Positions 1-64,000 of a stretch of DNA of 64,000 nucleotides are shown here, piece after piece. The first letter of the stretch is position 1, and every line of letters begins with the position of its first letter. The notes beneath the pieces were generated by a model. The model was not told the origin of the DNA. It saw nothing but the letters and a program-made list of their open reading frames with translations, and ran no database searches. Both the position numbers and the translations under genes were made by a program. Source of the stretch: an uncultured Roseburia sp. (GTDB taxonomy: Bacteria > Bacillota > Clostridia > Lachnospirales > Lachnospiraceae); NCBI GenBank assembly GCA_947642555.1, contig CANRSX010000005.1, forward strand, positions 62,001 to 126,000. The letters run 5' to 3'.

Positions 1-718
1 AGCCAACCGTGTAAGCCTCCACGCCGATTCCGAATACCTTTGACTCCACGCACGGTTTCACAAGGTTCGGGTCATGCGGCTCAGCGATGATCTCCTCGAT
101 CGACGCCTTATAGCGCTCCCTCGGCCCCAGGCGGTCCGCCGGGATATCCTTCGTGCCGTCGCCGGTCCAGATATTCATCACGCAGGGGACGCCGGTCTCC
201 TTCGCAAAATACTCGGAAATGCGGATACATGCCTTTCCGTGCTCGATCCAGAAGCGGCGGACATCCTCGTCCGGACTTGAGAGCGTCAGGCCGTCTTTGA
301 TATTGTCATGGGAGAAGAAGGTCGGGTTGAAATCAATCCCCATATTTCTCTCTTTTGCAAATTCCACCCACTTTGCGAAATGCTTCGGCTCGATCTTATC
401 GCGGTCCGCAAACTCCCCGTCCTCAAAGATCGCGTAGCTCGCATGGAGATTTAACTTTTTCTTTCCCGGCGTGAGGCGGATCACCTGGTCGATGTCCTGC
501 ATCAGCTCTTCCGGCGTCCTGGCCTTGCCCGGGTAATTTCCGGTCGTCTGGATGCCGCCGGTCAGCGGGCCGTCATGGTCGAAACCGATCACGTCGTCGC
601 CCTGCCAGCAGTGTAAGGAAACCGGGATCTCCTTTAACTTCGCGATCACTGCGTCGGTGTCCACACCGACTTTTGCGTATGCTTCCTTTGCGGCTGCATA
701 TCTCTCCTTCTGTGTCAT
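1..718 (-). CDS. rhaA: L-rhamnose isomerase (3' part missing at window edge)
   Basis: Only the N-terminal 239 or so codons are present; the gene runs off the left edge, so there is no stop codon and it appears in no closed reading frame. The translation starts MTQKERYAAAKEAYAKVGVD and continues with LHCWQGDDVIGFD and GGIQTTGNYPGKA, which I recognise as the start of RhaA (family length about 420 residues). It interconverts L-rhamnose and L-rhamnulose in the cytoplasm, the step before the kinase RhaB. The ATG at 718 follows AGGAGG with good spacing. It lies downstream of rhaB in the same direction, separated by 113 bases that hold an inverted-repeat element. Confidence 0.93.
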   Translation of the reverse strand, partial: MTQKERYAAAKEAYAKVGVDTDAVIAKLKEIPVSLHCWQGDDVIGFDHDGPLTGGIQTTGNYPGKARTPEELMQDIDQVIRLTPGKKKLNLHASYAIFEDGEFADRDKIEPKHFAKWVEFAKERNMGIDFNPTFFSHDNIKDGLTLSSPDEDVRRFWIEHGKACIRISEYFAKETGVPCVMNIWTGDGTKDIPADRLGPRERYKASIEEIIAEPHDPNLVKPCVESKVFGIGVEAYTVG

Positions 719-745
719 GTCTGTTTCCTCCTGATTCTATTTTTT

Positions 746-829
746 GGTTCAGCCCGTATATGAGCAGCGCATATACCTGTGGCATTTGCGCTAACCAGCT
801 GCGGTTTTGCGAATAACGCGGGCTGAACC
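746..829. repeat. Inverted-repeat element, copy 1 (between rhaB and rhaA)
   Basis: Perfect 11-base inverted ends, GGTTCAGCCCG at 746-756 and CGGGCTGAACC at 819-829, enclose about 60 bases. The stretches CCCGTATATGAGC (753-765) and GCGGTTTTGCGAAT (801-814) recur in the larger copy at 2764-2924. Neither strand has a following T-run, so it is not a classical terminator. It lies in the rhaB-rhaA intergenic space and would form a hairpin in that transcript. It looks like a small non-coding dispersed repeat (REP/MITE-like). Confidence 0.6.
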
Positions 830-831
830 TG

Positions 832-2232
832 TTACGCTGAATATGTCTCGATGGCAAACGATTTAAAAATGCACGCTCTCGCTTCCTTTAAGTCGCCTGT
901 CTCACCGCCGGCGATCATCTGCGCCGCCAGGTTGCCGATCGCGGTCGCCTCGGTCGGGCCTGCGTATACCGTGCGCCCGGTCGCCTTCGCGGTCAGCTCG
1001 TTTAAGTAGGAGGCATTCGCCCCGCCGCCGACCACATGGATGCAGTCATAGTGAACGCCCGTCATGCCCTCGATCTCCTCGATCGTTTTCGCATAGCACT
1101 GTGCGAGACTGTTGTAGATCACGGAAGCCACCTCCGCGATCCCCTCCGGCACCTGCTGTCCGGTCTCCTCACACGCCTTCTGCACCTCGCGCGTCATGTT
1201 CTCGGGCGCCAGGAAACGGTCGTCATTGCAGTCCACCAGGGACGCGATCGACGTCTTTGACGCGTTTTCACAGATCTCCCCGAAGCCCTGATCCGGCGCG
1301 AGCTCGGTGCGCACGGACTGGATCATCCAGAGGCCCATGATATTTTTCAGATACCGGAACCGGTAATCATATCCGCCCTCGTTCGTCAGGTTACGCTCCA
1401 TGCTCTCCATTGAGCAGTCCGCCTGCATGCGTTCCACCCCCATCAGGGACCAGGTACCGGAGCTGATGTAGAGCGTGTCGTCCGAATCCGACGGCACCGC
1501 CATCACAGCGGATCCCGTGTCGTGAGTTGCAGGCAGCACCACCTGGCAGTCAAAGCCCGTCTGCGCTTTGATCTCCTCCGTCAGAGTCCCAAGCACCGTG
1601 CCGGGCTTTTCGATCTTCTGAAAGATCTCCTTCGGATAACCGAGCCGTGTGATCAGCTCGTAATCCCAGTCCTTCGTCTCCGGGTTCACCAGCTGCGTCG
1701 TCGTCGCATTCGTGTACTCCGCCGCCTTCTTCCCGGTCAGCAGGAAGTTAAAATATTCCGGGATCATCAGAAGGCTCTTCGCCTCCTTCAGATACTCCGG
1801 GTGATCGCGCTTCACCGCCATCAGCTGATAGATCGTATTAAAGATCTGCTTCTGAATCCCGGTGCGCCCGTAGAGCTCCTTCTCCGGAATGATCGCATAG
1901 ACCATTTCGTCCGCGCCCTTCGTGCGCCCGTCGCGGTAGCCCACGGAATTCCCAAGCCGTTTGTCCTGCGCGTCGAGCAGCACATAATCGACCGCCCAGG
2001 TATCGATCCCCATGCTCACCGGGATCTTTCCCGCCTCCGCGCACTTCTTCATGCCGGCCACAATCTCAGTGAACAGCTGATCCACATCCCAGCAGAGCTC
2101 CCCGTCCTTTTCCTTCATGCCGTTCCAGAAACGGTACATCTCCTCGAGCACCATCTTCCCGTCCTCAAGGTGCGCTAAAATGTGACGTCCGCTGGAGGCT
2201 CCGATGTCGATTGCAAGATAATACTTCTGCAT
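832..2232 (-). CDS. rhaB: Rhamnulokinase
   Basis: This 466-residue FGGY-family carbohydrate kinase phosphorylates L-rhamnulose with ATP to L-rhamnulose 1-phosphate. The N-terminal phosphate motif DIGASSGR is at residues 9-16, and MGIDTWAVDYVLLD follows near residue 74. The LPATHDTGSA segment carries the expected catalytic Asp at about 238, and the C-terminal ATP-binding motif VVGGGANASYLN is near residue 400. Length is normal for RhaB. The ATG at 2232 is preceded by GGAAGG and GGGGGA purine runs. It is the first gene of a rhaB-rhaA unit. The aldolase rhaD is not visible and may lie outside the window. A hairpin-rich leader separates it from the next locus. Confidence 0.93.
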   Translation of the reverse strand: MQKYYLAIDIGASSGRHILAHLEDGKMVLEEMYRFWNGMKEKDGELCWDVDQLFTEIVAGMKKCAEAGKIPVSMGIDTWAVDYVLLDAQDKRLGNSVGYRDGRTKGADEMVYAIIPEKELYGRTGIQKQIFNTIYQLMAVKRDHPEYLKEAKSLLMIPEYFNFLLTGKKAAEYTNATTTQLVNPETKDWDYELITRLGYPKEIFQKIEKPGTVLGTLTEEIKAQTGFDCQVVLPATHDTGSAVMAVPSDSDDTLYISSGTWSLMGVERMQADCSMESMERNLTNEGGYDYRFRYLKNIMGLWMIQSVRTELAPDQGFGEICENASKTSIASLVDCNDDRFLAPENMTREVQKACEETGQQVPEGIAEVASVIYNSLAQCYAKTIEEIEGMTGVHYDCIHVVGGGANASYLNELTAKATGRTVYAGPTEATAIGNLAAQMIAGGETGDLKEARACIFKSFAIETYSA

Positions 2233-2260
2233 TCCCCCATCCCTTCCTTTTCGAATGTTT

Positions 2261-2328
2261 TTCGGATTTCGAGAATGCGAAACACGCAGAAATCCGAAGT
2301 CATCACGGGGTCAGATGCTTTTGACCCC
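2261..2328. repeat. Double-hairpin element in the rhaB leader
   Basis: Two hairpins sit between the likely rhaB promoter and its start. TTCGGATTTC (2261-2270) pairs perfectly with GAAATCCGAA (2289-2298), extended by TGCG/CGCA inside. GGGGTCA (2307-2313) pairs with TGACCCC (2322-2328). On the minus strand both would be in the 5' untranslated RNA. No T-run follows either stem. It may be a dispersed repeat or a regulatory leader; I cannot assign it to a known riboswitch. Confidence 0.5.
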
Positions 2329-2342
2329 AACATCATGGTAAT

Positions 2343-2348
2343 ATCATA
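2343..2348 (-). promoter_or_regulatory. Possible -10 box for rhaB
   Basis: On the minus strand TATGAT lies about 110 bases before rhaB, just inside the upstream terminator. At the expected -35 position there is only a T-rich stretch, so the assignment is weak. An activator may be needed. No rhaR- or rhaS-like regulator is present in the window. Confidence 0.35.
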
Positions 2349-2360
2349 GCGGATACAGGG

Positions 2361-2400
2361 GAAGAAAAAAAGGACACCTTTTGTGAGAAAAAGTGTCCTT
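2361..2400 (-). terminator. Rho-independent terminator upstream of the rha unit
   Basis: AAGGACAC (2370-2377) pairs with GTGTCCTT (2393-2400). In the minus-strand reading the stem is followed by a run of Ts ending near 2361. It would stop leftward read-through from the fucosidase operon before the rhaB promoter. Confidence 0.7.
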
Positions 2401-2430
2401 ATTTGCATTCAGCGTTTACTGAAAACAGAA

Positions 2431-2477
2431 TATAATGTGTGTCTGAGCTTTATCATTTAGCATTTGTATGCTATAAT
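2431..2477 (+). promoter_or_regulatory. Promoter region of the 60-residue small gene
   Basis: Two TATAAT hexamers occur (2431-2436 and 2472-2477) in an AT-rich stretch. The second gives a leader of about 35 bases before the start. The -35 boxes are poor, so which one is used is uncertain. Confidence 0.45.
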
Positions 2478-2516
2478 AAATTACATCCATATCCTTTTCG
2501 AAAGGAGGTGAAATAT

Positions 2517-2699
2517 ATGCCAACAAATGAAAAAGAATACAACGGTTATCTCTTTGATCAGCTTTCATTAATTGAAGATGTCGAAGAAGTGGCGAAAGCA
2601 GAAAATGCCGAGAATACACTTCGAATTTTAGAGGTAAAAAAACGGCAGATCGAAAGAAAGCTTTATCAGCAACCCCCGCTTACAACAGAGGCAAAATAA
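2517..2699 (+). CDS. Small charged protein of unknown function (60 aa)
   Basis: The protein starts MPTNEKEYNGYLFDQ and is a largely helical, Glu/Lys-rich soluble peptide without a signal or membrane segment. The ATG at 2517 is chosen because AAAGGAGGTGA sits seven bases upstream; an in-frame upstream start at 2439 has no such site and lies in the promoter. The gene has its own promoter and terminator and points against all neighbours, so it is a stand-alone unit. The same layout (CGAAAGGAGGTGA then a start encoding MP) recurs for the gene at 11179. I do not recognise a characterised family. Confidence 0.75.
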   Translation: MPTNEKEYNGYLFDQLSLIEDVEEVAKAENAENTLRILEVKKRQIERKLYQQPPLTTEAK

Positions 2700-2707
2700 A
2701 AGAAAAG

Positions 2708-2760
2708 ATGCCGGGAAACTGCATGAATTCCTCATTTCTGCATGCTTCCCGGCATTTTAT
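2708..2760 (+). terminator. Terminator after the 60-residue gene, probably bidirectional
   Basis: ATGCCGGGAA (2708-2717) pairs with TTCCCGGCAT (2746-2755), reinforced by GCATG/CATGC inside, then TTTTAT. On the opposite strand the stem is followed by CTTTTCTTTTATTTT, so it can also stop leftward transcription from the fucosidase operon. Confidence 0.8.
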
Positions 2761-2763
2761 ATC

Positions 2764-2924
2764 AAAAGTTCAGCCATGCTCTGTGAAACGGGCGAATCAT
2801 GCTCGCATGAATGAGCACGTTTTGCAGAGGATGAGTGGAGCGCCCGTATATGAGCAAAAATCAGTTGCGAAGCAACGGAAAGCGCCATCGGCGCGGTTTT
2901 GCGAATGGCGCGGGCTGAACTTTT
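2764..2924. repeat. Inverted-repeat element, copy 2 (161 bp)
   Basis: Perfect 12-base inverted ends, AAAAGTTCAGCC (2764-2775) and GGCTGAACTTTT (2913-2924), enclose further small hairpins such as AGTTGCGAAGCAACG near 2863 and GCGCCATCGGCGC near 2882. It shares CCCGTATATGAGC and GCGGTTTTGCGAAT with copy 1 at 746-829. It sits immediately after the fucosidase stop codon. In the leftward direction the outer stem is followed by TTTTGAT, so it may weakly terminate. No transposase is present. Confidence 0.65.
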
Positions 2925-2935
2925 CCATGAATACT

Positions 2936-4354
2936 TTAACGAAACATCCTCATGACATAAGCGGCCTCACCCCTTTGCGCACCCTGCAGCGTCAGAACAG
3001 TATCCGCACCCTGGATTTCATATGAGACCGGCGCGCCGCCGCAAAGCAGGCTCACCTGCATTTCTTCCGGTATCCGGTATCCCTTCATCGTCATCTGTGG
3101 TGCAAGCTCCTTTGCCAGGAAAATCGCGTAGACCGTGCTTCCTTTTCTGGTAAAATACACCGGCGCGCCGTTCTGATCCGTACAGGATACGGGATCGTTC
3201 GGCCTCGTCCCGTAGATTGCTTCCCCATATCTGGCCAGCCAGGCGCCGACCTCGCGCAGGGGCTTTACCTGTTCGTAGCAGACGCTCCCGTCCGCCCGGG
3301 GGCCGATGTTCAGCAGCAGGTTCCCGTTCTGCGCGACCACGCGGACGAGCATATGGATGATCTGCGTTCCGGTCAGGTAATCGCTCCCGGCCTCCGTCCG
3401 GTTAAAGCCGAAGCTGCGCCCGATCCCGCGGGTGCACTCCCACTTTTCCAGACTGGCGCCCTCCATCTCCTCATATTCCCTGGTGACAAAATCGTAGTGC
3501 GGTTTTTGATCCGGAAGCGGCGGGAAAATCCTTCCCTTCATGCTCTCCTCAAAGACTTCCCATTCCGCGTCGGTCTGCGGTACCCGGTACTGATACCACC
3601 GGTCGCAGGTCACACCGTCCTCCACGCGGTTATAATAATAGGCAAACAGCTCGTTTACATTATATCCGTAAGGAAACGCGATATCGTTCCACAGGATCGC
3701 CGGATGGTACCGGTCGATTAATTCCTTCATCTGACAGACCGCATAATCCACATACTCCGCCGGCATATCCTGATGGCGCAGATAATTCTTCATGCCGTCG
3801 ATGGGCCCGGTCTGATACGTCCAGTCAAAGACACCCGAATAATAAAGACCCATGCGGATCCCCGCACGGCGCGCGCCCTCACACAACTCCCCCACAAAAT
3901 CCCGCGTGGAATGATATTCCGGGCAGCGCGGGTTTGGATTTCTGGTCGGCCACAGATTATACCCGTCGTGGTGCTTCGTGACAAACACGGCATATTTTGC
4001 TCCCGCCGCACGAATGAGCTCCACCCATTCCGACACGTCAAAGTCCGCGTTCTGCTCCTCAAAATCCTTCTGAAACGATTCGTAGCTCCGGTTCCCGTAA
4101 TGCTTTCTGTGAAATTCCTGCGTGACAGAGCCTGGCGTCCGAAGCGAATTTAAGTACCATTCCGCGTAAGGATAATTTCGCCAGATCCCCGACGCGTCCT
4201 CCCGGAAGCTCTCTGAAATATCCCGGTGCTGCTCCCCCGCAAACGCGGGAACGGAAAACAGCGACCAGTGGATGTAGATGCCGAATTTGGCGTCGTCGTA
4301 CCACGCGGGCAGCGCATGACGGTGTACGGATTCATAGGCTGGCTCATATCTCAT
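2936..4354 (-). CDS. Alpha-L-fucosidase, GH29 (first copy)
   Basis: This 472-residue GH29 enzyme removes alpha-linked L-fucose from oligosaccharides with a retaining mechanism. Visible motifs are the early IHW (residues 28-30), KHHDGYNLW (127-135), and ILWNDIAF with the expected nucleophile Asp at 224. An NGNLLLNIGP motif lies in the later part of the barrel. There is no signal peptide, so it acts in the cytoplasm on imported sugars. GGAGG precedes the ATG at 4354. It is the last gene of the binding-protein/permease/GH2/GH29/GH29 operon and is followed by an inverted-repeat element. The acid/base residue cannot be fixed by eye. Confidence 0.9.
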   Translation of the reverse strand: MRYEPAYESVHRHALPAWYDDAKFGIYIHWSLFSVPAFAGEQHRDISESFREDASGIWRNYPYAEWYLNSLRTPGSVTQEFHRKHYGNRSYESFQKDFEEQNADFDVSEWVELIRAAGAKYAVFVTKHHDGYNLWPTRNPNPRCPEYHSTRDFVGELCEGARRAGIRMGLYYSGVFDWTYQTGPIDGMKNYLRHQDMPAEYVDYAVCQMKELIDRYHPAILWNDIAFPYGYNVNELFAYYYNRVEDGVTCDRWYQYRVPQTDAEWEVFEESMKGRIFPPLPDQKPHYDFVTREYEEMEGASLEKWECTRGIGRSFGFNRTEAGSDYLTGTQIIHMLVRVVAQNGNLLLNIGPRADGSVCYEQVKPLREVGAWLARYGEAIYGTRPNDPVSCTDQNGAPVYFTRKGSTVYAIFLAKELAPQMTMKGYRIPEEMQVSLLCGGAPVSYEIQGADTVLTLQGAQRGEAAYVMRMFR

Positions 4355-4387
4355 AGTACTTCCTCCCTGTCCGATCAGTCTGATCTA

Positions 4388-5782
4388 TTACTCTTTTCCT
4401 GTAAAATGAATCTCCTCCGTCTCCCTGCAAACCGTATCCTTCATTTTTAATACTACAATCGTATCCGCCCCCTGCATCACATCCGGCAGAGCAAGGCGGA
4501 TCCCCCTGTCCCCGTTTTCTGCTGCCGCAGCGCTTCCAACGTCAGGCATTCCTTCCTCCCGGAAGATTCCGACCGGCCTTCCATCGTAAAGCGCCGCCTC
4601 CATGATCTCATTTCCGATCTCCGGCAGCAGAACTTTTTCAAACGCTTCCGTATCCAGGATGTGCAGATACACCGTATCTCCGCGGAACGTGCTGCCGTAG
4701 ACGCCGTCCACCGGCTCATAGGGTCCCGCCGTTGTCTCATAGATACTCTCCCCGTAGGTGCGCAGCCACTCTCCCACTTCATGGATACGGGTTTTGATCT
4801 CCTCTGACACCTTTCCGTTTTTATCCGGCCCGATGTTCACCAGCCAGTTGCCCCCGCGGCAGACCACATTGACCATCATACGGATCAGCCAGTCAAAATC
4901 CGACACCGGATCGTTCTCCATATACCCCCAGGAGCAGCCTGAGCAGATACACATATTTTTCTCCCACAGCACCGGTACGATCCCGCCGTCGATCTCATGG
5001 GATCCCTCGTCGCAGTAAAAATCGCCCTCCCAGCCCGAACGCGGATTGATCAGAAGCTTCGGGCGCCAGCTTCTCGCCAGCTTATTTAATTTCACTGGCT
5101 CCCAAAACCATGCGGCGGAGGCGTCGCTCCCCTCATGTGCCAGCCAGCTGCCGTCGTACCAAAGGATATCCGGCGCAAAGCGGCTGCACAGCTCCTCTAC
5201 CTGCGCATAGCACTGCGCCTTCATCTGCGCAGCGCTTTCCGGCTGTCCCAACGGGTCAAAATACCCTGGAAACCGCCAGTCCATCGTCGAATAATAGAGC
5301 CCGACATGCAGTCCGGCTTTGCGGCAGGCATCCGCATATTCCTGCACAAAATCACGGTGCGGACCCATGTTTTTGCTCGTGAATCCGCCGTAGCTTCCCG
5401 GGCTGTCCCACAGGGCGAACCCGTCGTGATGCCGCGTTACCATCACCATATATTTCGCGCCGAAATCCTCTGCCAGCGCGACCCATTCTTTGGGGTGAAA
5501 CTCCTCCGTGGCCAGCTCCTTTGCCAGCTTCTCATAGTCCTCATCGGGGATCTGCTCGTTAAATTTCGCCCACTCCCCGTGTCCCAGCGCGGAATAAAGT
5601 CCCCAGTGCACGAACATCCCTATCTTGCAGTCCGTCCACCACTGTTTCTCCTTTGCCGGCAGATTCAGCTCCTCACAGCGCATGCCGCCGAGGCTCTTAA
5701 AATTAATACTGCTTTTTAACATGGATTTTAACTCCGCACCCGTCATCTGACGCGGAGCCTTTTCTGATGTCTGCGCTTCCAT
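4388..5782 (-). CDS. Alpha-L-fucosidase, GH29 (second copy)
   Basis: This is a 464-residue GH29 protein paralogous to the downstream gene but clearly divergent. It shows FVHWG (residues 57-61), RHHDGFALW (117-125), and ILWYDGSW with the nucleophile Asp at 210; NWLVNIGPD comes later. No export signal is seen. An upstream in-frame start at 5833 exists, but AGGAAG directly before the ATG at 5782 supports the shorter form. The divergence suggests the two fucosidases cover different linkages (for example alpha-1,2 against alpha-1,3/4), which the sequence alone cannot decide. It lies between the GH2 enzyme and the first fucosidase in the same operon. Confidence 0.9.
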   Translation of the reverse strand: MEAQTSEKAPRQMTGAELKSMLKSSINFKSLGGMRCEELNLPAKEKQWWTDCKIGMFVHWGLYSALGHGEWAKFNEQIPDEDYEKLAKELATEEFHPKEWVALAEDFGAKYMVMVTRHHDGFALWDSPGSYGGFTSKNMGPHRDFVQEYADACRKAGLHVGLYYSTMDWRFPGYFDPLGQPESAAQMKAQCYAQVEELCSRFAPDILWYDGSWLAHEGSDASAAWFWEPVKLNKLARSWRPKLLINPRSGWEGDFYCDEGSHEIDGGIVPVLWEKNMCICSGCSWGYMENDPVSDFDWLIRMMVNVVCRGGNWLVNIGPDKNGKVSEEIKTRIHEVGEWLRTYGESIYETTAGPYEPVDGVYGSTFRGDTVYLHILDTEAFEKVLLPEIGNEIMEAALYDGRPVGIFREEGMPDVGSAAAAENGDRGIRLALPDVMQGADTIVVLKMKDTVCRETEEIHFTGKE

Positions 5783-5878
5783 ATTTTCTTCCTTTCCCTG
5801 GCTGTGCCGTCCTTTCGCATTTCCTGCATTCACGCCGCCCCATGCGGGACGGACGCTTCATGCAGGCAGCTCTACGGC

Positions 5879-7636
5879 TCACTCGTCCCGGTAATCCGGC
5901 AGCTTCTGATAAATCTCCTTCACCGTCTGATAGACCATCTTCGGCCTGCGGTACTCATCCACGATTCCCTTATTGTTCCGGCTTTTAGGCCTTCGCATCG
6001 CCCACCAGATCCGGCTGACCCTCACGTCGCAGAACTGCCAGATATAGGTTCCCATACAGCCCTCTAAGGTGGATAGCTCCGTTAACTGTTTTTCCAGGAT
6101 CTCCGCCTGCAGATCCTCGCTCCAGATATCGTGGGACGGGTCACGGAACCCGTAGATGCCGCCGGCGCCCACCTCTGTCACGAGAAACGGCTTTCCGGCC
6201 CCGTTTCCCTTCTCTTCCACCCAGGTCATGACGTCGGTGGCCATCTGCGCCGCCGTGCGCTCGTCGTACCAGTAGGGGTACATGTTCCAGGAGCAGACAT
6301 CCGGCAGATCCTGACAGAGATCCCGCTCAAACCGGCAGGAAGCCGAGCTGCACGGACGGCTCTGGTCAAGCGCACGGATCAGCGCATACTGCGCCGCATA
6401 ACAGCTCCTGCCGTATTCCGTATCGCTGCCGCACTCGTTTAAAATCCCCCAGATATAAATCGACGGGTGGTTGTAGTGGGCCTTAATCATCTCACGGATC
6501 ACCTGCTCGCACTGCTCCTCAAACTTCGGATGCTCCATCTTATCGCTCTCGAGCCCGCGGGCATGATTCTCCTCCCAGACCAGGATTCCCAGCTCGTCGC
6601 AGAGATCCAGGAAAATCTCGTCATTGGGATAATGCGTCGTGCGGACGGAATTCGCCCCAAGGTCCTTCATCAGCGCGAGATCATATGCGATCGCCTCCGC
6701 CGGCAGCGCGCAGCCGTACTGCGGGTGATCCTCATGGCGGCAGATTCCCTTGATCCGAAGCGGCCTTCCGTTTAAGAGCACTTCCCGCCCGGATACCGTG
6801 ACGGTGCGAAAACCCACCCGCTCGATCAGGTCGTCCACCGGCTCGTCCCCGCAGAACAGTACCGCCTCCGCCTCATAGAGCGCCGGCGTCTCCATGCTCC
6901 AGGCCGTCACGCCGGAGATCCTGAGACCCTCAAAGGTAATCAGGTTTTCGCCGGGCGTGAGCAGTATCTCCTCCGAGAGGAACTCCTGCCCCGCGATCCG
7001 AAGCCGCACCGCCGCCGAAAGCGCAGGCCCGCAGCATTCATCTTTGGCGCCGGCTGGCACTTCCTCCCCGGCACGCAGACTGACCACATCCGGACTTCCG
7101 GGCAGCGCCACGCACATCACCTCCGCCCGCACCTGCCACACCCCGTCCTCCTCACACAGCGGCGTCACATGCACATAGGACAGATACGCATCCGGGATCT
7201 CCTCCAGCACGACGCCGCGGGAGATTCCCCCGTAGGACATATAATCATTGGGAAAATCCAGCGCATAGGCGTCGTCAAAGGAATTGTCCGCCATCACCTT
7301 TAAGTTGTGTGTCCCCGGTGGGAGATCCCGGAGGCAGACATCAAAGGGGGTATACGAGCCGTAGTGCTCCGCCACCTGCTCCCCGTCCACAAACACCTTT
7401 GCGAAATGGCTGACCCCTTTAAACTCCAGCCGCACATTTCCTTTCGCTTCAAACGTAGTCTCATATGCAAGCCATCCGCGGTAATTCCCGAAGCCCGGGT
7501 ATGTCTCGATGCACCCCGGCACCATCATCGGAAACGTCTCTCCCGCGTGCTCCCCCTCCTGCGGCGTCACCTTCCACAGCCGCCCGGACAGCTCCCTCGT
7601 TTTTCTGATCTTATGCGTCTCAAATAATCTGATCAC
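5879..7636 (-). CDS. Glycoside hydrolase family 2, probable beta-glucuronidase
   Basis: This 585-residue GH2 protein has an N-terminal jelly-roll (about 1-150), an immunoglobulin-like domain (about 160-285) and a TIM barrel. The acid/base Glu is in WGILNE (401) and the nucleophile Glu in VTEVGAGG (488). SRNNKGIVD at 552-560 contains the N-x-K signature (N554, K556), which in known beta-glucuronidases contacts the glucuronate carboxylate; this favours glucuronidase over galactosidase. Related uronidases remain possible. The start is a GTG at 7636 after GGGGGA. No signal peptide is present. It follows the two permease genes and precedes the two fucosidases, implying cytosolic trimming of an imported acidic, fucosylated oligosaccharide. 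Confidence 0.85.
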   Translation of the reverse strand: MIRLFETHKIRKTRELSGRLWKVTPQEGEHAGETFPMMVPGCIETYPGFGNYRGWLAYETTFEAKGNVRLEFKGVSHFAKVFVDGEQVAEHYGSYTPFDVCLRDLPPGTHNLKVMADNSFDDAYALDFPNDYMSYGGISRGVVLEEIPDAYLSYVHVTPLCEEDGVWQVRAEVMCVALPGSPDVVSLRAGEEVPAGAKDECCGPALSAAVRLRIAGQEFLSEEILLTPGENLITFEGLRISGVTAWSMETPALYEAEAVLFCGDEPVDDLIERVGFRTVTVSGREVLLNGRPLRIKGICRHEDHPQYGCALPAEAIAYDLALMKDLGANSVRTTHYPNDEIFLDLCDELGILVWEENHARGLESDKMEHPKFEEQCEQVIREMIKAHYNHPSIYIWGILNECGSDTEYGRSCYAAQYALIRALDQSRPCSSASCRFERDLCQDLPDVCSWNMYPYWYDERTAAQMATDVMTWVEEKGNGAGKPFLVTEVGAGGIYGFRDPSHDIWSEDLQAEILEKQLTELSTLEGCMGTYIWQFCDVRVSRIWWAMRRPKSRNNKGIVDEYRRPKMVYQTVKEIYQKLPDYRDE

Positions 7637-7735
7637 AATTTCCCCCGTTCCGGCATACCGCCATCTTCATGCTCCTGCCATCGGATTTCTCCGTGTCCCG
7701 CATTCCCGCCACCGGCAATGCTCTCTCCTTCCATC

Positions 7736-8581
7736 TTACCCCTTCAGCCCCGAGGTCGCAATCCCGTCCACGAGATATTTCTGGAAAAAGATAAAAATAA
7801 TTAACACCGGCAGAACCGAGAGCACGGACATGGCAAACATCGCCCCGTAATCCGAGGTGGAGGAGGGATCCGTAAACAGCTTTAAGGCCAGGCAGACCGG
7901 ATAATCCTTCGCCTTATTGACATAGAGCAGCGCCGACATGAAATCGTCCCAGCGCCAGATAAAGGAAAAGATTGCGGCGGTCACCAGCGCCGGCACCATC
8001 AGCGGCAGGGCGATGCGCCCATAGATGCCGAAATACGAGCACCCGTCGATCCTGGCCGCCTCGTCTAACTCCCGCGGGATCCCGCCGATAAAATTGTACA
8101 TCATATAGACGAAAAATCCCTGGATCGCGAAGCAGTACGGCACGATCAGCGGCGCGTAGGAGCCCACCCAGCCCAGTTTGTGATACCAAATATACTGCGG
8201 TACCATCAGCACCTGGGCCGGCACCATCATCGTGAGCAGCACCATGGCAAACAGCAGCTTTCTCCCGCGAAATTTACACCGTGCCAGGCCGAAGGCCACC
8301 AGCGACGAAGAAAATACGGTTCCAATGGTGGCCAGCACCGAGATTACCGCCGAATTTTTAAAAAATGTGCCGAAGGTGATCTTCGCAAAGCCCTTCCAGC
8401 CCGTGATGTAATTTTGAAGCGTGAAGGGATCCGGGATCAGCGAACCCGCGGTCACAAAAATCGAACCGGTCTCCTTAAAGGAACTCATGATCATCCACAG
8501 CAACGGATAGACCATCAGAAAACCGATGGCGGTCACCGCAATATAATAAATCACGCTCCGTATTGTTTTCTTTCTGCCCAT
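7736..8581 (-). CDS. ABC sugar importer permease, MalG/UgpE type
   Basis: This inner-membrane permease of a carbohydrate ABC importer (CUT1 type) has about six membrane segments, beginning with one at residues 10-30. The EAA loop, DEAARIDGCSYFGIYGRIALP, contacts the shared ATPase. It ends with the usual DGIATSGLKG tail. The ATG at 8581 lies one base after the stop of the upstream permease and follows GGGGGTGA; a slightly longer start inside that gene is less likely. No ATPase gene is in the operon, so a shared MsmK-like ATPase elsewhere is presumably used. Confidence 0.92.
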   Translation of the reverse strand: MGRKKTIRSVIYYIAVTAIGFLMVYPLLWMIMSSFKETGSIFVTAGSLIPDPFTLQNYITGWKGFAKITFGTFFKNSAVISVLATIGTVFSSSLVAFGLARCKFRGRKLLFAMVLLTMMVPAQVLMVPQYIWYHKLGWVGSYAPLIVPYCFAIQGFFVYMMYNFIGGIPRELDEAARIDGCSYFGIYGRIALPLMVPALVTAAIFSFIWRWDDFMSALLYVNKAKDYPVCLALKLFTDPSSTSDYGAMFAMSVLSVLPVLIIFIFFQKYLVDGIATSGLKG

Positions 8582-8582
8582 C

Positions 8583-9479
8583 TCAGTCACCCCCGTCATA
8601 GACCCATTTTTTCTTTGTCAGAAACAGGACTGCCGTGAAGACACCTGTAATTAAAATCAGCATCCAGGCGAGGGCCGCCCCGTATCCGGCCTTATAATAG
8701 ATAAAGGTCTGATTGTACATATGTACCATATAGAATAAGGTCGAATTCATCGGCTTTCCATTGGTGATAATATAGCACTGGGTATACGCTAGAAGCCCGC
8801 TGATCATCTGCATGACAAGGTTAAAAAAAATGGTCGGTGTCAGAAGCGGCAGTGTAATCCGGAAAAACTGATTTGCTTTTCCCGCACCGTCCACGGTGGA
8901 CGCCTCGTAATAGGAGGCCGGAATCTGCTTTAACGCGGAGAGGAAAATCAGCATGGAGGAGCCGAACTGCCACACTGAAAGCAGAATCAGCGTCCAGATC
9001 GCCGTCCTCGTATCCCCCAGCCAGGCGATGGTATTCTGCACCCCAAAGGAGTGCAGAATCTGATTGATCGTTCCTTCCACCGCGAACATCCGCTTCCAGA
9101 GAACGGCGACCGCCACCGAGCCCCCGATGATGGAGGGCAGATAATAGACCGCGCGGTAAATCCCGGCCGCTCTCGTCGTCTTCTGAAACAACAGCGCCAC
9201 ACACAGCGCGAAGGTCAGTTTTAACGGAACCGAAACCACCGTGTAAAAGACCGTGACCCCGAGGGATTTAAAAAACATCTCATCATGAAACATGGTGTCA
9301 AAATTTTTCAGCCCGATGAATTCCGCCGGAGACAGAATACTGTACTCGCAGAACGCGTAATACAGAGACATCCCCAGGGGCACGATCAGAAACAGCAGCA
9401 GCCCGATGAGAAACGGAAGGGAAAAGATCACTCCCGACACGCTCTCTTTACACAGCCAGCTTTTTATTTTTTTCATCAT
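8583..9479 (-). CDS. ABC sugar importer permease, MalF/UgpA type
   Basis: This 298-residue membrane permease is the partner of the downstream MalG-type protein. It has about six hydrophobic segments, a short cytoplasmic N terminus (MMKKIKSWL) and an EAA-type loop, YYEASTVDGAGKANQFFRITLP. AGGAAG precedes the double ATG at 9476-9479. It lies 22 bases after the binding-protein gene. The two permeases probably form one heterodimeric channel for the oligosaccharide bound by the lipoprotein encoded upstream. Confidence 0.92.
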   Translation of the reverse strand: MMKKIKSWLCKESVSGVIFSLPFLIGLLLFLIVPLGMSLYYAFCEYSILSPAEFIGLKNFDTMFHDEMFFKSLGVTVFYTVVSVPLKLTFALCVALLFQKTTRAAGIYRAVYYLPSIIGGSVAVAVLWKRMFAVEGTINQILHSFGVQNTIAWLGDTRTAIWTLILLSVWQFGSSMLIFLSALKQIPASYYEASTVDGAGKANQFFRITLPLLTPTIFFNLVMQMISGLLAYTQCYIITNGKPMNSTLFYMVHMYNQTFIYYKAGYGAALAWMLILITGVFTAVLFLTKKKWVYDGGD

Positions 9480-9501
9480 AACAAAACTTCCTTATAAACT
9501 C

Positions 9502-10914
9502 TTACTCCGCCAAAATCGCGTTCGCCTGCTCAAAGAACTGCTCCGCTGCCTCCTGCGCGGTGAGCTCCCCGTAAATCACCTTTTCCGTCAGCCCGTCAAG
9601 CACTCCGAATATCTCACTGCTGCTGGGCGGGTTGGGCGGGTCGATGGGGCTGCAGTTCGGCGCCACGACGTTGTTGATGTATGCGATCACTTCCTGATCG
9701 TCCGGCGACTGGTTCTCCGCGATCGCCTCCGCCACCACGCTGGAAATCGGCACGCCGCGCTCTCCTAAGAGGACGTTATTGCACTCCACGGAATTCGTGA
9801 TATAGTTGATCAGGGCCGCCGCCTCGTCCGGATGCTCACTGTCCGTGCTCACGCAGAAGAACTGGCTCGGATTCAGCCACAGGGAAGCCTTCGCGTCACT
9901 TGTCGGGAAGGTGGTCAGGGCAATGTCCATCCCCTCCGGGGCCGCGGACTGCATGGCCACCAGCTGGTTCGACGCGTAGAAGCCGCACCAGGACATATTC
10001 TCTGGGCTGCTCCCGTATACCATCGGATCCTCCTCCACCTGTCCTCTGTTGCGCTCCACATAAATGCTGGGATCAATATGCCATCCCTCTTTGATCCCGT
10101 CCTCATAGAGCTGGAAGAAGGGCACCAGATCCTCTGCGCTGTCCACACCCAGGGCTCCGTCTCCCCAGAGATGCTTTCCCTCGCCCCGGAGCAGATACGG
10201 CAGGAAGTCATTGGTGAGGGCGCCGTAGCTTAAGCTCGTTTTGTAGCCGGTCTTCTCATGGACTTCGCGGCAGATATCTTTAAACTCCTCAATGGTCATA
10301 TAATCATGAATCTCGATCCCTGCCTCGTCCAGAAGCGTCTTGTTGTAAAACAGGGCCGAAACATTCACTCCGTTGCAGATCGCGTAAATGCCGTCCCCGA
10401 AATGCGCGGTCTCAAGTATACTCTCCTGCACGTTTGAGACATCGATCGTCCCGTCCTCGATATACGGGGTCAGGTCCACTAACATCCCCTTCTCCACATA
10501 CTGCGGCATATAAATGTATACCATCTGCACCACATCCGGCATCGTATGCCCTGCGGCAAGAGTCGTCAGTCTCGTCCAGTAGTCGTCCGAAAACTGACCG
10601 TCAAATGTAATATACGGATGATCCTCCGCATACATGTCAAGGATCTTCTGGGTCCGCTCGTTCCTCAACTGGCTGCCCCACCAGAACACGCTTAAGGTGA
10701 TCGGCTCCTTCTCTGCGTCCGCATCCGCATCTCCTGCGTCCGCCGCATCCGCCGGCTCCTGCGTGTCCGCCGGTGCGCCCGCATCCGTCGCAGCGCCGCC
10801 GCCCGCATCCGCGCCTGCATTCCCCGTATCCTTCCCTGCGTCATTTCCACAGCCTGCCAGTAACCCCGCCGTCATCATCAGAGACAGCATCAGTGCCACA
10901 CTTTTCTTTTTCAT
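9502..10914 (-). CDS. ABC sugar-binding lipoprotein
   Basis: This is a 470-residue extracellular solute-binding protein (family 1). A lipoprotein signal is clear: MKKK, a hydrophobic core and the lipobox LLAGC with Cys at 22. An Ala/Asp-rich linker of about 45 residues follows, then the binding domain (ITLSVFWWGSQLRNERTQKI onward). The ATG at 10914 is preferred because AAAGGAGAG lies just upstream; a longer form has no such site. It is the first gene of the operon with two permeases, GH2 and two GH29 enzymes. A promoter and a strong dyad are found at 10992-11045. Confidence 0.92.
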   Translation of the reverse strand: MKKKSVALMLSLMMTAGLLAGCGNDAGKDTGNAGADAGGGAATDAGAPADTQEPADAADAGDADADAEKEPITLSVFWWGSQLRNERTQKILDMYAEDHPYITFDGQFSDDYWTRLTTLAAGHTMPDVVQMVYIYMPQYVEKGMLVDLTPYIEDGTIDVSNVQESILETAHFGDGIYAICNGVNVSALFYNKTLLDEAGIEIHDYMTIEEFKDICREVHEKTGYKTSLSYGALTNDFLPYLLRGEGKHLWGDGALGVDSAEDLVPFFQLYEDGIKEGWHIDPSIYVERNRGQVEEDPMVYGSSPENMSWCGFYASNQLVAMQSAAPEGMDIALTTFPTSDAKASLWLNPSQFFCVSTDSEHPDEAAALINYITNSVECNNVLLGERGVPISSVVAEAIAENQSPDDQEVIAYINNVVAPNCSPIDPPNPPSSSEIFGVLDGLTEKVIYGELTAQEAAEQFFEQANAILAE

Positions 10915-10991
10915 CCTGACTCTCCTTTCCGGTTCCATTGTTTCTTATGTGCCAGTCCACGGTTTTTTATACCTCCCGTGTTCTGATTTAC

Positions 10992-11020
10992 ATAGTAAAA
11001 CAGGGCGGCCGGTTTTACAA
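10992..11020 (-). promoter_or_regulatory. Promoter of the binding-protein operon
   Basis: On the minus strand TTGTAA (11020-11015), a 17-base spacer and TACTAT (10997-10992) form a plausible sigma-A promoter, about 75 bases before the binding-protein start. Confidence 0.6.
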
Positions 11021-11045
11021 TCTGTGAAAACCGACTACCCTGTTT
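10998..11045. promoter_or_regulatory. Large dyad over the promoter, candidate operator
   Basis: AAACAGGG (10998-11005) pairs with CCCTGTTT (11038-11045). Inside that, CGGTTTT (11010-11016) pairs with AAAACCG (11027-11033). The dyad covers the spacer and -35 box of the binding-protein promoter. Neither strand has a terminator T-run. Binding by a regulator, possibly the AraC-type response regulator encoded at 11381-12916, is a reasonable inference. Confidence 0.5.
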
Positions 11046-11125
11046 AAAAAAACGACATTTTTTGTCTCCATGTATATCTTTATGGGGAACTCAGAAATTT
11101 TTATATATTTCATTTTATAGTAAAT

Positions 11126-11136
11126 TATGATAAAAT
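11126..11136 (+). promoter_or_regulatory. Possible -10 region of the 45-residue gene
   Basis: Overlapping TATGAT (11126-11131) and TAAAAT (11131-11136) lie about 45 bases before the start in an AT-rich segment. There is no good -35 box, so confidence is limited. Confidence 0.4.
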
Positions 11137-11178
11137 AACGGCATGAAAACGCCTTTGAACGAAAGGAGGTGATGACAC

Positions 11179-11316
11179 ATGCCATCACAGGGTGAAATCA
11201 TAAAGGAGTTAGCGGAAAAGCTTGAACGTCAGGTGATCATAGACGCTTTAAGCAAAATCGAAACCATTGAGGAGTTAAAAGAGTATATTGAAATGCTCCG
11301 TGCAAAAAATGAATGA
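11179..11316 (+). CDS. Small charged protein of unknown function (45 aa)
   Basis: The reading frame ATG 11179 to TGA 11316 encodes MPSQGEIIKELAEKLERQ followed by a second helical stretch ending LRAKNE. It is a soluble, Glu/Lys/Ile-rich two-helix peptide. GAAAGGAGGTGATG sits at ideal spacing. It is followed at once by a strong terminator, so it forms a free-standing unit opposite to its neighbours, like the 60-residue gene at 2517. I recognise no characterised family. A structural, regulatory or toxin-like role cannot be inferred from sequence alone. Confidence 0.7.
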   Translation: MPSQGEIIKELAEKLERQVIIDALSKIETIEELKEYIEMLRAKNE

Positions 11317-11320
11317 TTTA

Positions 11321-11355
11321 AAAAAAGAGTGTCAGGAAGCCCGACACTCTTTTTT
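11321..11355. terminator. Bidirectional rho-independent terminator
   Basis: AAAAAAGAGTGTC (11321-11333) pairs perfectly with GACACTCTTTTTT (11343-11355) around a 9-base loop. T-runs flank both directions. It ends the small plus-strand gene and, on the other strand, the response-regulator transcript. Confidence 0.93.
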
Positions 11356-11380
11356 GTTTCGAAAAGCCGGCAGACACGGA

Positions 11381-12916
11381 TCACCATGAACTCCCGCTCC
11401 GGTACTGCGCCGCCCACCTCCCCGGCGTCATGCCCTCCTGCTTTTTAAAGATCTGACTGAAATACTGCGGATTGTTCCCGCAGCCGACCTGCTCCGCCAC
11501 GTACTGGATCTTGCTGTCGTCCTCCCCGGCCAGAAGCTCCTTCGCCCGCCTGATCCGCGCTTCCGTCAGGTACTGCGAGAATTTCATCCCCGTGGATCTG
11601 CGGAACTGCCGACTGACGTAGTCCACGTTCATGTACAGATGCTGCTCCGCGATCTTTTTTAAGGTCAGGTCGCTGTCGGAGAGGTGCGACGTGACGTATT
11701 CCATGATGCGCTCCGTTAAGGCACCGTAATCCCTGCTGTTTTTCTGCAGCTCCTCCTTCGCCTGATCGAGCATGGAGAGGGTCATCTCCCGGAGCCGCTC
11801 CATATCCCGCTCCTGGCTCGCGTTTTTAAAATACCGCGTCGCCTCCGGCACCGGCCAGATCCCGGCTGCCGAGAGCTGTGTGCAGATCCCGTTGCCCAGC
11901 ATCTGTAAGAATTCCGGCTGCGCGGCGCTCTGTACCCGCAGCACCAGCTCCTCCAGACACTGCGCCACCACATCCTTCTCGCCGCTCTTAAGCCGCTGGC
12001 AGATCTCCTGCATGTCCCGGAGGGCGTTCTGATTATTTACGATGGCGATGGCGCGGAAATTGTGGATCGCATACACCACGTCGTAGCGCCGGATCTGATG
12101 CAGCACCCGCTCTAAAAGCTCCGGCAGCCCCGCATAATCCTCCCTCGTGATCTCCACAAGGGCGGCCGCCTCCCCTGCACTTTTGTGCAGCTCTTCTGTC
12201 GGGAGGGCTTCATAGCTGAACAATAGCAGCGTGTTTCTGACATAGATCCCGTAAAATACCGCCGGCGTCTCCCTCTGCCTCTCCTGCCGCTCCAGGCGCT
12301 CCAGCACAGGTTCAAGGTACTCCGGCTCCAGATAATAGAGGTAGTAAAGGCAGCAGGGCCCCCGGTTAAAGTCCTGATACTGCCCGTAAAATTCCTGCAG
12401 CTGCGCGACGCGCTCCGAAAGCGATCCGTTTCCGGCCTCCTTTGCGGCGATGCTGTCCATGATCAGATGGTAGAGCGCATCCTGGTGCATGATCTGAATC
12501 ATCGCATCCCGGCGCAGACGCTCCTCCTCCTGCCGGCGCAGACGCCGGTTGTCCTCGCTGGCGGCTTTTACGCTCTCGATCAGCTTGTTTTCATTGCAGG
12601 GCTTCAGCAGGTAATGCCGCACGCCGTACTGCATCGCCTCCCTGGCATAGTCGAATTCCTCGTATCCGGAGAGGATGATGAACTGAATCTGCCGGTCTGT
12701 CTGCGTGATCTCCCGCACCAGCTCCAGCCCGGACATTCCCGGCATGCGGATATCGGTCAGAACGATATCCGGCGATTCGTCCAGAATCATATGATACGCC
12801 TCAATCCCGTCCTTACACAGACCGGTCAGCTCGATCCCCAGGCTCTCCCAGTCGATGAGCCGCGAGATCGTCTCCCGGATCACGCGCTCGTCATCCGCGA
12901 TGATCAGTTTCTGCAT
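11381..12916 (-). CDS. AraC-type response regulator (YesN-like)
   Basis: This 511-residue two-component regulator has an N-terminal receiver domain (MQKLIIADDERVIRE..., phospho-acceptor Asp about 55 in IVLTDIRMPG). A long middle region of about 270 residues follows, then a C-terminal AraC double helix-turn-helix (about 405-505) with the typical YVSRQFRRSTGMKFSQYL segment. GGGAGGAGAGG precedes the ATG at 12916; a longer frame to 12973 has no site. Its start lies within the 3' end of the kinase gene, so the pair is co-translated. It probably activates the adjacent importer/GH operon in response to the sugar sensed by the kinase. Confidence 0.92.
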   Translation of the reverse strand: MQKLIIADDERVIRETISRLIDWESLGIELTGLCKDGIEAYHMILDESPDIVLTDIRMPGMSGLELVREITQTDRQIQFIILSGYEEFDYAREAMQYGVRHYLLKPCNENKLIESVKAASEDNRRLRRQEEERLRRDAMIQIMHQDALYHLIMDSIAAKEAGNGSLSERVAQLQEFYGQYQDFNRGPCCLYYLYYLEPEYLEPVLERLERQERQRETPAVFYGIYVRNTLLLFSYEALPTEELHKSAGEAAALVEITREDYAGLPELLERVLHQIRRYDVVYAIHNFRAIAIVNNQNALRDMQEICQRLKSGEKDVVAQCLEELVLRVQSAAQPEFLQMLGNGICTQLSAAGIWPVPEATRYFKNASQERDMERLREMTLSMLDQAKEELQKNSRDYGALTERIMEYVTSHLSDSDLTLKKIAEQHLYMNVDYVSRQFRRSTGMKFSQYLTEARIRRAKELLAGEDDSKIQYVAEQVGCGNNPQYFSQIFKKQEGMTPGRWAAQYRSGSSW

Positions 12917-14756
12917 CGTCCTCTCCTCCCGTTTTTTCCGCAGGCGCCACAAGCTCCGCCACCGCGTAATCACCCTCGTTATACAACATCAGCCCGTACG
13001 CCTCCCCGTACTGCATCCGGATCCTTTTATGGATATTTAACAGCCCGACCCCGTGCCCGTGGGGACGAATCTGACCGTCTCTGAGCTTCTCCAGAAGATC
13101 CTCCTCCATCTCCGATCCGGTATTCCTGACGTAAAAATGAAGATCTCCCTCTTTTCTTTCCACGGACAGCAGGATGTCGCACTCCTCCACGCTGACCTCG
13201 AGCCCGTAAAAAATCGCGTTTTCAATCAGGGGCTGGATGATCAGCTTTGGAATCTGATAGCAATACCATTCCTGCCCGATCTGATTTTCAAACTTAAGGC
13301 GGCTCTCATACCGCAGCTGCTGGATCGTGATGTAGGAGGAGACCAGCTCCATCTCGCGCCCCACCGTGTAGTTTTCTTCCTCCCTGCTTCGCAGCGAAGT
13401 GCGCAGAAGCGTGCCGAGCGCCTCCACCATATCCTGAATATCCTTTTCCCCCGCGGACGCCGCGCGCCACCGGATCGAATCGAGCGTATTGTAAAGGAAA
13501 TGCGGGTTGATCTGATTCTCCAGCGCACGGATCTGCGCCTCCTTTTTTAACAGCTCATTCACGTAATTTTCCTGGATCAGGCGGATGATCGTGCCGCTCA
13601 TCTCATCGAACTGGCGGTTTAGGGTGCCGATCTCATCCCCCCTGGCGGAATAGTCGTATGGCGCCGCCGGGATCCTGGTATTGTCCTGCGCGAACCGCTT
13701 CATCCGCTGCTCGAGAATACTCACATGGATCATCAGACGCCCGATCAGCCGTGCGGAGAGCGCAATCGCCGCAAGAAGATCCAGCAGCGTGATCCACAGG
13801 CATAAGATCTGAATTCCGCGGATCTGCTGTTCGATCTTTTCATAGGAGACCAGGCAGTAATAATCCCACCCGTATGCATCGATCGTCCCGTGGGAAATAA
13901 AATAACTGCTTCCCCCGATCTTCTGCACCCGGTACCCGTCGATCCCGCCAAGCCCCAGCGTATCGATCCCCCCGGTCGTCACCGTGCCGCTCTCCCTTCC
14001 GCCGTTTCCGTCATTTGAGCCCACCACCAGTTTTCCGTCATCTGTCGTCCATATGTTATCCGTGTGGTACAGTACCTCCCCGTCTTTTGTGATGACGTAG
14101 GCCGTCTCTTCATACTGCCCCTGAAACCGCGTGCTCATACGGATCAGCGCGTTCATATCCGCACAGATCAGGATTGTCCCGAGCGTATCCAGCTTCAGCC
14201 CCTCAATCCGCCGGATATCCCTCGCCAGAAACAGCCCGTACTCGTCCATATACCGGTCCACCCAGCACAGTGCGCCGTCCTTTTCGGCGGACTCCATCAG
14301 TATTTCCCGCTGTATCTCCTTCGGCACGCGATCCACCGCGATCAGATTTGTCTTCAGCACGGACACCGGCGTGTACAGGGCGATGTAGCGGAGAATGCCG
14401 TCGGAAAAATTGTGATAATAATCCCCGACGCACACGCCCATCTGCCGCAGTGTGGCCGGCGAAGACGCTCCCGCCTCCTGATTCTCCTTTAACTCCGTCA
14501 TCCCCTTCTGAACCGTCTCGTCCGCCAGAAACATCTCCGTGATGCTGGCCATCCGGTCCATATAATCCGTAATCTCCTTCGCGGAATAGGACATGGACTC
14601 CGACATTGTCTGATAGAGCATCCGGTTATAGGACGCGGAGAGGATCTGAACGATCACAAAGGACATCATTGACGTCACAAAAATCCCGCCCAGAATGATG
14701 GTTAACAGCTTCCTTTTCAGCGGAACACGATTCATCCATCCGATTACTTTCTTCAT
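12891..14756 (-). CDS. Sensor histidine kinase (YesM/LytS-like)
   Basis: This 621-residue membrane kinase has a first membrane helix at about 17-40, an extracellular sensing domain of roughly 270 residues, a second helix at about 313-335, and a HAMP-like linker. The His_kinase domain contains INPHFLYNTLDSIRW with phospho-acceptor His 419, followed by an HATPase domain (LIENAIFYGLE). The ATG at 14756 follows GAAGGAG; the open frame extends about 70 codons upstream without a site. It is paired with the AraC-type regulator that overlaps its end. Such pairs usually sense an extracellular saccharide or a sugar-loaded binding protein. Confidence 0.92.
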   Translation of the reverse strand: MKKVIGWMNRVPLKRKLLTIILGGIFVTSMMSFVIVQILSASYNRMLYQTMSESMSYSAKEITDYMDRMASITEMFLADETVQKGMTELKENQEAGASSPATLRQMGVCVGDYYHNFSDGILRYIALYTPVSVLKTNLIAVDRVPKEIQREILMESAEKDGALCWVDRYMDEYGLFLARDIRRIEGLKLDTLGTILICADMNALIRMSTRFQGQYEETAYVITKDGEVLYHTDNIWTTDDGKLVVGSNDGNGGRESGTVTTGGIDTLGLGGIDGYRVQKIGGSSYFISHGTIDAYGWDYYCLVSYEKIEQQIRGIQILCLWITLLDLLAAIALSARLIGRLMIHVSILEQRMKRFAQDNTRIPAAPYDYSARGDEIGTLNRQFDEMSGTIIRLIQENYVNELLKKEAQIRALENQINPHFLYNTLDSIRWRAASAGEKDIQDMVEALGTLLRTSLRSREEENYTVGREMELVSSYITIQQLRYESRLKFENQIGQEWYCYQIPKLIIQPLIENAIFYGLEVSVEECDILLSVERKEGDLHFYVRNTGSEMEEDLLEKLRDGQIRPHGHGVGLLNIHKRIRMQYGEAYGLMLYNEGDYAVAELVAPAEKTGGEDDAETDHRG

Positions 14757-14802
14757 TCGCCGGTCTCCTTCGGCCGTTCTGCCCTGATGCAGATCCGGCT
14801 CA

Positions 14803-16161
14803 TTACGCAACGCCTCCCGCGCGCATCCGCTTTGCCTGCTCTGTCTTCTTATAGACGTGCGCATAGGCCGGAAACAGAAACGCATCCGCAAAAATCCAGG
14901 CCACCGGCCCCGCAAAGCAGGCTGCCGTAAAGCCAAACACCGGGACAAGCGCAAAGCCCACAAACGCGCGCGCGATCATCTCAAACACGCCCGCAAACAC
15001 CGCAAACCGGCTGTATCCCATCCCCTGGATCAGAAACCGGATGATATTGACAAACGCGAGCGGGATGAAAAAGCAGCTGTTGACCACCAGCAGCTGATGC
15101 GCGTTTGCGATCACCTCCGCATTTGCGCTCTCCACAAAAAACATGACCAGACGCTCGCCCGTAAAAAACATAACCACAAATGCTATCAGTGAATATCCGA
15201 TCCCGAGCAGGGAGCAGGCGCGCAGGCCCTCGCGGATCCTGGTCAGCTTCCCCGCCCCGACATTCTGCCCGCCGTAGGTTGCCATCGTGGTTCCCATCGC
15301 GTCAAAGGGTGTGGAGAAAAACATGCTGATCTTTCCCGCGGCCGTCATCGAGGCCACCGCGGAGGAACCGAGCGTATTGACCGCGCTCTGCAGCACCACG
15401 CTCCCGATCGCCGTGATGGAATACTGCAGCCCCATCGGCACGCCCATATTGAGCAGGACCTTTAAATACGCCCTGCTGATGCCGCGCTCCGCCCGGTTCA
15501 CATGCAGGATCTCAAAATGCTTTAAGCTGTAGGCCACGCAGCCCGCGCCGGCGATCAGCTGGGATGCCACGGTCGCGAGCGCCGCGCCGGCCACGCCCAT
15601 GCCGCAGACGATGATAAACAGCAGGTCGAGCGCGATATTAAGCAGCGCCGCGATCGTTAAAAACACCACCGGCGTCCGGCTGTCCCCCAGCGAGCGGATG
15701 ATTCCGGAGATCAGGTTGTACAGGTAGGTCGCCGGGATCCCGGCAAAAATGATCACGATATAAGTGTACGCGTCATTCATGATATTATCCGGCGTCTGCA
15801 TCAGCCGCAGCACCGGCCGGCAGAAGACGACCGTGAGCACAGTCATCACCGCGGCAAAGGCGGCCGACAGATACACCGCGTTCATCATGTACCGCCGCAG
15901 GCCCTCATGATCCCCCTCCCCGAACCGGTGGGAAAGCGGGATTGCAAACCCGCTGCACACCCCCATACAAAACCCGATGATCAGGAAATTAACGGATCCC
16001 GTCGATCCGACCGCCGCGAGCGCGTCCACGCCCAGAAACTGGCCGACGATCAGCGTATCCATCAGATTATAAAACTGCTGAAACAGCATCCCAAAAAATA
16101 ACGGCACCGAGAAGCCTAAGATCAGCTTCATCGGCGAGCCGTTTGTCATATCTTTCGTCAT
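14803..16161 (-). CDS. MATE family multidrug/metabolite exporter
   Basis: This 452-residue membrane protein has about 12 hydrophobic segments and the MATE N terminus (PMKLILGFSVPLFFGMLFQQ, then NLMDTLIVGQFLGVDALAAVG). MATE proteins export cationic drugs or metabolites using sodium or proton gradients. It lies 46 bases before the sensor kinase and may be transcribed with it. A functional link to sugar sensing is not evident. Length and topology are normal. Confidence 0.9.
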   Translation of the reverse strand: MTKDMTNGSPMKLILGFSVPLFFGMLFQQFYNLMDTLIVGQFLGVDALAAVGSTGSVNFLIIGFCMGVCSGFAIPLSHRFGEGDHEGLRRYMMNAVYLSAAFAAVMTVLTVVFCRPVLRLMQTPDNIMNDAYTYIVIIFAGIPATYLYNLISGIIRSLGDSRTPVVFLTIAALLNIALDLLFIIVCGMGVAGAALATVASQLIAGAGCVAYSLKHFEILHVNRAERGISRAYLKVLLNMGVPMGLQYSITAIGSVVLQSAVNTLGSSAVASMTAAGKISMFFSTPFDAMGTTMATYGGQNVGAGKLTRIREGLRACSLLGIGYSLIAFVVMFFTGERLVMFFVESANAEVIANAHQLLVVNSCFFIPLAFVNIIRFLIQGMGYSRFAVFAGVFEMIARAFVGFALVPVFGFTAACFAGPVAWIFADAFLFPAYAHVYKKTEQAKRMRAGGVA

Positions 16162-16172
16162 AACAGATCCCT

Positions 16173-17162
16173 CTAAATATCACTGCAGTACTTTTCAAAT
16201 ACCGCAAAAAAACTGTCCGTCACAATCCCCTCCCCCGTCTGCGGGGCGAGCTCCGACCAGACCTCCTCATTTAAGTTTGTCTCAAGGGAGGAGACAAACG
16301 CGTTGTACACATCGTCAAACGCCTCCTTCTCGCGCTTTTCCACGATCGTCGCCTTGTTTTCCTCCGTCAGATCCCTGTCGTATTTATTGATGCATTTGAT
16401 AAAATAATAGCCGTTTTCCACCGGAATCATCGCGGAGACCTGATTGTCATCCATGGCAAAGGCGATCTCCTCCACCTCGTCCGGCAGATCGTCCCGCGAC
16501 ACCGTCACCTGGATCGCGGAAAGCTCGTTGTAATTTCCGGCCACCGTGGCAAAATCATCCCCGTCGCCAAGCTTTGCTTCCACCTCCGCGGCCTTCGCAC
16601 CGTCCGACACAAAGATCTGCATGATCTCCATGACGCGCGCCTCGTCGTCGCTGACCTCCCCGTTCACTTCGTTTGTAAGTGAATGATACAGCTTCTGCGC
16701 CATCGCGTAGCGGGTATAATATTCGCTGATGTCAGCTTCCGAGACATCCAGGCAGTCGATCTCCTCCTCCGTCAGCGAGGCATAATACTCCTCCGCCGCG
16801 AGGGCGATCTTCGCGCGCTCCTCGTCCGTGAGCTCCATCTCCCGCGACTGTGCCAGCAGATCCATGCAGTAGACGCGCACAAGCTCCTCGAGGGTCACTG
16901 CCTTTACATATTCCTCCAGCGAGTGATCGCCGAAATCGTGCTCCCACAGATCGATCGTGTAGGCGGTGCCGTAGATATTCTGATAATTGATCAGATAGAC
17001 CCGCGCTTCCTTCACGCCGCAGGAGCTGTCATTGATCTGAAAAACCTGCCTGCCGCCCACGCCGCCGTTCACCGCGACGTCCGTATTCCCGATCTTACAG
17101 CCGGAAAGAAAAAGCGCCGTCAGCGCGACGGCCAGCGCGGCCAGCCTGCTTTTTCCCTTCAT
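16173..17162 (-). CDS. PrsA/SurA-like peptidyl-prolyl isomerase lipoprotein
   Basis: This 329-residue lipoprotein has a signal of basic residues, a hydrophobic stretch and the lipobox FLSGC (Cys 22). The N-terminal helical SurA/PrsA-like region (about 50-175) is followed by a parvulin-like region (EARVMEIMQIFVSDGAKAAE, then VENGYYFIKCINKYDRD). It probably folds secreted proteins outside the membrane. Its ATG overlaps the stop of the upstream flavoprotein gene by ATGA, so the two are translationally coupled. The parvulin core is divergent, so catalytic activity is uncertain. Confidence 0.75.
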   Translation of the reverse strand: MKGKSRLAALAVALTALFLSGCKIGNTDVAVNGGVGGRQVFQINDSSCGVKEARVYLINYQNIYGTAYTIDLWEHDFGDHSLEEYVKAVTLEELVRVYCMDLLAQSREMELTDEERAKIALAAEEYYASLTEEEIDCLDVSEADISEYYTRYAMAQKLYHSLTNEVNGEVSDDEARVMEIMQIFVSDGAKAAEVEAKLGDGDDFATVAGNYNELSAIQVTVSRDDLPDEVEEIAFAMDDNQVSAMIPVENGYYFIKCINKYDRDLTEENKATIVEKREKEAFDDVYNAFVSSLETNLNEEVWSELAPQTGEGIVTDSFFAVFEKYCSDI

Positions 17163-18568
17163 CCCAATCCTCCATGCGCTGCCTTTAAAATACTCTCCGC
17201 CACGGAAAGCCCGTTCGCGCTCGCCTGCTGCAGGCCGCGCGTCACGGATGCGCCGTCCCCGATCGCCCGCAGTCCCTTCACGCTCGTCTGGAAGTCCTGA
17301 TCCACCACGACCTTGTTGGAATAGAACTTGACCTCCACGCCGTAGAGCAGCGTCTCGTCGCTCGCGATCCCCGGCGTAACCTTATCGAGCGCGAGCAGCA
17401 TCTCCTCGATATCCACCATGATCCGGTGCGGAAACACCAGCGACAGATCCCCCGGCACCGCGTCCTTTAAGGTCGGCACAAGGTTGTTTCTGCACAGCCG
17501 CTCCTCCGTCGTCCGCCTGCCGCGCCGGAAATCGCCGAAGGTCTGCACAAGGATCTTCCCGTCGCAGAGCATATTGGAGAGCTGCGCGATCTGCTTGCCG
17601 TACTCGATCGGCGTCTTAAACGGCTTCGTGAAATTCTTTGACACCAGAAGCGCGAAATTCGTGTTGTTCGTCTTTAACTCCTGCGATTTGTAGGCATGTC
17701 CGTTCACCACCGCAAGCCCGTTGTCATAATACTCGGTCGCCACCTCGCCGGACGGGTTTGTGCAGAAGGTACGCACCTTATCGTCGAACGTAGGTGTATG
17801 GTAAACCAGCTTCGCCTCGTACAGGTTTTTGTTGAGGAACTCCATGACCTCGTCCCGCACCTCCACGCGCACGCCGATATCCACGGTGCCCACCTTCGTG
17901 TCGATCCCGTGACGGCCGCAGATATGCGAAAACCAGTCCGCGCCCTCGCGCCCGACCGCGGAGATCACCTCCGGCGCAAGGTATGTCTCCCCCTGTTCCG
18001 TCAGCACGCCCTGCACCTTATCCTCCTCGATCAGGATGTCCTGCACCATGGTGTTAAATACCATCTCCACCCCCTCTGCGAGCAGATGCTCCTGCAGGCG
18101 GGAGTAGATCTTATATCCCTCCTCCGTGCCGAGATGCCGGATCGGACACTCGATCAGCTTTAAGTTCGCGTTGATCGCCTTCCTGCGGATCTCGCGGATC
18201 TCCTTTTCCTTATCCACGCCGTACACCTTCGTGTCCGCGCCGAATTTCAGATAAATATCATCGGATTTTTTTAACAGCTCCACCGTCCGGTCATACCCTA
18301 AGATATCCGGCAGATTGCCGCCGACATCCGGCGAGAGGGAGAGCTTTCCGTCCGAAAACGCTCCCGCACCCGCAAAACCGGTGGTGATCGAACACGGCTT
18401 ACAGCCCACGCAGACCTTTGTCTTCCGCTTCGGGCACTCGCGCTTCTCGATCCTGCGCCCCTTTTCGATCATCAGCACCTTCATCTCCGGCTTCTGGCGG
18501 ATCAGCTCATACGCGCAGAAAATCCCCGAAGGGCCGGCCCCTATTATGATTACATCGTAATGTTTCAT
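17159..18568 (-). CDS. FAD-dependent oxidoreductase, COG2509-like
   Basis: This is a 469-residue flavoprotein with a dinucleotide-binding N terminus (IIIGAGPSG, residues 7-15). A Cys-rich segment, VCVGCKPCSITTGFAGAGAF (about 52-71), is typical of the uncharacterised FAD-dependent dehydrogenase group COG2509. A second flavin-contact motif, GLRAIGDGASVTRGLQQASA, is near the C terminus. The substrate is unknown. It is coupled to the PrsA-like gene downstream. AGAGGAAG precedes the ATG at 18568. Confidence 0.8.
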   Translation of the reverse strand: MKHYDVIIIGAGPSGIFCAYELIRQKPEMKVLMIEKGRRIEKRECPKRKTKVCVGCKPCSITTGFAGAGAFSDGKLSLSPDVGGNLPDILGYDRTVELLKKSDDIYLKFGADTKVYGVDKEKEIREIRRKAINANLKLIECPIRHLGTEEGYKIYSRLQEHLLAEGVEMVFNTMVQDILIEEDKVQGVLTEQGETYLAPEVISAVGREGADWFSHICGRHGIDTKVGTVDIGVRVEVRDEVMEFLNKNLYEAKLVYHTPTFDDKVRTFCTNPSGEVATEYYDNGLAVVNGHAYKSQELKTNNTNFALLVSKNFTKPFKTPIEYGKQIAQLSNMLCDGKILVQTFGDFRRGRRTTEERLCRNNLVPTLKDAVPGDLSLVFPHRIMVDIEEMLLALDKVTPGIASDETLLYGVEVKFYSNKVVVDQDFQTSVKGLRAIGDGASVTRGLQQASANGLSVAESILKAAHGGLG

Positions 18569-18605
18569 CCTGTTACTTCCTCTCTTTTTTTCACTTCCTG
18601 CGGCG

Positions 18606-18863
18606 CTATGACTCCACGATCAGATACCGTCCGTCCGGCAGCGCGAAGACCTCCTCCGCCTCCAGAAGCTCCTGATCCGTCATCCCGGCAATATCCATGC
18701 CTTCCTCGTCAAAGTATTCCCGGATTTCCTTTACACTGCCCAGGACTACCGCCATGCAGTCCTCCAAAAACTCCTCCGCCTCCTCCGGCGTTTCCGCCAC
18801 CGGCTCCCGGAACAGCTTTCCCTGCCGCTCTAAAAATGTGTTCAGGCACATCGTATCATACAT
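18606..18863 (-). CDS. Conserved small protein downstream of maf
   Basis: This is an acidic soluble protein of 85 residues beginning MYDTMCLNTFLERQ, with many Glu residues and no membrane segment. The ATG at 18863 overlaps the maf stop codon; a TTG nine bases earlier is also possible. The coupling suggests co-expression with maf. I do not recognise a functional family. Confidence 0.7.
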   Translation of the reverse strand: MYDTMCLNTFLERQGKLFREPVAETPEEAEEFLEDCMAVVLGSVKEIREYFDEEGMDIAGMTDQELLEAEEVFALPDGRYLIVES

Positions 18864-19479
18864 ACAGATCAATCCCCACTCTCTTTAGCTCCCGGTAAAT
18901 CGCAGCCACCGGAAGCCCAACCACATTATTATAGTCCCCGTCGATTTTGTCAATATAGATCGCGCATTTTCCCTGAATTCCATAAGCCCCGGCCTTGTCA
19001 AAGGGCTCCCCGGTGGCGATATAGCGCCGGATCTCCTGATCGTCCATGGCGCGCATAAAGACCCTTGTGCACTCCGCAAAGCAGATCTCGCCCACGCGGC
19101 CCGAAGCGGACACCAGAAGGATCGAAACCCCGGTGTACACCTCATGCATCCCGCCGGAGAGCGATGCCAGCATCCGGTACGCGTCCGCCTCATCCTCCGG
19201 CTTCCCGAAGATCTCCCCCTCCTTTGCGACCACGGTATCCGCGCCGATCACCATCAGATCCTGCGGCGTCACCAGCTCCTCGTGGCGCTGCCCGTAGGAT
19301 GTGATCATGGAGGCGACCTCCCTGGCCTTCTGTCCCGCAAGCTCTTTTACGATCTCGTCCGGCTGTTCCTTTGTGATGATTTCCGCCCCCTTCGCCGGGC
19401 AGACCTCAAACGAAACGCCGATCTGTTCTAACAGCTCCCGCCGTCTCGGCGACGCGGAAGCCAGGATGATTTGTCTCAT
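18856..19479 (-). CDS. maf: Maf family nucleotide pyrophosphatase
   Basis: This 207-residue protein starts with the family signature MRQIILASASPRRRELLEQI (SxSPRR). It contains VIGADTVVAKEGEIFGKP, with the conserved catalytic Asp, and a GKCAIYIDKIDGDYNNVVGLP motif. Maf proteins hydrolyse non-canonical nucleoside triphosphates such as dTTP/UTP or modified pyrimidines. Length is normal. It overlaps the small acidic gene downstream. Confidence 0.93.
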   Translation of the reverse strand: MRQIILASASPRRRELLEQIGVSFEVCPAKGAEIITKEQPDEIVKELAGQKAREVASMITSYGQRHEELVTPQDLMVIGADTVVAKEGEIFGKPEDEADAYRMLASLSGGMHEVYTGVSILLVSASGRVGEICFAECTRVFMRAMDDQEIRRYIATGEPFDKAGAYGIQGKCAIYIDKIDGDYNNVVGLPVAAIYRELKRVGIDLYV

Positions 19480-19547
19480 ATTCTCTGTCCTTTCTGAATC
19501 CCTGTCTCCGGATCGTCACAGGATTTTCGCAACGCCGTCTCCGGATC

Positions 19548-20945
19548 TTACAGGGAAATGATTCCCAGCACATTTGCGATCGAGCTCACCAGGATGATCG
19601 CGATGCACACCGGCGCCAGGTAGCGCATGAAGAAGTGATACAGCTTCTTTCTGCGGAAGGCCGAGGAGCTCTCGATCTCCGCATCGATTTTCTCAAAGCC
19701 CACGACCCGGATCACCAGAAAACAGGTGGCCAGCGCGGCCAGGGGCATCATGACCGAGTTCGTCAGGAAATCAAAGAAATCCAGAAAGGCCATCCCGAAG
19801 ACCGTCACGAAATCGAGCACCCCATAGCCCAGGGAGGATAAGGCCCCCACCACGAGCATCACGGCGCACATGATCAGGCAGCACTTCGGACGGCTTAAGT
19901 GCAGCTCGTCCTGCAGCGTGGAGACGCTTGTCTCCAGAAGGGAGATCGCGCTGGTTAAGGCCGCAAACAGAAACATCAGGAAGAATGCGATCCCTACTAC
20001 TGTTCCCACGCCCATGCTCGCAAAAATCTTCGGCAGCGTGATAAAGGTCAGCGACGGCCCCGCCTTTAAGGTGGCCATGTCACCGCCGGAAAACGCAAAC
20101 ACGGCCGGGATGATCATCAGCCCTGCCAGAAATGCGATCGCCGCGTCAAAAAATTCGACCTGGATCGTGGATTTCTCGATATCCACCTCTTTTCCGATGT
20201 AGGATCCGTAGGTGTAAAGAATCCCCATCGCGATGGACAGCGAGTAGAACATCTGCCCCATCGCCGCCACCACGGTCAGCCAGGAAAAATCCTCGAATTT
20301 CGGAATCAGGAAATACTTCACGCCCTCAAACGCCCCGGGACGCGTCATGGAATAGACCGCCACAAAAATTGCGAGCACCACGAGCACCGGCATCATAATC
20401 TTTGACACCCGCTCCACGCCCTGCTTCACGCCCGCCAAGATCACGAAAAAGACAAGCGCCGAAAACAGGACAAACCAGAACAGCACGGAACCGGACGATG
20501 TCATAAATTCCGTAAAATAGCCGTCCTCCGCCAGAAGGTCCGCGCTGCCCCGCAGATATTCAAACAGATATTTTAACACCCAGCCGCCGATCACGCTGTA
20601 GTACGGGACGATCAGCATCGGGACCACCGCGTTGATCCAGCCGCCGAACCGGAAGGGCGCGCTCTTTCCGAAGGAGCCGAAGGCCCCCACCGGGCTTTTC
20701 TTCGTCATGCGCCCCAAAGCCGTCTCCGAGACGATCAGCACATACCCGAATGTGACCATCAGGATCAGATACACCAGCAGAAAGATTCCCCCGCCGTATT
20801 TTGCCGCCAGATACGGGAACCGCCAGATATTGCCCAGCCCCACCGCAGAGCCCGCGACCGCTAACACATAGCCGATGCGACCGGAGAATCTTCCCCGGGC
20901 CCCGGCATTCTGATTTCCTTCTTTTGCAGACAATTTATCTTTCAT
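19548..20945 (-). CDS. Sodium-dependent transporter, NSS/SNF family
   Basis: This 465-residue membrane protein has about 11-12 helices. The N-terminal region GYVLAVAGSAVGLGNIWRFP (about 26-45) is the sodium- and substrate-binding first helix of the neurotransmitter:sodium symporter family. Bacterial members import amino acids. GGAGG precedes the ATG at 20945; a longer frame to 21008 would overlap addA without a site. No neighbour suggests a substrate. Confidence 0.92.
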   Translation of the reverse strand: MKDKLSAKEGNQNAGARGRFSGRIGYVLAVAGSAVGLGNIWRFPYLAAKYGGGIFLLVYLILMVTFGYVLIVSETALGRMTKKSPVGAFGSFGKSAPFRFGGWINAVVPMLIVPYYSVIGGWVLKYLFEYLRGSADLLAEDGYFTEFMTSSGSVLFWFVLFSALVFFVILAGVKQGVERVSKIMMPVLVVLAIFVAVYSMTRPGAFEGVKYFLIPKFEDFSWLTVVAAMGQMFYSLSIAMGILYTYGSYIGKEVDIEKSTIQVEFFDAAIAFLAGLMIIPAVFAFSGGDMATLKAGPSLTFITLPKIFASMGVGTVVGIAFFLMFLFAALTSAISLLETSVSTLQDELHLSRPKCCLIMCAVMLVVGALSSLGYGVLDFVTVFGMAFLDFFDFLTNSVMMPLAALATCFLVIRVVGFEKIDAEIESSSAFRRKKLYHFFMRYLAPVCIAIILVSSIANVLGIISL

Positions 20946-21004
20946 GATAACCTCCGTTTCACATGAAGTATACCCTGTTTTCTCCTGTTCTTCAACACCA
21001 ATCG

Positions 21005-24000
21005 TCACACCGGGATCAGTTCGCCGAGCCGGAAGGAGTACAAAAGCCTCTCCTTCACACGTTTTCTCTGTCCGTTCTCCGATGCGAAAAGCCGCTCTAA
21101 CGCCTCCCCGTAGAGCGCAAGCTGCGCTGCATAGCGGTCCTTCAGCTGTCCGGCCGTCTCCACCCGGTCCGTCTTGTAATCGAGCACGACGATGCCGTCC
21201 TCCTCCTCCCAGAAAACATCGATAATCCCCTGAATTAAGGTGAGGTCGCCGCTCTCTGCCCCATCATTCTCACTGAGGGGCAGAGTATGCGGCCCGACGC
21301 TTCGCATCTCCCCGAACCCGAAGCGTTCCAGCTCCTGTTCCGTAAAGCCCATCACAAACGGCTTCTCGCGAAACAGCCTTCCCGCCTGGTGCGCCGCGCG
21401 CATCCGCGCGCCCGCAGGCGACGCCAGAAACGACTCGATCTGCGGCAGCCTTACCAGCTCTGCGAGCTCCTCCGAAAGCGTCCCGCTCTCTCTCATCCGG
21501 CGCACCTGCTCCGCCGCCGAAGCCGCTGATCCGAACTCATAGCACTCCATCACACGGTGCATCGCCGTACCGCGCATCGCCCCGCGGTTAACCGGCTCTT
21601 CCTCCTCCTCGAGCCGCCGCACAAACGGCGGGATGTACGGAATGACCTCCTCCCTCGCGAAGGCGGGCACCAGCTCGGTTTCCTCCTGCTCGAGCTTCTC
21701 ACGCATCGCGCGATGCTTTAATTCCGAGACCGAATATTTATTTCTGCGCTCAAACGCATCCATGTACGGATAGCGGAAGGAAAACCGTTCCTCAAGCCGT
21801 GCAGGCTCCGCGTCATCCACATCTCTGATCTTTCGCATGCAGTCCGCATAGTCCGCCACGCCCGCGGTCTGCCGCATGACCTCCTCCGTCACAAGCTCCG
21901 CCGTCTTTGCCACGTGAACGTCATACCGCGTTCCGTACGAGAGGATCGCGGGGAGCAGCCAGTCCAGGTATCCTGCGGCACTCTCACGACGGACGTAGGA
22001 TATCCGGTCAGCCGCAGCCTGGCCGGTGACTTCTCCGCCGTTTTGCTCCGCCTGGCCGGTGACTTCTCCACCGTTTTGCTCCGCCTGGCCGGTGACTTCT
22101 GCGGGACACGCGCCGCTTCCGCAGGACAGCCTCAGCTCCTCCATCCGCTCCGCCAGCTCCTTCCCGCAGCCGGTCAGCACCAGCTTCTCCTTCGCGCGCG
22201 TGAACGCCACATAGAGCACGCGCATCTCCTCTCCCAGATTTTCCAGATCGATCTGCTTTGCGACCGCGCGCTTTGCGATCGTCGGGGTGGTAAGCCTGCG
22301 CGCCGCATCCATGCAGTCAAGCCCTAAGCCCAGCTTTGGGTGCAGCACCATGTGGCTGCGCACATCCTGGCGGTTGAACTGTTTGCCCATCCCGCAGACG
22401 AAGACGACCGGAAATTCGAGCCCCTTGCTCTTGTGGATACTCATAATGCGCACCACGTCCTCGTTCTCGCCGGTCAGATCCGCCTCGCCGAAATCCACCT
22501 CATACTTCTGCAGCTCGTCGATGTAGCGCACAAAATGATACAGTCCCTTGTAGCTGGTCTTCTCATAGGCGATCGCCTTCCCGATGAGCATGTTTAAGTT
22601 GGCCTGCCGTCTGGCTCCCGCCGGCATCGCCGCCGCATAATTGCCGTAGCCCGTCTCGCGCAGCAGGATCACGAGCAGCTCATGGATCGGCGTGTCCGCG
22701 ACAAGCTCCCGGAAGGAGAGGTACTGCCGGTAAAAACGCAAAAGCTTCTGATCGCCGGATGCGTCCGGTTTCGCATCCGCCGTCAGCTGCTCACAGCGGT
22801 CCAGCACGCATTCGCAGAAGGAGGCGTCCGGATTCGTCAGACGTAATTCTGACAGCTCCTCATCCGTCAGCCCGGCAATCGGCGACCGCAGCACCGCGGC
22901 CAGCGGGATATCCTGCCTGGGATTGTCGAGGATGCGCAGCAGCGCAAGCACGGTCTGCACCTCCACCGCGGAAAAATATCCTGTGGCGGACAGGGTGTGG
23001 GCCGGGATCCCGTCGTCGTTTAACACCGCCGCAAAGGTGTCCGCCCAGCCGCTTAAGCTGCGCAGCAGGATCACGATATCCGAATAGCGCACCGGCCGAA
23101 GCTCCCCGCTCTCCTTATCCGTCACCAGCTGCTCCCCCATCATCCTTCTGATCCGCTGCGCAACCAGCTTTGCCTCCAGCTGACGTTTGTCCGCATCCTC
23201 CGGCAGAAGCGGGTCCGCACTGTCGGTCAGAAGAAACTCCGGTGCAAACAGCTCCGGATCCGCGGCGTCCGGGTAGGAAGCGCCCGGATAGAGCGCCGCC
23301 TTCGCGTCGTATTCCACGTTTCCGAGATCCCGCCCCATGATCCGGAAAAAGACGTCGTTCACAAAGGAGAGCACCTCCTCCCTGCTGCGGAAATTTTTGT
23401 GCAGATCGATCCTCTGCTCCTCGCCGCCATCAGGGCTGTAGGTGTCGTATTTCTCCATAAAAAGCTCCGGCCTGGCCAGGCGGAAACGGTAGATGCTCTG
23501 CTTGACGTCCCCCACCATAAAGAGGTTATGTTCCCCCCGCTCCTCGCGCGAGACCGCCCGAAGCAGCGTCTCCTGCACATAATTGCTGTCCTGATACTCG
23601 TCGATCATGATCTCCGCAAACGTATCGCGGAATTCCTCCGCCGTCTTCTTCGGCTGCTTTGTCTCCTGATCCACCAGGATCTCCAGCGCAAAATGCTCGA
23701 GATCGTGAAAATCCACGATATTTTTCCTGCGCTTCTCCGCCGCAAATGCCTCCGCGAATTCCTCCGTGAGCCCCACCAGCTCCTCCGCAAACGGCGCGGT
23801 CCGGTTCAGCTGCTCTGTCATCACCTCCGGCGTACAGAAAAAATACTGCTTCACGAGCTTTTTCACCTGCTCCTTCGCGTCGTCTCTCAGCTGCTTTACC
23901 CGGTCGCGTTTTGCCGGATCCCCGGAAAAATTACGGCAGGCGGGAAGACGTGCCGATTTCATTCCCGTAACCGCTTCATACAGGGAAAGATAGCTGTCGC

Positions 24001-24790
24001 ACTCAGAAAGTTTTTTGTAGTTTTCTGCTTCTGTTTCCAAAAGCTCTGCGTAGACCTCTGGACCGTCGCTGTCCGTGGCAATCCGATACGCTTCCCAGAG
24101 CTGCCCGGAAAGCCCGGCGAGAACCGCCCGGATATTTTCGATCAGGGGCTTCATCCACACTGCGCCGCCTAAATCCGCCGCATCCTTTACCCGGTATCCC
24201 TGCACGCAGGATAAAAGCCATTCTTCCGGCCAAGGGTAGCTCCTGGAAAACTCGTACAGCGAGAGGATCATCTGCCGCAGCCCGGCGTCGCTCCTGCCCT
24301 GCATGTAGCCGTCCGCAAACGCCGCAAACGTCCCGCTCATCTCCTCATAACGCGTGAGCAGCACCTGCTTTATCACATCCTCCTTTAACAGGGTCAGCTC
24401 CCCCTCGTCCGCGATGCGGAAATTCGGTTCCAGCCCGATCTCATGGAAGTGATTGCGGATGACATACAGGCAGAAGCTGTCGATCGTCGTGATCTGCGCG
24501 TTGTGAATCAGCGTCAGCTGCCGCTGCATGTGTTCATTGTCCGGACATTCCGAAAGCGTCCGCTCAATCGCGGCTCCGATCCGCTCCCGCATCTCCGCCG
24601 CCGCCGCGTTCGTAAAGGTCACGACAAGCAGCCGGTCGATATCCACCGGCTGTTTTTTATCCGTGATCCTCTGTATGATGCGCTCCACAAGCACTGCCGT
24701 CTTCCCCGACCCTGCCGCCGCAGACACGAGGATATTCCGGTCCCGCACCTGTATGACCTGCTTTTGCTCCGCCGTCCATGAGACTGCCAT
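21005..24790 (-). CDS. addA: ATP-dependent helicase/nuclease subunit A (AddA)
   Basis: This 1261-residue subunit of the AddAB double-strand-break repair complex begins with the UvrD-type Walker A motif SAAAGSGKTAV (23-33). Helicase motifs IMIDEYQDSN, GDVKQSIYRFR, SIHKSKGLEFPVVF and LYVAFTRAKEKL follow. A RecB-type nuclease domain closes the protein (GIIDVFWEEEDGIVVLDYKT). AddAB resects DNA ends for RecA loading. An unusual insert of three near-identical EVTGQAEQNGG units lies about residues 895-925, just after the helicase core. It follows addB by 61 bases. Confidence 0.96.
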   Translation of the reverse strand: MAVSWTAEQKQVIQVRDRNILVSAAAGSGKTAVLVERIIQRITDKKQPVDIDRLLVVTFTNAAAAEMRERIGAAIERTLSECPDNEHMQRQLTLIHNAQITTIDSFCLYVIRNHFHEIGLEPNFRIADEGELTLLKEDVIKQVLLTRYEEMSGTFAAFADGYMQGRSDAGLRQMILSLYEFSRSYPWPEEWLLSCVQGYRVKDAADLGGAVWMKPLIENIRAVLAGLSGQLWEAYRIATDSDGPEVYAELLETEAENYKKLSECDSYLSLYEAVTGMKSARLPACRNFSGDPAKRDRVKQLRDDAKEQVKKLVKQYFFCTPEVMTEQLNRTAPFAEELVGLTEEFAEAFAAEKRRKNIVDFHDLEHFALEILVDQETKQPKKTAEEFRDTFAEIMIDEYQDSNYVQETLLRAVSREERGEHNLFMVGDVKQSIYRFRLARPELFMEKYDTYSPDGGEEQRIDLHKNFRSREEVLSFVNDVFFRIMGRDLGNVEYDAKAALYPGASYPDAADPELFAPEFLLTDSADPLLPEDADKRQLEAKLVAQRIRRMMGEQLVTDKESGELRPVRYSDIVILLRSLSGWADTFAAVLNDDGIPAHTLSATGYFSAVEVQTVLALLRILDNPRQDIPLAAVLRSPIAGLTDEELSELRLTNPDASFCECVLDRCEQLTADAKPDASGDQKLLRFYRQYLSFRELVADTPIHELLVILLRETGYGNYAAAMPAGARRQANLNMLIGKAIAYEKTSYKGLYHFVRYIDELQKYEVDFGEADLTGENEDVVRIMSIHKSKGLEFPVVFVCGMGKQFNRQDVRSHMVLHPKLGLGLDCMDAARRLTTPTIAKRAVAKQIDLENLGEEMRVLYVAFTRAKEKLVLTGCGKELAERMEELRLSCGSGACPAEVTGQAEQNGGEVTGQAEQNGGEVTGQAAADRISYVRRESAAGYLDWLLPAILSYGTRYDVHVAKTAELVTEEVMRQTAGVADYADCMRKIRDVDDAEPARLEERFSFRYPYMDAFERRNKYSVSELKHRAMREKLEQEETELVPAFAREEVIPYIPPFVRRLEEEEEPVNRGAMRGTAMHRVMECYEFGSAASAAEQVRRMRESGTLSEELAELVRLPQIESFLASPAGARMRAAHQAGRLFREKPFVMGFTEQELERFGFGEMRSVGPHTLPLSENDGAESGDLTLIQGIIDVFWEEEDGIVVLDYKTDRVETAGQLKDRYAAQLALYGEALERLFASENGQRKRVKERLLYSFRLGELIPV
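22021..22101. repeat. 33-bp tandem repeat inside addA
   Basis: Two full 33-base units (22021-22053, 22054-22086) and a partial third (22087-22101) encode EVTGQAEQNGG repeats in frame. The units are almost identical at DNA level, indicating recent slippage expansion in a linker. Confidence 0.9.
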
Positions 24791-24851
24791 CGCTTCCTCT
24801 TCCTTTCTTCGTCACAGCGCTTCCACCTTACAGAAATGCTGTTTTGTCTTT

Positions 24852-27800
24852 TTACTGTAGCTGATTCCCACCATCCGTCGCATCCCGCATCCGTGCAAGC
24901 ACCGCGTCCGCATCCGCAAACCGCTCCAGCTTCCGGTACGAAAATCCGGGGATCCTCGGGTCAAACCCGCAGACCATGTGGTACGGGCAGTAATCGCAGC
25001 CGGTTCTGTTCTCCAGCTCATAGGGCTGCACCGACACGTCGCCGTCCATCATCCGCCTGCCGGACGCGGAAATAAACTGCCGGACATACGCCGACATCGT
25101 ACGGAAATCCTCCGCCGCCGCTGTCTTTGACGTGGCTTTTAAGGATCCGTCCGCCTTAAAGCCCACCGGGATCACCGACGAGCTGCTTCCCGCATCCGCG
25201 TCCATCGCGCGGATCACCTCCGGATCGTCGTTTACCAGCCCGTTTAACCTCAGCTTTTCTAACACCGCCTGCCGGATCTCCTCCTCCGACTCGGCGCCGC
25301 TTCCCTCCACCATGGGATCGCTCACATGGTAATAAAAGATCCCCGCGGGCTCCGTCTCCTTCCCCGGATGCCGCTTCCCGGTCAGCTCTAAGGCAGCGTC
25401 TAAATATACCACCAGCTGCAGCTGCAGGCCGTGGCAGAGATTCAGCAGGGAAAAATTCGTATTCCCGGATTTATAATCGATGATCCTCACATATACCTTA
25501 TCCTCTGTCTCATAGGTGTCCACGCGGTCAATCCTCCCGCGCAGATGCATCGCATCCTCCTCCCCGAGCGTAAAGCGGACCGCCTCCAGATCATCCGCTC
25601 TGGAAAACGACACCTCAAACTGCCGCGGCACAAACCGTCCCTTCTGCACCTGCACGGTCAGCGCCCACACCGTCCGCCGGACGGTTCGCCGCATCCGCTC
25701 CAGCAGATAGCGGTTCGCCGCATCCTCAAAGACCTCCGCGCCCTCATGCGCCGCGACGGCCTCCTCCATCGCTTTTTCCACCCACTCGTCACGCAGCGGG
25801 TCCGGCAGATTATGCCAGGTATATTCCGACTCTTCCACACGCCTTGCGAACGCTTCCAGCGCATCGTGGTAAATGTTTCCCATGTCCACGCTGGCAAACT
25901 CCTGCAGGCTGCGCTCTCTTAAGCGCAGGCCGTAATCCAGGTAATGGGAAAACGCGCAGGCCGCAAACCGCTCCAGCCGCGTCACGCTGCCCTCCGGCGT
26001 CGCCCCGTAGAGCGCCTGCGCCACGGCGCGCCCGACCGGCTCGTCCGTGTGTCTCCCGAACGACGCGGCGAACAGCTTCTCCGTCCGCTCCCTGTATTCC
26101 GGGCGGGAGAGATACCAGTTCGCCAGCGCGAGCCAGCGCGTCGTCCGCTCTTCCTCCCCGGACGTCTCTCCGTCCCCGGACGTTTCGGCATTCCCGCCCG
26201 TCTCCCTGTCATGCACCGGCGCTAAGGACAGTTCTCCCCGGCGCTCCGCCAGCCCTTCTAAGAAAAACGGAATACCGCTCTCCGGCGTCAGCACATTTTC
26301 CTCTGAAAGCAGCTCCTCTGGCTCGCGCACGCGCAGATCCGGGAACATGTGAAGCAGCGTCCCGATGAAGTAAGAGCGGCGCAGCGACTTCCCGTCCGCA
26401 TTTACTTTGGAAAAGGTCACATAAAGCCTCTCCTTCGGCTTCGTCACGTTCAGATACAGATAAAATTTCTGGATAAAGACCTGCTCCCTGGCCCCCGGCG
26501 CGAGCGTCAGATTCTGTTCGGTCAGCTTCTCGCGCTCAAACTGCGAGAGAATGCTCCCGCGGTCCGCCGTCTTTGGCACGATCCCGTCGTTCACGCCGAC
26601 AAAAAACATCACGCGGATATGATTTAACCTGGTCCGCTCGATATCCCCGATCGTCACCCGGTCATTTCCGGGCGGGATCGTCCCGACCTTCGCCGCCTCA
26701 AATCCGGCGTCCAGAATGTCCCCGTACTCACGGATCCTGATCCGCTCCTCCCCGAGCAGTGTGGACACCTTGTCGAGCAGATCCATGACGATCCGGTAAA
26801 TCTGCGCATATTCCTGCGCCTTCGTCTGACTGCCCGGCCGCGCCTGCTGCCGGTAGAAAAGCTCCCTGTCCTTTAACTGCTGTTCGACGTCAAGCCTCCG
26901 GATAAAGCGGTAAAACGCGTAGGTCTGTTCCGCCACGGTATGATCCGTTCCGCGGAACGCTTCATACAGCGGCAGAAATGCTTCCGCGATACACTCCCGC
27001 GCGCGGTTCATGCGGAAAAACTCTCCCTCCAGCCGGTCCGCCGCACCCGGCTTTCCCTGCACGACAAACGTCCATGGCTTCATCCAGCGCTTCCTGCCCC
27101 GGATGCCCCGCGCAAGCACATAATTTTCCAGCCGGTCGATATCCGCATCCGTCAGCCAGGGAGCGTCCTGAGCCTTCCCGGCCCCATCCGTCCCGCCTTC
27201 CCCCGGCGTCCCGGCAGCGTCCGAACCGGCAGCGCCGCCGGCTTCCTGCCTCGTCCCGGCTGCTTCCTGTCCGGCAGCGCCGCCGGCTTCCTGTCCCGTC
27301 CCGGCCGCTTCCTGTCCGGCAGCGCCGCCGGCTTCCTGTCCCGTCCCGGCCGCTTCCGGACCGCCTTCACCCGGCGCGAACGACGCGATCCGGTGCGCAA
27401 GTCCGCTCCGCAGAAACCGGAACACGCTTTGTGCGGAAAAATCAGATTCCACAACCTCAAGGGCAGCCCGGATAAACTCGATAAACGGGTGAAAGAGGAT
27501 GTTTTTCGTCTGATCGATAAAATACGGGATCCCGCAGTTTTCAAAGATTTCCGGCACATAATCCGCGTACTGGGGGACATCCCCGGTCACAACCGCGATA
27601 TCCTTATAGCGGCAGCGCCCGTCCCGGATGAGACGCGCGATCTCACCCGCCACAAAACGAAGCTCCTCCCTGGGATCCCGCAGACACATCACGCGGATCC
27701 CCTCCGGCTCCCCGCTCCATTTCTGCCAGACGGGACGGAACAGATTCTGCTCCATCGCATACAGCTCCGGCGCATTCTGATAGCGTTTCTCCTCCCCGGA

Positions 27801-28625
27801 CGTTAAGATCACGGGATCCTCAACCGGCACTTTATTGTCAAGCGCAAGCCTTTGCACCACCTCGATCGTTTTTTTGCTTAAGGCAAACAGCTCGTGCACG
27901 CCCCTGCTGTGATAAAAATTTTCCCGGATATCGATCGTCACCGACACAAGCACCTTTTCCGCAAGCAGCAGAAGCTCCCGCAGCACGCGGTTCTGAATCG
28001 GGGTAAAGCCGGTAAATTCGTCGAAAACGATCACGCTGTCGCGGATTAGGGCGGACTCCCCGGCCACCTCGCACAAAAGGGAGAGCACCTCCTCCGCCGT
28101 GATATAGGTCCCTTCCATAAATTCCCGGAAGCCGCGATACATCACAAGGATATCCGACAGCTTGAAGCGCAGGGCGTCCCCCACCCCGGCGTCCGAGAGG
28201 AACCGCTCGAGATCCTCCGGGGCGACATTGTACTGGGTCAGCTCGGAAATCAGGGACTTCACCTCCCCGATATACCCCATCCGGCTGATATTGCCGCCCA
28301 GCACCTTAAGCTTTTGTTTTTTTTCTTCTGCCACCCTGCGCAGCACGAGATTCTTGCCGGTCTCCTCCAAGATGACAAGCTCCTGCCTGCCAAGCTCGTC
28401 AAAGACGCGGTAGGCAAGCCGCGCAAAGCTTAAGACGTCCACGTTCATGATCGCATGATCCGCCTGCCGGTTCACCAGCTCCCGCTGCGTCTGCATCGTA
28501 AACTGCTCCGGCACCAGCACGAGAAAATTCTTCTGCGGGTGGAGCGCGGCCTGCTCCAGTATATATTCATAGAGATAGTCGGATTTTCCGCTCCCGGAAT
28601 TCCCGAAAACAAACTGTAACGACAT
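24852..28625 (-). CDS. addB: ATP-dependent helicase/nuclease subunit B (AddB)
   Basis: This 1257-residue partner of AddA starts with the Walker A motif GNSGSGKSDYLY (9-20). Near the C terminus is the nuclease domain (RIIDYKSGNTNFSLL), followed by the iron-sulphur cluster cysteines CDYCPYHMVC; the fourth cysteine is in the earlier FAACAFSHYL segment. This four-Cys arrangement is the AddB hallmark. A low-complexity Gly/Ala/Glu insert of three 15-residue repeats occurs near residues 420-490. GAGAGGAAA precedes the ATG at 28625. Gene order addB-addA is usual for Firmicutes. Confidence 0.96.
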   Translation of the reverse strand: MSLQFVFGNSGSGKSDYLYEYILEQAALHPQKNFLVLVPEQFTMQTQRELVNRQADHAIMNVDVLSFARLAYRVFDELGRQELVILEETGKNLVLRRVAEEKKQKLKVLGGNISRMGYIGEVKSLISELTQYNVAPEDLERFLSDAGVGDALRFKLSDILVMYRGFREFMEGTYITAEEVLSLLCEVAGESALIRDSVIVFDEFTGFTPIQNRVLRELLLLAEKVLVSVTIDIRENFYHSRGVHELFALSKKTIEVVQRLALDNKVPVEDPVILTSGEEKRYQNAPELYAMEQNLFRPVWQKWSGEPEGIRVMCLRDPREELRFVAGEIARLIRDGRCRYKDIAVVTGDVPQYADYVPEIFENCGIPYFIDQTKNILFHPFIEFIRAALEVVESDFSAQSVFRFLRSGLAHRIASFAPGEGGPEAAGTGQEAGGAAGQEAAGTGQEAGGAAGQEAAGTRQEAGGAAGSDAAGTPGEGGTDGAGKAQDAPWLTDADIDRLENYVLARGIRGRKRWMKPWTFVVQGKPGAADRLEGEFFRMNRARECIAEAFLPLYEAFRGTDHTVAEQTYAFYRFIRRLDVEQQLKDRELFYRQQARPGSQTKAQEYAQIYRIVMDLLDKVSTLLGEERIRIREYGDILDAGFEAAKVGTIPPGNDRVTIGDIERTRLNHIRVMFFVGVNDGIVPKTADRGSILSQFEREKLTEQNLTLAPGAREQVFIQKFYLYLNVTKPKERLYVTFSKVNADGKSLRRSYFIGTLLHMFPDLRVREPEELLSEENVLTPESGIPFFLEGLAERRGELSLAPVHDRETGGNAETSGDGETSGEEERTTRWLALANWYLSRPEYRERTEKLFAASFGRHTDEPVGRAVAQALYGATPEGSVTRLERFAACAFSHYLDYGLRLRERSLQEFASVDMGNIYHDALEAFARRVEESEYTWHNLPDPLRDEWVEKAMEEAVAAHEGAEVFEDAANRYLLERMRRTVRRTVWALTVQVQKGRFVPRQFEVSFSRADDLEAVRFTLGEEDAMHLRGRIDRVDTYETEDKVYVRIIDYKSGNTNFSLLNLCHGLQLQLVVYLDAALELTGKRHPGKETEPAGIFYYHVSDPMVEGSGAESEEEIRQAVLEKLRLNGLVNDDPEVIRAMDADAGSSSSVIPVGFKADGSLKATSKTAAAEDFRTMSAYVRQFISASGRRMMDGDVSVQPYELENRTGCDYCPYHMVCGFDPRIPGFSYRKLERFADADAVLARMRDATDGGNQLQ
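27228..27359. repeat. 45-bp tandem repeat inside addB
   Basis: Three in-frame units begin at 27228, 27273 and 27318, encoding AAGQEAAGTGQEAGG-like repeats. DNA identity between units is very high. The insert lies between conserved AddB segments and probably forms a flexible loop. Confidence 0.9.
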
Positions 28626-28714
28626 CGCATTTCCTCTCTTTCTCCCTCACCCCCGCAGCGCCTGGTTCATCCGGCACAGCTGCGCCGCTTTCATCATCTG
28701 CTTTGCAGTCTCCC

Positions 28715-29614
28715 TCACCCCGCGGCATCCGTCTCATCCGACAGGCATAAAAACGCCCCGAAATTTCCCCGTCTGCCCTGACTCGCCCGGTGCGAAAACA
28801 GCAGATCCGGATTGCAGCAGGTGCAGACGTCCGTCACCGCGATATGCTCCGGCAGGACGCCCGCCTCAAGAAGGACGCATTCATTTGCGCGCCACAGATC
28901 AAGCTGATACTTTCCCGGCGCGCCGGGACGAAGAATCCCGCTTTCTTTGGCATCCCCGAAGGCCTGCGCCGTCCCCGCGAACGCTTTTTCAAACTGCGCC
29001 GCGACATCCTCCCCGACCTCGTAGCAGTACTGACAGATCGAGGGGCCGACCGCACAGAGAAGATCTTCCGGGCGGCTGCCGTATTCCCGCTCCATCGCCG
29101 CGATGGTCACGGCCCCCATGCGCCCCGCCGTTCCGCGCCAGCCCGAATGGGACAGCCCGATCGCACGGCGCACCGGATCCACAAAAAACAGCGGTACGCA
29201 GTCCGCGTAAAAGGTGGAGAGCACCAGGCCCGGCTCGTCGGTGATCAGCCCGTCCACATCCCGGTAATCACGCTCGCGCGTCAGACCTTTTCCGGCGTCC
29301 GCAGACGTCACTTTCCTTACGTTTGTCGTGTGCGTCTGATCCGTAAAGACAAAGTTCTCATACGCTGTCCCGAGCGCCTTTGCGATCCGCCTGAAATTTT
29401 CCCGCACCGCATCCGGGTCGTCTCCCCTGGCAAAGCTTAGGTTCATTGTAGAAAAGATCCCCTCGCTGACGCCGCCGAAGCGCGTGGAAATCCCGTGCTT
29501 TACCAGCCCGCTCTCCGCGAAAAGCGGATATTTTAACAGAAGAAGTCTCCCTCCATCTTCCGTATCATGCCATTCTTCCGTCAGTACCGGATGTTTTCTG
29601 TCTTTGCGAATCAT
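28715..29614 (-). CDS. pgeF: Laccase-domain protein PgeF/YfiH
   Basis: This 299-residue member of the multicopper-oxidase-like YfiH family is known as a purine nucleoside phosphorylase/adenosine deaminase or peptidoglycan editing factor. Conserved metal-site segments are visible: TDQTHTTNV, STFYADCVPLFFVD, GLSHSGWRGTAGRMG and SICQYCYEVGEDV. The start at 29614 is chosen over 29620 because it places AGGAGG seven bases upstream. It lies near yraN. Which of the reported activities applies cannot be read from sequence. Confidence 0.9.
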   Translation of the reverse strand: MIRKDRKHPVLTEEWHDTEDGGRLLLLKYPLFAESGLVKHGISTRFGGVSEGIFSTMNLSFARGDDPDAVRENFRRIAKALGTAYENFVFTDQTHTTNVRKVTSADAGKGLTRERDYRDVDGLITDEPGLVLSTFYADCVPLFFVDPVRRAIGLSHSGWRGTAGRMGAVTIAAMEREYGSRPEDLLCAVGPSICQYCYEVGEDVAAQFEKAFAGTAQAFGDAKESGILRPGAPGKYQLDLWRANECVLLEAGVLPEHIAVTDVCTCCNPDLLFSHRASQGRRGNFGAFLCLSDETDAAG

Positions 29615-29703
29615 CTGCATACCTCCTGTCGCTTTCCTGTTCTCCGGAAAGATGCCGCCCGCTTCCCCGGCTTTCCCTCTTCTCCGCTTCGCCCTGACGC
29701 GCC

Positions 29704-30060
29704 TTAAGGCCCGGCATATTCAAACGCATTCTTTATCACGCGCACCTCTTCCCCCAGGACAGACACCACGTCAAACCGGCAGGGCGTCGTCCCGCCATAG
29801 CCGTGTGACAGACAGTAAAAAAGAGCAGTCCGGCTGATCGCGCGCTGCTTCTTCCGATTCACCGCCTCGGCAGGCGCGCCGCTTCCCTGGCCGCGCCGGT
29901 ATTTCACCTCCACGAAGACCAGGTAGCCGCCCTCTTTCGCGACGATATCGATCTCGCCCTGCCTGCAGCGGTAATTATACTGGAGGATCTCATAGCCCTG
30001 CCCCAGAAGATATGCTCCCGCCTGTCTCTCATATGCCGTTCCGACTGCCCTTTTATTCAA
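29704..30060 (-). CDS. YraN family (UPF0102) nuclease-like protein
   Basis: This 118-residue protein has the UPF0102 pattern: AYERQAGAYLLGQGYEIL, then YNYRCRQGEIDIVAKEGGYLVFVEVKYRR. The E-x-D/E-x-K arrangement resembles a restriction-endonuclease-like active site. The start appears to be a TTG at 30060. Its place between rnhB-side genes and pgeF is standard in clostridial genomes. The biological role is unsettled, possibly DNA processing. Confidence 0.88.
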   Translation of the reverse strand: MNKRAVGTAYERQAGAYLLGQGYEILQYNYRCRQGEIDIVAKEGGYLVFVEVKYRRGQGSGAPAEAVNRKKQRAISRTALFYCLSHGYGGTTPCRFDVVSVLGEEVRVIKNAFEYAGP

Positions 30061-30116
30061 TCTGTACCGGTTCCCCTTTCATTCGCATCCTGCCGGATCC
30101 AACCGGTGCCGCCGGT

Positions 30117-30172
30117 TCTGCCGTCCTGCCGGTTCCTTTTGGTATCAGCAGCTCTGCCGTCCTGCCGGTTCC
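30117..30172. repeat. 20-bp direct repeat between the flhB-like gene and yraN
   Basis: TCTGCCGTCCTGCCGGTTCC occurs at 30117-30136 and again at 30153-30172, separated by 16 bases. It lies in a 122-base non-coding gap. No function is evident. Confidence 0.8.
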
Positions 30173-30182
30173 CTGCGCTGCG

Positions 30183-30494
30183 TTACATCAGCCCCGATTC
30201 GCGCAGCTTGCCCTTCATGCGGTCCATACCGTCCACAAAGACAAGGATCTCCGCGACCACCTCATAGAGCTCCGGCGGAATCGCGTCGCCGATCTGGAGC
30301 TTTGAGAGGGTCTGCGCCAGCTTGTTATCCTGATAAAACGGGACATCGTGCTCCTTCGCCGTCTGTATGATCCGCTCGGCGACCTCACCCTTCCCGGTCG
30401 CAAGGATCTTCGGGGCCGCGTCCCCCGGCTCGTAGGCGAGCGCCACGGCCGTTTTCGTCTGCTCTGTTTCCTTCCCTTTTCCTCTCCCCGCCAT
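30183..30494 (-). CDS. FlhB C-terminal-like protein (EscU/YscU family)
   Basis: This 103-residue soluble protein matches only the cytoplasmic export-switch domain of FlhB/YscU: TAVALAYEPGDAAPKILATG, then GEVAERIIQTAKEHDVPFYQ and IPPELYEVVAEILVFVD. The membrane part and the usual NPTH autocleavage site are absent. AAGGAAAGG precedes the ATG at 30494. It follows the FliK-like gene closely (the two frames overlap slightly with a longer start). In flagella, FlhB-C and FliK act together to switch export substrates, but no flagellar gene is present here. Confidence 0.85.
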   Translation of the reverse strand: MAGRGKGKETEQTKTAVALAYEPGDAAPKILATGKGEVAERIIQTAKEHDVPFYQDNKLAQTLSKLQIGDAIPPELYEVVAEILVFVDGMDRMKGKLRESGLM

Positions 30495-30510
30495 GCCGCG
30501 TCCTTTCCTT

Positions 30511-32445
30511 CTATGCGCGCACGTCAAACGAATACCGGTGCAGGCCGCCCGCCGGTGCGCTTTGCCCGTGCTTCACAAAGTTTTCTTTAAAGCTCACGTT
30601 TTTCTTCTCATTGGTGATGGTTATCGAACAGTTGTAGCCCTTATTTTTAATCCGTTTTTCCAGCACCGGCAGATGCCGCTCCAGAAGATCGTAGGAAGCG
30701 TCGTCGTCCATATAAAAATTTGCCTTCACCTGACGGTTCTTCATGCGTACCGAGACATCTGTCGATCCGAGATTGTCAAGGTCCAGGTGCAGAAACGCGC
30801 TCAGCTCCGCCTCGGGATCGCGCAGGTTCTTTTTGTTCGTGTACACATAAAGCTCGCCGTTCGCGTGCTGCCCGGACATCTTTAACGGGATCTGGACGTA
30901 GTTATAAATCTGATTCATCTGGTTCATAAACTCCAGATTTCCCCGCACATCCGACGCCGCCTGCAGAAAAGAGCTCTGCGTAAGCCCGGTCGTCAGCCTC
31001 ACCGCAGCCTCCATCTGGCGCACCTGCTTATCCAGCCGCTCGTAGAGACTGCTTAACTTCTGTTCTTCTCTTAAATCCTGCGGCGTCAGGAGCCACTGCC
31101 GCTCAATCATCCCGCGAAATACGGTCTGAAATTCACGTCCCGCAAACAGTCTCTGAAGCCCTTCCAGCCCGTCCTTCCCGCTTCCGGCGAGCACGGTTCT
31201 GAGCGCCCCCAGAAACTCGTCCGCGGTCAGATCCGCGCGCAGCGCAGTCGTCTGCGCCGCGTCTCCCGCGGACGCACCGGCCTCCCTGGCCCCTTCCGTC
31301 ATCGTATCCACATAAATACTGTCCGGATCCGCACCGGCAAACAGCGCGGGATTTCCGGCGAGCGCCGGGATGTTCATCAGCTCCTTCGCAAGCGCCGCCT
31401 GCTGATCCGCTGTGAGCAGACTGTAAAGCGCCGCGCCTGCCTGCTGACCCGCGGCGGGCGCTCCGCCGTCCCCGCCCGCGGCCGCTGTCTCCACGGCTGC
31501 TTTTGGAATTCCGGCATCAGATGCCGTTCCCGGATCCGCATTCTGTCCGTCTACGGCGGACATTCCGTCCCCGGCAGACGCGCCGTTTATAAGATCCGCC
31601 GCCATCAGACGGCCATCCCCGGCGCCGGTCTGCTCCGTCTGATCCGCCACACCCGGCTGCCCTGCCACGGCCCCGGGATCCGCCGCACCCGGCCCGCCTG
31701 CCACAGCTCCGGAGCCCGGCTGCCCCGCCACAGCCCCGGGATCCGCCTCCTGGCCCCCGTCGCCCAGAAAAATACCCGCCATCCGGTCAAACAGGGCGAA
31801 TGCCTCCTCCGGGGTCAGCGCCTCGTCGCCGAACGCCTCCGCCAGGTGGCCGGCCAAAAGCTCCATCTCGCCGGTCAGCGCATGCTGATCCGTCAGATAG
31901 CGCTCGAACTGCGACGCCATCTCCTCCGTTACCGGAAGGCCGAGCTTTGTCATCTGCACGAGCGTCTGTACGTTCGTCTGCGGATTCGCGGTCAGAAGCT
32001 TTGCCATGTTAAGGATGCTCTGCCGCCCGATCGGCATCTGCTCCTGCATCATCGCATCCACCATCATTAACGTCCGCTCCGTCACCGGCACCTGCGCCGC
32101 GGTCAGCGCGTTCGTCAGAATCGGATTTCCCGCGTTTCCGGGCCCGGTATAAGGGCGGATCGACACTGTCGTGCCGTCGTTGGATTTTACCTGAAAAAAC
32201 ATGGACGACCCCTGACGGACATCCACCTTTCCCTCCAGACGGGCGGAAATCAGCTGGCCGTTTCCGAGCGCTAAGAGCACTTTCCCGCCTTTTACGCTGT
32301 TTACCGTCCCCTCGAAAATATTTCCCGCGGACAGCTCCCCCACGGTGGAGACCAGCTTCTGCGTCCCCTGCGCGCTCTTAAGCTCCTCCGTGCCGTTTGT
32401 CACATTCCGGTTGTATTGTCCCAGCATATCCGTTATCTGCATCAT
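30511..32445 (-). CDS. FliK-like protein (hook-length-control C-terminal domain)
   Basis: This 644-residue protein has an N-terminal region of about 200 residues (QGTQKLVSTVGELSAGNIFE), a low-complexity Gly/Ala/Asp linker with PGAVAGQPG repeats (about 235-330), and a FliK-type C-terminal domain. That domain contains YVQIPLKMSGQHANGELYVY and then LSAFLHLDLDNLGSTDVSVR. It has no signal peptide and lies directly before the FlhB-C-like gene. The pair is embedded among rnhB and yraN rather than in a flagellar cluster. Its role outside flagella is unknown. Confidence 0.8.
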   Translation of the reverse strand: MMQITDMLGQYNRNVTNGTEELKSAQGTQKLVSTVGELSAGNIFEGTVNSVKGGKVLLALGNGQLISARLEGKVDVRQGSSMFFQVKSNDGTTVSIRPYTGPGNAGNPILTNALTAAQVPVTERTLMMVDAMMQEQMPIGRQSILNMAKLLTANPQTNVQTLVQMTKLGLPVTEEMASQFERYLTDQHALTGEMELLAGHLAEAFGDEALTPEEAFALFDRMAGIFLGDGGQEADPGAVAGQPGSGAVAGGPGAADPGAVAGQPGVADQTEQTGAGDGRLMAADLINGASAGDGMSAVDGQNADPGTASDAGIPKAAVETAAAGGDGGAPAAGQQAGAALYSLLTADQQAALAKELMNIPALAGNPALFAGADPDSIYVDTMTEGAREAGASAGDAAQTTALRADLTADEFLGALRTVLAGSGKDGLEGLQRLFAGREFQTVFRGMIERQWLLTPQDLREEQKLSSLYERLDKQVRQMEAAVRLTTGLTQSSFLQAASDVRGNLEFMNQMNQIYNYVQIPLKMSGQHANGELYVYTNKKNLRDPEAELSAFLHLDLDNLGSTDVSVRMKNRQVKANFYMDDDASYDLLERHLPVLEKRIKNKGYNCSITITNEKKNVSFKENFVKHGQSAPAGGLHRYSFDVRA

Positions 32446-32478
32446 GGGCCTCCGTCTGTACTGTACTCACGGCAGAAT

Positions 32479-33258
32479 TCATCTGTCATGAGCAGATATA
32501 AAGTTTCCGATAAAGCTCTTCCGGTGAATCGGCGACGGGCCGTATGTCCGGATCGCGGCGATATGAGCCGCCGAACCGTAGCCCTTGTGCGCGGCAAACC
32601 CGTATTCCGGCATCTGCTTATCATAATCAAGCATCAGCCGGTCCCTCGTCACCTTCGCGAGAATGCTCGCCGCGCCGATGGAAATGCTTTTTGCATCCCC
32701 TTTTATAATCGGCACCTGGCGTGTCGCAATCCCCGGAATCGTCACCGCGTCATTTAATAATATATCGGGTTTTACCTTAAGATTGCTTATAGCCTGCCGC
32801 ATCGCCTCGTAGGTCGCCCGGAGGATATTGATCTCGTCGATCCGCTCCGGCCCTACGATCCCGACAGCCGCCGCGACGGCCTCCCTCATGATCACATCGT
32901 AAAGCTCCTCGCGCTTTGCGGCGGAGAGCTTCTTGGAATCGTTGATATAGAGGATCTCGCAGTCCTTCGGAAGGATCACGGCCCCCGCCACCACGGGACC
33001 CGCCAGCGGCCCTCTCCCCGCCTCGTCGATCCCGCAGATATGCGCATACATCCCGTATTCCGTCTCGTATCTTCTCAGCTGATGGATCCGCTCCCGCTCC
33101 GCGGCAAGCTTTTCGATGCGCCCCGCGGCCTGCGCGACGAGCTTTTGTACGCCCCCGCGCGGGTCTTTCTGATAGGCCTCGATAAAAGAAGGCAGCATAT
33201 CCTCCGATGCCGCCTTTAGCTCCTTACTGATCGCGCTGATTGTCTTCTCTTCTGTCAT
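32479..33258 (-). CDS. rnhB: Ribonuclease HII
   Basis: This 259-residue enzyme cleaves the RNA strand at ribonucleotides embedded in DNA. The catalytic signature GIDEAGRGPLAGPVVAGAV begins at residue 76 (Asp 78, Glu 79). Further motifs are INDSKKLSAAKRE and SIGAASILAKVTRD. An N-terminal extension of about 70 helical residues is present, as in other clostridial RNase HII. It is followed by the FliK-like gene and preceded by rbgA. Confidence 0.95.
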   Translation of the reverse strand: MTEEKTISAISKELKAASEDMLPSFIEAYQKDPRGGVQKLVAQAAGRIEKLAAERERIHQLRRYETEYGMYAHICGIDEAGRGPLAGPVVAGAVILPKDCEILYINDSKKLSAAKREELYDVIMREAVAAAVGIVGPERIDEINILRATYEAMRQAISNLKVKPDILLNDAVTIPGIATRQVPIIKGDAKSISIGAASILAKVTRDRLMLDYDKQMPEYGFAAHKGYGSAAHIAAIRTYGPSPIHRKSFIGNFISAHDR

Positions 33259-33278
33259 CTCTTTGCCCTCTCCCGCTT

Positions 33279-34121
33279 TTATGGCCGCTCCAGCGTGATC
33301 CGCCCGGTCTTCCCGCTGCGGAAATCGTCAAGAATCAGCGCCGCCGCCCTGCTGTAATCCAGCTCGTTTCCTCTCGACACGCAGTTCCGGTTCACGGCGA
33401 TCTGCTCTAAAATCTTTACCGGTTCCGCCGACTCGTCGAGCTCCCCGTAACGCCCGGTGAGCGCGCCCGGATAATCCGATACCAGGATACGGATCAGCGC
33501 AAGGCTCAGCTCGTCGATGTTTAAGATCTCGTCCTTTATCGCGCCGATTAACGCGAGACGCAGGCCGACCGTCTGATCCTCGAATTTCGGCCAGAGGATC
33601 CCCGGCGTATCCAAAAGCTCCACCTGCTTATTTAAGCGGATCCACTGCTTTCCTTTGGTGACGCCCGGTTTGTTCCCCGTCTTCGCGCACGCGCGGCCCG
33701 CATAGGAATTGATGAAGGTGGATTTCCCCACGTTCGGAATCCCCACCACCATGGCGCGGACCGGGCGGTTTAAGATGCCGCGCCGCTTATCACGCTCCAT
33801 CTTTTCCTTGCATGCCTCCATGATCACTGCCGTGACCTGCTTCATGCCCGCGCGGCTCCTCGCGTCAAGCCCCACCACATGATGGCCCTTCTCCCGAAAG
33901 TACGCGGCCCATTCTGCGCTGACGCTCTCGTCCGCCAGATCATATTTATTCATCAGGATCAGCCGGGATTTCTGTTTTCCAAGCTCATCGATGTCCGGAT
34001 TGCGGCTGCTGGCGGGAATCCGCGCATCCACAAGCTCGATCACCAGATCGATCAGGCGCATATCCTCCTGCATCTGCCGCTTTGCCTTTGTCATATGTCC
34101 CGGATACCACTGAAACTGCAT
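33279..34121 (-). CDS. rbgA: Ribosome biogenesis GTPase RbgA (YlqF)
   Basis: This 280-residue circularly permuted GTPase shows the G4 motif NKYDLAD before the P-loop GIPNVGKSTFINS and the G3 motif DTPG. It helps late 50S subunit assembly. The N terminus MQFQWYPGHMTKAKRQM is the family start; an open frame extends 85 codons upstream into the lepB region but lacks a ribosome-binding site. GGAGAGGAG precedes the ATG at 34121. The neighbours lepB, rplS and rnhB are the usual ones. Confidence 0.94.
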   Translation of the reverse strand: MQFQWYPGHMTKAKRQMQEDMRLIDLVIELVDARIPASSRNPDIDELGKQKSRLILMNKYDLADESVSAEWAAYFREKGHHVVGLDARSRAGMKQVTAVIMEACKEKMERDKRRGILNRPVRAMVVGIPNVGKSTFINSYAGRACAKTGNKPGVTKGKQWIRLNKQVELLDTPGILWPKFEDQTVGLRLALIGAIKDEILNIDELSLALIRILVSDYPGALTGRYGELDESAEPVKILEQIAVNRNCVSRGNELDYSRAAALILDDFRSGKTGRITLERP

Positions 34122-34206
34122 CGCTCTACTCCTCTCCGTCCTCCTGCCCGTGGCAGTCTTTCCGTCGGAAAAGCGCCGCCCTCCCGCAAAGCCCGGCCTT
34201 CCGCCG

Positions 34207-34788
34207 TCACAAAAAACCGGCGAGCCCCCAGGGAGCCACGCGGAACCACGCCTTTCCGATAATATGTTCCTTTTTGATATTGCCGATATTCGCGTACCGG
34301 CTGTCCTCACTGTTGTTCCGGTTGTCGCCGAGGACAAAAAATTCGTCCGTCCCCAGCGTGATCTCCTCCGCCGCAAGCCCCGCGTCTTCCATCGCAGCCA
34401 CCTCCACGGTCTCCTGGAACGGCTTCCCGTTCACGTAGAGCACGCCGCCCGCAATCTGTACCGTATCGCCCGGGCCCGCGACCACACGCTTGACATAATA
34501 GTGGGATTTTTCATTGCCGTTCGGCAGAAATACAATGATATCGCCCGGCTTCGGATTTGTCACTTTATAGATAAAACGGTTCACAAGGATCTCGTCGCCG
34601 CCGTTTAAGGTCTCCGCCATCGACTGGCCCACCACGCTGGTGCGCAGGCCAATGAAATAGACAAATGTAAACGCCATCAGCAGTGTGATCAGTATCTCGA
34701 TCACCCAGATGCAGATCTCCTTCATCACCGTTGTATTGACCGTTTTTTTCTGTCTGCCAAAATGCAGGCCTTTTTTTCGTCTGCCCAT
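34207..34788 (-). CDS. lepB: Signal peptidase I
   Basis: This 193-residue membrane peptidase has one N-terminal membrane helix (about 25-47). The catalytic Ser is in VVGQSMAETL (Ser 56) and the Lys in YYVKRVVAGPGD (Lys 100). The later FFVLGDNRNNSEDSRY box is diagnostic. It removes signal peptides from secreted proteins outside the membrane. GAGAGGAAAGAG precedes the ATG at 34788. It lies between rplS and rbgA. Confidence 0.95.
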   Translation of the reverse strand: MGRRKKGLHFGRQKKTVNTTVMKEICIWVIEILITLLMAFTFVYFIGLRTSVVGQSMAETLNGGDEILVNRFIYKVTNPKPGDIIVFLPNGNEKSHYYVKRVVAGPGDTVQIAGGVLYVNGKPFQETVEVAAMEDAGLAAEEITLGTDEFFVLGDNRNNSEDSRYANIGNIKKEHIIGKAWFRVAPWGLAGFL

Positions 34789-34878
34789 GCTCTTTCCTCT
34801 CTGGGCCAATCCCTGTTTCAAAAAATACCAGGGCATATCCACGGAGGAATATACTCTGGTATTCGGATCTGCCTGTGA

Positions 34879-35232
34879 TTATTTCATCAGCTCTTTGACC
34901 TTGGCCTTCTTGCCGATGCGTCCTCTTAAGTAGAACAGCTTTGCACGTCTCACCTTACCTCTGCGCACGACCTCCACCTTCTCCACGTTCGGAGAGTGTA
35001 ACGGCCAGGTCTTCTCAACCCCCACGCCGTTGGAGAGCTTACGCACCGTAAACGTCTCGCGGTTGCTCGCGCCCTGTCTCTTGATCACGATTCCCTCAAA
35101 GACCTGGATCCTCTCACGGTTTCCCTCTTTGATCTTACCGTAAACCTTCACCGTATCGCCGACACGGAACTCCGGCACCTCTTCCTTCAGCTGTCCGGCC
35201 TCAATGTTCCGGATAATCTCAGTTGCGTTCAT
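34879..35232 (-). CDS. rplS: Ribosomal protein L19
   Basis: This 117-residue large-subunit protein is recognised from [33 protein letters not shown] and LYYLRGR-like ([16 protein letters not shown]) segments. AGGAGG precedes the ATG at 35232. It has its own promoter at 35313-35341 and a short hairpin leader, so it can be expressed independently of trmD. Confidence 0.97.
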
Positions 35233-35306
35233 TCTGTAACCTCCTATGTCTTCTGGATGTTCTTGCCGCGCCCTTTGCGGCAGAGGACCATCTTCCTATT
35301 CACAAC
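35233..35306 (-). promoter_or_regulatory. rplS leader with hairpin, possible L19 autoregulatory leader
   Basis: The minus-strand leader contains TGCCGC pairing with GCGGCA around a 7-base loop (about 35263-35282), shortly before the ribosome-binding site. L19 leaders are known in Firmicutes. I have not matched this sequence to the consensus, so the assignment rests on position and the hairpin. Confidence 0.4.
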
Positions 35307-35312
35307 TGTTGT

Positions 35313-35341
35313 ATTTTACCACAGGTTTTCGCGCTTGTAAA
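35313..35341 (-). promoter_or_regulatory. Promoter of rplS
   Basis: On the minus strand TTTACA (35341-35336), exactly 17 bases and TAAAAT (35318-35313) form a good sigma-A promoter about 80 bases before rplS, directly after the trmD stop. Confidence 0.75.
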
Positions 35342-35347
35342 GGAAAA

Positions 35348-36799
35348 TCACCGCTGCAGCCAGAATATTTTTTCTCTGGAAAAACAAAGTCCCAGCGATT
35401 CCTGGAGCCGGACGGATCCCGTATTCCCCTCTTCGATCTGGCCGTAAGGGGTAAATCCGCGCTCTGTCATCTCATTGATCAGATACGTTTCAAGAGCCCC
35501 TCCGATCCCTCTCCTCCGGTATTCTGGCAGCACGGTCAGAAATCCGATGCTTCCCTCCGTGTGCATGCCGGCAAAGCCTGCCAGCTGCCCGTCCAGAAAT
35601 GCCCCGAACATCCAGCCCTTTTCCAGCCGTTCCATAAGATACGGCAGGTCGGCTCCGGCCGAACCGGTCATCTCATAGTGCGCCGCCACCGTATCCAGCC
35701 AGTCGGGCGTAAGCCGGCAGATCCGCGGCCTCTGATCCGTCTGAAGGGTGCCGCCGGCCGGATCCGCAGCGAGGTAGCGTCCCCGCACCGGAATCTTTTC
35801 CCTGCGCGTGTACACCGCCTGCTCACAGGTCATGATCCGCGCGTATCCGTACTCACGTTCCAGAAGATCCGCCAGAAATTCCTGATGCACCGCAAAAAGC
35901 CCCCCGCCGTCCTCCCGCAGCAGACTAAAAAGCATACGTCGTCCCGCGTCCTCCTCTCCCGCTGTGGCAAAGCGGATCCCGCTCTCCTTATCCAGAAGGC
36001 AGATCTCTTCCCCGTCGTCATACAGCACGTGGGCTTTTCCGCGGACAATCAGCTCCGTCATATCGATGTGTAAAAGCTTCTGCCGCATCAGCCGCTTATG
36101 GCAGTCCCAGAGCCTGCAGTATTTCTCATAGAGATCCGGACGGCGGAGCCTGGTGCGTTCCTCAGACTGCTCTCTTCGCCATGCGTCGATCTGTCTCTGA
36201 TTGCCCGAGAGCAGGACGTCCGGCACCGGCATTCCCCGCCATACCCGCGGACGGCTGTACTGCGGATACTCTAACAGCTCCCCCTCAAACGATTCCGCCT
36301 CGCCGGAGCGCTCGTTGCCGAGCACCCCGGGCACCATGCGCGCCACCGCGTCTGTCAGCACCATCGCCGCGAGTTCCCCGCCGGTCAGCACGTAATCCCC
36401 GATCGAAATATAGTCTGTCACAACCGTATCGAGCACACGCTCATCGATCCCCTCGTAGTGCCCGCAGAGCAGGATCAGCCCATCCTCCTTCGCAAACGCC
36501 TTCGCATGCTCCTGGGTAAAGGTCTCCCCCTGCGGCGTCAGATAGACGGTGCGCACCGCGGCCCCTGCGCGTTCCCTCGCCGCACACCACGCGTCGTAGA
36601 CCGGCTGCGCCTGCATCAGCATACCCGCGCCGCCCCCGTAGGGATAATCGTCCACCTTCCGATGGATATCCTTCGTATAATCCCGGATATCAATGGCCTC
36701 GATCGACAGCAGTCCCTGCGTGACGGCCCGCCCGATGATCCCGGCGGACAGCCCCTGCCGCACCATGTCCGGAAACAGCGTAAGGATCTGAATCTTCAT
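35348..36799 (-). CDS. trmD: TrmD tRNA (guanine37-N1)-methyltransferase fused to a GNAT domain
   Basis: This 483-residue protein is about twice the usual TrmD length. Residues 1-245 are a complete TrmD, with KVDDYPYGGGAGMLMQAQP, LCGHYEGIDERV and the knot segment IGDYVLTGGELAAMVLTDAV. It methylates G37 of tRNAs with S-adenosylmethionine. Residues of about 250-483 form a second part ending in a GNAT acetyltransferase core: WMFGAFLDGQLAGFAGM, then GFLTVLPEYRRRGIGGALET with the acetyl-CoA-binding R/Q-x-x-G-x-G/A pattern. The frame is continuous with no stop or second start signal between the parts. The acetyl acceptor is unknown. The operon context rimM-trmD-rplS is normal. Confidence 0.92.
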   Translation of the reverse strand: MKIQILTLFPDMVRQGLSAGIIGRAVTQGLLSIEAIDIRDYTKDIHRKVDDYPYGGGAGMLMQAQPVYDAWCAARERAGAAVRTVYLTPQGETFTQEHAKAFAKEDGLILLCGHYEGIDERVLDTVVTDYISIGDYVLTGGELAAMVLTDAVARMVPGVLGNERSGEAESFEGELLEYPQYSRPRVWRGMPVPDVLLSGNQRQIDAWRREQSEERTRLRRPDLYEKYCRLWDCHKRLMRQKLLHIDMTELIVRGKAHVLYDDGEEICLLDKESGIRFATAGEEDAGRRMLFSLLREDGGGLFAVHQEFLADLLEREYGYARIMTCEQAVYTRREKIPVRGRYLAADPAGGTLQTDQRPRICRLTPDWLDTVAAHYEMTGSAGADLPYLMERLEKGWMFGAFLDGQLAGFAGMHTEGSIGFLTVLPEYRRRGIGGALETYLINEMTERGFTPYGQIEEGNTGSVRLQESLGLCFSREKIFWLQR

Positions 36800-36827
36800 G
36801 TCGTCTCCCCTCTCTGCCCGCGCATCG

Positions 36828-37508
36828 TCAGAGCAGCGCAAACAGCAGGGCGCCGACAAACACGATCGCACCGAGCACGGCGCCGATGATCCCGATTACC
36901 ATTCCCGCGATCGCCATGCCCCGTTTGGAGGACTGAAGCGACTTATTCCCATACACGATCGCCAGCGCCCCGAACAGGATCCCGAAGGCTCCCCCGACAA
37001 AGCTGGTCACAATGCTGATGATGGAAAAGATCAGCGCCATGGTCGCATACTGTGACAGATCCGTCCCCCGCACGTAGACCGGCTGAGGCGGCGCTCCGTA
37101 CCCCGGCTGGCCCGGCGCTCCGTATCCCGGCTGGCCCGGCGCTCCGTACCCCGGCTGGCCTGGCTGCGGCGCATACAGCGGCTGCGTCATCAGGCTGATC
37201 AGCTCCTCAATGTCCTTTTTGTACGCGCTCTTGGGCACACAGCCCATAAACCCGGTCATCGCGATCTCCCTGCCGTAAACCCCCGGAAGCCAGAGATTCC
37301 TCGTCCACGCCTCCACGTGGAACACGCCGTTTCTGTAGCTCCAGATCATAAATTTCGGGATTTCAATCAGCCCGCCGCCGGCGCGTAAGATCCGCTCTCC
37401 CTTAAAATCCACCATGTGAAACCCGTGTTTGTATATAAAATCCGACATGATATACTGCACAAAATCATCCGGCCGGTTTAAAACCACCTCTCTGATATAT
37501 CTCGCCAT
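36828..37508 (-). CDS. Membrane protein with DUF4190-like C terminus
   Basis: This 226-residue protein has an N-terminal soluble domain of about 110 residues (MARYIREVVLNRPDDFVQYI), then a Pro/Gly/Tyr linker of three GYGAPGQP repeats (about 116-140). Two membrane helices follow (ALIFSIISIVTSFVGGAFGI and GMVIGIIGAVLGAIVFVGAL). The C-terminal part resembles DUF4190 membrane domains. It is inserted between rimM and trmD, normally adjacent genes. Its role is unknown; a membrane-anchored accessory protein is a guess. Confidence 0.7.
   Translation of the reverse strand: MARYIREVVLNRPDDFVQYIMSDFIYKHGFHMVDFKGERILRAGGGLIEIPKFMIWSYRNGVFHVEAWTRNLWLPGVYGREIAMTGFMGCVPKSAYKKDIEELISLMTQPLYAPQPGQPGYGAPGQPGYGAPGQPGYGAPPQPVYVRGTDLSQYATMALIFSIISIVTSFVGGAFGILFGALAIVYGNKSLQSSKRGMAIAGMVIGIIGAVLGAIVFVGALLFALL
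37090..37161. repeat. 24-bp tandem repeat encoding the GYGAPGQP linker
   Basis: Three in-frame 24-base units start at 37090, 37114 and 37138, differing by single bases. They encode the flexible linker of the membrane protein between rimM and trmD. Confidence 0.9.
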
Positions 37509-37510
37509 GA

Positions 37511-38044
37511 CTACTTCTGCTCCTTCTTCTGGTTTACTTCCCGCAATCCCGGCAGCAGATGCACCCGCATGCTCCTGCCCTTAAGATCGACCTCTCTGAT
37601 GCATTCCTTAATCACCGGGATTAACAGCTCTTCCCCGCTCTCCTGCCGCACGACATAGACATCGTTTGCGCCCGTCTGCAGGACATCTGTAAGCTCTCCG
37701 AGCAGCTCCCCCTCGTCCGTGCGGACCAGAAGGCCGATCAAATCCGCGATGAAATATTCGCCTTCCTTTAGCTCCACCGCGTTTTCCCGCGTGACGTACA
37801 GGCTTTTTTTCACATATTTCTGCACGTCGTTGATGTCGTCGATGCCCTTAAACTTTACGATGACCAGATTTTTGGAAAACCGGACGCCCGCAATCTCAAG
37901 CTCCTGCTTCCCTGTCCCGGTATCAAGAATCACCTGCTTTAATTTTTTATAGCGCGCCGGGTCGTCCGTCGTCGGAAATACCTTTACCTCGCCGCGCACG
38001 CCGTGGGTTGTCGTAATCACACCCACCTGGAGCAAATCTTCCAT
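37511..38044 (-). CDS. rimM: Ribosome maturation factor RimM
   Basis: This 177-residue 30S-assembly factor has the N-terminal motif [20 protein letters not shown] (4-23) and a C-terminal PRC-barrel ([20 protein letters not shown]; later [15 protein letters not shown]). Its neighbours rpsP, khpA and trmD confirm the assignment. Length is normal. Confidence 0.95.
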
Positions 38045-38143
38045 ACTGTTCTCCTTTATGTCCCTGCTATCCCGAAAAGAATTGTAAAGCGAAAAGAAGC
38101 TATCCCGGTGCGGAGATATGCCCGCGACAGGATAGCCCTGGAT

Positions 38144-38374
38144 TTACTGTGTAATCTCGACAATAACCTTCTTTTCTTCCTTTGAGGCAGCCGCCTTAAC
38201 AACAGAACGGATAGCCTTCGCGATTCGTCCCTGTTTGCCGATTACCTTACCCATGTCAGACTGCGCAACGTGCAGCTCCACGACAATCGATCTTTCGTTT
38301 TCCGTCTGGGTCACCACGACCTCATCCGGGTAATCGACTAGTGATTTGGCAATTACTTCCACTAATTCCTTCAT
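38144..38374 (-). CDS. khpA: KH-domain RNA-binding protein KhpA (YlqC)
   Basis: This 76-residue single KH domain has the RNA-binding loop GKVIGKQGRIAKAIR (GKQG at 46-49). KhpA partners KhpB in RNA binding and affects cell division in other Firmicutes. GAGGTGG precedes the ATG at 38374, three codons inside the longer frame. It lies directly after rpsP. Confidence 0.93.
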   Translation of the reverse strand: MKELVEVIAKSLVDYPDEVVVTQTENERSIVVELHVAQSDMGKVIGKQGRIAKAIRSVVKAAASKEEKKVIVEITQ

Positions 38375-38393
38375 AAGATCCACCTCACCAATC

Positions 38394-38639
38394 TTATTTC
38401 TCGATTCCTGCCGCCTTTAAGATGCGGGCTACAGTATCGGTCGGCTGTGCTCCGTTAGCTAACCATTTCTTAGCTAATTCTTCATTGACATGATACTCGC
38501 TGGGATCCTTCATCGGATCGTAAGTTCCAATCTCCTCGATGCATCTTCCGTCTCTCGGTGATCTGGAATCCGCAACCACGATTCTATAGAAAGGAGCTTT
38601 CTTCTGTCCCATTCTTCTCAATCTGATCTTTACTGCCAT
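38394..38639 (-). CDS. rpsP: Ribosomal protein S16
   Basis: This 81-residue small-subunit protein begins [20 protein letters not shown], the family start, and continues [32 protein letters not shown] precedes the ATG at 38639; an upstream in-frame start is rejected for that reason. It is followed by khpA and preceded by ffh. Confidence 0.97.
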
Positions 38640-38777
38640 CTCTTTCACCTCCCTTAATCTGATCACTATCAATATTTATATGAAAGCCCTGGCCTGAAAA
38701 ACAGGCCGGCCCGCATCATATGACGCGTGTCGCGCATCGTGCGCACAGCCCCGGGCGTTCATGTCCTGCCTGTTCTG

Positions 38778-40133
38778 TCAGAACGGTAACCCCTGAAACA
38801 GTCCGCCGCGCCTGCTCTTTTTCATCATGCCCGGCATCTGCTTCATCATCTTTTTCATCTGGTCAAACTGCTTTACCAGGCGGTTGACCTCCGCGATATC
38901 CACGCCGGCGCCCTGCGCGATCCTGCGCTTCCTGGACGGATTTAACAGGCCCGGGTTCTGCCGCTCCTGCGGCGTCATGGAATAAATGATCGCCTCCGTG
39001 CGCGCCAGGTTCTTCTCCGCCGCCTCCTCGTCGATCTTTGGCATCTTACCGCCGCCGATCCCGAGTCCGGGCATCATCCCAAGAATCCCGGAGAATCCTC
39101 CCATCTTCTTCATCTGGCTCATGGAATCCAGATACATCTCAAAGTCAAATTCGTTCCGGCGCATCTTCTGCTCGAGCTTTTTTGCCTGCTCCTCGTCAAT
39201 CTCCTCCTGAGCCTTCTCGATCAGAGTGAGCACGTCGCCCATGCCGAGGATCCGTGACGCCATACGGTCCGGATAAAACTGCTCCAGATCCGAGAGCTTC
39301 TCGCCCATACCGGCGTAGAAAATCGGCCGTCCGGTCACCGCGCGGATCGATAACGCCGCTCCGCCCCTGGTGTCGCCATCGAGCTTGGTTAAGATCACGC
39401 CGTCGATCCCGATCTGTTCGTCAAACGTCTTCGCCACATTGACGGCGTCCTGTCCGGTCATCGCATCGACCACCAGCACCGTCTGATGCACCGTGACCTC
39501 TTCTTTGATCCGCACGAGCTCCGCCATCATATCCTCATCGATGTGAAGGCGTCCCGCCGTATCGAGGATCACCAGCTTATATTCATTCTTTATAGCATGC
39601 TCCACCGCCGCTTTCGCGATGTCGACCGGGCTGTTTTTTGTGCCCATGGAGAAGACCTCCACGCCCTGCTTCTGGCCGTTCACCTGAAGCTGCTCGACCG
39701 CCGCCGGACGGTACACATCGCAGGCCACGAGAAGCGTCTTTTTGCCTTTGTTCTGAAACTTCCCTGCAAGCTTTGCCGCAGTGGTCGTCTTACCGGCTCC
39801 CTGGAGTCCGGTCATCATGATCACGGTGAGCGCCTTCCCCGGCTCTAACGCAAGCTCCGTCGTCTCGGAGCCCATCAGGCGGACCATCTCTTCGTTGACG
39901 ATCTTGATCACCATCTGCCCCGGATTCAGCCCGCTCATGACGTCCTGTCCGACCGCGCGCTCCTGCACGTCCCGGACGAACTGCTTTACGACCTTAAAAT
40001 TGACATCCGCCTCCAAGAGCGCGAGCTTTACTTCCCGAAGCGCCGTCTTCACGTCGTCCTCCGTCAGCCGTCCCTTGCTCCGCAGATTCTTAAACACATT
40101 CTGAAGTTTTTCGGATAAGCTGTCAAATGCCAT
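38778..40133 (-). CDS. ffh: Signal recognition particle protein Ffh
   Basis: This 451-residue SRP GTPase has an N domain (1-95), a G domain with GLQGAGKTTTAAKLAG (about 107-122), DTAGRLHIDEDMM and TKLDGDTRGGAALS. A methionine-rich M domain (about 300-451) binds SRP RNA and signal peptides (MMPGLGIGGGKMPKID; KKMMKQMPGMMKK). It targets nascent membrane proteins. Its ATG directly follows the ylxM stop. Confidence 0.97.
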   Translation of the reverse strand: MAFDSLSEKLQNVFKNLRSKGRLTEDDVKTALREVKLALLEADVNFKVVKQFVRDVQERAVGQDVMSGLNPGQMVIKIVNEEMVRLMGSETTELALEPGKALTVIMMTGLQGAGKTTTAAKLAGKFQNKGKKTLLVACDVYRPAAVEQLQVNGQKQGVEVFSMGTKNSPVDIAKAAVEHAIKNEYKLVILDTAGRLHIDEDMMAELVRIKEEVTVHQTVLVVDAMTGQDAVNVAKTFDEQIGIDGVILTKLDGDTRGGAALSIRAVTGRPIFYAGMGEKLSDLEQFYPDRMASRILGMGDVLTLIEKAQEEIDEEQAKKLEQKMRRNEFDFEMYLDSMSQMKKMGGFSGILGMMPGLGIGGGKMPKIDEEAAEKNLARTEAIIYSMTPQERQNPGLLNPSRKRRIAQGAGVDIAEVNRLVKQFDQMKKMMKQMPGMMKKSRRGGLFQGLPF

Positions 40134-40478
40134 CTATAACTCCTCTGATAACCGGTTTGAAATCCGTTCTATCTCGTCCACCAGCGCGGCGTCCCCGGTC
40201 GCGCGGTACTGCTCCGCCAGCCGGCGGATCTGCGCGATCTTCTCCTTCGCGGATAAAAACTTCCCGACCAGGTGCAGCTTCTCCTCATACCCGGTAAGCG
40301 TCCTGGTACAGCGCTTCACCATATCGTGCACGCCCTGCCTGCTGATCCCCTCCTCGTCCGCGATCTCGCCGAGCGAGAGATCCTGAAAAACGAAGGCCTC
40401 ATAAATCCTGCGCTGATGTTCGTTTAACAGCTCCCCGTAAAAATCATAGAGGTATGCCTGCTCCACTTTCTCTTCCAT
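40134..40478 (-). CDS. ylxM: YlxM, SRP-associated helix-turn-helix protein
   Basis: This 114-residue protein starts [20 protein letters not shown] and contains a sigma-like helix-turn-helix ([20 protein letters not shown]), as in the UPF0122 family. It precedes ffh in many Firmicutes and is thought to modulate SRP activity. The ATG at 40478 follows GGAG; the longer frame reaches back into the promoter and is rejected. Confidence 0.92.
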
Positions 40479-40530
40479 CTCAGACTCCGTATCTCTCACA
40501 GAAAAATGGTTCTTTTTCTGCACCTGGGAC

Positions 40531-40559
40531 AGTGTAGCATAAAGGAGGATGGGTGTCAA
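40531..40559 (-). promoter_or_regulatory. Promoter of the ylxM-ffh-rpsP-rimM-trmD operon
   Basis: On the minus strand a perfect TTGACA (40559-40554), a 17-base spacer and TACACT (40536-40531) form a strong sigma-A promoter about 50 bases before ylxM. Confidence 0.88.
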
Positions 40560-40682
40560 GTGTTTTTTCTTTACAAACTATTGTACGATATTCTGACCGT
40601 CTGTGCCACTGCCTGCTGCACTTTCCTTTTATGCCGTCAAGACCGACAATCTTCTGACCGGGAAGAAAACAGAATATTATAA

Positions 40683-40711
40683 TTGTCTGACACGAAAATG
40701 TGTGCTATGAT
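40683..40711 (+). promoter_or_regulatory. Promoter of the small toxin-like gene
   Basis: TTGTCT (40683-40688), a 17-base spacer and TATGAT (40706-40711), with an extended -10 TGC just before it. The leader to the start codon is about 90 bases and contains a short GGAGG-bearing segment. Confidence 0.75.
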
Positions 40712-40810
40712 AGCGGCATGGGAAACCATAGAGCCAAGGCGGCTTTACCCCTCTTGTTTTTTGCGGAGGGTTCAGGTAGTCCTCCAGACGAAAGAAAGGA
40801 GGGCGATGCA

Positions 40811-40906
40811 ATGTATGTTACATATCAGGATTTAATCCAGATCGGTATACTCATTGTCGCCCTTGCGAATTTGATTTATCAGATTTACAAGGGAAAAAAG
40901 AAATAG
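40811..40906 (+). CDS. 31-residue holin-like type I toxin candidate
   Basis: The peptide is MYVTYQDLIQIGILIVALAN followed by a short tail ending YKGKKK. It has one membrane helix with a Lys-rich C terminus, the layout of Firmicute type I toxins and of the putative holin-like toxin family. AGGAGGG lies seven bases before the ATG at 40811. The longer frame from 40700 would need the leader to be coding and is rejected. A convergent antisense RNA overlaps its 3' end. Membrane damage on overexpression is expected from the class, but not shown by this sequence. Confidence 0.8.
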   Translation: MYVTYQDLIQIGILIVALANLIYQIYKGKKK

Positions 40907-40999
40907 CCGCCACTATTCACAGTAGTGACGGCTGACGCTATAAGCGTTAAGTAATAACTGTTTGTGGGTAGAGCCGCTTCTATGGCTTTCCCTTTTTCT
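40893..40999 (-). ncRNA. Convergent antisense RNA, candidate antitoxin
   Basis: A promoter at 41006-41034 on the minus strand should start an RNA near 40999. It runs left through a small hairpin (ACGCT 40935-40939 / AGCGT 40943-40947) to the terminator at 40905-40933. About 107 nucleotides would be complementary to the 3' part of the toxin mRNA, including its last codons. This matches the txpA/RatA and bsrG/SR4 arrangement of 3'-overlapping type I systems. No RNA evidence is available here. Confidence 0.65.
40905..40933. terminator. Bidirectional stem-loop at the toxin stop codon
   Basis: AGCCG-C-CACTA (40905-40915) pairs with TAGTG-A-CGGCT (40923-40933) with a single mismatch and a 7-base loop. 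Leftward it is followed by ATTTCTTTTTT, a good terminator for the antisense RNA and perhaps for the long operon ending at 41080. Rightward it would form the 3' structure of the toxin mRNA. Confidence 0.75.
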
Positions 41000-41005
41000 A
41001 TGCTT

Positions 41006-41034
41006 AATATAGCACATCTGGCAGCAGGATTCAA
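41006..41034 (-). promoter_or_regulatory. Promoter of the antisense RNA
   Basis: On the minus strand TTGAAT (41034-41029), 17 bases and TATATT (41011-41006). It points toward the toxin gene and is not followed by a ribosome-binding site or reading frame. Confidence 0.75.
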
Positions 41035-41079
41035 GAGCCAAACATACGTTTATTGTAATGTGATTGTGAAAGCCGTCTC

Positions 41080-42273
41080 TCACCAGTCGCACAGACTCCC
41101 GTCCGCCGGACGCCTGCACACCGGAATATATGCCCGTTTGTACGGGTAACGCTTCGCGGCCTCCTCGTCGATGTCGCAGCCGATGCCCGGCTTATCCTCC
41201 ATCGTCAGGTAGCCGTCTTTATAGACCGGTCCTCCCTTTACGACCTCCTTTACCGTGTCGTCCACCGTGCCGTCCTCCTGGATGCCGAAATTGTACGACG
41301 ACACATTTAAGTGCCAGTTCACCGCGTGCGTGACCGGAGAGACGTCGTTCGGCCCGTGCCACGCCGTCTTCACATCATAGGTCTCCGCGATGGCGCCGAT
41401 CTTTTTCGCCTCGGTGATCCCGCCGATGCGGATTAAGTCGCAACGGATAAAGTCAAGCCACCGGTTTGTGATCCCCGGCAGGCACTCCCAGCGACTTTTG
41501 TAGAGCTCGCCGAAGGCGATGGGCACATGGGTGTGATCCCGCACCGTCTTTAAGCTCTCCGGGCAGTCCGGGGCGATCGGATCCTCGATAAAAAACGGGT
41601 TGTACGGCTCTAATTTCCGCATGATATAAATCGCCCGCTCCGGCGCAAACCGCTCATGCAGGTCATAGATGATGCCGACCTGGTCGCCGACGGTCTTTCG
41701 TATTTTAATAAAATAATTCACCATCTCATCTGCCCAGAACTCGGGATCCCAGTCCTCGATCTTCGGCGTATTCTGAATCTCCTCCGACCCGAGCGTGCCG
41801 TTTGCGGAGGGAAGTCCGGCACGAAGGCGGATTACCTTTAACCCTCTCTCCTTCACAAAATTCGCGGCTTTTTCGATCTTCTCCTCATTGGTCTTTCCGA
41901 GCACGTGCGAATAGCAGAGCACCTTGTCGCGCAGCTTCCCGCCGAGCAGCGAATACAGCGGCATCCCCGCCAGCTTCGCCTTGATGTCCCACAGCGCCAT
42001 GTCGATCCCGCAGAGCGCGCTCATGCTGATATTGCCGCCTCTCCAGTAGGTTCCGCGGTAGATGAGCTGCCAGATCTCCTCGATCCGGTCCGTGTCCATG
42101 CCGATTAACATCGGGCGCAGATATTCTAAGGTCAGATCCTCGACCGCCTTCTCGCGCCCGTTCATGGAGGCGTCCCCGATCCCGTAAATGTCCGGATCCT
42201 CGGTCAGTATTTTGATAAACAGATAATTCTGCTTCGGGCAGGTCAGAATCGTTTTTACATCCGTAATTTTCAT
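41080..42273 (-). CDS. ManD/RspA-type sugar acid dehydratase (enolase superfamily)
   Basis: This 397-residue enolase-superfamily enzyme has metal ligands at Asp 204 (YDLHERF), Glu 230 (FFIEDP) and Glu 256 (FGELY). The motif WHGPNDVSPV (His 306, Asp 310) and the C-terminal RAYIPVCRRPADGSLCDW block are typical of the mannonate/gluconate dehydratase ManD/RspA group. It would dehydrate D-mannonate or a related sugar acid to a 2-keto-3-deoxy acid. Members of this group differ widely in efficiency and true substrate. It is the last gene of the long run and sits 13 bases after a GH10-like gene. A second, unrelated mannonate dehydratase is encoded at 52877. Confidence 0.88.
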   Translation of the reverse strand: MKITDVKTILTCPKQNYLFIKILTEDPDIYGIGDASMNGREKAVEDLTLEYLRPMLIGMDTDRIEEIWQLIYRGTYWRGGNISMSALCGIDMALWDIKAKLAGMPLYSLLGGKLRDKVLCYSHVLGKTNEEKIEKAANFVKERGLKVIRLRAGLPSANGTLGSEEIQNTPKIEDWDPEFWADEMVNYFIKIRKTVGDQVGIIYDLHERFAPERAIYIMRKLEPYNPFFIEDPIAPDCPESLKTVRDHTHVPIAFGELYKSRWECLPGITNRWLDFIRCDLIRIGGITEAKKIGAIAETYDVKTAWHGPNDVSPVTHAVNWHLNVSSYNFGIQEDGTVDDTVKEVVKGGPVYKDGYLTMEDKPGIGCDIDEEAAKRYPYKRAYIPVCRRPADGSLCDW

Positions 42274-42286
42274 AATTTCACTCCTT

Positions 42287-43954
42287 TTAAAGCTCCCATT
42301 TTTCCTTCAGCTCCTTCAGCTGGTAATACATCGGCTTCGGCCGGTCGTCAAAGTCCATCATGCCGTCAAATGCGAATGCGCCCAGCTTAAATTTTTCGTT
42401 GATATGCCCCTCCAGATAATCCGCCCACTGGGTCGGCGCGTCGCTGTAGCTCCAGACATTCATGACCTCCACGTAGTCCAGCGAATAGAAGAGCGTCGCA
42501 AAATCGCGGTACCACTGCGCCTGGATCTGCGGATCCCAGGGCGCGTGCCAGTAGTTCGGGTTCGCCGGGGAGGGGCGTAATCCCATGCGGATCGGCGATT
42601 TTCCCATGGCGGAGGGCGTGCAGATCTCCGTCAGCTGAATAGGCAGGTGATAGCGCTCATGCCACCACGCAAGAAGCTCCATCGTGTTAAACAGCTCGTA
42701 CGGAAAATCGTGAAACTGCAGCCCTAAGGCGTCGATCTGCATCCCGTGCTTTGTGCAGTAGTCGATAAATTCCGGGATGGAACAGCAGTACTCGTTCGGC
42801 GGGGAGAGGGGCAGCTTGTACTGCTTTTTAAACGCGATAAAATCCTCATTGCGGTTGACATCCATACCGTACTTGTTCTGCCACTCGTCGTAAAAATTGA
42901 TCATGATCCGCGTCTTCGGCGAGAGCCGTTTTACCACGTCATAGACATCCTTCACGATCTGAAAATGTTCTTCCATCGTGAAATTGTACGGGTTCTGCTG
43001 CAGCGGCTCGTTAAAATCAATGCACTCAAAGGCATTCGGCCGCGCCCCGAAGATCAGCTCCGCACGTTCGATCTCCAGCCGCCGGATCTCCTCATAGGAA
43101 AGGCTTCCCATCCAGTTTTCGTGCTCCCACCAGGGGCAGAACCAGACCAGCGCGTGTCCCCGCACCGCGATCCCGTTTTCCGTACACCAGTCGAGCATGT
43201 CAAACATCACGTCATAGTGCGTCTCCCCCCGGTAAGGCTCAAAGACGCCCCAGTGCGTGGGAATCGTGCCCTGGCCGAACAGCTCCTTAAAATTCTCCCG
43301 GAACGGCTCTCCCCCGTCGGTAAAGCCCTTTAGGCAGCAGCCGAAGGTAAAACGATCCCTCTTCCCGCGCCGCTCAATGGTGTGGTTCGCGTGGAAGAGC
43401 ACGAGTTCCTCGCCCGCCCAGAGCAGGTCGGCGAAAGCGGCCTCCTCCGCGGCAGCGCTGCTTTGTGCGCCCGGGCAGCCGCCGGCAGCGGCTTCCGTAT
43501 CCCGGCTGTCTGAGGCAGCACACCCGGCATCACCGGCTTTGGCAGCCGGGCAGCCTCCGGCACCCTCTCTCTTGTAATCCTCGCCTGTAGTTCCAAGAAA
43601 CCTCCGCACCGCCGCAAGCCGTTCCGTCGTCCGCTTCGGCAGATACCCCCACTCCTTCTTAGCCATCGCCGCGTACCGCTCCACGCTGCACAGCCGGCTT
43701 TCCATGCATGCCCGGCGCAGGTCAAGAGGCGTGTCGGAGGGAGGATAGCCCTCACCGCCGTTGTCCGCAAAGATCATGGTGCCGCCGAAGCCTTTTACCA
43801 GAAACTGCGTGTAAAACACCGCGCGCGAAAGCTCCGTCTCAAAGACCCACACGTCCCCCTGCTCCTTCGGGAAGCATTTGACCGGATTCCGGTTCACATC
43901 GTAAAGCACGCAGGCGCCGAGCACGTTTTCCTGCTTTTTTACCACATAACGCAT
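42287..43954 (-). CDS. Cytosolic GH10-like hydrolase, paralog 1
   Basis: This 555-residue protein has an N-terminal domain (about 1-110; LYDVNRNPVKCFPKEQGD, GFGGTMIFADNGGEGYPPSD) and a GH10-like barrel. GHALVWF (267-273) parallels GHTLVWH of xylanases. CIDFNEPLQQNP has the acid/base Glu at 316, and PIQLTEICTPS the nucleophile Glu at 443. It has no signal peptide, so it acts on imported oligosaccharides. The classical TPENEMKW segment is replaced by IPTHWGVFEP, so this is a divergent clade and xylan specificity is not assured. A unique Ala/Gly/Cys-rich insert occupies about residues 125-172. GGGGGTGA precedes the ATG at 43954; a longer frame exists. Confidence 0.82.
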   Translation of the reverse strand: MRYVVKKQENVLGACVLYDVNRNPVKCFPKEQGDVWVFETELSRAVFYTQFLVKGFGGTMIFADNGGEGYPPSDTPLDLRRACMESRLCSVERYAAMAKKEWGYLPKRTTERLAAVRRFLGTTGEDYKREGAGGCPAAKAGDAGCAASDSRDTEAAAGGCPGAQSSAAAEEAAFADLLWAGEELVLFHANHTIERRGKRDRFTFGCCLKGFTDGGEPFRENFKELFGQGTIPTHWGVFEPYRGETHYDVMFDMLDWCTENGIAVRGHALVWFCPWWEHENWMGSLSYEEIRRLEIERAELIFGARPNAFECIDFNEPLQQNPYNFTMEEHFQIVKDVYDVVKRLSPKTRIMINFYDEWQNKYGMDVNRNEDFIAFKKQYKLPLSPPNEYCCSIPEFIDYCTKHGMQIDALGLQFHDFPYELFNTMELLAWWHERYHLPIQLTEICTPSAMGKSPIRMGLRPSPANPNYWHAPWDPQIQAQWYRDFATLFYSLDYVEVMNVWSYSDAPTQWADYLEGHINEKFKLGAFAFDGMMDFDDRPKPMYYQLKELKEKWEL

Positions 43955-44006
43955 GTCTGATTCACCCCCTGTCATGTCTGTGTTCCGTCGGCCCCGCAGG
44001 AGCCCT

Positions 44007-45596
44007 TCACTTTGTCTCCTGCCCGCCGGCCGCCCGTATTGAGAGCTTCCTTCCGGTCGCCAGGTTCCACGCCTCCGCCATCTCCCGCAGCGCGTAATAC
44101 GCCGGCTTCGGCACATTATTCACGTCCAGGATCCCGTCAAAGTCAAACGCCTGGAGGCGGAATTTCTCATTGGGATGCCCTGCTAAAAATTCCCCCCACT
44201 GGGTCGGCGCGTCCGATATACTCCAGCAGGTTAAGCCGGTCACGCAGTCCGTGCTGTAAAAATACGTCGCGAAATCCCGGTACCACTCCTCCTGAAGCCG
44301 CTCGTCCCAGGGCCTGCGCCAGTATTTATCCAGCGGAACCGGCCGGTTTCCCATATGAAACGCCGTCTTTCCGGTCTTTGAGGGCGTGGAGACCTCGGTC
44401 AGCTGGATCGGCAGATGATAGCGGCCGCTCCACCACTCGATCAGCTCCATCGTGTCAAACAGGTCGTAAAAGCCGTCGTGGAACTGAAGCCCCAGGACAT
44501 CCACCTGTATCCCCTCTTCCTTACAGCGGTCTAAAAACATCGGGACCGTGACGCAGTAACGGTTCGGCACGGAATCCGGCAGCCCGTAGCTCTTCTTCCA
44601 CTCTCTCGCCGCCGGGATGTCGTTTTCGCTAAATCCGTAGTTTCCCTGCCACTCGTCATAAAAATTGATCATCAGCTTCGTGTTCGGCGAATATGTCCGG
44701 ATGACCTCGTACACTTCCTTACAGATCTCAACATGCTGGTCAAACGTAAAATTAAACGGATTGCTCTGCAGCGGCTCGTTAAAATCTACGCTTGTAAACG
44801 CATTCGGACGGCTGGAGAGAATATATTTCGCGCGGTCCACGACAAGCTTTTTAAAGCCCTCATAATCCTCCCTGCCATAGCGTCCCATCCAGTTTTTTCC
44901 CTCCCACCAGTCGGAAAACCAGACGAGCGCATGGCCGCGCACCGGGATGTGGTGTTCGGTACACCAGTCGAGCATGTCAAAGATCACGTCGTAGTGCTGC
45001 TCCCCCTCGTACGGCTCCACACAGCCCCAGTGGGTCGGGATCACGGCCTCGCCGAACACGTCCAGGAAGCAGTTTTTGAAATGATCCCCGCCGTCCGTAA
45101 AGCCCTTCATGCAGCCGACAAAGGAAAAATCGTCCCGGTTGCCGCGCTTTCCGATCTTAATCTGGGAATCCAGCAGCACCGCCTTCTCCCCCGCCCACAG
45201 GATCTTTGCGAGGGCGGCTTCCACAGCCGCCTCCCGAAGCAGCGTCTCCGCCTCCCGAAGCAGCCATGCCGGTTCCGCAGGGACAAACCCGTGCTTTGCC
45301 TCAAACCGCCCGAGGTATTTCTTCACGCGGTGCAGGCGGCTCTTCGTGCCCTCCAGCAGGAAATCCCGCACCGTATCGGAGGGCTCATAGCCCGCCTCCT
45401 CGTTGTCCGCGAACAGCACCGCGGATCCAAAGCCCGGCACATCCAGCTTTGACATGAAAACCGCGCGTGGCAGCACCGCCTCAAAGGAGATGACGTCCCC
45501 CTCGTGCACTCCGAATTCCTTTACCGGGTTGCGCTCCAGATCATACATCACATAGGTGCCAAGTCTCGTATTGATTTTTTTCCATAAATATTTCAT
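44007..45596 (-). CDS. Cytosolic GH10-like hydrolase, paralog 2
   Basis: This 529-residue paralog has the same N-terminal domain (MYDLERNPVKEFGVHEGD) and GH10-like barrel: GHALVWFSDWW (221-231), SVDFNEPLQSNP with Glu 274, and PIQLTEVSTPS with Glu 401. No export signal is present. It lacks the low-complexity insert of paralog 1. It follows the two permeases of the second importer and lies about 50 bases before paralog 1, suggesting that the two act on different fragments of the same imported material. The family resemblance is to endo-xylanases, but the altered substrate loops leave exo-action or another beta-glycan open. Confidence 0.82.
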   Translation of the reverse strand: MKYLWKKINTRLGTYVMYDLERNPVKEFGVHEGDVISFEAVLPRAVFMSKLDVPGFGSAVLFADNEEAGYEPSDTVRDFLLEGTKSRLHRVKKYLGRFEAKHGFVPAEPAWLLREAETLLREAAVEAALAKILWAGEKAVLLDSQIKIGKRGNRDDFSFVGCMKGFTDGGDHFKNCFLDVFGEAVIPTHWGCVEPYEGEQHYDVIFDMLDWCTEHHIPVRGHALVWFSDWWEGKNWMGRYGREDYEGFKKLVVDRAKYILSSRPNAFTSVDFNEPLQSNPFNFTFDQHVEICKEVYEVIRTYSPNTKLMINFYDEWQGNYGFSENDIPAAREWKKSYGLPDSVPNRYCVTVPMFLDRCKEEGIQVDVLGLQFHDGFYDLFDTMELIEWWSGRYHLPIQLTEVSTPSKTGKTAFHMGNRPVPLDKYWRRPWDERLQEEWYRDFATYFYSTDCVTGLTCWSISDAPTQWGEFLAGHPNEKFRLQAFDFDGILDVNNVPKPAYYALREMAEAWNLATGRKLSIRAAGGQETK

Positions 45597-45633
45597 CGCA
45601 TTTCCTCTTTTCTGTTCTCTTCACACCGCCGGA

Positions 45634-46545
45634 TCATTTCAGCCCCGACGTCACGATCCCCTGCACAAAGTATTTCTGCGCCGCGAAAAAGACGACCAGG
45701 ATCGGCATCATAACCACAAGTGTCGCCGCCATCAGAAGCGGCCAGTCGACAATCCCAAGCTCGTTAAACTGCTGCAGCCCGATCTGCACCGTATACATGT
45801 CCTTCGAATTCGTCATGATCAGCGGATAGAAAAATTCGTTCCAGGTATAGGTGAATTTCAGTATGACAAACGTCGCGAACACCGTCTTGCTCTGCGGCAG
45901 ATAAATCGACGCGAACAGCTGGAAATTATTGCACCCGTCGATGCGCGCCGCGTCGTCTAACGACCGCGGGAAGGTCAGGTAAAACTGGCGGCAGAGAAAA
46001 ATCCCCAGAGGCGCCGCCGTAAACGGGATAATGAGCGCCCAGTAGGTGCCGAGCAGTCCCGTTCCCCCGGCTCCCGTGATATCGTTTCCCCCGAGCAGCG
46101 GAATGGAACGCAGCATGATATACTGCGGGATGATATACGCCTGTGCCGGGATCATAATGCCCGCCATAAACATCATAAAAATCGCCGTGTTTCCCTTAAA
46201 TTTCAGCCGCGCAAACGAAAATCCCGCGAGCGAGCTGATAAAGGTGCTTAAAAGCACCACCATTAACGTGACAAACCCGGAATTTAAGAAATACCGGAAC
46301 CAGTTATTTCTGGCAAAGCAGTCCACAAAATTGTGAAACTGCGGCACCTTCGGGAAGAACCGGAAGGTGGCCGTCAGCGTCTCCTTCTGCTCCTTTAACG
46401 CGGTGAGTATCATGATAAACAGCGGGAAAAAGGAGAATGCCACCACGATCACAAGAAACAGCACGATCATGACGCGGATGATGCGCCTTCTGATTTTATA
46501 CATCCGGACGGATCTAACGTCCACTTCTTTCGTCTTACTGGTCAA
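45634..46545 (-). CDS. ABC sugar importer permease, MalG type (second importer)
   Basis: This permease of about 303 residues has six membrane helices, the EAA loop DDAARIDGCNNFQLFASIYLP and the QGIVTSGLK tail. The start overlaps the end of the upstream permease. A TTG at 46545 is best placed eight bases after GGAGG; a GTG at 46554 is the alternative. It works with the permease and binding lipoprotein encoded upstream. Confidence 0.9.
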   Translation of the reverse strand: MTSKTKEVDVRSVRMYKIRRRIIRVMIVLFLVIVVAFSFFPLFIMILTALKEQKETLTATFRFFPKVPQFHNFVDCFARNNWFRYFLNSGFVTLMVVLLSTFISSLAGFSFARLKFKGNTAIFMMFMAGIMIPAQAYIIPQYIMLRSIPLLGGNDITGAGGTGLLGTYWALIIPFTAAPLGIFLCRQFYLTFPRSLDDAARIDGCNNFQLFASIYLPQSKTVFATFVILKFTYTWNEFFYPLIMTNSKDMYTVQIGLQQFNELGIVDWPLLMAATLVVMMPILVVFFAAQKYFVQGIVTSGLK

Positions 46546-47416
46546 CCTCAGCACCTCCGTTCCTGTTTCCGTACCGGAACAATAGCAGCGTGATCGTCAT
46601 GGACGTCGCCAGAAGCACCACCGAGATCGCGGAGGCATAGCCCATCTTCCATCCGACAAACGCCTGCATGTAGATCTGATGCACCAGCGTGGTCGTCCGG
46701 TAGGCAGGACCGCCGCTGGTCATGTTGTACACCTGGCCGAACACCTGGAAGGACGACATGATCGTCATGATCAGGATCAGGTACGTGGTCGGCGCGAGCA
46801 TGGGAACGCTGATCTTAAAAAACTGCTGGAGCTTTGACGCGCCGTCGATCGTGGCCGCCTCGTAGAGATCGGGCGGCACGGACTGAAAGCCCGCCAGATA
46901 CATGACCATGCAGTATCCCACCCCCTGCCAGACCGACATGACGATCAGGCACGGCATCACGAGCTTCATGTTGTCCAGCCACAGCTGCTGCTTTAAGCCC
47001 AAAAATGACATGATAGAATTTAACAGCCCGTTCGGGTTATAGATATACAGCCAGATCATGGATGCCGCGACGACGGAAACCGTATAAGGGATATAGATAA
47101 TCGTTCGGAAAATTTTGCTTCCCCGCAGCCATTTTTCATTCAGAAACGCCGCGATGATCAGGCCGAGCACCACATTGATTGCCACCACAAAAAAGGTGTA
47201 TTCCGCTGTATTGACAAAGGCACGCTTGAACGCGACATCTGTAAACAGCTTTTTATAATTTGCCAGTCCCACAAAACTCTTTGATACCAGATTATAATCC
47301 GTAAAACTGTACGAGAGGGAAATCGCCAGCGGGATGATAATAAACGTAAACGATACGAGAAAAGCAGGTAAAATGAAAAGATAGGGACCGATGCGAAAAC
47401 GTTTCTTTTTGTTCAT
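46535..47416 (-). CDS. ABC sugar importer permease, MalF type (second importer)
   Basis: This 293-residue permease begins MNKKKRFRIGPYLFILPAFL and has about six helices and an EAA loop YEAATIDGASKLQQFFKISVP. AAGGAGGAG precedes the ATG at 47416. It overlaps the following permease and lies about 100 bases after the binding-protein gene. Confidence 0.92.
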   Translation of the reverse strand: MNKKKRFRIGPYLFILPAFLVSFTFIIIPLAISLSYSFTDYNLVSKSFVGLANYKKLFTDVAFKRAFVNTAEYTFFVVAINVVLGLIIAAFLNEKWLRGSKIFRTIIYIPYTVSVVAASMIWLYIYNPNGLLNSIMSFLGLKQQLWLDNMKLVMPCLIVMSVWQGVGYCMVMYLAGFQSVPPDLYEAATIDGASKLQQFFKISVPMLAPTTYLILIMTIMSSFQVFGQVYNMTSGGPAYRTTTLVHQIYMQAFVGWKMGYASAISVVLLATSMTITLLLFRYGNRNGGAEVDQ

Positions 47417-47518
47417 GCAGACTCCTCCTTATGCGCACACTGGAACGAACGCTGCCGCGCCTCGCGGATCAGCTTGCCAGAAAAGGCCCGGCCGCAGGGA
47501 CCGGGCCCATTTCATGGC

Positions 47519-48886
47519 TTAATTCGCCGTGCGCTCCTCGTCGTAGAGCCGGATGATCTCATCGATACACTCCTGCGGCGTCAGCTCGCCGACAAACATC
47601 CGGCTGAACGTCGGGTTTAAGCAGGTGTCGCGCAGATAGACAAAATCATAGTTGGACACGCCGTACATGCGCGCCTTCGGCAGCATCTCAAGAAGCACTG
47701 CGTTAAAGTCGGGATCCATGGCCAGGTAATCCGCCTCGGTCGACTTTCTCGTCGGCACATAGCCCACGAGCTCCGCGTTTTTCATCATCGCCTCCGCGCT
47801 GGTGATCACCTTCCACGCCTCGATCGCCTCCGCCTCATGCTTTGTCGCGTTGTTGATCACGATAAAGGATCCGTACGTACCGGTTAAATCTCCCGGAGGG
47901 CAGGCATACCCCACGTTCTCCCAGTCCATATTTTCCTTCATGTTAATCACGTTATTACAGGAATCATTTAAGGACATCGCAGCCATCCCGTTTACGAAAA
48001 ACGATCCGGAAATATCAAAGGAATCGATGGATCCGCAGATCTTGTTCTGGATGATGTCATTGTACATCTCCACACACTTCACCACCTCCGGCTCGTTTAA
48101 GCGCAGATTGAACTCGTCATCCCAGATGCTGTCCACGCCCTCGATGTTCATAAACGCCCACAGCGGCTGGTCGCAGGAACCGGCAGTCGCCACCTGGAAG
48201 CCTGCCTGCTCCGTGATGCCGTCCTCGTTGACCACGGTCAGCTTCTCGGCATACTCATAGATCTCCTCCAAGGTCTGGGGCGGTGACTCCGGATCTAAGC
48301 CCGCAGCCTCAAATAAATCCTTCCGCCAGAAATACGGGCGGAGCTCCGGGAAGAGCACGCCGACAAATTCGCCGTCCACTCTGCCGTTCTCGATCATGTT
48401 CGGGTAGATGTCATCCCATCCGTCCCAGCCGTCTAACTTGTCGTCAAGACGCATAAAATTGTGCTCCGTCGTGTCAAAGTTCGCTAACATCAGGCATCCG
48501 CAGGCCAGGATATCAGGACCCGTTCCGCCTGCCAGCGAGACGCTGATCTTGGTGGGATACTCGCTCCAGGCGATCGGCGTCACTTCCATATCGATGTTCG
48601 GGCAATTTGCCTCCACAGACTCCTCGATATAGTCGCACCAGGCCTCGGCCTTGCTGTCGCTGCCGCCCCACCACATGGTGATCTTCACCTTCTCGCCGGA
48701 AGATGCGCCGTCATCCGCCGGCGTCTCATCCCCGCCGGTCCCGGCGTCGCTGCCGCCCGCTTCCGCGCTGCTGCCGCTGTCCGCTCCGCCGCTGTCATCG
48801 CCGGTGCCGCCACCGCCTCCGCATGCCGCAAACATACCGACTAACATCGTCGCCGTTAACAATGCCGCTAATACTCGTCTCTTCAT
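47519..48886 (-). CDS. ABC sugar-binding lipoprotein (second importer)
   Basis: This family 1 solute-binding protein has 455 residues, a lipoprotein signal (MKRRVLAALLTATMLVGMFA, then AC with Cys 22) and a Gly/Ser/Asp linker. The binding domain starts KVKITMWWGGSDSKAEAW. AAGGAGGAGG precedes the ATG at 48886; a longer frame to 48949 is rejected. It supplies the permeases encoded downstream and belongs to the GH10-containing run, so its ligand is probably the oligosaccharide cut by those enzymes. Confidence 0.9.
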   Translation of the reverse strand: MKRRVLAALLTATMLVGMFAACGGGGGTGDDSGGADSGSSAEAGGSDAGTGGDETPADDGASSGEKVKITMWWGGSDSKAEAWCDYIEESVEANCPNIDMEVTPIAWSEYPTKISVSLAGGTGPDILACGCLMLANFDTTEHNFMRLDDKLDGWDGWDDIYPNMIENGRVDGEFVGVLFPELRPYFWRKDLFEAAGLDPESPPQTLEEIYEYAEKLTVVNEDGITEQAGFQVATAGSCDQPLWAFMNIEGVDSIWDDEFNLRLNEPEVVKCVEMYNDIIQNKICGSIDSFDISGSFFVNGMAAMSLNDSCNNVINMKENMDWENVGYACPPGDLTGTYGSFIVINNATKHEAEAIEAWKVITSAEAMMKNAELVGYVPTRKSTEADYLAMDPDFNAVLLEMLPKARMYGVSNYDFVYLRDTCLNPTFSRMFVGELTPQECIDEIIRLYDEERTAN

Positions 48887-48948
48887 TTTGTTCCTCCTCC
48901 TTATTTCTACTGATATATGATCTGTGCACTTTTGCACAGTCTCAGCCA

Positions 48949-49812
48949 TTACACAAACCCGTCCCGCACCGCTTTGATGCAGGCGCAGTTGTCCTCCATG
49001 CCATAACCCATGTCGATCGTCTTTTTTAACGCCGCCAGGGACACGTCGATCCCCGGCATCGGGAAGCCGTGGCTTACGCTTAAGCGCTTGCAGATGCTTA
49101 AATCCTTCTCCGCGTAGATCACCGGGAACTGGCAGGTGAAATCGTCGTGAATCAGCGCGTCCGCCTTGCTCTCCAGGTAATAATTCTGCGCCCCGCCGAT
49201 GCGGATCGCCTCGATAAACTGCTCTGTCTTTATCCCGCAGATATTGGCCAGGGTCAGGGTCTCGTTCACCGCGTTCTGAATCTCGTGGGTCAGCGCGTTC
49301 TGGCAGATTTTCATCGTGATCCCCGCGCCATTTTCCCCCATGCGCATCACATGCTCTCCCATATAGGAGAGGATGGGTTTTAAAACTTCAAACGTCTCCT
49401 CATCACAGCCCGCGTAAATGCCGAGCTTTCCGGCCATGGCCATATACTTTGACTTAAGCACCGGGCAGTCCGCGAATTTCGCCCCGGTCTCCTTCACTTT
49501 CTCCGCGATCTCCATGGACACCGGCGGATCGATGGTGCTCATGTCCACGCAGATTTTTCCTTCCCCGATCACCGGAAGCATCTCCTCCCAGGCCGCCTTT
49601 ACGTGCTCCGAGCGCGGCAGCATGGTGATGATGATGTCCGCGTTCTGCGCAACCGCCGTCGCGCTGCCGCATGGAACCGCGCCCTGCTCCGCCAGAAGAT
49701 CCACCTTCTCCTGCTGTAAATCATAGACGTACACGCTGTCATCGTGCTTCTTTAAAATGTTAAGGCTCATGCCCTCGCCCATATTGCCAAGGCCGATAAA
49801 ACCGATTTTCAT
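48949..49812 (-). CDS. NAD(P)-dependent beta-hydroxyacid dehydrogenase
   Basis: This 287-residue protein of the 3-hydroxyisobutyrate dehydrogenase/tartronate semialdehyde reductase family has the Rossmann motif GFIGLGNMGEGM (GxGxxG 7-12) and the catalytic Lys 168 in GAGITMKICQNAL. The normal substrate loop DxPVSGG is changed to DCPVLKSKYMAMAG, so the substrate may differ from the named relatives. Its ATG overlaps the stop of GH10 paralog 3 (ATGA), which implies coupled expression and a sugar-acid role. Confidence 0.85.
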   Translation of the reverse strand: MKIGFIGLGNMGEGMSLNILKKHDDSVYVYDLQQEKVDLLAEQGAVPCGSATAVAQNADIIITMLPRSEHVKAAWEEMLPVIGEGKICVDMSTIDPPVSMEIAEKVKETGAKFADCPVLKSKYMAMAGKLGIYAGCDEETFEVLKPILSYMGEHVMRMGENGAGITMKICQNALTHEIQNAVNETLTLANICGIKTEQFIEAIRIGGAQNYYLESKADALIHDDFTCQFPVIYAEKDLSICKRLSVSHGFPMPGIDVSLAALKKTIDMGYGMEDNCACIKAVRDGFV

Positions 49813-51350
49813 AGCTGCCAGTCCTCCTTCATCTGCTCGATCGCGTGGTAGACCTCCTTGGGCCGGTTGTCATAGTCTAAGATGCCGTCATAGGCCCAGG
49901 CGTTTAATTTGAATTTCTCGTTGATGTGCCCCTCGAGGTAATCGGCCCACTGGGTCGGCGCGTCCGACAGGCTCCACACGTTAAACACCTCCACAAAATC
50001 CGTGGCGTAGAAGAGGCGCCCGAACCGCCGGTACCACTCCGCCTGCACCGATTCGGTCCATGGGTGATGCCAGATCATCTCGCTCGCCGGCGCGGGTCTG
50101 AGGCCATAGCGGATCTTCGCCTTCCCCATCGCGGAGGGCGTGCTCGTCTCCGTGATGTGAACCGGGAGGCCGTAGCGGTCGTGCCACCAGTGTAAGAGCT
50201 CATAGCTTCCGAACAGGTCGTACGGCTGCACGTTAAACTGGAGCCCGATCAGATCGATCTTCATGCCCTCCGCGATACAGCGGTCGATAAACATCGGAAC
50301 GGTCGCGCAGTAGTCGTTCTCCACAAAATCCGGCAGCTTGTAGCGCCTTCTCCAGGCCACCTGGGACGGGATATGATTCACGTCAATCCCGTAATTTAAC
50401 TGCCACTCGTCCGTCAGGTTGATCATGACCCGCGTTTTGGGCGAATACATTTTCAGCACGTCATAGACCGCCTTTACGATCTCAAAGTATTCGTCAAACG
50501 TAAAATTAAACGGATTTGTCATCAGCGGCTCGTTAAAGTCAATGCACTCAAACACATTCGGATGTTTTTTAAAAATCAGCTCCGCGCGCTCGGTAAGAAG
50601 CTGCTTTATCTCCGCAAAGGAGAGATCCTTCTGCCAGTTTTCATGCTCCCACCAGCAGGAAAACCACACCAGCGCATGTCCGCGCACCGGAATCTGGTTT
50701 TCGGCGAGCCAGTCTAACATCTCGTCCATCAGCTCGTAGTGCGTCTCCCCGCGGTACGGCTCCCAGATCCCCCAGTGGAACGGGATCGTCGCGTTGTGGA
50801 ACAGATGCTTAAAGTGATTTTTAAATTCGTCTCCCCCGTCCGTAAAGCCCTTCATGCAGCAGCCGAAGGTAAAGCTGTCCCGGCGGCCGCGCTTCGCGAT
50901 CGTATTGTCCGCGTCAAAGAGCACGAGCTCCTCCCCCGCATGGCAGGCTTCGGCCAGCGCGGGTTCGACATCCTCGTCCCTTGCGGTGTCAAGCAGCGCA
51001 TGGCAGCGCGCGATGCGCTCCATCGCCTGTTTCGGTGTAAACCCCCACGTTTCCTGCATACGCGCGGCAAACTTCTCCACGCGGTTTACATGGCTTTTCG
51101 TCCCTTCTCTTAAAAAGTCCAGCGGCTCCTCCGAGGGCGGATAGCCCTTCTCCAGATTATCCGCAAAAATGATTGCGCTGCCAAAGCCCTCGATCAGAAG
51201 CTTTGTGGCAAAATACGCCCGTGGCAGATCGCACTCAAATTCATAGCGATCGCCGTTTACCACCCCGTAGACGCGCTGCGGATTCCGCTTTGTGTCCAGA
51301 ATGACATAGGCGTCCGCCGCCGTCTTCTGGTTTTTTAACACATATTTCAT
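49809..51350 (-). CDS. Cytosolic GH10-like hydrolase, paralog 3
   Basis: This is a 513-residue paralog, N-terminal domain LDTKRNPQRVYGVVNGD and barrel motifs GHALVWF (224-230), CIDFNEPLMTNP with Glu 274, and PVHITETSTPS with Glu 401. No signal peptide is found. It is translationally coupled to the beta-hydroxyacid dehydrogenase. GGAGA precedes the ATG at 51350. It has the plain domain layout without inserts, so it may be closest to the ancestral form. The role is presumably hydrolysis of an imported oligosaccharide. Confidence 0.82.
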   Translation of the reverse strand: MKYVLKNQKTAADAYVILDTKRNPQRVYGVVNGDRYEFECDLPRAYFATKLLIEGFGSAIIFADNLEKGYPPSEEPLDFLREGTKSHVNRVEKFAARMQETWGFTPKQAMERIARCHALLDTARDEDVEPALAEACHAGEELVLFDADNTIAKRGRRDSFTFGCCMKGFTDGGDEFKNHFKHLFHNATIPFHWGIWEPYRGETHYELMDEMLDWLAENQIPVRGHALVWFSCWWEHENWQKDLSFAEIKQLLTERAELIFKKHPNVFECIDFNEPLMTNPFNFTFDEYFEIVKAVYDVLKMYSPKTRVMINLTDEWQLNYGIDVNHIPSQVAWRRRYKLPDFVENDYCATVPMFIDRCIAEGMKIDLIGLQFNVQPYDLFGSYELLHWWHDRYGLPVHITETSTPSAMGKAKIRYGLRPAPASEMIWHHPWTESVQAEWYRRFGRLFYATDFVEVFNVWSLSDAPTQWADYLEGHINEKFKLNAWAYDGILDYDNRPKEVYHAIEQMKEDWQL

Positions 51351-51403
51351 GCTGTCTCCTTTTCCTGTCTGTCACAGCTGCCCTTTTGCCGGCCGGCTCA
51401 CCG

Positions 51404-51811
51404 CTATCGTGAACATCCCACCCGAAGCAGGATATTCGAGAACGGCCGGTAGTCGCCGGACTGGATCGCCACCTGCACGACCTTCTCCCCCGCCAGTGCG
51501 TAGAACTCATCCGGGGATACCACCTCTAATTCCATCCCGCCTAAGCTTTTCCTGTAATCCTGATGGGCCTCGCAGTCCGTCCCGTCCCCGATCACCGTCG
51601 CCGCCTCGACCGGGCAGACGCTAAGGACCGCGTCTAAGATCTCCGTGGAGGTTGGCATCCCTTTTGTCAGGGAGAGGTAGATGTGCTTCGCCTCCGGGTT
51701 TGCCCTGGTCTGTAAGGAAAAATTGCCCGCGGAGATTAAGATTTTATCCTTGTGTCCGCAGCGCGCCACCGCGCCGATGATCTCCGGGTTTACCAGATTG
51801 TTTAAAAGCAT
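51404..51811 (-). CDS. RbsD/FucU family sugar mutarotase
   Basis: This 135-residue protein has the family active-site His 20 in ARCGHKDKILISAGN and the C-terminal RPFSNILLRVG block close to FucU. These enzymes speed anomer interconversion of free sugars (fucose or ribose in known cases). It probably prepares a free sugar released by the GH10-like enzymes for an aldose dehydrogenase. AAGGAGG precedes the ATG at 51811. It sits between aldo-keto reductase 1 and GH10 paralog 3. The sugar is unknown. Confidence 0.88.
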   Translation of the reverse strand: MLLNNLVNPEIIGAVARCGHKDKILISAGNFSLQTRANPEAKHIYLSLTKGMPTSTEILDAVLSVCPVEAATVIGDGTDCEAHQDYRKSLGGMELEVVSPDEFYALAGEKVVQVAIQSGDYRPFSNILLRVGCSR

Positions 51812-51830
51812 TGTTTTGTCCTCCTTGTCT

Positions 51831-52826
51831 TTACTCTGCCAGCAGCGCGTCGATATCCGCCGACATCTGTCTGAAATCTGCCGGATCCAGCCGGATATTT
51901 CCGCCTGCGATGTAGCTCTCCATGTGTTTCCATTTCCGCCCGCCGCTTAAGACGAAAATGCTCTCGTCATAATTTGCCGTCCAGGCCACGGAGAGCGCCG
52001 CCTGTGTGCATTCGTATTTTTCACAGAGCGGTTTCCAGCCGTCTAACATGGCAAGCACCTTTTTCCGCTTCTCCGGCGCGAACCAGGGCACGTTGTTGCG
52101 CACGTTTTTGTCGTCCGGGATCACGTAATCCATGCGCAGGTTGCCGGAGAGCAGCCCCTTCTCTAAGGACGCGTACGCCTCAAAAGAGATCCCGTGCTCT
52201 TTACAGATGTCGAGATGCGCCTTCACGTTCTGCTGGGTCAGCATACTGAAGCTCTCCTGCAGCACGTCCACCTCGCCGCAGCGGATGTATTCCCGCAGCT
52301 GGTCGTCGTTGCAGTTGCACACGCCGATCGCGCGGATCTTTCCCTGTTTTTTCAGATCCATCAGCGCGCCCATGGTCTCCGCGATCGGGGTGTCAAAGGG
52401 CGGCCTTGCCTGCTGGTGTACCATATAGATGTCGATATAATCCGTCCCCAGCCTTTTTAAGCTCTCCTCGACCTCGCGCATCACGCATCTGCGGCTTAAG
52501 TTAAAGTAGGTCCTGTAGCCGTCCCGCTCCCGCATGAAGGTTCCCTCGTCGTCCAGCCACCAGATGCCGTGCTTTGTCTCGATCAGCACCTGATCGCGCG
52601 GGATCTGCTTTAGCGCCTTCCCCACGACCTCCTCGCTGTGGCCGAAGCCGTAGGCCGGGGCGGTGTCGATTAAGTTGATCCCCTGGTCATACGCCTTCAG
52701 GATCACCTCCACCGAGGCCGCGTCGTCGCTCTTCTCGCCCCACTGCTCGTCCCCGCCCATGGACCAGGTGCCGAGCACGACGGAGCTCGCCGTCATATCC
52801 GTGTTTCCGATTTTCTTTCTTACCAT
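51831..52826 (-). CDS. Aldo-keto reductase 1
   Basis: This 331-residue NAD(P)-linked oxidoreductase has the complete tetrad: Asp 54 and Tyr 59 (LIDTAPAYGFG), Lys 85 (ETKHG), His 137 (YMVHQQ). The VLGTWSMGGDEQWG start is common in sugar-active AKRs. It may oxidise the anomeric carbon of a free sugar or reduce a keto sugar. CAGGAGGATG precedes the ATG. It lies between the UxuA-like gene and the mutarotase, favouring an aldose dehydrogenase role. Confidence 0.88.
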   Translation of the reverse strand: MVRKKIGNTDMTASSVVLGTWSMGGDEQWGEKSDDAASVEVILKAYDQGINLIDTAPAYGFGHSEEVVGKALKQIPRDQVLIETKHGIWWLDDEGTFMRERDGYRTYFNLSRRCVMREVEESLKRLGTDYIDIYMVHQQARPPFDTPIAETMGALMDLKKQGKIRAIGVCNCNDDQLREYIRCGEVDVLQESFSMLTQQNVKAHLDICKEHGISFEAYASLEKGLLSGNLRMDYVIPDDKNVRNNVPWFAPEKRKKVLAMLDGWKPLCEKYECTQAALSVAWTANYDESIFVLSGGRKWKHMESYIAGGNIRLDPADFRQMSADIDALLAE

Positions 52827-52876
52827 CTCATCCTCCTGTTCTCCTCACAACTTCTTTTCGGCACCGAAGAATGCCG

Positions 52877-53926
52877 CTAACTTCTTTTCACGGTGGCAGC
52901 CTGCAAAACGCCCCTCATATACCCGGCTGCGTATGCGTTCGCCGCCAAAAGCCCTGCCTCCTCCACCATCTGCGGCGTGTGGTCGTAGAGCAGCGTGCCG
53001 TTATAGCCCGCATCCACAAAGCACTGCATGATCGCCGCCATATCCGCGTACCCGTCGTCGAGAAAGGTCTCCGTAAAGACCGGCAGCGGCGACGAGACAT
53101 TGCGGAAATGCACGATGGAAACCTTTCCCGCCCGCACAAATTCCCGGATGTCCGAAAAAATATCCCCGAAGCGCTCTCCGCCCTCTAACCAGCAGCCGCA
53201 GCAGAATTCCATGCCGAAATAATCACTGTCCGTGTAGGCAAACACCCTCCGGTAATCCTCCGCCGAGGCGATCAGGGTGCCGACCCCCATATTACAGGGA
53301 AGGGGCGGGTCATTCGGGTGCAGGCAGATCCGCACCTTCGCGTCCTCCGCCGCGGGAACGCTCCGGTCGGCAAAGTATGTAAAATTCTCCCAGATCTCCT
53401 CTCTCGTTACCCGCACGCCCCGCACCGGAGGCTGGCGCTCAATCACCGCCGCATCCACATAGCGCGTCGGCGCGCCGCCCCGGGTCGTGGTACAGTAATA
53501 GCCTTTTGTGTTTCCCTGGCCCTTCTGCGACCGTTTTACCGCCATATGCCCGTCCATCGTCGTGGAGAGCACGTTGTCCGGCTCCCAGGTGATGGTGGTG
53601 GTCGGAATCCCCACGCGCCCCAGCACGTGCAAAAACCGGTCAAACTCCTCGATATACCGGTCCCGGTCCGGCAGCCCTAAGTGCACGGAGGCCGGCTTTG
53701 CCAGCTCTAAGCTCCCGATGTTAAATAATCGTAAATGGTGCCGCTCTGCGCGATCCCGAAGTCTGGCTAAGAATTCATAATCCGCCTGCTCCCGGTCCAC
53801 CCAGGCGTAGCAGCAGTCCATGCCCATCTGCTCCAGATACTGCAGATAACGGTCGTCGCAGTCCGGGACCATCCGGTTGCTTAATTTGATCCCGCTGCCG
53901 CCGTGGCGCTCCTCTGTAAATCCCAT
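52877..53926 (-). CDS. uxuA: Mannonate dehydratase, UxuA family
   Basis: This 349-residue TIM-barrel metalloenzyme has UxuA segments CLHPNDPPLP, SIVHFRNVSSPLPVFTETF and LDDGYADM. UxuA converts D-mannonate to 2-keto-3-deoxygluconate in glucuronate breakdown. The start at 53926 (MGFTEERHGG) follows GGAGG; a GTG four codons earlier is less suitable. It is unrelated in fold details to the ManD-type enzyme at 41080, so the cluster carries two enzyme families for the same or similar reaction. The SDR gene ends 14 bases upstream. Confidence 0.85.
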   Translation of the reverse strand: MGFTEERHGGSGIKLSNRMVPDCDDRYLQYLEQMGMDCCYAWVDREQADYEFLARLRDRAERHHLRLFNIGSLELAKPASVHLGLPDRDRYIEEFDRFLHVLGRVGIPTTTITWEPDNVLSTTMDGHMAVKRSQKGQGNTKGYYCTTTRGGAPTRYVDAAVIERQPPVRGVRVTREEIWENFTYFADRSVPAAEDAKVRICLHPNDPPLPCNMGVGTLIASAEDYRRVFAYTDSDYFGMEFCCGCWLEGGERFGDIFSDIREFVRAGKVSIVHFRNVSSPLPVFTETFLDDGYADMAAIMQCFVDAGYNGTLLYDHTPQMVEEAGLLAANAYAAGYMRGVLQAATVKRS

Positions 53927-53940
53927 CGTTACCTCCACCT

Positions 53941-54750
53941 CTACGATTTTCCCGGCACGCTCTGCGGCTGCTTCGCCCGAAGATGCTCCCCGCCGTCCAC
54001 CAGAACCGTGGTGCCGGTCATCAACCCGAAGGCGTCGCTGACCATCGCGGCAACCGTATCTCCGATGTCCTTCGGATAACCGATTTTTTTCATCGGAATT
54101 GCCTCCATCTTTTTCCGCAGATTTTCCTCCACCGCGTAAATATTCTCATTGATGGCCGTGAGCACCACGCCGGGCGCGCAGCTGTTGACCCGCACGCCGT
54201 ATTCCGCCAGGCTTCCCGCCACGGCCCTTGTCAGCCCCTCAAGCCCGTATTTGACGCTGCTGTAGATCGCGAGGTTCGGCATCGCACTGATCCCGTTGAC
54301 CGAGGACATGATCACGATATTCCCGGAGCGCTGCTCCTTCATCGCCTCCCCGGCGCGGATCACGTGGTAGAGGACACCCTTGAAATTCGTGTTGATCAGC
54401 GTGTCCACTTCCTCCATGGTGGTCTCCTGAAATTCCCCGCGGATGTTCACCCCGGCGTTTGCCACCAGGATATCGACCCCGCCGTGCCGCGCGAGATACG
54501 CGTCATAAAAGCGATCCACCGCCGCCTTGTCGGAGACGTCCACGATATAGGATTCACTGACCCCGCCGGCCTCCTGCACCAGCCGGGCCGTCTCGTCAAG
54601 CCCCTTCTGATTCCGGCCTAAAAGCGCCACCTTCGCGCCGAAATTCGCCAGGGAGACCGCCACGCCGCGGCCGATGCCGGAGCTCGCCCCGGTGATGACG
54701 GCCCGTTTCCCATCCAGGCTGAACAGTTCTTTTACATATATCTCATTCAT
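53941..54750 (-). CDS. Short-chain dehydrogenase 1
   Basis: This 269-residue classical SDR has the cofactor motif TGASSGIG (20-27), NAG (98-100), Ser 150 and the YSSVK catalytic pair (Tyr 163, Lys 167). In uronate loci an SDR can act as fructuronate reductase or a deoxy-sugar-acid dehydrogenase; the next gene being uxuA-like supports fructuronate/mannonate chemistry, by inference. AAGGCGG precedes the ATG at 54750; a frame extending to 54861 crosses a large hairpin and is rejected. Confidence 0.88.
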   Translation of the reverse strand: MNEIYVKELFSLDGKRAVITGASSGIGRGVAVSLANFGAKVALLGRNQKGLDETARLVQEAGGVSESYIVDVSDKAAVDRFYDAYLARHGGVDILVANAGVNIRGEFQETTMEEVDTLINTNFKGVLYHVIRAGEAMKEQRSGNIVIMSSVNGISAMPNLAIYSSVKYGLEGLTRAVAGSLAEYGVRVNSCAPGVVLTAINENIYAVEENLRKKMEAIPMKKIGYPKDIGDTVAAMVSDAFGLMTGTTVLVDGGEHLRAKQPQSVPGKS

Positions 54751-54781
54751 GTTATCCGCCTTTCCAAATGTCTGCCCGCAC

Positions 54782-54843
54782 CCGCCAGCGGGATCTGGCG
54801 CCGGACGGCACTCCTGCTGCCCGGCACCAGATCCCGCTGGCGG
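54782..54843. repeat. 17-bp perfect inverted repeat between the two SDR genes
   Basis: CCGCCAGCGGGATCTGG (54782-54798) pairs perfectly with 54827-54843, with a further CCGG/CCGG pair inside. There is no T-run after the stem in either direction, so it should not terminate. It lies 30 bases before the SDR1 start and 19 bases after SDR2, where it could stabilise or partition the polycistronic message. Confidence 0.85.
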
Positions 54844-54861
54844 ATTCAGACCGGATCGCAT

Positions 54862-55659
54862 TTACGGCTGCTTTCCGATGTAAGCCAGGATCCCGCCGTC
54901 CACGTACAGCACATGGCCGTTGACAAAATCAGATGCGTCGGAGGCTAAGAATACCGCCGGGCCCATCAGATCCTCCGGGTTCCCCCAGCGCGCCGCAGGG
55001 GTCTTTGCGATGATAAACTGGTCAAAGGGGTGACGGGAGCCGTCCGGCTGCTTCTCCCGAAGCGGGGCCGTCTGCGGCGTCGCGATATAGCCCGGCCCGA
55101 TGCCGTTGCACTGGATGTTGTGCTCGCCGAACTCGGAGCAGATATTTCTCGTCAGCATCTTAAGGCCGCCCTTGGCCGCCGCGTAGGCAGATACCGTCTC
55201 CCGCCCCAGCTCGCTCATCATGGAGCAGATGTTGATGATCTTCCCGTGCCCTTTTTCGATCATGCCGGGGATTACCGCCTTTGAGACGATAAACGGCGCG
55301 TTTAAGTCCACATCGATCACCTTGCGGAATTCCTCCGCGCTCATCTCGCACATCGGGATCCGGCGGATGATGCCCGCATTGTTGACTAAGATGTCAACGC
55401 CGCCGAATTTTTCCGCGATCGTCTTCGTAAAGGCTGCCACCGCCGTCTCGTCCGTCACATCGCAGACCTCGCCGTAGGCATCGATCCCCAGCTCTTTATA
55501 GGAAGCGAGGCCCTTGTCCACCAGCTCCTGATTGATATCGTTAAAAATGATCTTCGCGCCCGCCTCGTGAAACGCCGTCGCGATCGCAAACCCGATGCCG
55601 TAGGACGCGCCTGTCACCCATGCTGTTTTTCCTTTTAAACTAAATTTGTCTAATATCAT
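54862..55659 (-). CDS. Short-chain dehydrogenase 2, gluconate 5-dehydrogenase-like
   Basis: This 265-residue SDR has TGASYGIG (16-23), NNAG (93-96), Ser 146, Tyr 159 and Lys 163 (YAAAK). The pattern KGKTAWVTGASYGIGFAIA and C-terminal SDFVNGHVLYVDGGILAYIG match gluconate 5-dehydrogenases (IdnO-like). It would interconvert 5-keto-gluconate and gluconate, or do related chemistry. The preceding gene is an L-idonate-dehydrogenase-like zinc enzyme, the natural partner in the L-idonate pathway. Confidence 0.85.
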   Translation of the reverse strand: MILDKFSLKGKTAWVTGASYGIGFAIATAFHEAGAKIIFNDINQELVDKGLASYKELGIDAYGEVCDVTDETAVAAFTKTIAEKFGGVDILVNNAGIIRRIPMCEMSAEEFRKVIDVDLNAPFIVSKAVIPGMIEKGHGKIINICSMMSELGRETVSAYAAAKGGLKMLTRNICSEFGEHNIQCNGIGPGYIATPQTAPLREKQPDGSRHPFDQFIIAKTPAARWGNPEDLMGPAVFLASDASDFVNGHVLYVDGGILAYIGKQP

Positions 55660-55728
55660 TCTTCCACATTCCTTTTCTGATTCTTTCAGCTACAATCATC
55701 TTCTCTTTCGGGCAAAACCCGCAGGCGG

Positions 55729-56742
55729 TCAGAACCGGATCACCGTCTTCACCGTCGACGCGGCGTCGCTTAAGGTATCCGTAAATGCCTGCTGGATCTC
55801 CTCTGCGGGATAGCTCTTTGTCACCATGCCCGCGGTGTCAAGGCAGCCGCTCTCCAGCCATTCCACCACCTTCGGGAACATCCCGTTGTTCATGCGCGAG
55901 CCCACCAGTGTCAGCTCTTTTTTCGTGATCACCACCGGCTGCAGCTGCATCGGTTTCCCGTCAAACCCGATCACCGCGACCCGCGCCGTGGGGGCCGCCA
56001 GGTTTACGGTCTGCTCCGTTAAGGGCGCGATTCCCACCGCATCGATTAAGACATCCGCGCCGCCCGGCGCAAATTCCTCCGCCTTCCCGGCCAGATCCTC
56101 CGTCTTACTGTTTACCGTCACATCCGCGCCGAATTTCTTCGCGATGGCAAGCTTCGTATCCTCCACATCGGAGATCAGCACCGAAGCGCCCATCCCCTTT
56201 GCCGCCTGTAAGATCGCCAGGCCGATGGTGCCCGCGCCAAGAATCACGATGCGGTCCTCCTTCGTCGCGGCAGTCCTGGTCAGAATATTCGCCGCCACCG
56301 AGAAGGGCTCCGCCAGCGCGGCCTCCTCAAACGGGATTTCTTCCGGGATGCGGTAGAGCTTTGCCGCCTCCACCACGATGTAATCCTGAAATCCGCCGTC
56401 CATCTGCACGCCGAAGCATTTCACATCCGCGCAGACATTGGCGTGACCGCTTCTGCACACCTTGCAGATCCCGCAGGAGACCACCGGATCAAACACCACA
56501 TGATCCCCTTCCTTTATATGCGTAACGCCCGACCCCACCGATTCGACGATCCCGGACAGCTCATGCCCCATGACTCTCGGCAGCGCCACGTCGCTCCGCT
56601 CTCCTTTGAAAATATGAAGATCCGTCCCGCAGATCCCCACGGCTTTTACCCTGACCCGGGCCTCCCCCGCTTCCGGCTCCCGGATCATCGGCTCGTCGAA
56701 CAGTTCGATAGTCTCCGGCGCTGTTAATTTTGCAGCTCTCAC
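55729..56742 (-). CDS. Zinc alcohol dehydrogenase, L-idonate/sorbitol dehydrogenase-like
   Basis: This 337-residue medium-chain dehydrogenase has catalytic zinc residues Cys 38 (GICGTD) and His 60/Glu 61 (GHE). The four structural cysteines are 90, 93, 96 and 104, and the NAD motif GAGTIG is at 169-174. Relatives oxidise polyols or L-idonate. The start is a GTG at 56742 after GGGAG. It is transcribed before the IdnO-like SDR, which supports an idonate or other 5-keto-acid route. A 105-base gap upstream may hold a secondary promoter. Confidence 0.87.
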   Translation of the reverse strand: MRAAKLTAPETIELFDEPMIREPEAGEARVRVKAVGICGTDLHIFKGERSDVALPRVMGHELSGIVESVGSGVTHIKEGDHVVFDPVVSCGICKVCRSGHANVCADVKCFGVQMDGGFQDYIVVEAAKLYRIPEEIPFEEAALAEPFSVAANILTRTAATKEDRIVILGAGTIGLAILQAAKGMGASVLISDVEDTKLAIAKKFGADVTVNSKTEDLAGKAEEFAPGGADVLIDAVGIAPLTEQTVNLAAPTARVAVIGFDGKPMQLQPVVITKKELTLVGSRMNNGMFPKVVEWLESGCLDTAGMVTKSYPAEEIQQAFTDTLSDAASTVKTVIRF

Positions 56743-56847
56743 GGCTCAAATTCTCCCTTCGTTTGTAGTTTATTTGCATGTATTCCTATTGGAATTGATC
56801 TGTATGTTTCGTCTGGTTTTCCATTTCATTCGAACCAGCTTCGTTCG
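56743..56847. other. 105-base gap with a small dyad
   Basis: This gap between GH10 paralog 4 and the zinc dehydrogenase is AT-richer than its surroundings. It contains ATTCC-TATT-GGAAT (56782-56795). No confident promoter or terminator could be assigned. Confidence 0.35.
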
Positions 56848-58425
56848 TCAGCCGGTCTCATCGGGATGAGCCCTGCCGGTCTTAAGCCCCCACTGCTCCG
56901 CCAGCCCGCAGAGCGTGTGATACGCCGGCTTCGGCCGGTTTTCCTCATCCAGCAGTCCGTCGTAGCAGTAGGCCTGGAGCCGGAACATCTCGTTCACATG
57001 GCCCTCCAGGTAATCCGCCCACTGTCTCGGCTCGTCGGATAAGCTCCAGGACACACAGCACTCCACGTAGTCCAGGCTGTAAAACAGCGTCACAAAATCG
57101 TGATACCACTGCGCCTGCAGCCACTCGTCCCAGGGTCTGTGCCAGTAGGCCGTCACCGGCCCGGGACGCCTGCGCATCGCATACGGCGTCTGCTCCATCG
57201 AGGAGGGCGCGGATACCTCGGTCAGGTGTATCGGAAGGCCCCATTTCTGATGCCAGAACTCCAGCAGCTGCATCGTGCCAAAAAGCTCATAAGGATAATC
57301 GTGCATCTGTAACCCCAGCACATCCACCACCAGGCCTTCCTCCCTGCATTTTTGCAGAAAATCATCCACCGACCACACATATTCCATTTCCGGGGCAAAT
57401 CCAGGCAGCCCGATCGCGGCTCTTGCCGTCACGTTTTCCTCAAATTTGTTCGGGTCGAAGGAGCATTTTTCCTGCCATTCGTTGCAGAGGTTCACCATGA
57501 TCTTCGTCTGCGGCGACCATTTTTTCACCACGTCATACACATCCTTACAGATGGCGAAAAACTGATCCAGTGTGAAATTATAAGGGTTGTTCTGCAGCGG
57601 CTCGTTGATGTCCACATAGTCAAACCCATTGGGACGGGCGCGCATCAGCATCTCCGCACGGCGCACCACATGCTCCCGCACCTCGGGGAACGTCATGTCC
57701 CGCATCCAGCTCTGCCCCTCCCAGAAGCAGCAGAACCAGACCAGCGCGTGTCCCCGCACCGTGATCCCATGCTCCTTACACCAGTCGAGCATCGCGAGGA
57801 CAAGATCGTAATGGGTCTCCCCCCGGACCGGCTCCAGGCACCCCCAGTGCAGGGGGATCACCCCGTGGCCAAAGGGTTTTACAAAGGCCTCCCGCCAGGT
57901 TTCCCCGCCGTCCGTAAAGCCCTTCATGCATCCGCCGAGACAGAAATTGTCACGAAGGCCCCGGGCTGCGGTCTTATTTTCCGCGGCAAGAAGCACCATC
58001 GCCTCCCCCGCCTTTAAGATCTCACAGAGCGCTTTCCCGGCGGGTGCCGTCTCACCCTGCGCCGCCAGCAGCTCCTCCGCCGCCCTCAGCCGGTCCGCCG
58101 GCTCCTTTGGCCGATACCCGAAGCTTTGCCGGAAATTCTCCATATAGTCCCGTACCTCCCGCAGCCTGGTCTTCGCCGCCTCATACAGGAAATCCCGCGG
58201 GATATCGTCGGGCAGATACCCCATTCCCCCGTTGTCTGCAAAGAGGTACGCCCCTCCGAAGCCGGGGATCATGACCTTCGTGAGAAAGACCGCCCGGGGG
58301 ATCACAGCGGGAAAGCAGAAATCCCTCTCCCGCCGGATCGTCTCCACCCGGACCGGCCGCTTTTCCAGGTTGTACATGGCAAAGGTGCAGAGCAGATTTT
58401 CCTCACATGCCTTCCATCGATACAT
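56848..58425 (-). CDS. Cytosolic GH10-like hydrolase, paralog 4
   Basis: This 525-residue paralog is the most divergent of the four: N-terminal domain MYNLEKRPVRVETIRRERD, barrel motifs GHALVWFCCFW (225-235), YVDINEPLQNNP with Glu 275 and PIHLTEVSAPS with Glu 403. No signal peptide is seen. Its ATG lies one base after the stop of aldo-keto reductase 2. It belongs to the part of the run fed by the Lpl-type importer, whereas paralogs 1-2 are next to the second importer. Confidence 0.82.
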   Translation of the reverse strand: MYRWKACEENLLCTFAMYNLEKRPVRVETIRRERDFCFPAVIPRAVFLTKVMIPGFGGAYLFADNGGMGYLPDDIPRDFLYEAAKTRLREVRDYMENFRQSFGYRPKEPADRLRAAEELLAAQGETAPAGKALCEILKAGEAMVLLAAENKTAARGLRDNFCLGGCMKGFTDGGETWREAFVKPFGHGVIPLHWGCLEPVRGETHYDLVLAMLDWCKEHGITVRGHALVWFCCFWEGQSWMRDMTFPEVREHVVRRAEMLMRARPNGFDYVDINEPLQNNPYNFTLDQFFAICKDVYDVVKKWSPQTKIMVNLCNEWQEKCSFDPNKFEENVTARAAIGLPGFAPEMEYVWSVDDFLQKCREEGLVVDVLGLQMHDYPYELFGTMQLLEFWHQKWGLPIHLTEVSAPSSMEQTPYAMRRRPGPVTAYWHRPWDEWLQAQWYHDFVTLFYSLDYVECCVSWSLSDEPRQWADYLEGHVNEMFRLQAYCYDGLLDEENRPKPAYHTLCGLAEQWGLKTGRAHPDETG

Positions 58426-58426
58426 C

Positions 58427-59419
58427 CTAAGCCTCCTTCAGGATCCGGTCGATCTCCTCCATCTGTCTTTTGGTGAGGGCCCCGAATTCCATGGCCTTTA
58501 CATTGTCCGCCACCTGCTTTTCCGTCTTAAAGCCAGGAATCGGGATCGTACATCCGCTGCGCGCCCACAGCCAGCCGAGAGCGCCCTGAGCCGGCGTGCG
58601 CCCGCCCTCCGTTAAGATCTCACGGATCGCTTCCACCCTTGTTAAGAATTCCGGCGCTGGTTTTCCGTCCTTAAAAAACTTCATGTACTCCGGCGCGTTT
58701 TTTCCGCGGATATCGTTGTCCTTTAAGGTCGTATCCGTTTTAAACTTCCCGGTCAGCATCCCCATGGCGAGCGGCGCGCGGTTAAAGCCCGCAAGTCCGT
58801 ATTCCTCGCACAGGGCGATCATTTCCGCATTGTCCTCAAAAATATTTTCACTGTACTGAATCACGTTGCAGTGTGCGCCGGGCGCGAACACCCGGGCCTT
58901 CTCCACTTCATCCGTCGACCAGCCGTAGGTCCTGATTTTTCCCTCGGCGACGAGAGCTTCTAAGGTCTCCCGGATCTCCGCCGTGTCGTCCTTGTCTACA
59001 AAGGGCACATGTAAAAAGTAGACGTCCAGATAATCCGTCCCCAGCCGCTTCAGCGATCCCTCCAGCGACTCTCTGATGTAGGAAGGACTGACATCCCATC
59101 CCAGCTTCGTCCGCGTGGCCGGATCAAACACCCAGCCGAATTTTGACGAGAGCACCACTTTATCTCTCCTGCCCTTTATCACCTGCCCGATCAGGCTCTC
59201 GCTGTGGCCTGTCCCGTACATATTCGAGGTGTCAAAGAGCGTGATGCCCATGTCGATCGCAGCGTTTAACCCGGCGATGGAATTCTCATCCTTCACGTCG
59301 CCCCAGCCGATGGGCGTGCCGTCCTTCTCAAAGGCAGGGCCGCCGATGGCCCAGCAGCCGATGCCCATGGCGCTGACCTCAATTCCTGATTTTCCAATTA
59401 CCCGTTTTTCGATACTCAT
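58427..59419 (-). CDS. Aldo-keto reductase 2
   Basis: This 330-residue AKR has the full tetrad Asp 63, Tyr 68 (LFDTSNMYGTG), Lys 93 (SSKFG) and His 137 (YFLHVP). The N terminus RVIGKSGIEVSAMGIGCWAI and C-terminal CTIPIPGFKTEKQV are common in sugar- or aldehyde-active AKRs. It is only distantly related to AKR 1 in the same run. It follows the binding-lipoprotein gene by 19 bases and precedes GH10 paralog 4 by one base. The substrate is unknown. Confidence 0.88.
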   Translation of the reverse strand: MSIEKRVIGKSGIEVSAMGIGCWAIGGPAFEKDGTPIGWGDVKDENSIAGLNAAIDMGITLFDTSNMYGTGHSESLIGQVIKGRRDKVVLSSKFGWVFDPATRTKLGWDVSPSYIRESLEGSLKRLGTDYLDVYFLHVPFVDKDDTAEIRETLEALVAEGKIRTYGWSTDEVEKARVFAPGAHCNVIQYSENIFEDNAEMIALCEEYGLAGFNRAPLAMGMLTGKFKTDTTLKDNDIRGKNAPEYMKFFKDGKPAPEFLTRVEAIREILTEGGRTPAQGALGWLWARSGCTIPIPGFKTEKQVADNVKAMEFGALTKRQMEEIDRILKEA

Positions 59420-59437
59420 TGTTCTCCCCGTTTCTGT

Positions 59438-61162
59438 CTACTGCATGTCCTTGTAGCGGTCGTACGCGGTCTGATACATCGACACATATTCCTCAAGACC
59501 GATCCCGTTTAACGAGCTGATGTAGGAATCCCAGTCCGCATCGATATCGGATTCGCCCGCGATCCAGCGCGCCGTCATCTGTAAAATCTGATCTTTGATC
59601 CCGCTCTGGATGGAGGTTAAGGTCTCCGTTTCCTCATCCGTAAACATCAGTGACTGCGGCAGCGTCTCCTTCGCCGCGTAATCGTCAAAGGTACGGCACA
59701 GCGCCGATTTTGCCATGTTGTTCGGATTTCCTAAAAAGATGTTGTTCTGCGCCATGTAGGACACGTCATGAATCACGTACGCGGTGGTCGCCAGCGTCCA
59801 TTTATGACGGTATTCGCCAAATGTCATGTCTTCCGGTGATCCGGTCCAGTACTCTAACGCTCCGTCGTCATTGTAGTGCAGGTTGTAGTCGTTCTCATCG
59901 TCCGCAATCATACCGAAGGACGCCTGGATCGTCATCTCATCGCTGCTGTTCATAAAATCAAGCCATGCGATCACCAGCTCCGGATTTTCACATTCGCTGG
60001 TCACCCAGAAATTATTGCTGCTGACGCCACAGGTACTGCTCTTCCACATCGCCGCGTCATACCCCTCCGCCGCCGGGTAGGGGATCGCCACATAGTCTTC
60101 CGCATAGGCGCTGCCGACATAGTTCGTCGCGTTCCAGCCCCACAGGACGCCGATCCGCTCCACGTCCGCGGAACCTTTTGCGGTCAGCTGGGTCTCGCCC
60201 TGGGTGAAGGTCTCGTTGTCCAGCAGTCCCTTTTCGTAGAGATCCGCGAAATATTTGCAGGCTTCCTTCCAGTTCTCCGTGGTCGCGGCGCACTTCACTT
60301 CCCCGTTTTCCGCGATCAGCGCATTCATATCCGGCGCGATGCCGAACATGCCGAACGCGTTAAAGAAGGAATAATCCTGCTTGGAAAAATCGCCGATACA
60401 GGACATCGGGATCTCGTCCGCCTGCCCGTTTCCGTTTGGATCCTGCTCCTTAAATGCCGTCAGAACCTCCGTCAGCTCCTCCGTTGTCGTCGGAACCTCA
60501 AGCCCCAGGTCATCCAGCCACTTCTGATTGATATACATAAAGCAACTGATGTCGTTTCCGTCATTTTCGTATCTGGGCAGCGCATAGATATGTCCGTCCA
60601 GGGAGGTCGCAGCTGCTTTTACCTGCGGATACTGCTCGAATTTCTGCATAATATGCGGCGCATATTCCTCTAACAGCCCGTCGATCGGGATGATCATCTC
60701 GTCCTGCACATAGCCCGCCAGGGTGCTGCCGTCAAGACCGTAGCAGGTCATATAGGCGTCCGCTAAGTTTCCGCTGGCAAAATCAAGGTTGATCTTCTCA
60801 TCCCAGCTGGTCTCCGGGTAGATCGTCCAGTTTACATGTACATTTGTCTTTTCTTCCATCATCTGCACAAACGGCATCTCGTCAAAATCCGTCGTGTGGA
60901 GCGTCCTGGCCTGCGCGCAGATATTGATCTCCTGCTTCTCCTCTAACGGGAACTGGATCCCGCCGGTCGTCGTCCCGCCGCCCTGGCTTTCCGTGCCCTC
61001 CGCCGCGCTGCCGCCGGCATCCGCTCCCGCGTCCGTATCGGCATCTGCTGCCGGCGTGTCATCAGCCGGTGTGTCCGCCCCTGCATCCTTACCCCCGCAT
61101 GCCGCGGCCGGCAGTACCATCGCTGCCGCAAGCATCATCGCAAGCACTCTTCTTTTTTTCAT
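59438..61162 (-). CDS. LplA/LipO-type ABC sugar-binding lipoprotein
   Basis: This 574-residue binding lipoprotein is longer than the family 1 proteins in this window. It has a signal MKKRRVLAMMLAAAMVLPAA then AC (Cys 22), an Asp/Ala/Gly linker, and a large binding domain starting EEKQEINICAQARTLHTTDF. Size and permease partners fit the LplA/LipO group that imports oligosaccharides. GGAGG precedes the ATG at 61162. Confidence 0.9.
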   Translation of the reverse strand: MKKRRVLAMMLAAAMVLPAAACGGKDAGADTPADDTPAADADTDAGADAGGSAAEGTESQGGGTTTGGIQFPLEEKQEINICAQARTLHTTDFDEMPFVQMMEEKTNVHVNWTIYPETSWDEKINLDFASGNLADAYMTCYGLDGSTLAGYVQDEMIIPIDGLLEEYAPHIMQKFEQYPQVKAAATSLDGHIYALPRYENDGNDISCFMYINQKWLDDLGLEVPTTTEELTEVLTAFKEQDPNGNGQADEIPMSCIGDFSKQDYSFFNAFGMFGIAPDMNALIAENGEVKCAATTENWKEACKYFADLYEKGLLDNETFTQGETQLTAKGSADVERIGVLWGWNATNYVGSAYAEDYVAIPYPAAEGYDAAMWKSSTCGVSSNNFWVTSECENPELVIAWLDFMNSSDEMTIQASFGMIADDENDYNLHYNDDGALEYWTGSPEDMTFGEYRHKWTLATTAYVIHDVSYMAQNNIFLGNPNNMAKSALCRTFDDYAAKETLPQSLMFTDEETETLTSIQSGIKDQILQMTARWIAGESDIDADWDSYISSLNGIGLEEYVSMYQTAYDRYKDMQ

Positions 61163-61326
61163 AAAATACCTCCGTTTCCGGGCGGGCGGTTCCTTCAGGG
61201 CCCGCCTCTCTTCCCGTGTCATCTGCGGGGAGCGCCATATTGGCCCGCCTCCCCCGCGCCTATAGTTTCGTGTTTCCTATCCGGCAGCTTTCCGCCGCCT
61301 GCCAGGCAGCTTTTTGCCGCCCGCCA

Positions 61327-62220
61327 TCAGCCCTTCACCGACCCGATCATGATCCCCTTCACAAAATACTTCTGCACAAAGGGGTACAGGATCAGCATGG
61401 GCAGACTTGCCACTATAATGGATGAATACTTCACCAGCTCCGCGATCCGCTGCATCGCCGCGACGCTCTCCGCGTCCCCGAAGGCGCCGGAGCTGTTCAT
61501 CTGCGCCTGAATTAAAATGTCCTTTAACACGACCTGAAGCGGGAATTTATCCTTTGTATTTAAGTAGATCATCGCGTCAAAGTACGAATTCCACTGCTGA
61601 ATCGCGTAAAATAAAATCATGATTGCAATAATCGCCTTCGAGAGCGGCAGCGCGATCTGAAAAAAATATTTCAGATTCGTCACACCGTCCACCCTCGCCG
61701 CGTCCAGAAGCTCCTCTGACATCGTCCCCTCAAAAAACGTCCGGCAGACGATCAGGTTGAACACGGACAGGCAGGTCGGCAGGATCACCGCCCACATGGT
61801 ATCCAGAAGCGTTAACTCCTTCACCACCAGATAGGTTGGCACCAGCCCGCCCTGGAAATACATGACAAACACGAAAAACAGGGTGGCGGCTTTTCGCATC
61901 GGCAGATCGCGCCTGGAGAGCGCATAGCCCGCCGGGACCGTGATGCAGACAGCAATCACCGTCCACACCAGCGTGTAAATCACGGAATTTTTATATCCGT
62001 TTAAGATATTCGCATTCGTTAAAATGTGCTGGTACGCGTCCAGGTTAAATCCCTTCGGCCACAGGAGCACTTTCCCGGAATTCACCAGGTTCGGGTCGCT
62101 GACCGAGGCGATGGCCACAAAAAACAGCGGGTATAAAATGATCAGAAACACAATCGCCATCAGCACCGTATTGACAATATCAAACACTTTATCCGGATCG
62201 TATCGTTTCACCCGGTTCAT
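61327..62220 (-). CDS. ABC permease, LplC/YtcP type
   Basis: This 297-residue permease begins MNRVKRYDPDKVFDIVNTVL and has about six helices. It has the EAA-like loop LLDAARVDGVTNLKYFFQIALP and the family tail KGIMIGSVKG. GGGGG precedes the ATG at 62220. It acts with the LplB-type permease upstream and the large lipoprotein downstream. No ATPase is encoded nearby. Confidence 0.9.
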   Translation of the reverse strand: MNRVKRYDPDKVFDIVNTVLMAIVFLIILYPLFFVAIASVSDPNLVNSGKVLLWPKGFNLDAYQHILTNANILNGYKNSVIYTLVWTVIAVCITVPAGYALSRRDLPMRKAATLFFVFVMYFQGGLVPTYLVVKELTLLDTMWAVILPTCLSVFNLIVCRTFFEGTMSEELLDAARVDGVTNLKYFFQIALPLSKAIIAIMILFYAIQQWNSYFDAMIYLNTKDKFPLQVVLKDILIQAQMNSSGAFGDAESVAAMQRIAELVKYSSIIVASLPMLILYPFVQKYFVKGIMIGSVKG

Positions 62221-62248
62221 ATCAATTCCCCCTTTCACCGGCCATTTG

Positions 62249-63148
62249 TTACCACAGGCTGTTGCCGCTGGCCTTCTTTGACACGCGGTTTACGATGACA
62301 AGCAGGATAAAGTTGATCACCGTGTTAAACAGATTCACCGCCGTCGAAAAATCGTAGCGCGCCTGCTGGAGCCCGAGTTTGTAGACGTATGTAGAAATAA
62401 TCTCGGAGCTCGACAGGTTTAACGCGTTCTGCATCAGGTACACCTTCTCATAGCCGATATTCATGATCTGTCCGAGCTGCATGATCAGAAGGATCAGCAT
62501 CGTGGGCAGAAGGGCCGGAATATCGATATGCAGGATCGACTGGAACTTGGTCGCCCCGTCGATGCGCGCCGCCTCGTAAATCTCCGGGCTCACATTCGAG
62601 AGGGCCGCGATGTAGATCACCGCGTTGTACCCCATCGTCTGCCAGACGGCGGATCCCACATATAATGGAATAAAGCAGGACGCCTTTCCCATAAAGTTGA
62701 CGCTTTCCACTCCAAGCTTCCCGAGGATCAGGTTTACAAGCCCCGAATCCATGGAAAAGAAATTGTAGAGCATTCCCACCAGCACTACGGTCGAGATAAA
62801 GTAGGGCGCGTAGCTGACCGTCTGGAGCACCTTCTGAAACCGCGTCCGCAGCCGGTTTAAAAACAGGGCGAACAGAAACGGAATCGGAAAGGAAAAAATC
62901 AGCATCGCAAGGCTTAATGCCAGCGTGTTCCCGAGTACCTCCCAGAAATTGTAGGACTGGAAAAACATGATAAAATGCTTTAATCCGACCCAGCTGCTCC
63001 CCCAGATCCCTTTTTTCGCGGAAAAGTTTTTAAATGCGATCTGAATCCCTGCGATCGGCCAGTACCGGAAGATGATCACCTGGATGACCGCCGGTATCAG
63101 TAAGATATACAGGTCGAGATTCCTCCACCGCTTCTTTTTTGTTCTCAT
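62249..63148 (-). CDS. ABC permease, LplB type
   Basis: This 299-residue permease begins MRTKKKRWRNLDLYILLIPA and has about six helices. It has the LplB motif RYWPIAGIQIAFKNFSAKKG and an EAA loop YEAARIDGATKFQSILHIDIP. The ATG at 63148 is preceded by GAAGGAG at a rather long distance; a start at 63223 lacks a site. It is the first gene of the 19-gene run, with a promoter at 63272-63300. Confidence 0.9.
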   Translation of the reverse strand: MRTKKKRWRNLDLYILLIPAVIQVIIFRYWPIAGIQIAFKNFSAKKGIWGSSWVGLKHFIMFFQSYNFWEVLGNTLALSLAMLIFSFPIPFLFALFLNRLRTRFQKVLQTVSYAPYFISTVVLVGMLYNFFSMDSGLVNLILGKLGVESVNFMGKASCFIPLYVGSAVWQTMGYNAVIYIAALSNVSPEIYEAARIDGATKFQSILHIDIPALLPTMLILLIMQLGQIMNIGYEKVYLMQNALNLSSSEIISTYVYKLGLQQARYDFSTAVNLFNTVINFILLVIVNRVSKKASGNSLW

Positions 63149-63271
63149 CTGACGTCGTTCTCCTTCCCATATGATCCTTTCGCACCCGAATGAATTTTCA
63201 TGCTGTATACGAAAGATCTTCATGTAACATCCGAATGCGGCGTATCCTGCCGTCCGGCTGCTTCTGTATCC

Positions 63272-63300
63272 ATTATTTCATGCATGTTGCACAGTTGCAA
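63272..63300 (-). promoter_or_regulatory. Promoter and dyad for the importer/GH10 run
   Basis: On the minus strand TTGCAA (63300-63295), 17 bases and AATAAT (63277-63272) form a plausible promoter. Its -35 box is half of a perfect dyad TTGCA-CAGT-TGCAA (63287-63300), a candidate operator. The start codon is about 125 bases downstream. Confidence 0.5.
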
Positions 63301-63408
63301 TCTGCAAAATCGCTTTTTGTTCGTCATTTTTGTCACAAAAAGGCAAATGCGGATGGATATGCAAAAGCAGTTATCATATGCAGTTCCGATTTTTCCCACA
63401 AATTGGTT

Positions 63409-63436
63409 TTGCAAATATAAGCATTTATTGTATAAT
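63409..63436 (+). promoter_or_regulatory. Promoter of the divergent sensor gene
   Basis: TTGCAA (63409-63414), 16 bases and TATAAT (63431-63436). Transcription would start near 63443, giving a leader of about 215 bases. Confidence 0.7.
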
Positions 63437-63444
63437 TTTAATAA

Positions 63445-63607
63445 GAAAGCCCAGTCTCGGTGGAAGGCAGGCCGCAGCGTCAGCATGCGGGGCAGGCCTG
63501 ACACCAGAGACGCTAACCCGAATGAGCAGGGAGGGCGGGCAGCCCAGACTGCGAATGCGGGGCAGGATTGCGGGAGTCCAATGGACGGAGCAATCCTGAG
63601 GGCTTTC
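63445..63607 (+). other. Highly structured 5' leader of the sensor gene
   Basis: GAAAGCCC (63445-63452) pairs with GGGCTTTC (63600-63607), closing about 150 bases. Inside, hairpin A pairs GTCTCGGTG (63454-63462) with 63502-63511 (one bulge) and CAGGCC with GGCCTG. Hairpin B pairs CAGGATTGC (63563-63571) with GCAATCCTG (63590-63598), with GTCC/GGAC at its tip. It is not a terminator. It may be a regulatory RNA or a dispersed structured repeat inserted in the leader. Confidence 0.6.
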
Positions 63608-63658
63608 GTGCACGGCTTTCGTGCCATCTGAGAGGGGAAAAAGTGTGGAGGTGTACAA

Positions 63659-64000
63659 ATGATGATGAAAAAAATATATGCAAGCCTGCGGTATAAGCAC
63701 AGGCTTCTGTTATCGCTGGTTCTCGTATTTATCCTTCCGCTGCTGACGACGAGCATCGTGTTTTTATACAAAATCCGGGATGCGGAGCGGGCGAATCTGA
63801 TCCATTCTTCGGAACAGCTCTTCCTGCAGTCCTGCTACAGCACCCAGCTGGTGTTTGATGAGGTTCACCGGCTGCACTATTTACTGTTAAGCAACAAAAA
63901 CATCCGCTCCGTCCAGAGCCCGGCCACAGTCTCCCAGAAGCTGGCTGTCTGCAATGAGATCAACAACACGCTGTTAAACAGCAGCTATTTAACCGAGCTT
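63659..64000 (+). CDS. Membrane sensor protein, N-terminal part (cut by window edge)
   Basis: Only the first 114 codons are present and no stop is reached. The sequence MMMKKIYASLRYKHRLLLSL leads into one membrane helix (about 13-37). An extracellular region rich in helices follows (SEQLFLQSCYSTQLVFDEVH). This matches the start of YesM-like sensor kinases or membrane-anchored AraC-type regulators that accompany Lpl-type importers; the deciding domain is outside the window. GGAGG lies seven bases before the ATG at 63659. It is divergent from the importer and probably controls it. Confidence 0.7.
   Translation, partial: MMMKKIYASLRYKHRLLLSLVLVFILPLLTTSIVFLYKIRDAERANLIHSSEQLFLQSCYSTQLVFDEVHRLHYLLLSNKNIRSVQSPATVSQKLAVCNEINNTLLNSSYLTEL

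Follow-up and report, generated by a model that had tools for sequence, protein, structure and literature searches.

Gene clusters that join an importer to intracellular GH10 enzymes have been described before. In the parts of the reports drawn on here, the xynA2/agu cluster of Geobacillus T-6 holds an importer, an intracellular GH10 enzyme and uronate metabolism in one locus, the aldouronate cluster of Paenibacillus JDR-2 combines an importer with an intracellular GH10 enzyme, and a cytosolic GH10 enzyme is described in Butyrivibrio. The original prediction, that no described pathway has the gene set of the run studied here, was thus too strong for the architecture. For the combination with these oxidoreductases, our literature search among open-access papers returned none, and none with wording on divergent intracellular GH10s.

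Like the Geobacillus and Paenibacillus clusters, the present run has ABC import and intracellular GH10 proteins; unlike them, as far as those partial accounts go, it carries four GH10 paralogs and many redox genes. Furthermore, where those clusters contain a GH67 alpha-glucuronidase and beta-xylosidases, a GH67 search of the run's genome (96.1% complete; controls positive in 4 of 14) gave no match, and the run has no GH43 gene. For the acid-sugar end, the route predicted in Haemophilus influenzae from L-gulonate through fructuronate and mannonate to KDG offers a chemical template. According to the sections consulted, it shares with the run a C5 dehydrogenase, a second dehydrogenase and a UxuA-type dehydratase. 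It differs in using a TRAP transporter for the free acid, and its pathway section names no glycosidase. Moreover, the Haemophilus dehydratase is 73% identical to E. coli UxuA, whereas the UxuA-like protein of the run is related at the superfamily level only.

Gene content of the run and its proposed function

ORF analysis of the window (64,000 nucleotides from an uncultured Roseburia sp.) gave 19 colinear genes spanning 41080-63223, every one of them on the minus strand. The predicted colinearity with short gaps or overlaps held: intergenic gaps are -20 to +105 bases with mostly longest starts, and -20 to +164 bases once the starts of five genes are moved inward. The end of the run was formerly placed at 63148, which is an ATG inside the reading frame of the last permease. 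For fifteen of the 19 genes, a single cluster in MAG SUG177, which belongs to another Lachnospiraceae genus, holds counterparts at 66-92% identity with an almost unchanged order, so that the run is shared with a second genus of the family. The genes, with the regulator beside them, are as follows.

41080..42273, minus strand, ManD/RspA-like protein of the enolase superfamily (MR_MLE; PF13378/PF02746)
42287..43954, minus strand, GH10a, 555 aa, Pfam GH10, computed catalytic pair E316/E443
44007..45596, minus strand, GH10b, 529 aa, Pfam GH10, computed catalytic pair E274/E401
45634..46554, minus strand, CUT1-type permease, UgpE-like by profile
46535..47416, minus strand, CUT1-type permease, UgpA-like by profile
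47519..48886, minus strand, SBP1, lipoprotein solute-binding protein by profile and signal sequence; start shifted inward from the longest ORF (48949) on ribosome-binding site and signal sequence
48949..49812, minus strand, beta-hydroxyacid dehydrogenase, HIBADH/tartronate-semialdehyde-reductase type by profile
49809..51350, minus strand, GH10c, 513 aa, Pfam GH10, computed catalytic pair E274/E401
51404..51811, minus strand, RbsD/FucU-family sugar mutarotase-like protein by profile
51831..52826, minus strand, AKR1, YdjG-like aldo-keto reductase (340.8 bits, cut-off 550)
52877..53926, minus strand, UxuA-superfamily TIM-barrel protein; start shifted inward from 53938, matching SUG177
53941..54750, minus strand, SDR2, short-chain dehydrogenase by profile; longest ORF start 54861
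54862..55659, minus strand, SDR1, gluconate 5-dehydrogenase/DhuD-type short-chain dehydrogenase (PRK07097)
55729..56742, minus strand, Zn-dependent medium-chain dehydrogenase, RspB-like (PRK10083)
56848..58425, minus strand, GH10d, 525 aa, Pfam GH10, computed catalytic pair E275/E403
58427..59419, minus strand, AKR2, aldo-keto reductase by profile
59438..61162, minus strand, SBP2, lipoprotein solute-binding protein, LplA type by eye; longest ORF start 61222
61327..62238, minus strand, importer 2 permease, LplC/YtcP type by eye
62249..63148, minus strand, importer 2 permease, LplB type by eye; longest ORF start 63223
63659..64000, plus strand, start of a divergent AraC-type regulator (756 aa), which runs past the window end

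The computed catalytic pairs are identical to those first read from the letters, and profile matches agree with the families named for the importers, mutarotase, AKRs, SDRs and dehydrogenases. No ABC ATPase gene occurs within the run; a shared ATPase is presumed.

We give an even chance to the reading of this run as an import-and-cut catabolic island whose substrate is a small oligosaccharide with beta linkages, or a small glycoside, giving rise to acid sugars. The substrate would enter through two lipoprotein-fed CUT1 importers and be cut at different bonds in the cytosol by four retaining glycosidases of GH10 type, each of which carries an N-terminal domain of its own. The products would pass to the mutarotase and the redox enzymes, with the AKRs probably acting at C1 and, judging from their families, the RspB-like Zn dehydrogenase and the gluconate-5-dehydrogenase/DhuD-like SDR at C5. 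The enolase-superfamily protein, the UxuA-superfamily protein or both may then dehydrate the products to a 2-keto-3-deoxy acid, which would feed the lower Entner-Doudoroff route. Elsewhere in the genome lies a KDPG-aldolase-family gene. The substrate and the order of reactions are those that we infer. Import, cytosolic cutting and sugar-acid processing are consistent with the gene content. Two UxaC-family genes elsewhere in the genome count against the island, since with them glucuronate would need no redox bypass.

Redox enzymes and dehydratase-like proteins

Among the sugar-acid calls, the assignment of SDR1 as a probable gluconate-5-dehydrogenase/DhuD-like enzyme is one of the best supported from sequence. 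It passes PRK07097 (NF005488) with 501.3 bits against a cut-off of 369, and its solved relatives are 3cxr, 4z9x and 4u8g, the last being gbs1891, presumably the locus of streptococcal DhuD. The putative RspB-like Zn dehydrogenase comes second and more weakly. The mutarotase-like protein scores 44.4 bits with the RbsD model and 20.2 bits with the FucU model, both under the cut-off.

The RspA/RspB pair, presumably that of E. coli, resembles two proteins of the run: among solved structures, the Zn dehydrogenase matches RspB (4ilk) best, and the ManD-like protein matches one named RspA (3v3w) best. Unlike RspA and RspB, however, the pair in the run stays under the specific cut-offs, the Zn dehydrogenase with 293.7 against 376 bits for PRK10083 (RspB/LgoD-type), and the ManD-like protein with 426.9 against 550 bits for NF043051 and 411.3 against 430 for PRK15072. 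Furthermore, Leu161 replaces the Tyr of the TYG motif in both genomes; this Tyr presumably corresponds to Tyr159, a catalytic residue, of the Novosphingobium ManD enzyme. The D/E/E motifs, which we take to be metal ligands, are kept, and the protein is 92% identical to its SUG177 copy.

The UxuA-like protein reaches 119.9 bits with PF03786 (gathering 23.7), its best stretch being residues 176-347. It remains below the specific cut-offs, with 51.7 against 199.55 bits for TIGR00695 and 94.3 against 191 for PRK03906, and has DHTP at the site of DHGR in 1tz9 and 3ban. Since both dehydratase-like proteins score under specific cut-offs and lack canonical residues, the acid-sugar end of the route is uncertain. 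Thus, the 'two mannonate-dehydratase families' of the original prediction come down to a superfamily call. Within the broader scheme of import, cytosolic cutting, oxidation and dehydration, this is the part that was not confirmed; the absent export signals, the separate GH10 clade and the shared run were supported. Calling such proteins xylanase or mannonate dehydratase on the strength of superfamily scores may well be inaccurate in the details.

A separate branch of GH10-type proteins

The four GH10 paralogs score low with Pfam PF00331, although above its gathering cut-off of 22.1 bits (33.6, 46.9, 36.7 and 38.4 bits for GH10a, b, c and d), and in GH10a, c and d the alignment covers a short stretch only. 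None of the four matches any NCBIfam model at E 0.001. Each has a (beta/alpha)8 barrel resembling solved GH10 structures, and in a 32-row alignment all four have Glu where the family has its acid/base and its nucleophile; by family, a retaining mechanism is probable. As predicted, they have no signal peptide: the maximal KD over 15 residues is 0.37-0.87 at their N-termini, against 2.25-2.31 in SBP1 and SBP2. The N-terminal 157 residues are predicted in silico to adopt a confident fold, which gave no clear match in the PDB. GH10a has a low-complexity insert of ~42 aa between this domain and the barrel that its SUG177 ortholog lacks, and GH10c found no match in 59 other sampled genomes of the same genus.

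In the tree, the paralogs group with three SUG177 proteins in a single clade (support 100/100), whose own branch measures 1.87 changes per column. Among solved structures, AcXyn10A (PDB 8b73) comes closest, at 21-25% identity. It belongs to a group of short GH10 proteins, with Fsa02490Xyn as a homolog. That group has a short N-terminus in contrast to the 157-residue domain, and the clade branches off separately with strong support.

A substrate other than xylan, such as a beta-glycoside, a uronic-acid-containing exopolysaccharide or a plant glycoside, is a less likely alternative. The clade would then have evolved a new specificity and would rank as a GH10 subfamily of its own or as a distinct GH family. 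The separate clade, its 36 clade-only invariant positions and clade-only inserts, and the unmatched N-terminal domain point this way. So does GH10c, with Asn in both genomes at the equivalent of the usual GH10 His, presumably His205 in Cex numbering. On the other hand, the tabulated equivalents of H80, W84, N126 and Q203, which we take to be in Cex numbering, are retained in all seven clade rows. In its boldest form, which we regard as doubtful, the seven proteins would make up a glycosidase family whose specificity is absent from known GH10 enzymes and is carried by a new N-terminal domain; the four paralogs would each cleave their own linkage in a single unusual acidic oligosaccharide. The redox set would then be a new acid-sugar route, and D-mannonate would not be the substrate of the two diverged dehydratase-like proteins.

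A conventional locus for intracellular (glucurono)xylan/aldouronate use like those of Geobacillus T-6 and Paenibacillus JDR-2, with four intracellular xylanases and glucuronate converted via mannonate to KDG, is unlikely. Among the families searched (GH67, GH43 and GH10), the missing GH67 match makes it less likely; GH43 is missing from the run despite 12 GH43 stretches elsewhere in the genome, where no convincing GH10 was found beyond the four; and the clade's long branch also speaks against it. All seven clade rows lack the ENxMK glycone motif of classical GH10 xylanases (presumably E43, N44 and K47 in Cex numbering), with a two-residue deletion and His for Lys, but AcXyn10A-group xylanases share this loss, so that it alone does not exclude xylan. 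The UxaC-family genes fit such a locus, AcXyn10A is titled a beta-1,4-xylanase, and precedent exists for an intracellular GH10 adjoining an importer, with uronate genes in the Geobacillus account. Fsa02490Xyn, a homolog of AcXyn10A, is reported to be an active endoxylanase; its further activity on oat beta-glucan and gellan gum suits a non-xylan substrate.

The GH10 branch is small, clearly bounded and conserved paralog by paralog, with a fixed enzymatic neighbourhood. This makes the substrate directly testable, as the SBPs, the four hydrolases, the SDR and the Zn dehydrogenase allow independent assays.

The counterpart cluster and transcription signals

GH10a, GH10b (82% identity) and GH10c each have a 1:1 ortholog in SUG177. 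Therefore, the paralogs diverged before the genomes split and are not recent redundant copies. Synonymous differences between the clusters are 0.72-0.91 per site and pN/pS is 0.06-0.26, a crude measure because synonymous sites are saturated or nearly so, indicating strongly suppressed amino-acid changes. The recurrence of 15 genes in near-same order under such suppression goes beyond chance and argues that three of the GH10 genes, the redox genes and importer 1 were kept together. With a matching run in a second genus, the present run is probably a real, so far undescribed route for using some sugar chain.

That adjacent but functionally separate operons lie here, with importer 2, GH10d and AKR2 as one unit and the redox genes serving another acid sugar, seems improbable. 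In its favour, the SUG177 cluster showed neither importer 2 nor GH10d, a search of the whole SUG177 genome gave no GH10d ortholog, AKR2 has another place in the SUG177 order and is the least similar pair (66%), and gaps of 62-164 bases occur at several joints. However, the remaining genes stay together across the two genera, although these differ in individual inserted genes (IclR, lactonase, M24). It is very improbable that the substrate is sulfated or glycosaminoglycan-like and that SDR1 serves as a DhuD-type reductase. In favour are a sulfatase (PF00884, SGSH_C) directly following ManD in SUG177 and the resemblance of SDR1 to gbs1891, with DhuD chemistry described in part of the literature consulted. 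Against it, the sulfatase is in one of the two clusters, neither run has a recognisable polysaccharide lyase or KduI/DhuI isomerase, and SDR1 matches gluconate 5-dehydrogenases equally well.

The island as a whole may be co-regulated. The gaps of up to 164 bases count against a single transcript, as do the site counts on both strands of 44001-64000, where promoter-like sites exceed chance (19 against 11.1) and terminator-like ones equal it (19 against 18.6). By its position, the divergent AraC-type protein is the likely regulator of the run.

A gene run shared by two genera

The window, 64 kb of contig C5 from a 4.99-Mb genome in 88 contigs, carries 19 open reading frames (ORFs) in one direction on its minus strand, from 63223 to 41080.

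Gene run in transcription order (family matches) and divergent regulator
Minus strand, start: two permeases and a lipoprotein SBP (importer 2), AKR2, GH10d
Minus strand, next: Zn dehydrogenase, SDR1, SDR2, UxuA-like, AKR1, RbsD/FucU
Minus strand, next: GH10c, HIBADH-type dehydrogenase, SBP1 and two permeases (importer 1)
Minus strand, end: GH10b, GH10a, ManD-like
Plus strand, start at 63659: divergent AraC-type regulator

A motif scan found no ABC ATPase among the window ORFs of at least 150 aa. Downstream of the run lie ylxM/ffh-type housekeeping genes, named by eye from translations. Between 44001 and 64000, terminator-like sites were at chance level (19 versus 18.6 in shuffles) and promoter-like sites, counted on both strands, were above it (19 versus 11.1, sd 3.2). 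Therefore, the genes of the run may lie on separate transcripts. Inspection by eye of the translations from elsewhere in the window (1-5833) suggested two genes for GH29-like fucosidases and one for a rhamnulokinase-like protein, plus a sequence resembling rhamnose isomerase at the window edge.

Conservation of the neighbourhood, on which the original prediction depended, is borne out by SUG177, a metagenome-assembled genome of the same family and a different genus, in which 15 of the genes recur in one cluster. This was the only locus returned by a GH10c scan of GTDB species contigs, which may omit the window's own genome. The cluster holds ZnDH, SDR1, SDR2, AKR2, UxuA-like, AKR1, RbsD, GH10c and HIBADH, together with SBP1, two permeases, GH10b, GH10a and ManD-like. 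AKR2 is placed differently, and an IclR regulator, a lactonase and an M24 peptidase lie between the shared genes in SUG177. The 15 gene pairs show 66-92% identity, 0.72-0.91 synonymous differences per site and pN/pS of 0.06-0.26. About 50 bases past the SUG177 ManD-like gene starts a sulfatase gene (L049:11310-12812; PF00884 plus SGSH_C), in which inspection by eye showed no export signal and which has no counterpart in the window run.

The island is real and conserved, and rare within the genomes sampled. GH10c matched none of 59 other same-genus genomes and, at E 0.001, 4 of 98 genomes, own included. Profile searches, again counting the own genome, matched 9 of 392 genomes of the order at 1e-10 and 23 of 398 of the phylum at 1e-15. 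Among the phylum matches listed outside the own genome, the start fell at profile position 139 at least. In the order sample, the matches of three other genomes (G231, G233 and G263) extend into the N-terminal part; the family of G231 gave 2 of 38 at 1e-25. An apparent match in G121 starting at position 87 was rejected, as it requires reading through three stop codons; the ORF itself is a short GH10. The UxuA-like protein had matches at 1e-30 in 10 of 397 family genomes, own included: SUG177 at 84% and eight others at 30-45%.

A new GH10 branch

The run carries a new GH10 branch, and the original prediction of a separate clade held. In a tree of the catalytic part (32 rows of our choosing, 324 columns), the four window GH10s, which lack a signal-peptide-like stretch, and three from SUG177 form a single clade (support 100/100), whose stem measures 1.87 changes per column. 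Two intact long-N-terminus GH10s from same-order genomes pair up as the sister of this clade (95/88), followed outward by a single short row, G845 (85/83). Outside these lie the main group, 14 short GH10s together with AcXyn10A (the nearest solved relative); a pair of secreted proteins; and the classical xylanases. The short rows do not group together, and the deep order is unsure owing to several long branches. GH10a, b and c each have a one-to-one SUG177 ortholog, and a search of that genome found only three GH10s of this clade type.

All seven clade members keep the catalytic Glu pair and H80, W84, N126 and Q203 (Cex numbering, as for His205 below), and all lack the ENxMK motif. Asn replaces His205 in GH10c and its ortholog. 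The seven share 36 invariant positions that none of the other 25 rows has; some of these fall in columns that are gaps in most other rows. The AcXyn10A group likewise lacks ENxMK. Fsa02490Xyn, 40.8% identical to AcXyn10A, is described as an endoxylanase also active on oat beta-glucan and gellan gum (PMC12485897); thus, xylan is compatible with loss of the motif.

In GH10a (42287-43954), an Ala/Gly/Ser-rich low-complexity insert of ~42 residues separates the N-terminal domain from the barrel; the SUG177 ortholog has no such insert. The long-N-terminal GH10 gene of G231 (L028:7793-10528) lies 3′ of a Gfo/Idh oxidoreductase gene; opposite it are a short GH10 and what look by eye like importer and sensor genes.

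Acid-sugar enzymes and a proposed route

By sequence, gluconate-5-dehydrogenase type is the best-supported call among the acid-sugar genes, for SDR1 (501.3 bits against PRK07097, cut-off 369). Its nearest solved chains are 3cxr, 4z9x and 4u8g/gbs1891, the last of which is probably DhuD. Streptococcal DhuD is described as converting DK-II to 2-keto-3-deoxy-D-gluconate (PMC12838403). The Zn dehydrogenase is nearest to RspB (4ilk) among solved proteins and scores under the PRK10083 cut-off. RbsD/FucU, both AKRs, SDR2 and HIBADH were assigned at superfamily level only.

The two mannonate-dehydratase families of the original prediction were not confirmed. The ManD-like protein is nearest to RspA-type ManD, yet falls under both specific cut-offs, and in both genomes Leu161 replaces the Tyr of the TYG motif, which we take to be catalytic. 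The UxuA-like protein matches its family mainly in the C-terminal half and has DHTP where two solved enzymes have DHGR. Because of these missed cut-offs and residue changes, the name should be read for both as a lead rather than as established.

Gene content, residues, clade, conservation and localisation signals are observed; substrate, reaction order and regulation we infer. Most likely, the importers would bring in a short beta-linked oligosaccharide or glycoside, which the GH10-type enzymes, dividing the labour, would cleave in the cytosol. The acid-sugar products would be handled by the mutarotase and redox enzymes, and a diverged dehydratase would convert them to a 2-keto-3-deoxy acid. 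A chemical template is the route from L-gulonate through fructuronate and mannonate to KDG, predicted for Haemophilus (PMC5788505).

That no such pathway had been described stands in part. Open-access papers searched, with subscription papers outside the scope, yielded none on the combination of GH10 clade and oxidoreductases and none worded around divergent intracellular GH10s; among the papers listed by broader searches (20 of 871 and 11 of 11), none fitted, judged by title or opening of the abstract. However, intracellular GH10s with importers are known from Geobacillus, with uronate genes (PMC4194401), and Paenibacillus JDR-2, with GH67 and GH43 (PMC4765114), and a cytosolic GH10 from Butyrivibrio proteoclasticus (PMC5217386). 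Unlike these systems as outlined in their sources, the present run lacks GH67 and GH43, adds an oxidoreductase suite, and has GH10s of their own clade with an unmatched N-terminal domain.

Genome-wide (96.1% complete), no GH67 match was found; there are 12 GH43 stretches, two UxaC-family genes, and one gene each of the KDPG-aldolase and lactonase families, the latter without a BLAST match to the SUG177 lactonase. A fifth PF00331 match (23 bits; whole protein 20.6 bits) is unconvincing as GH10, since DUF5597/GH42/GH35 match better; thus, this search found no secreted GH10 in the genome.

There are hints that short GH10s are tied to sugar-acid routes more widely. In two same-order genomes (L033:7173-11603 and L023), AcXyn10A-type short GH10s adjoin a GH94-like phosphorylase and a KDPG-aldolase-like gene, named by eye.
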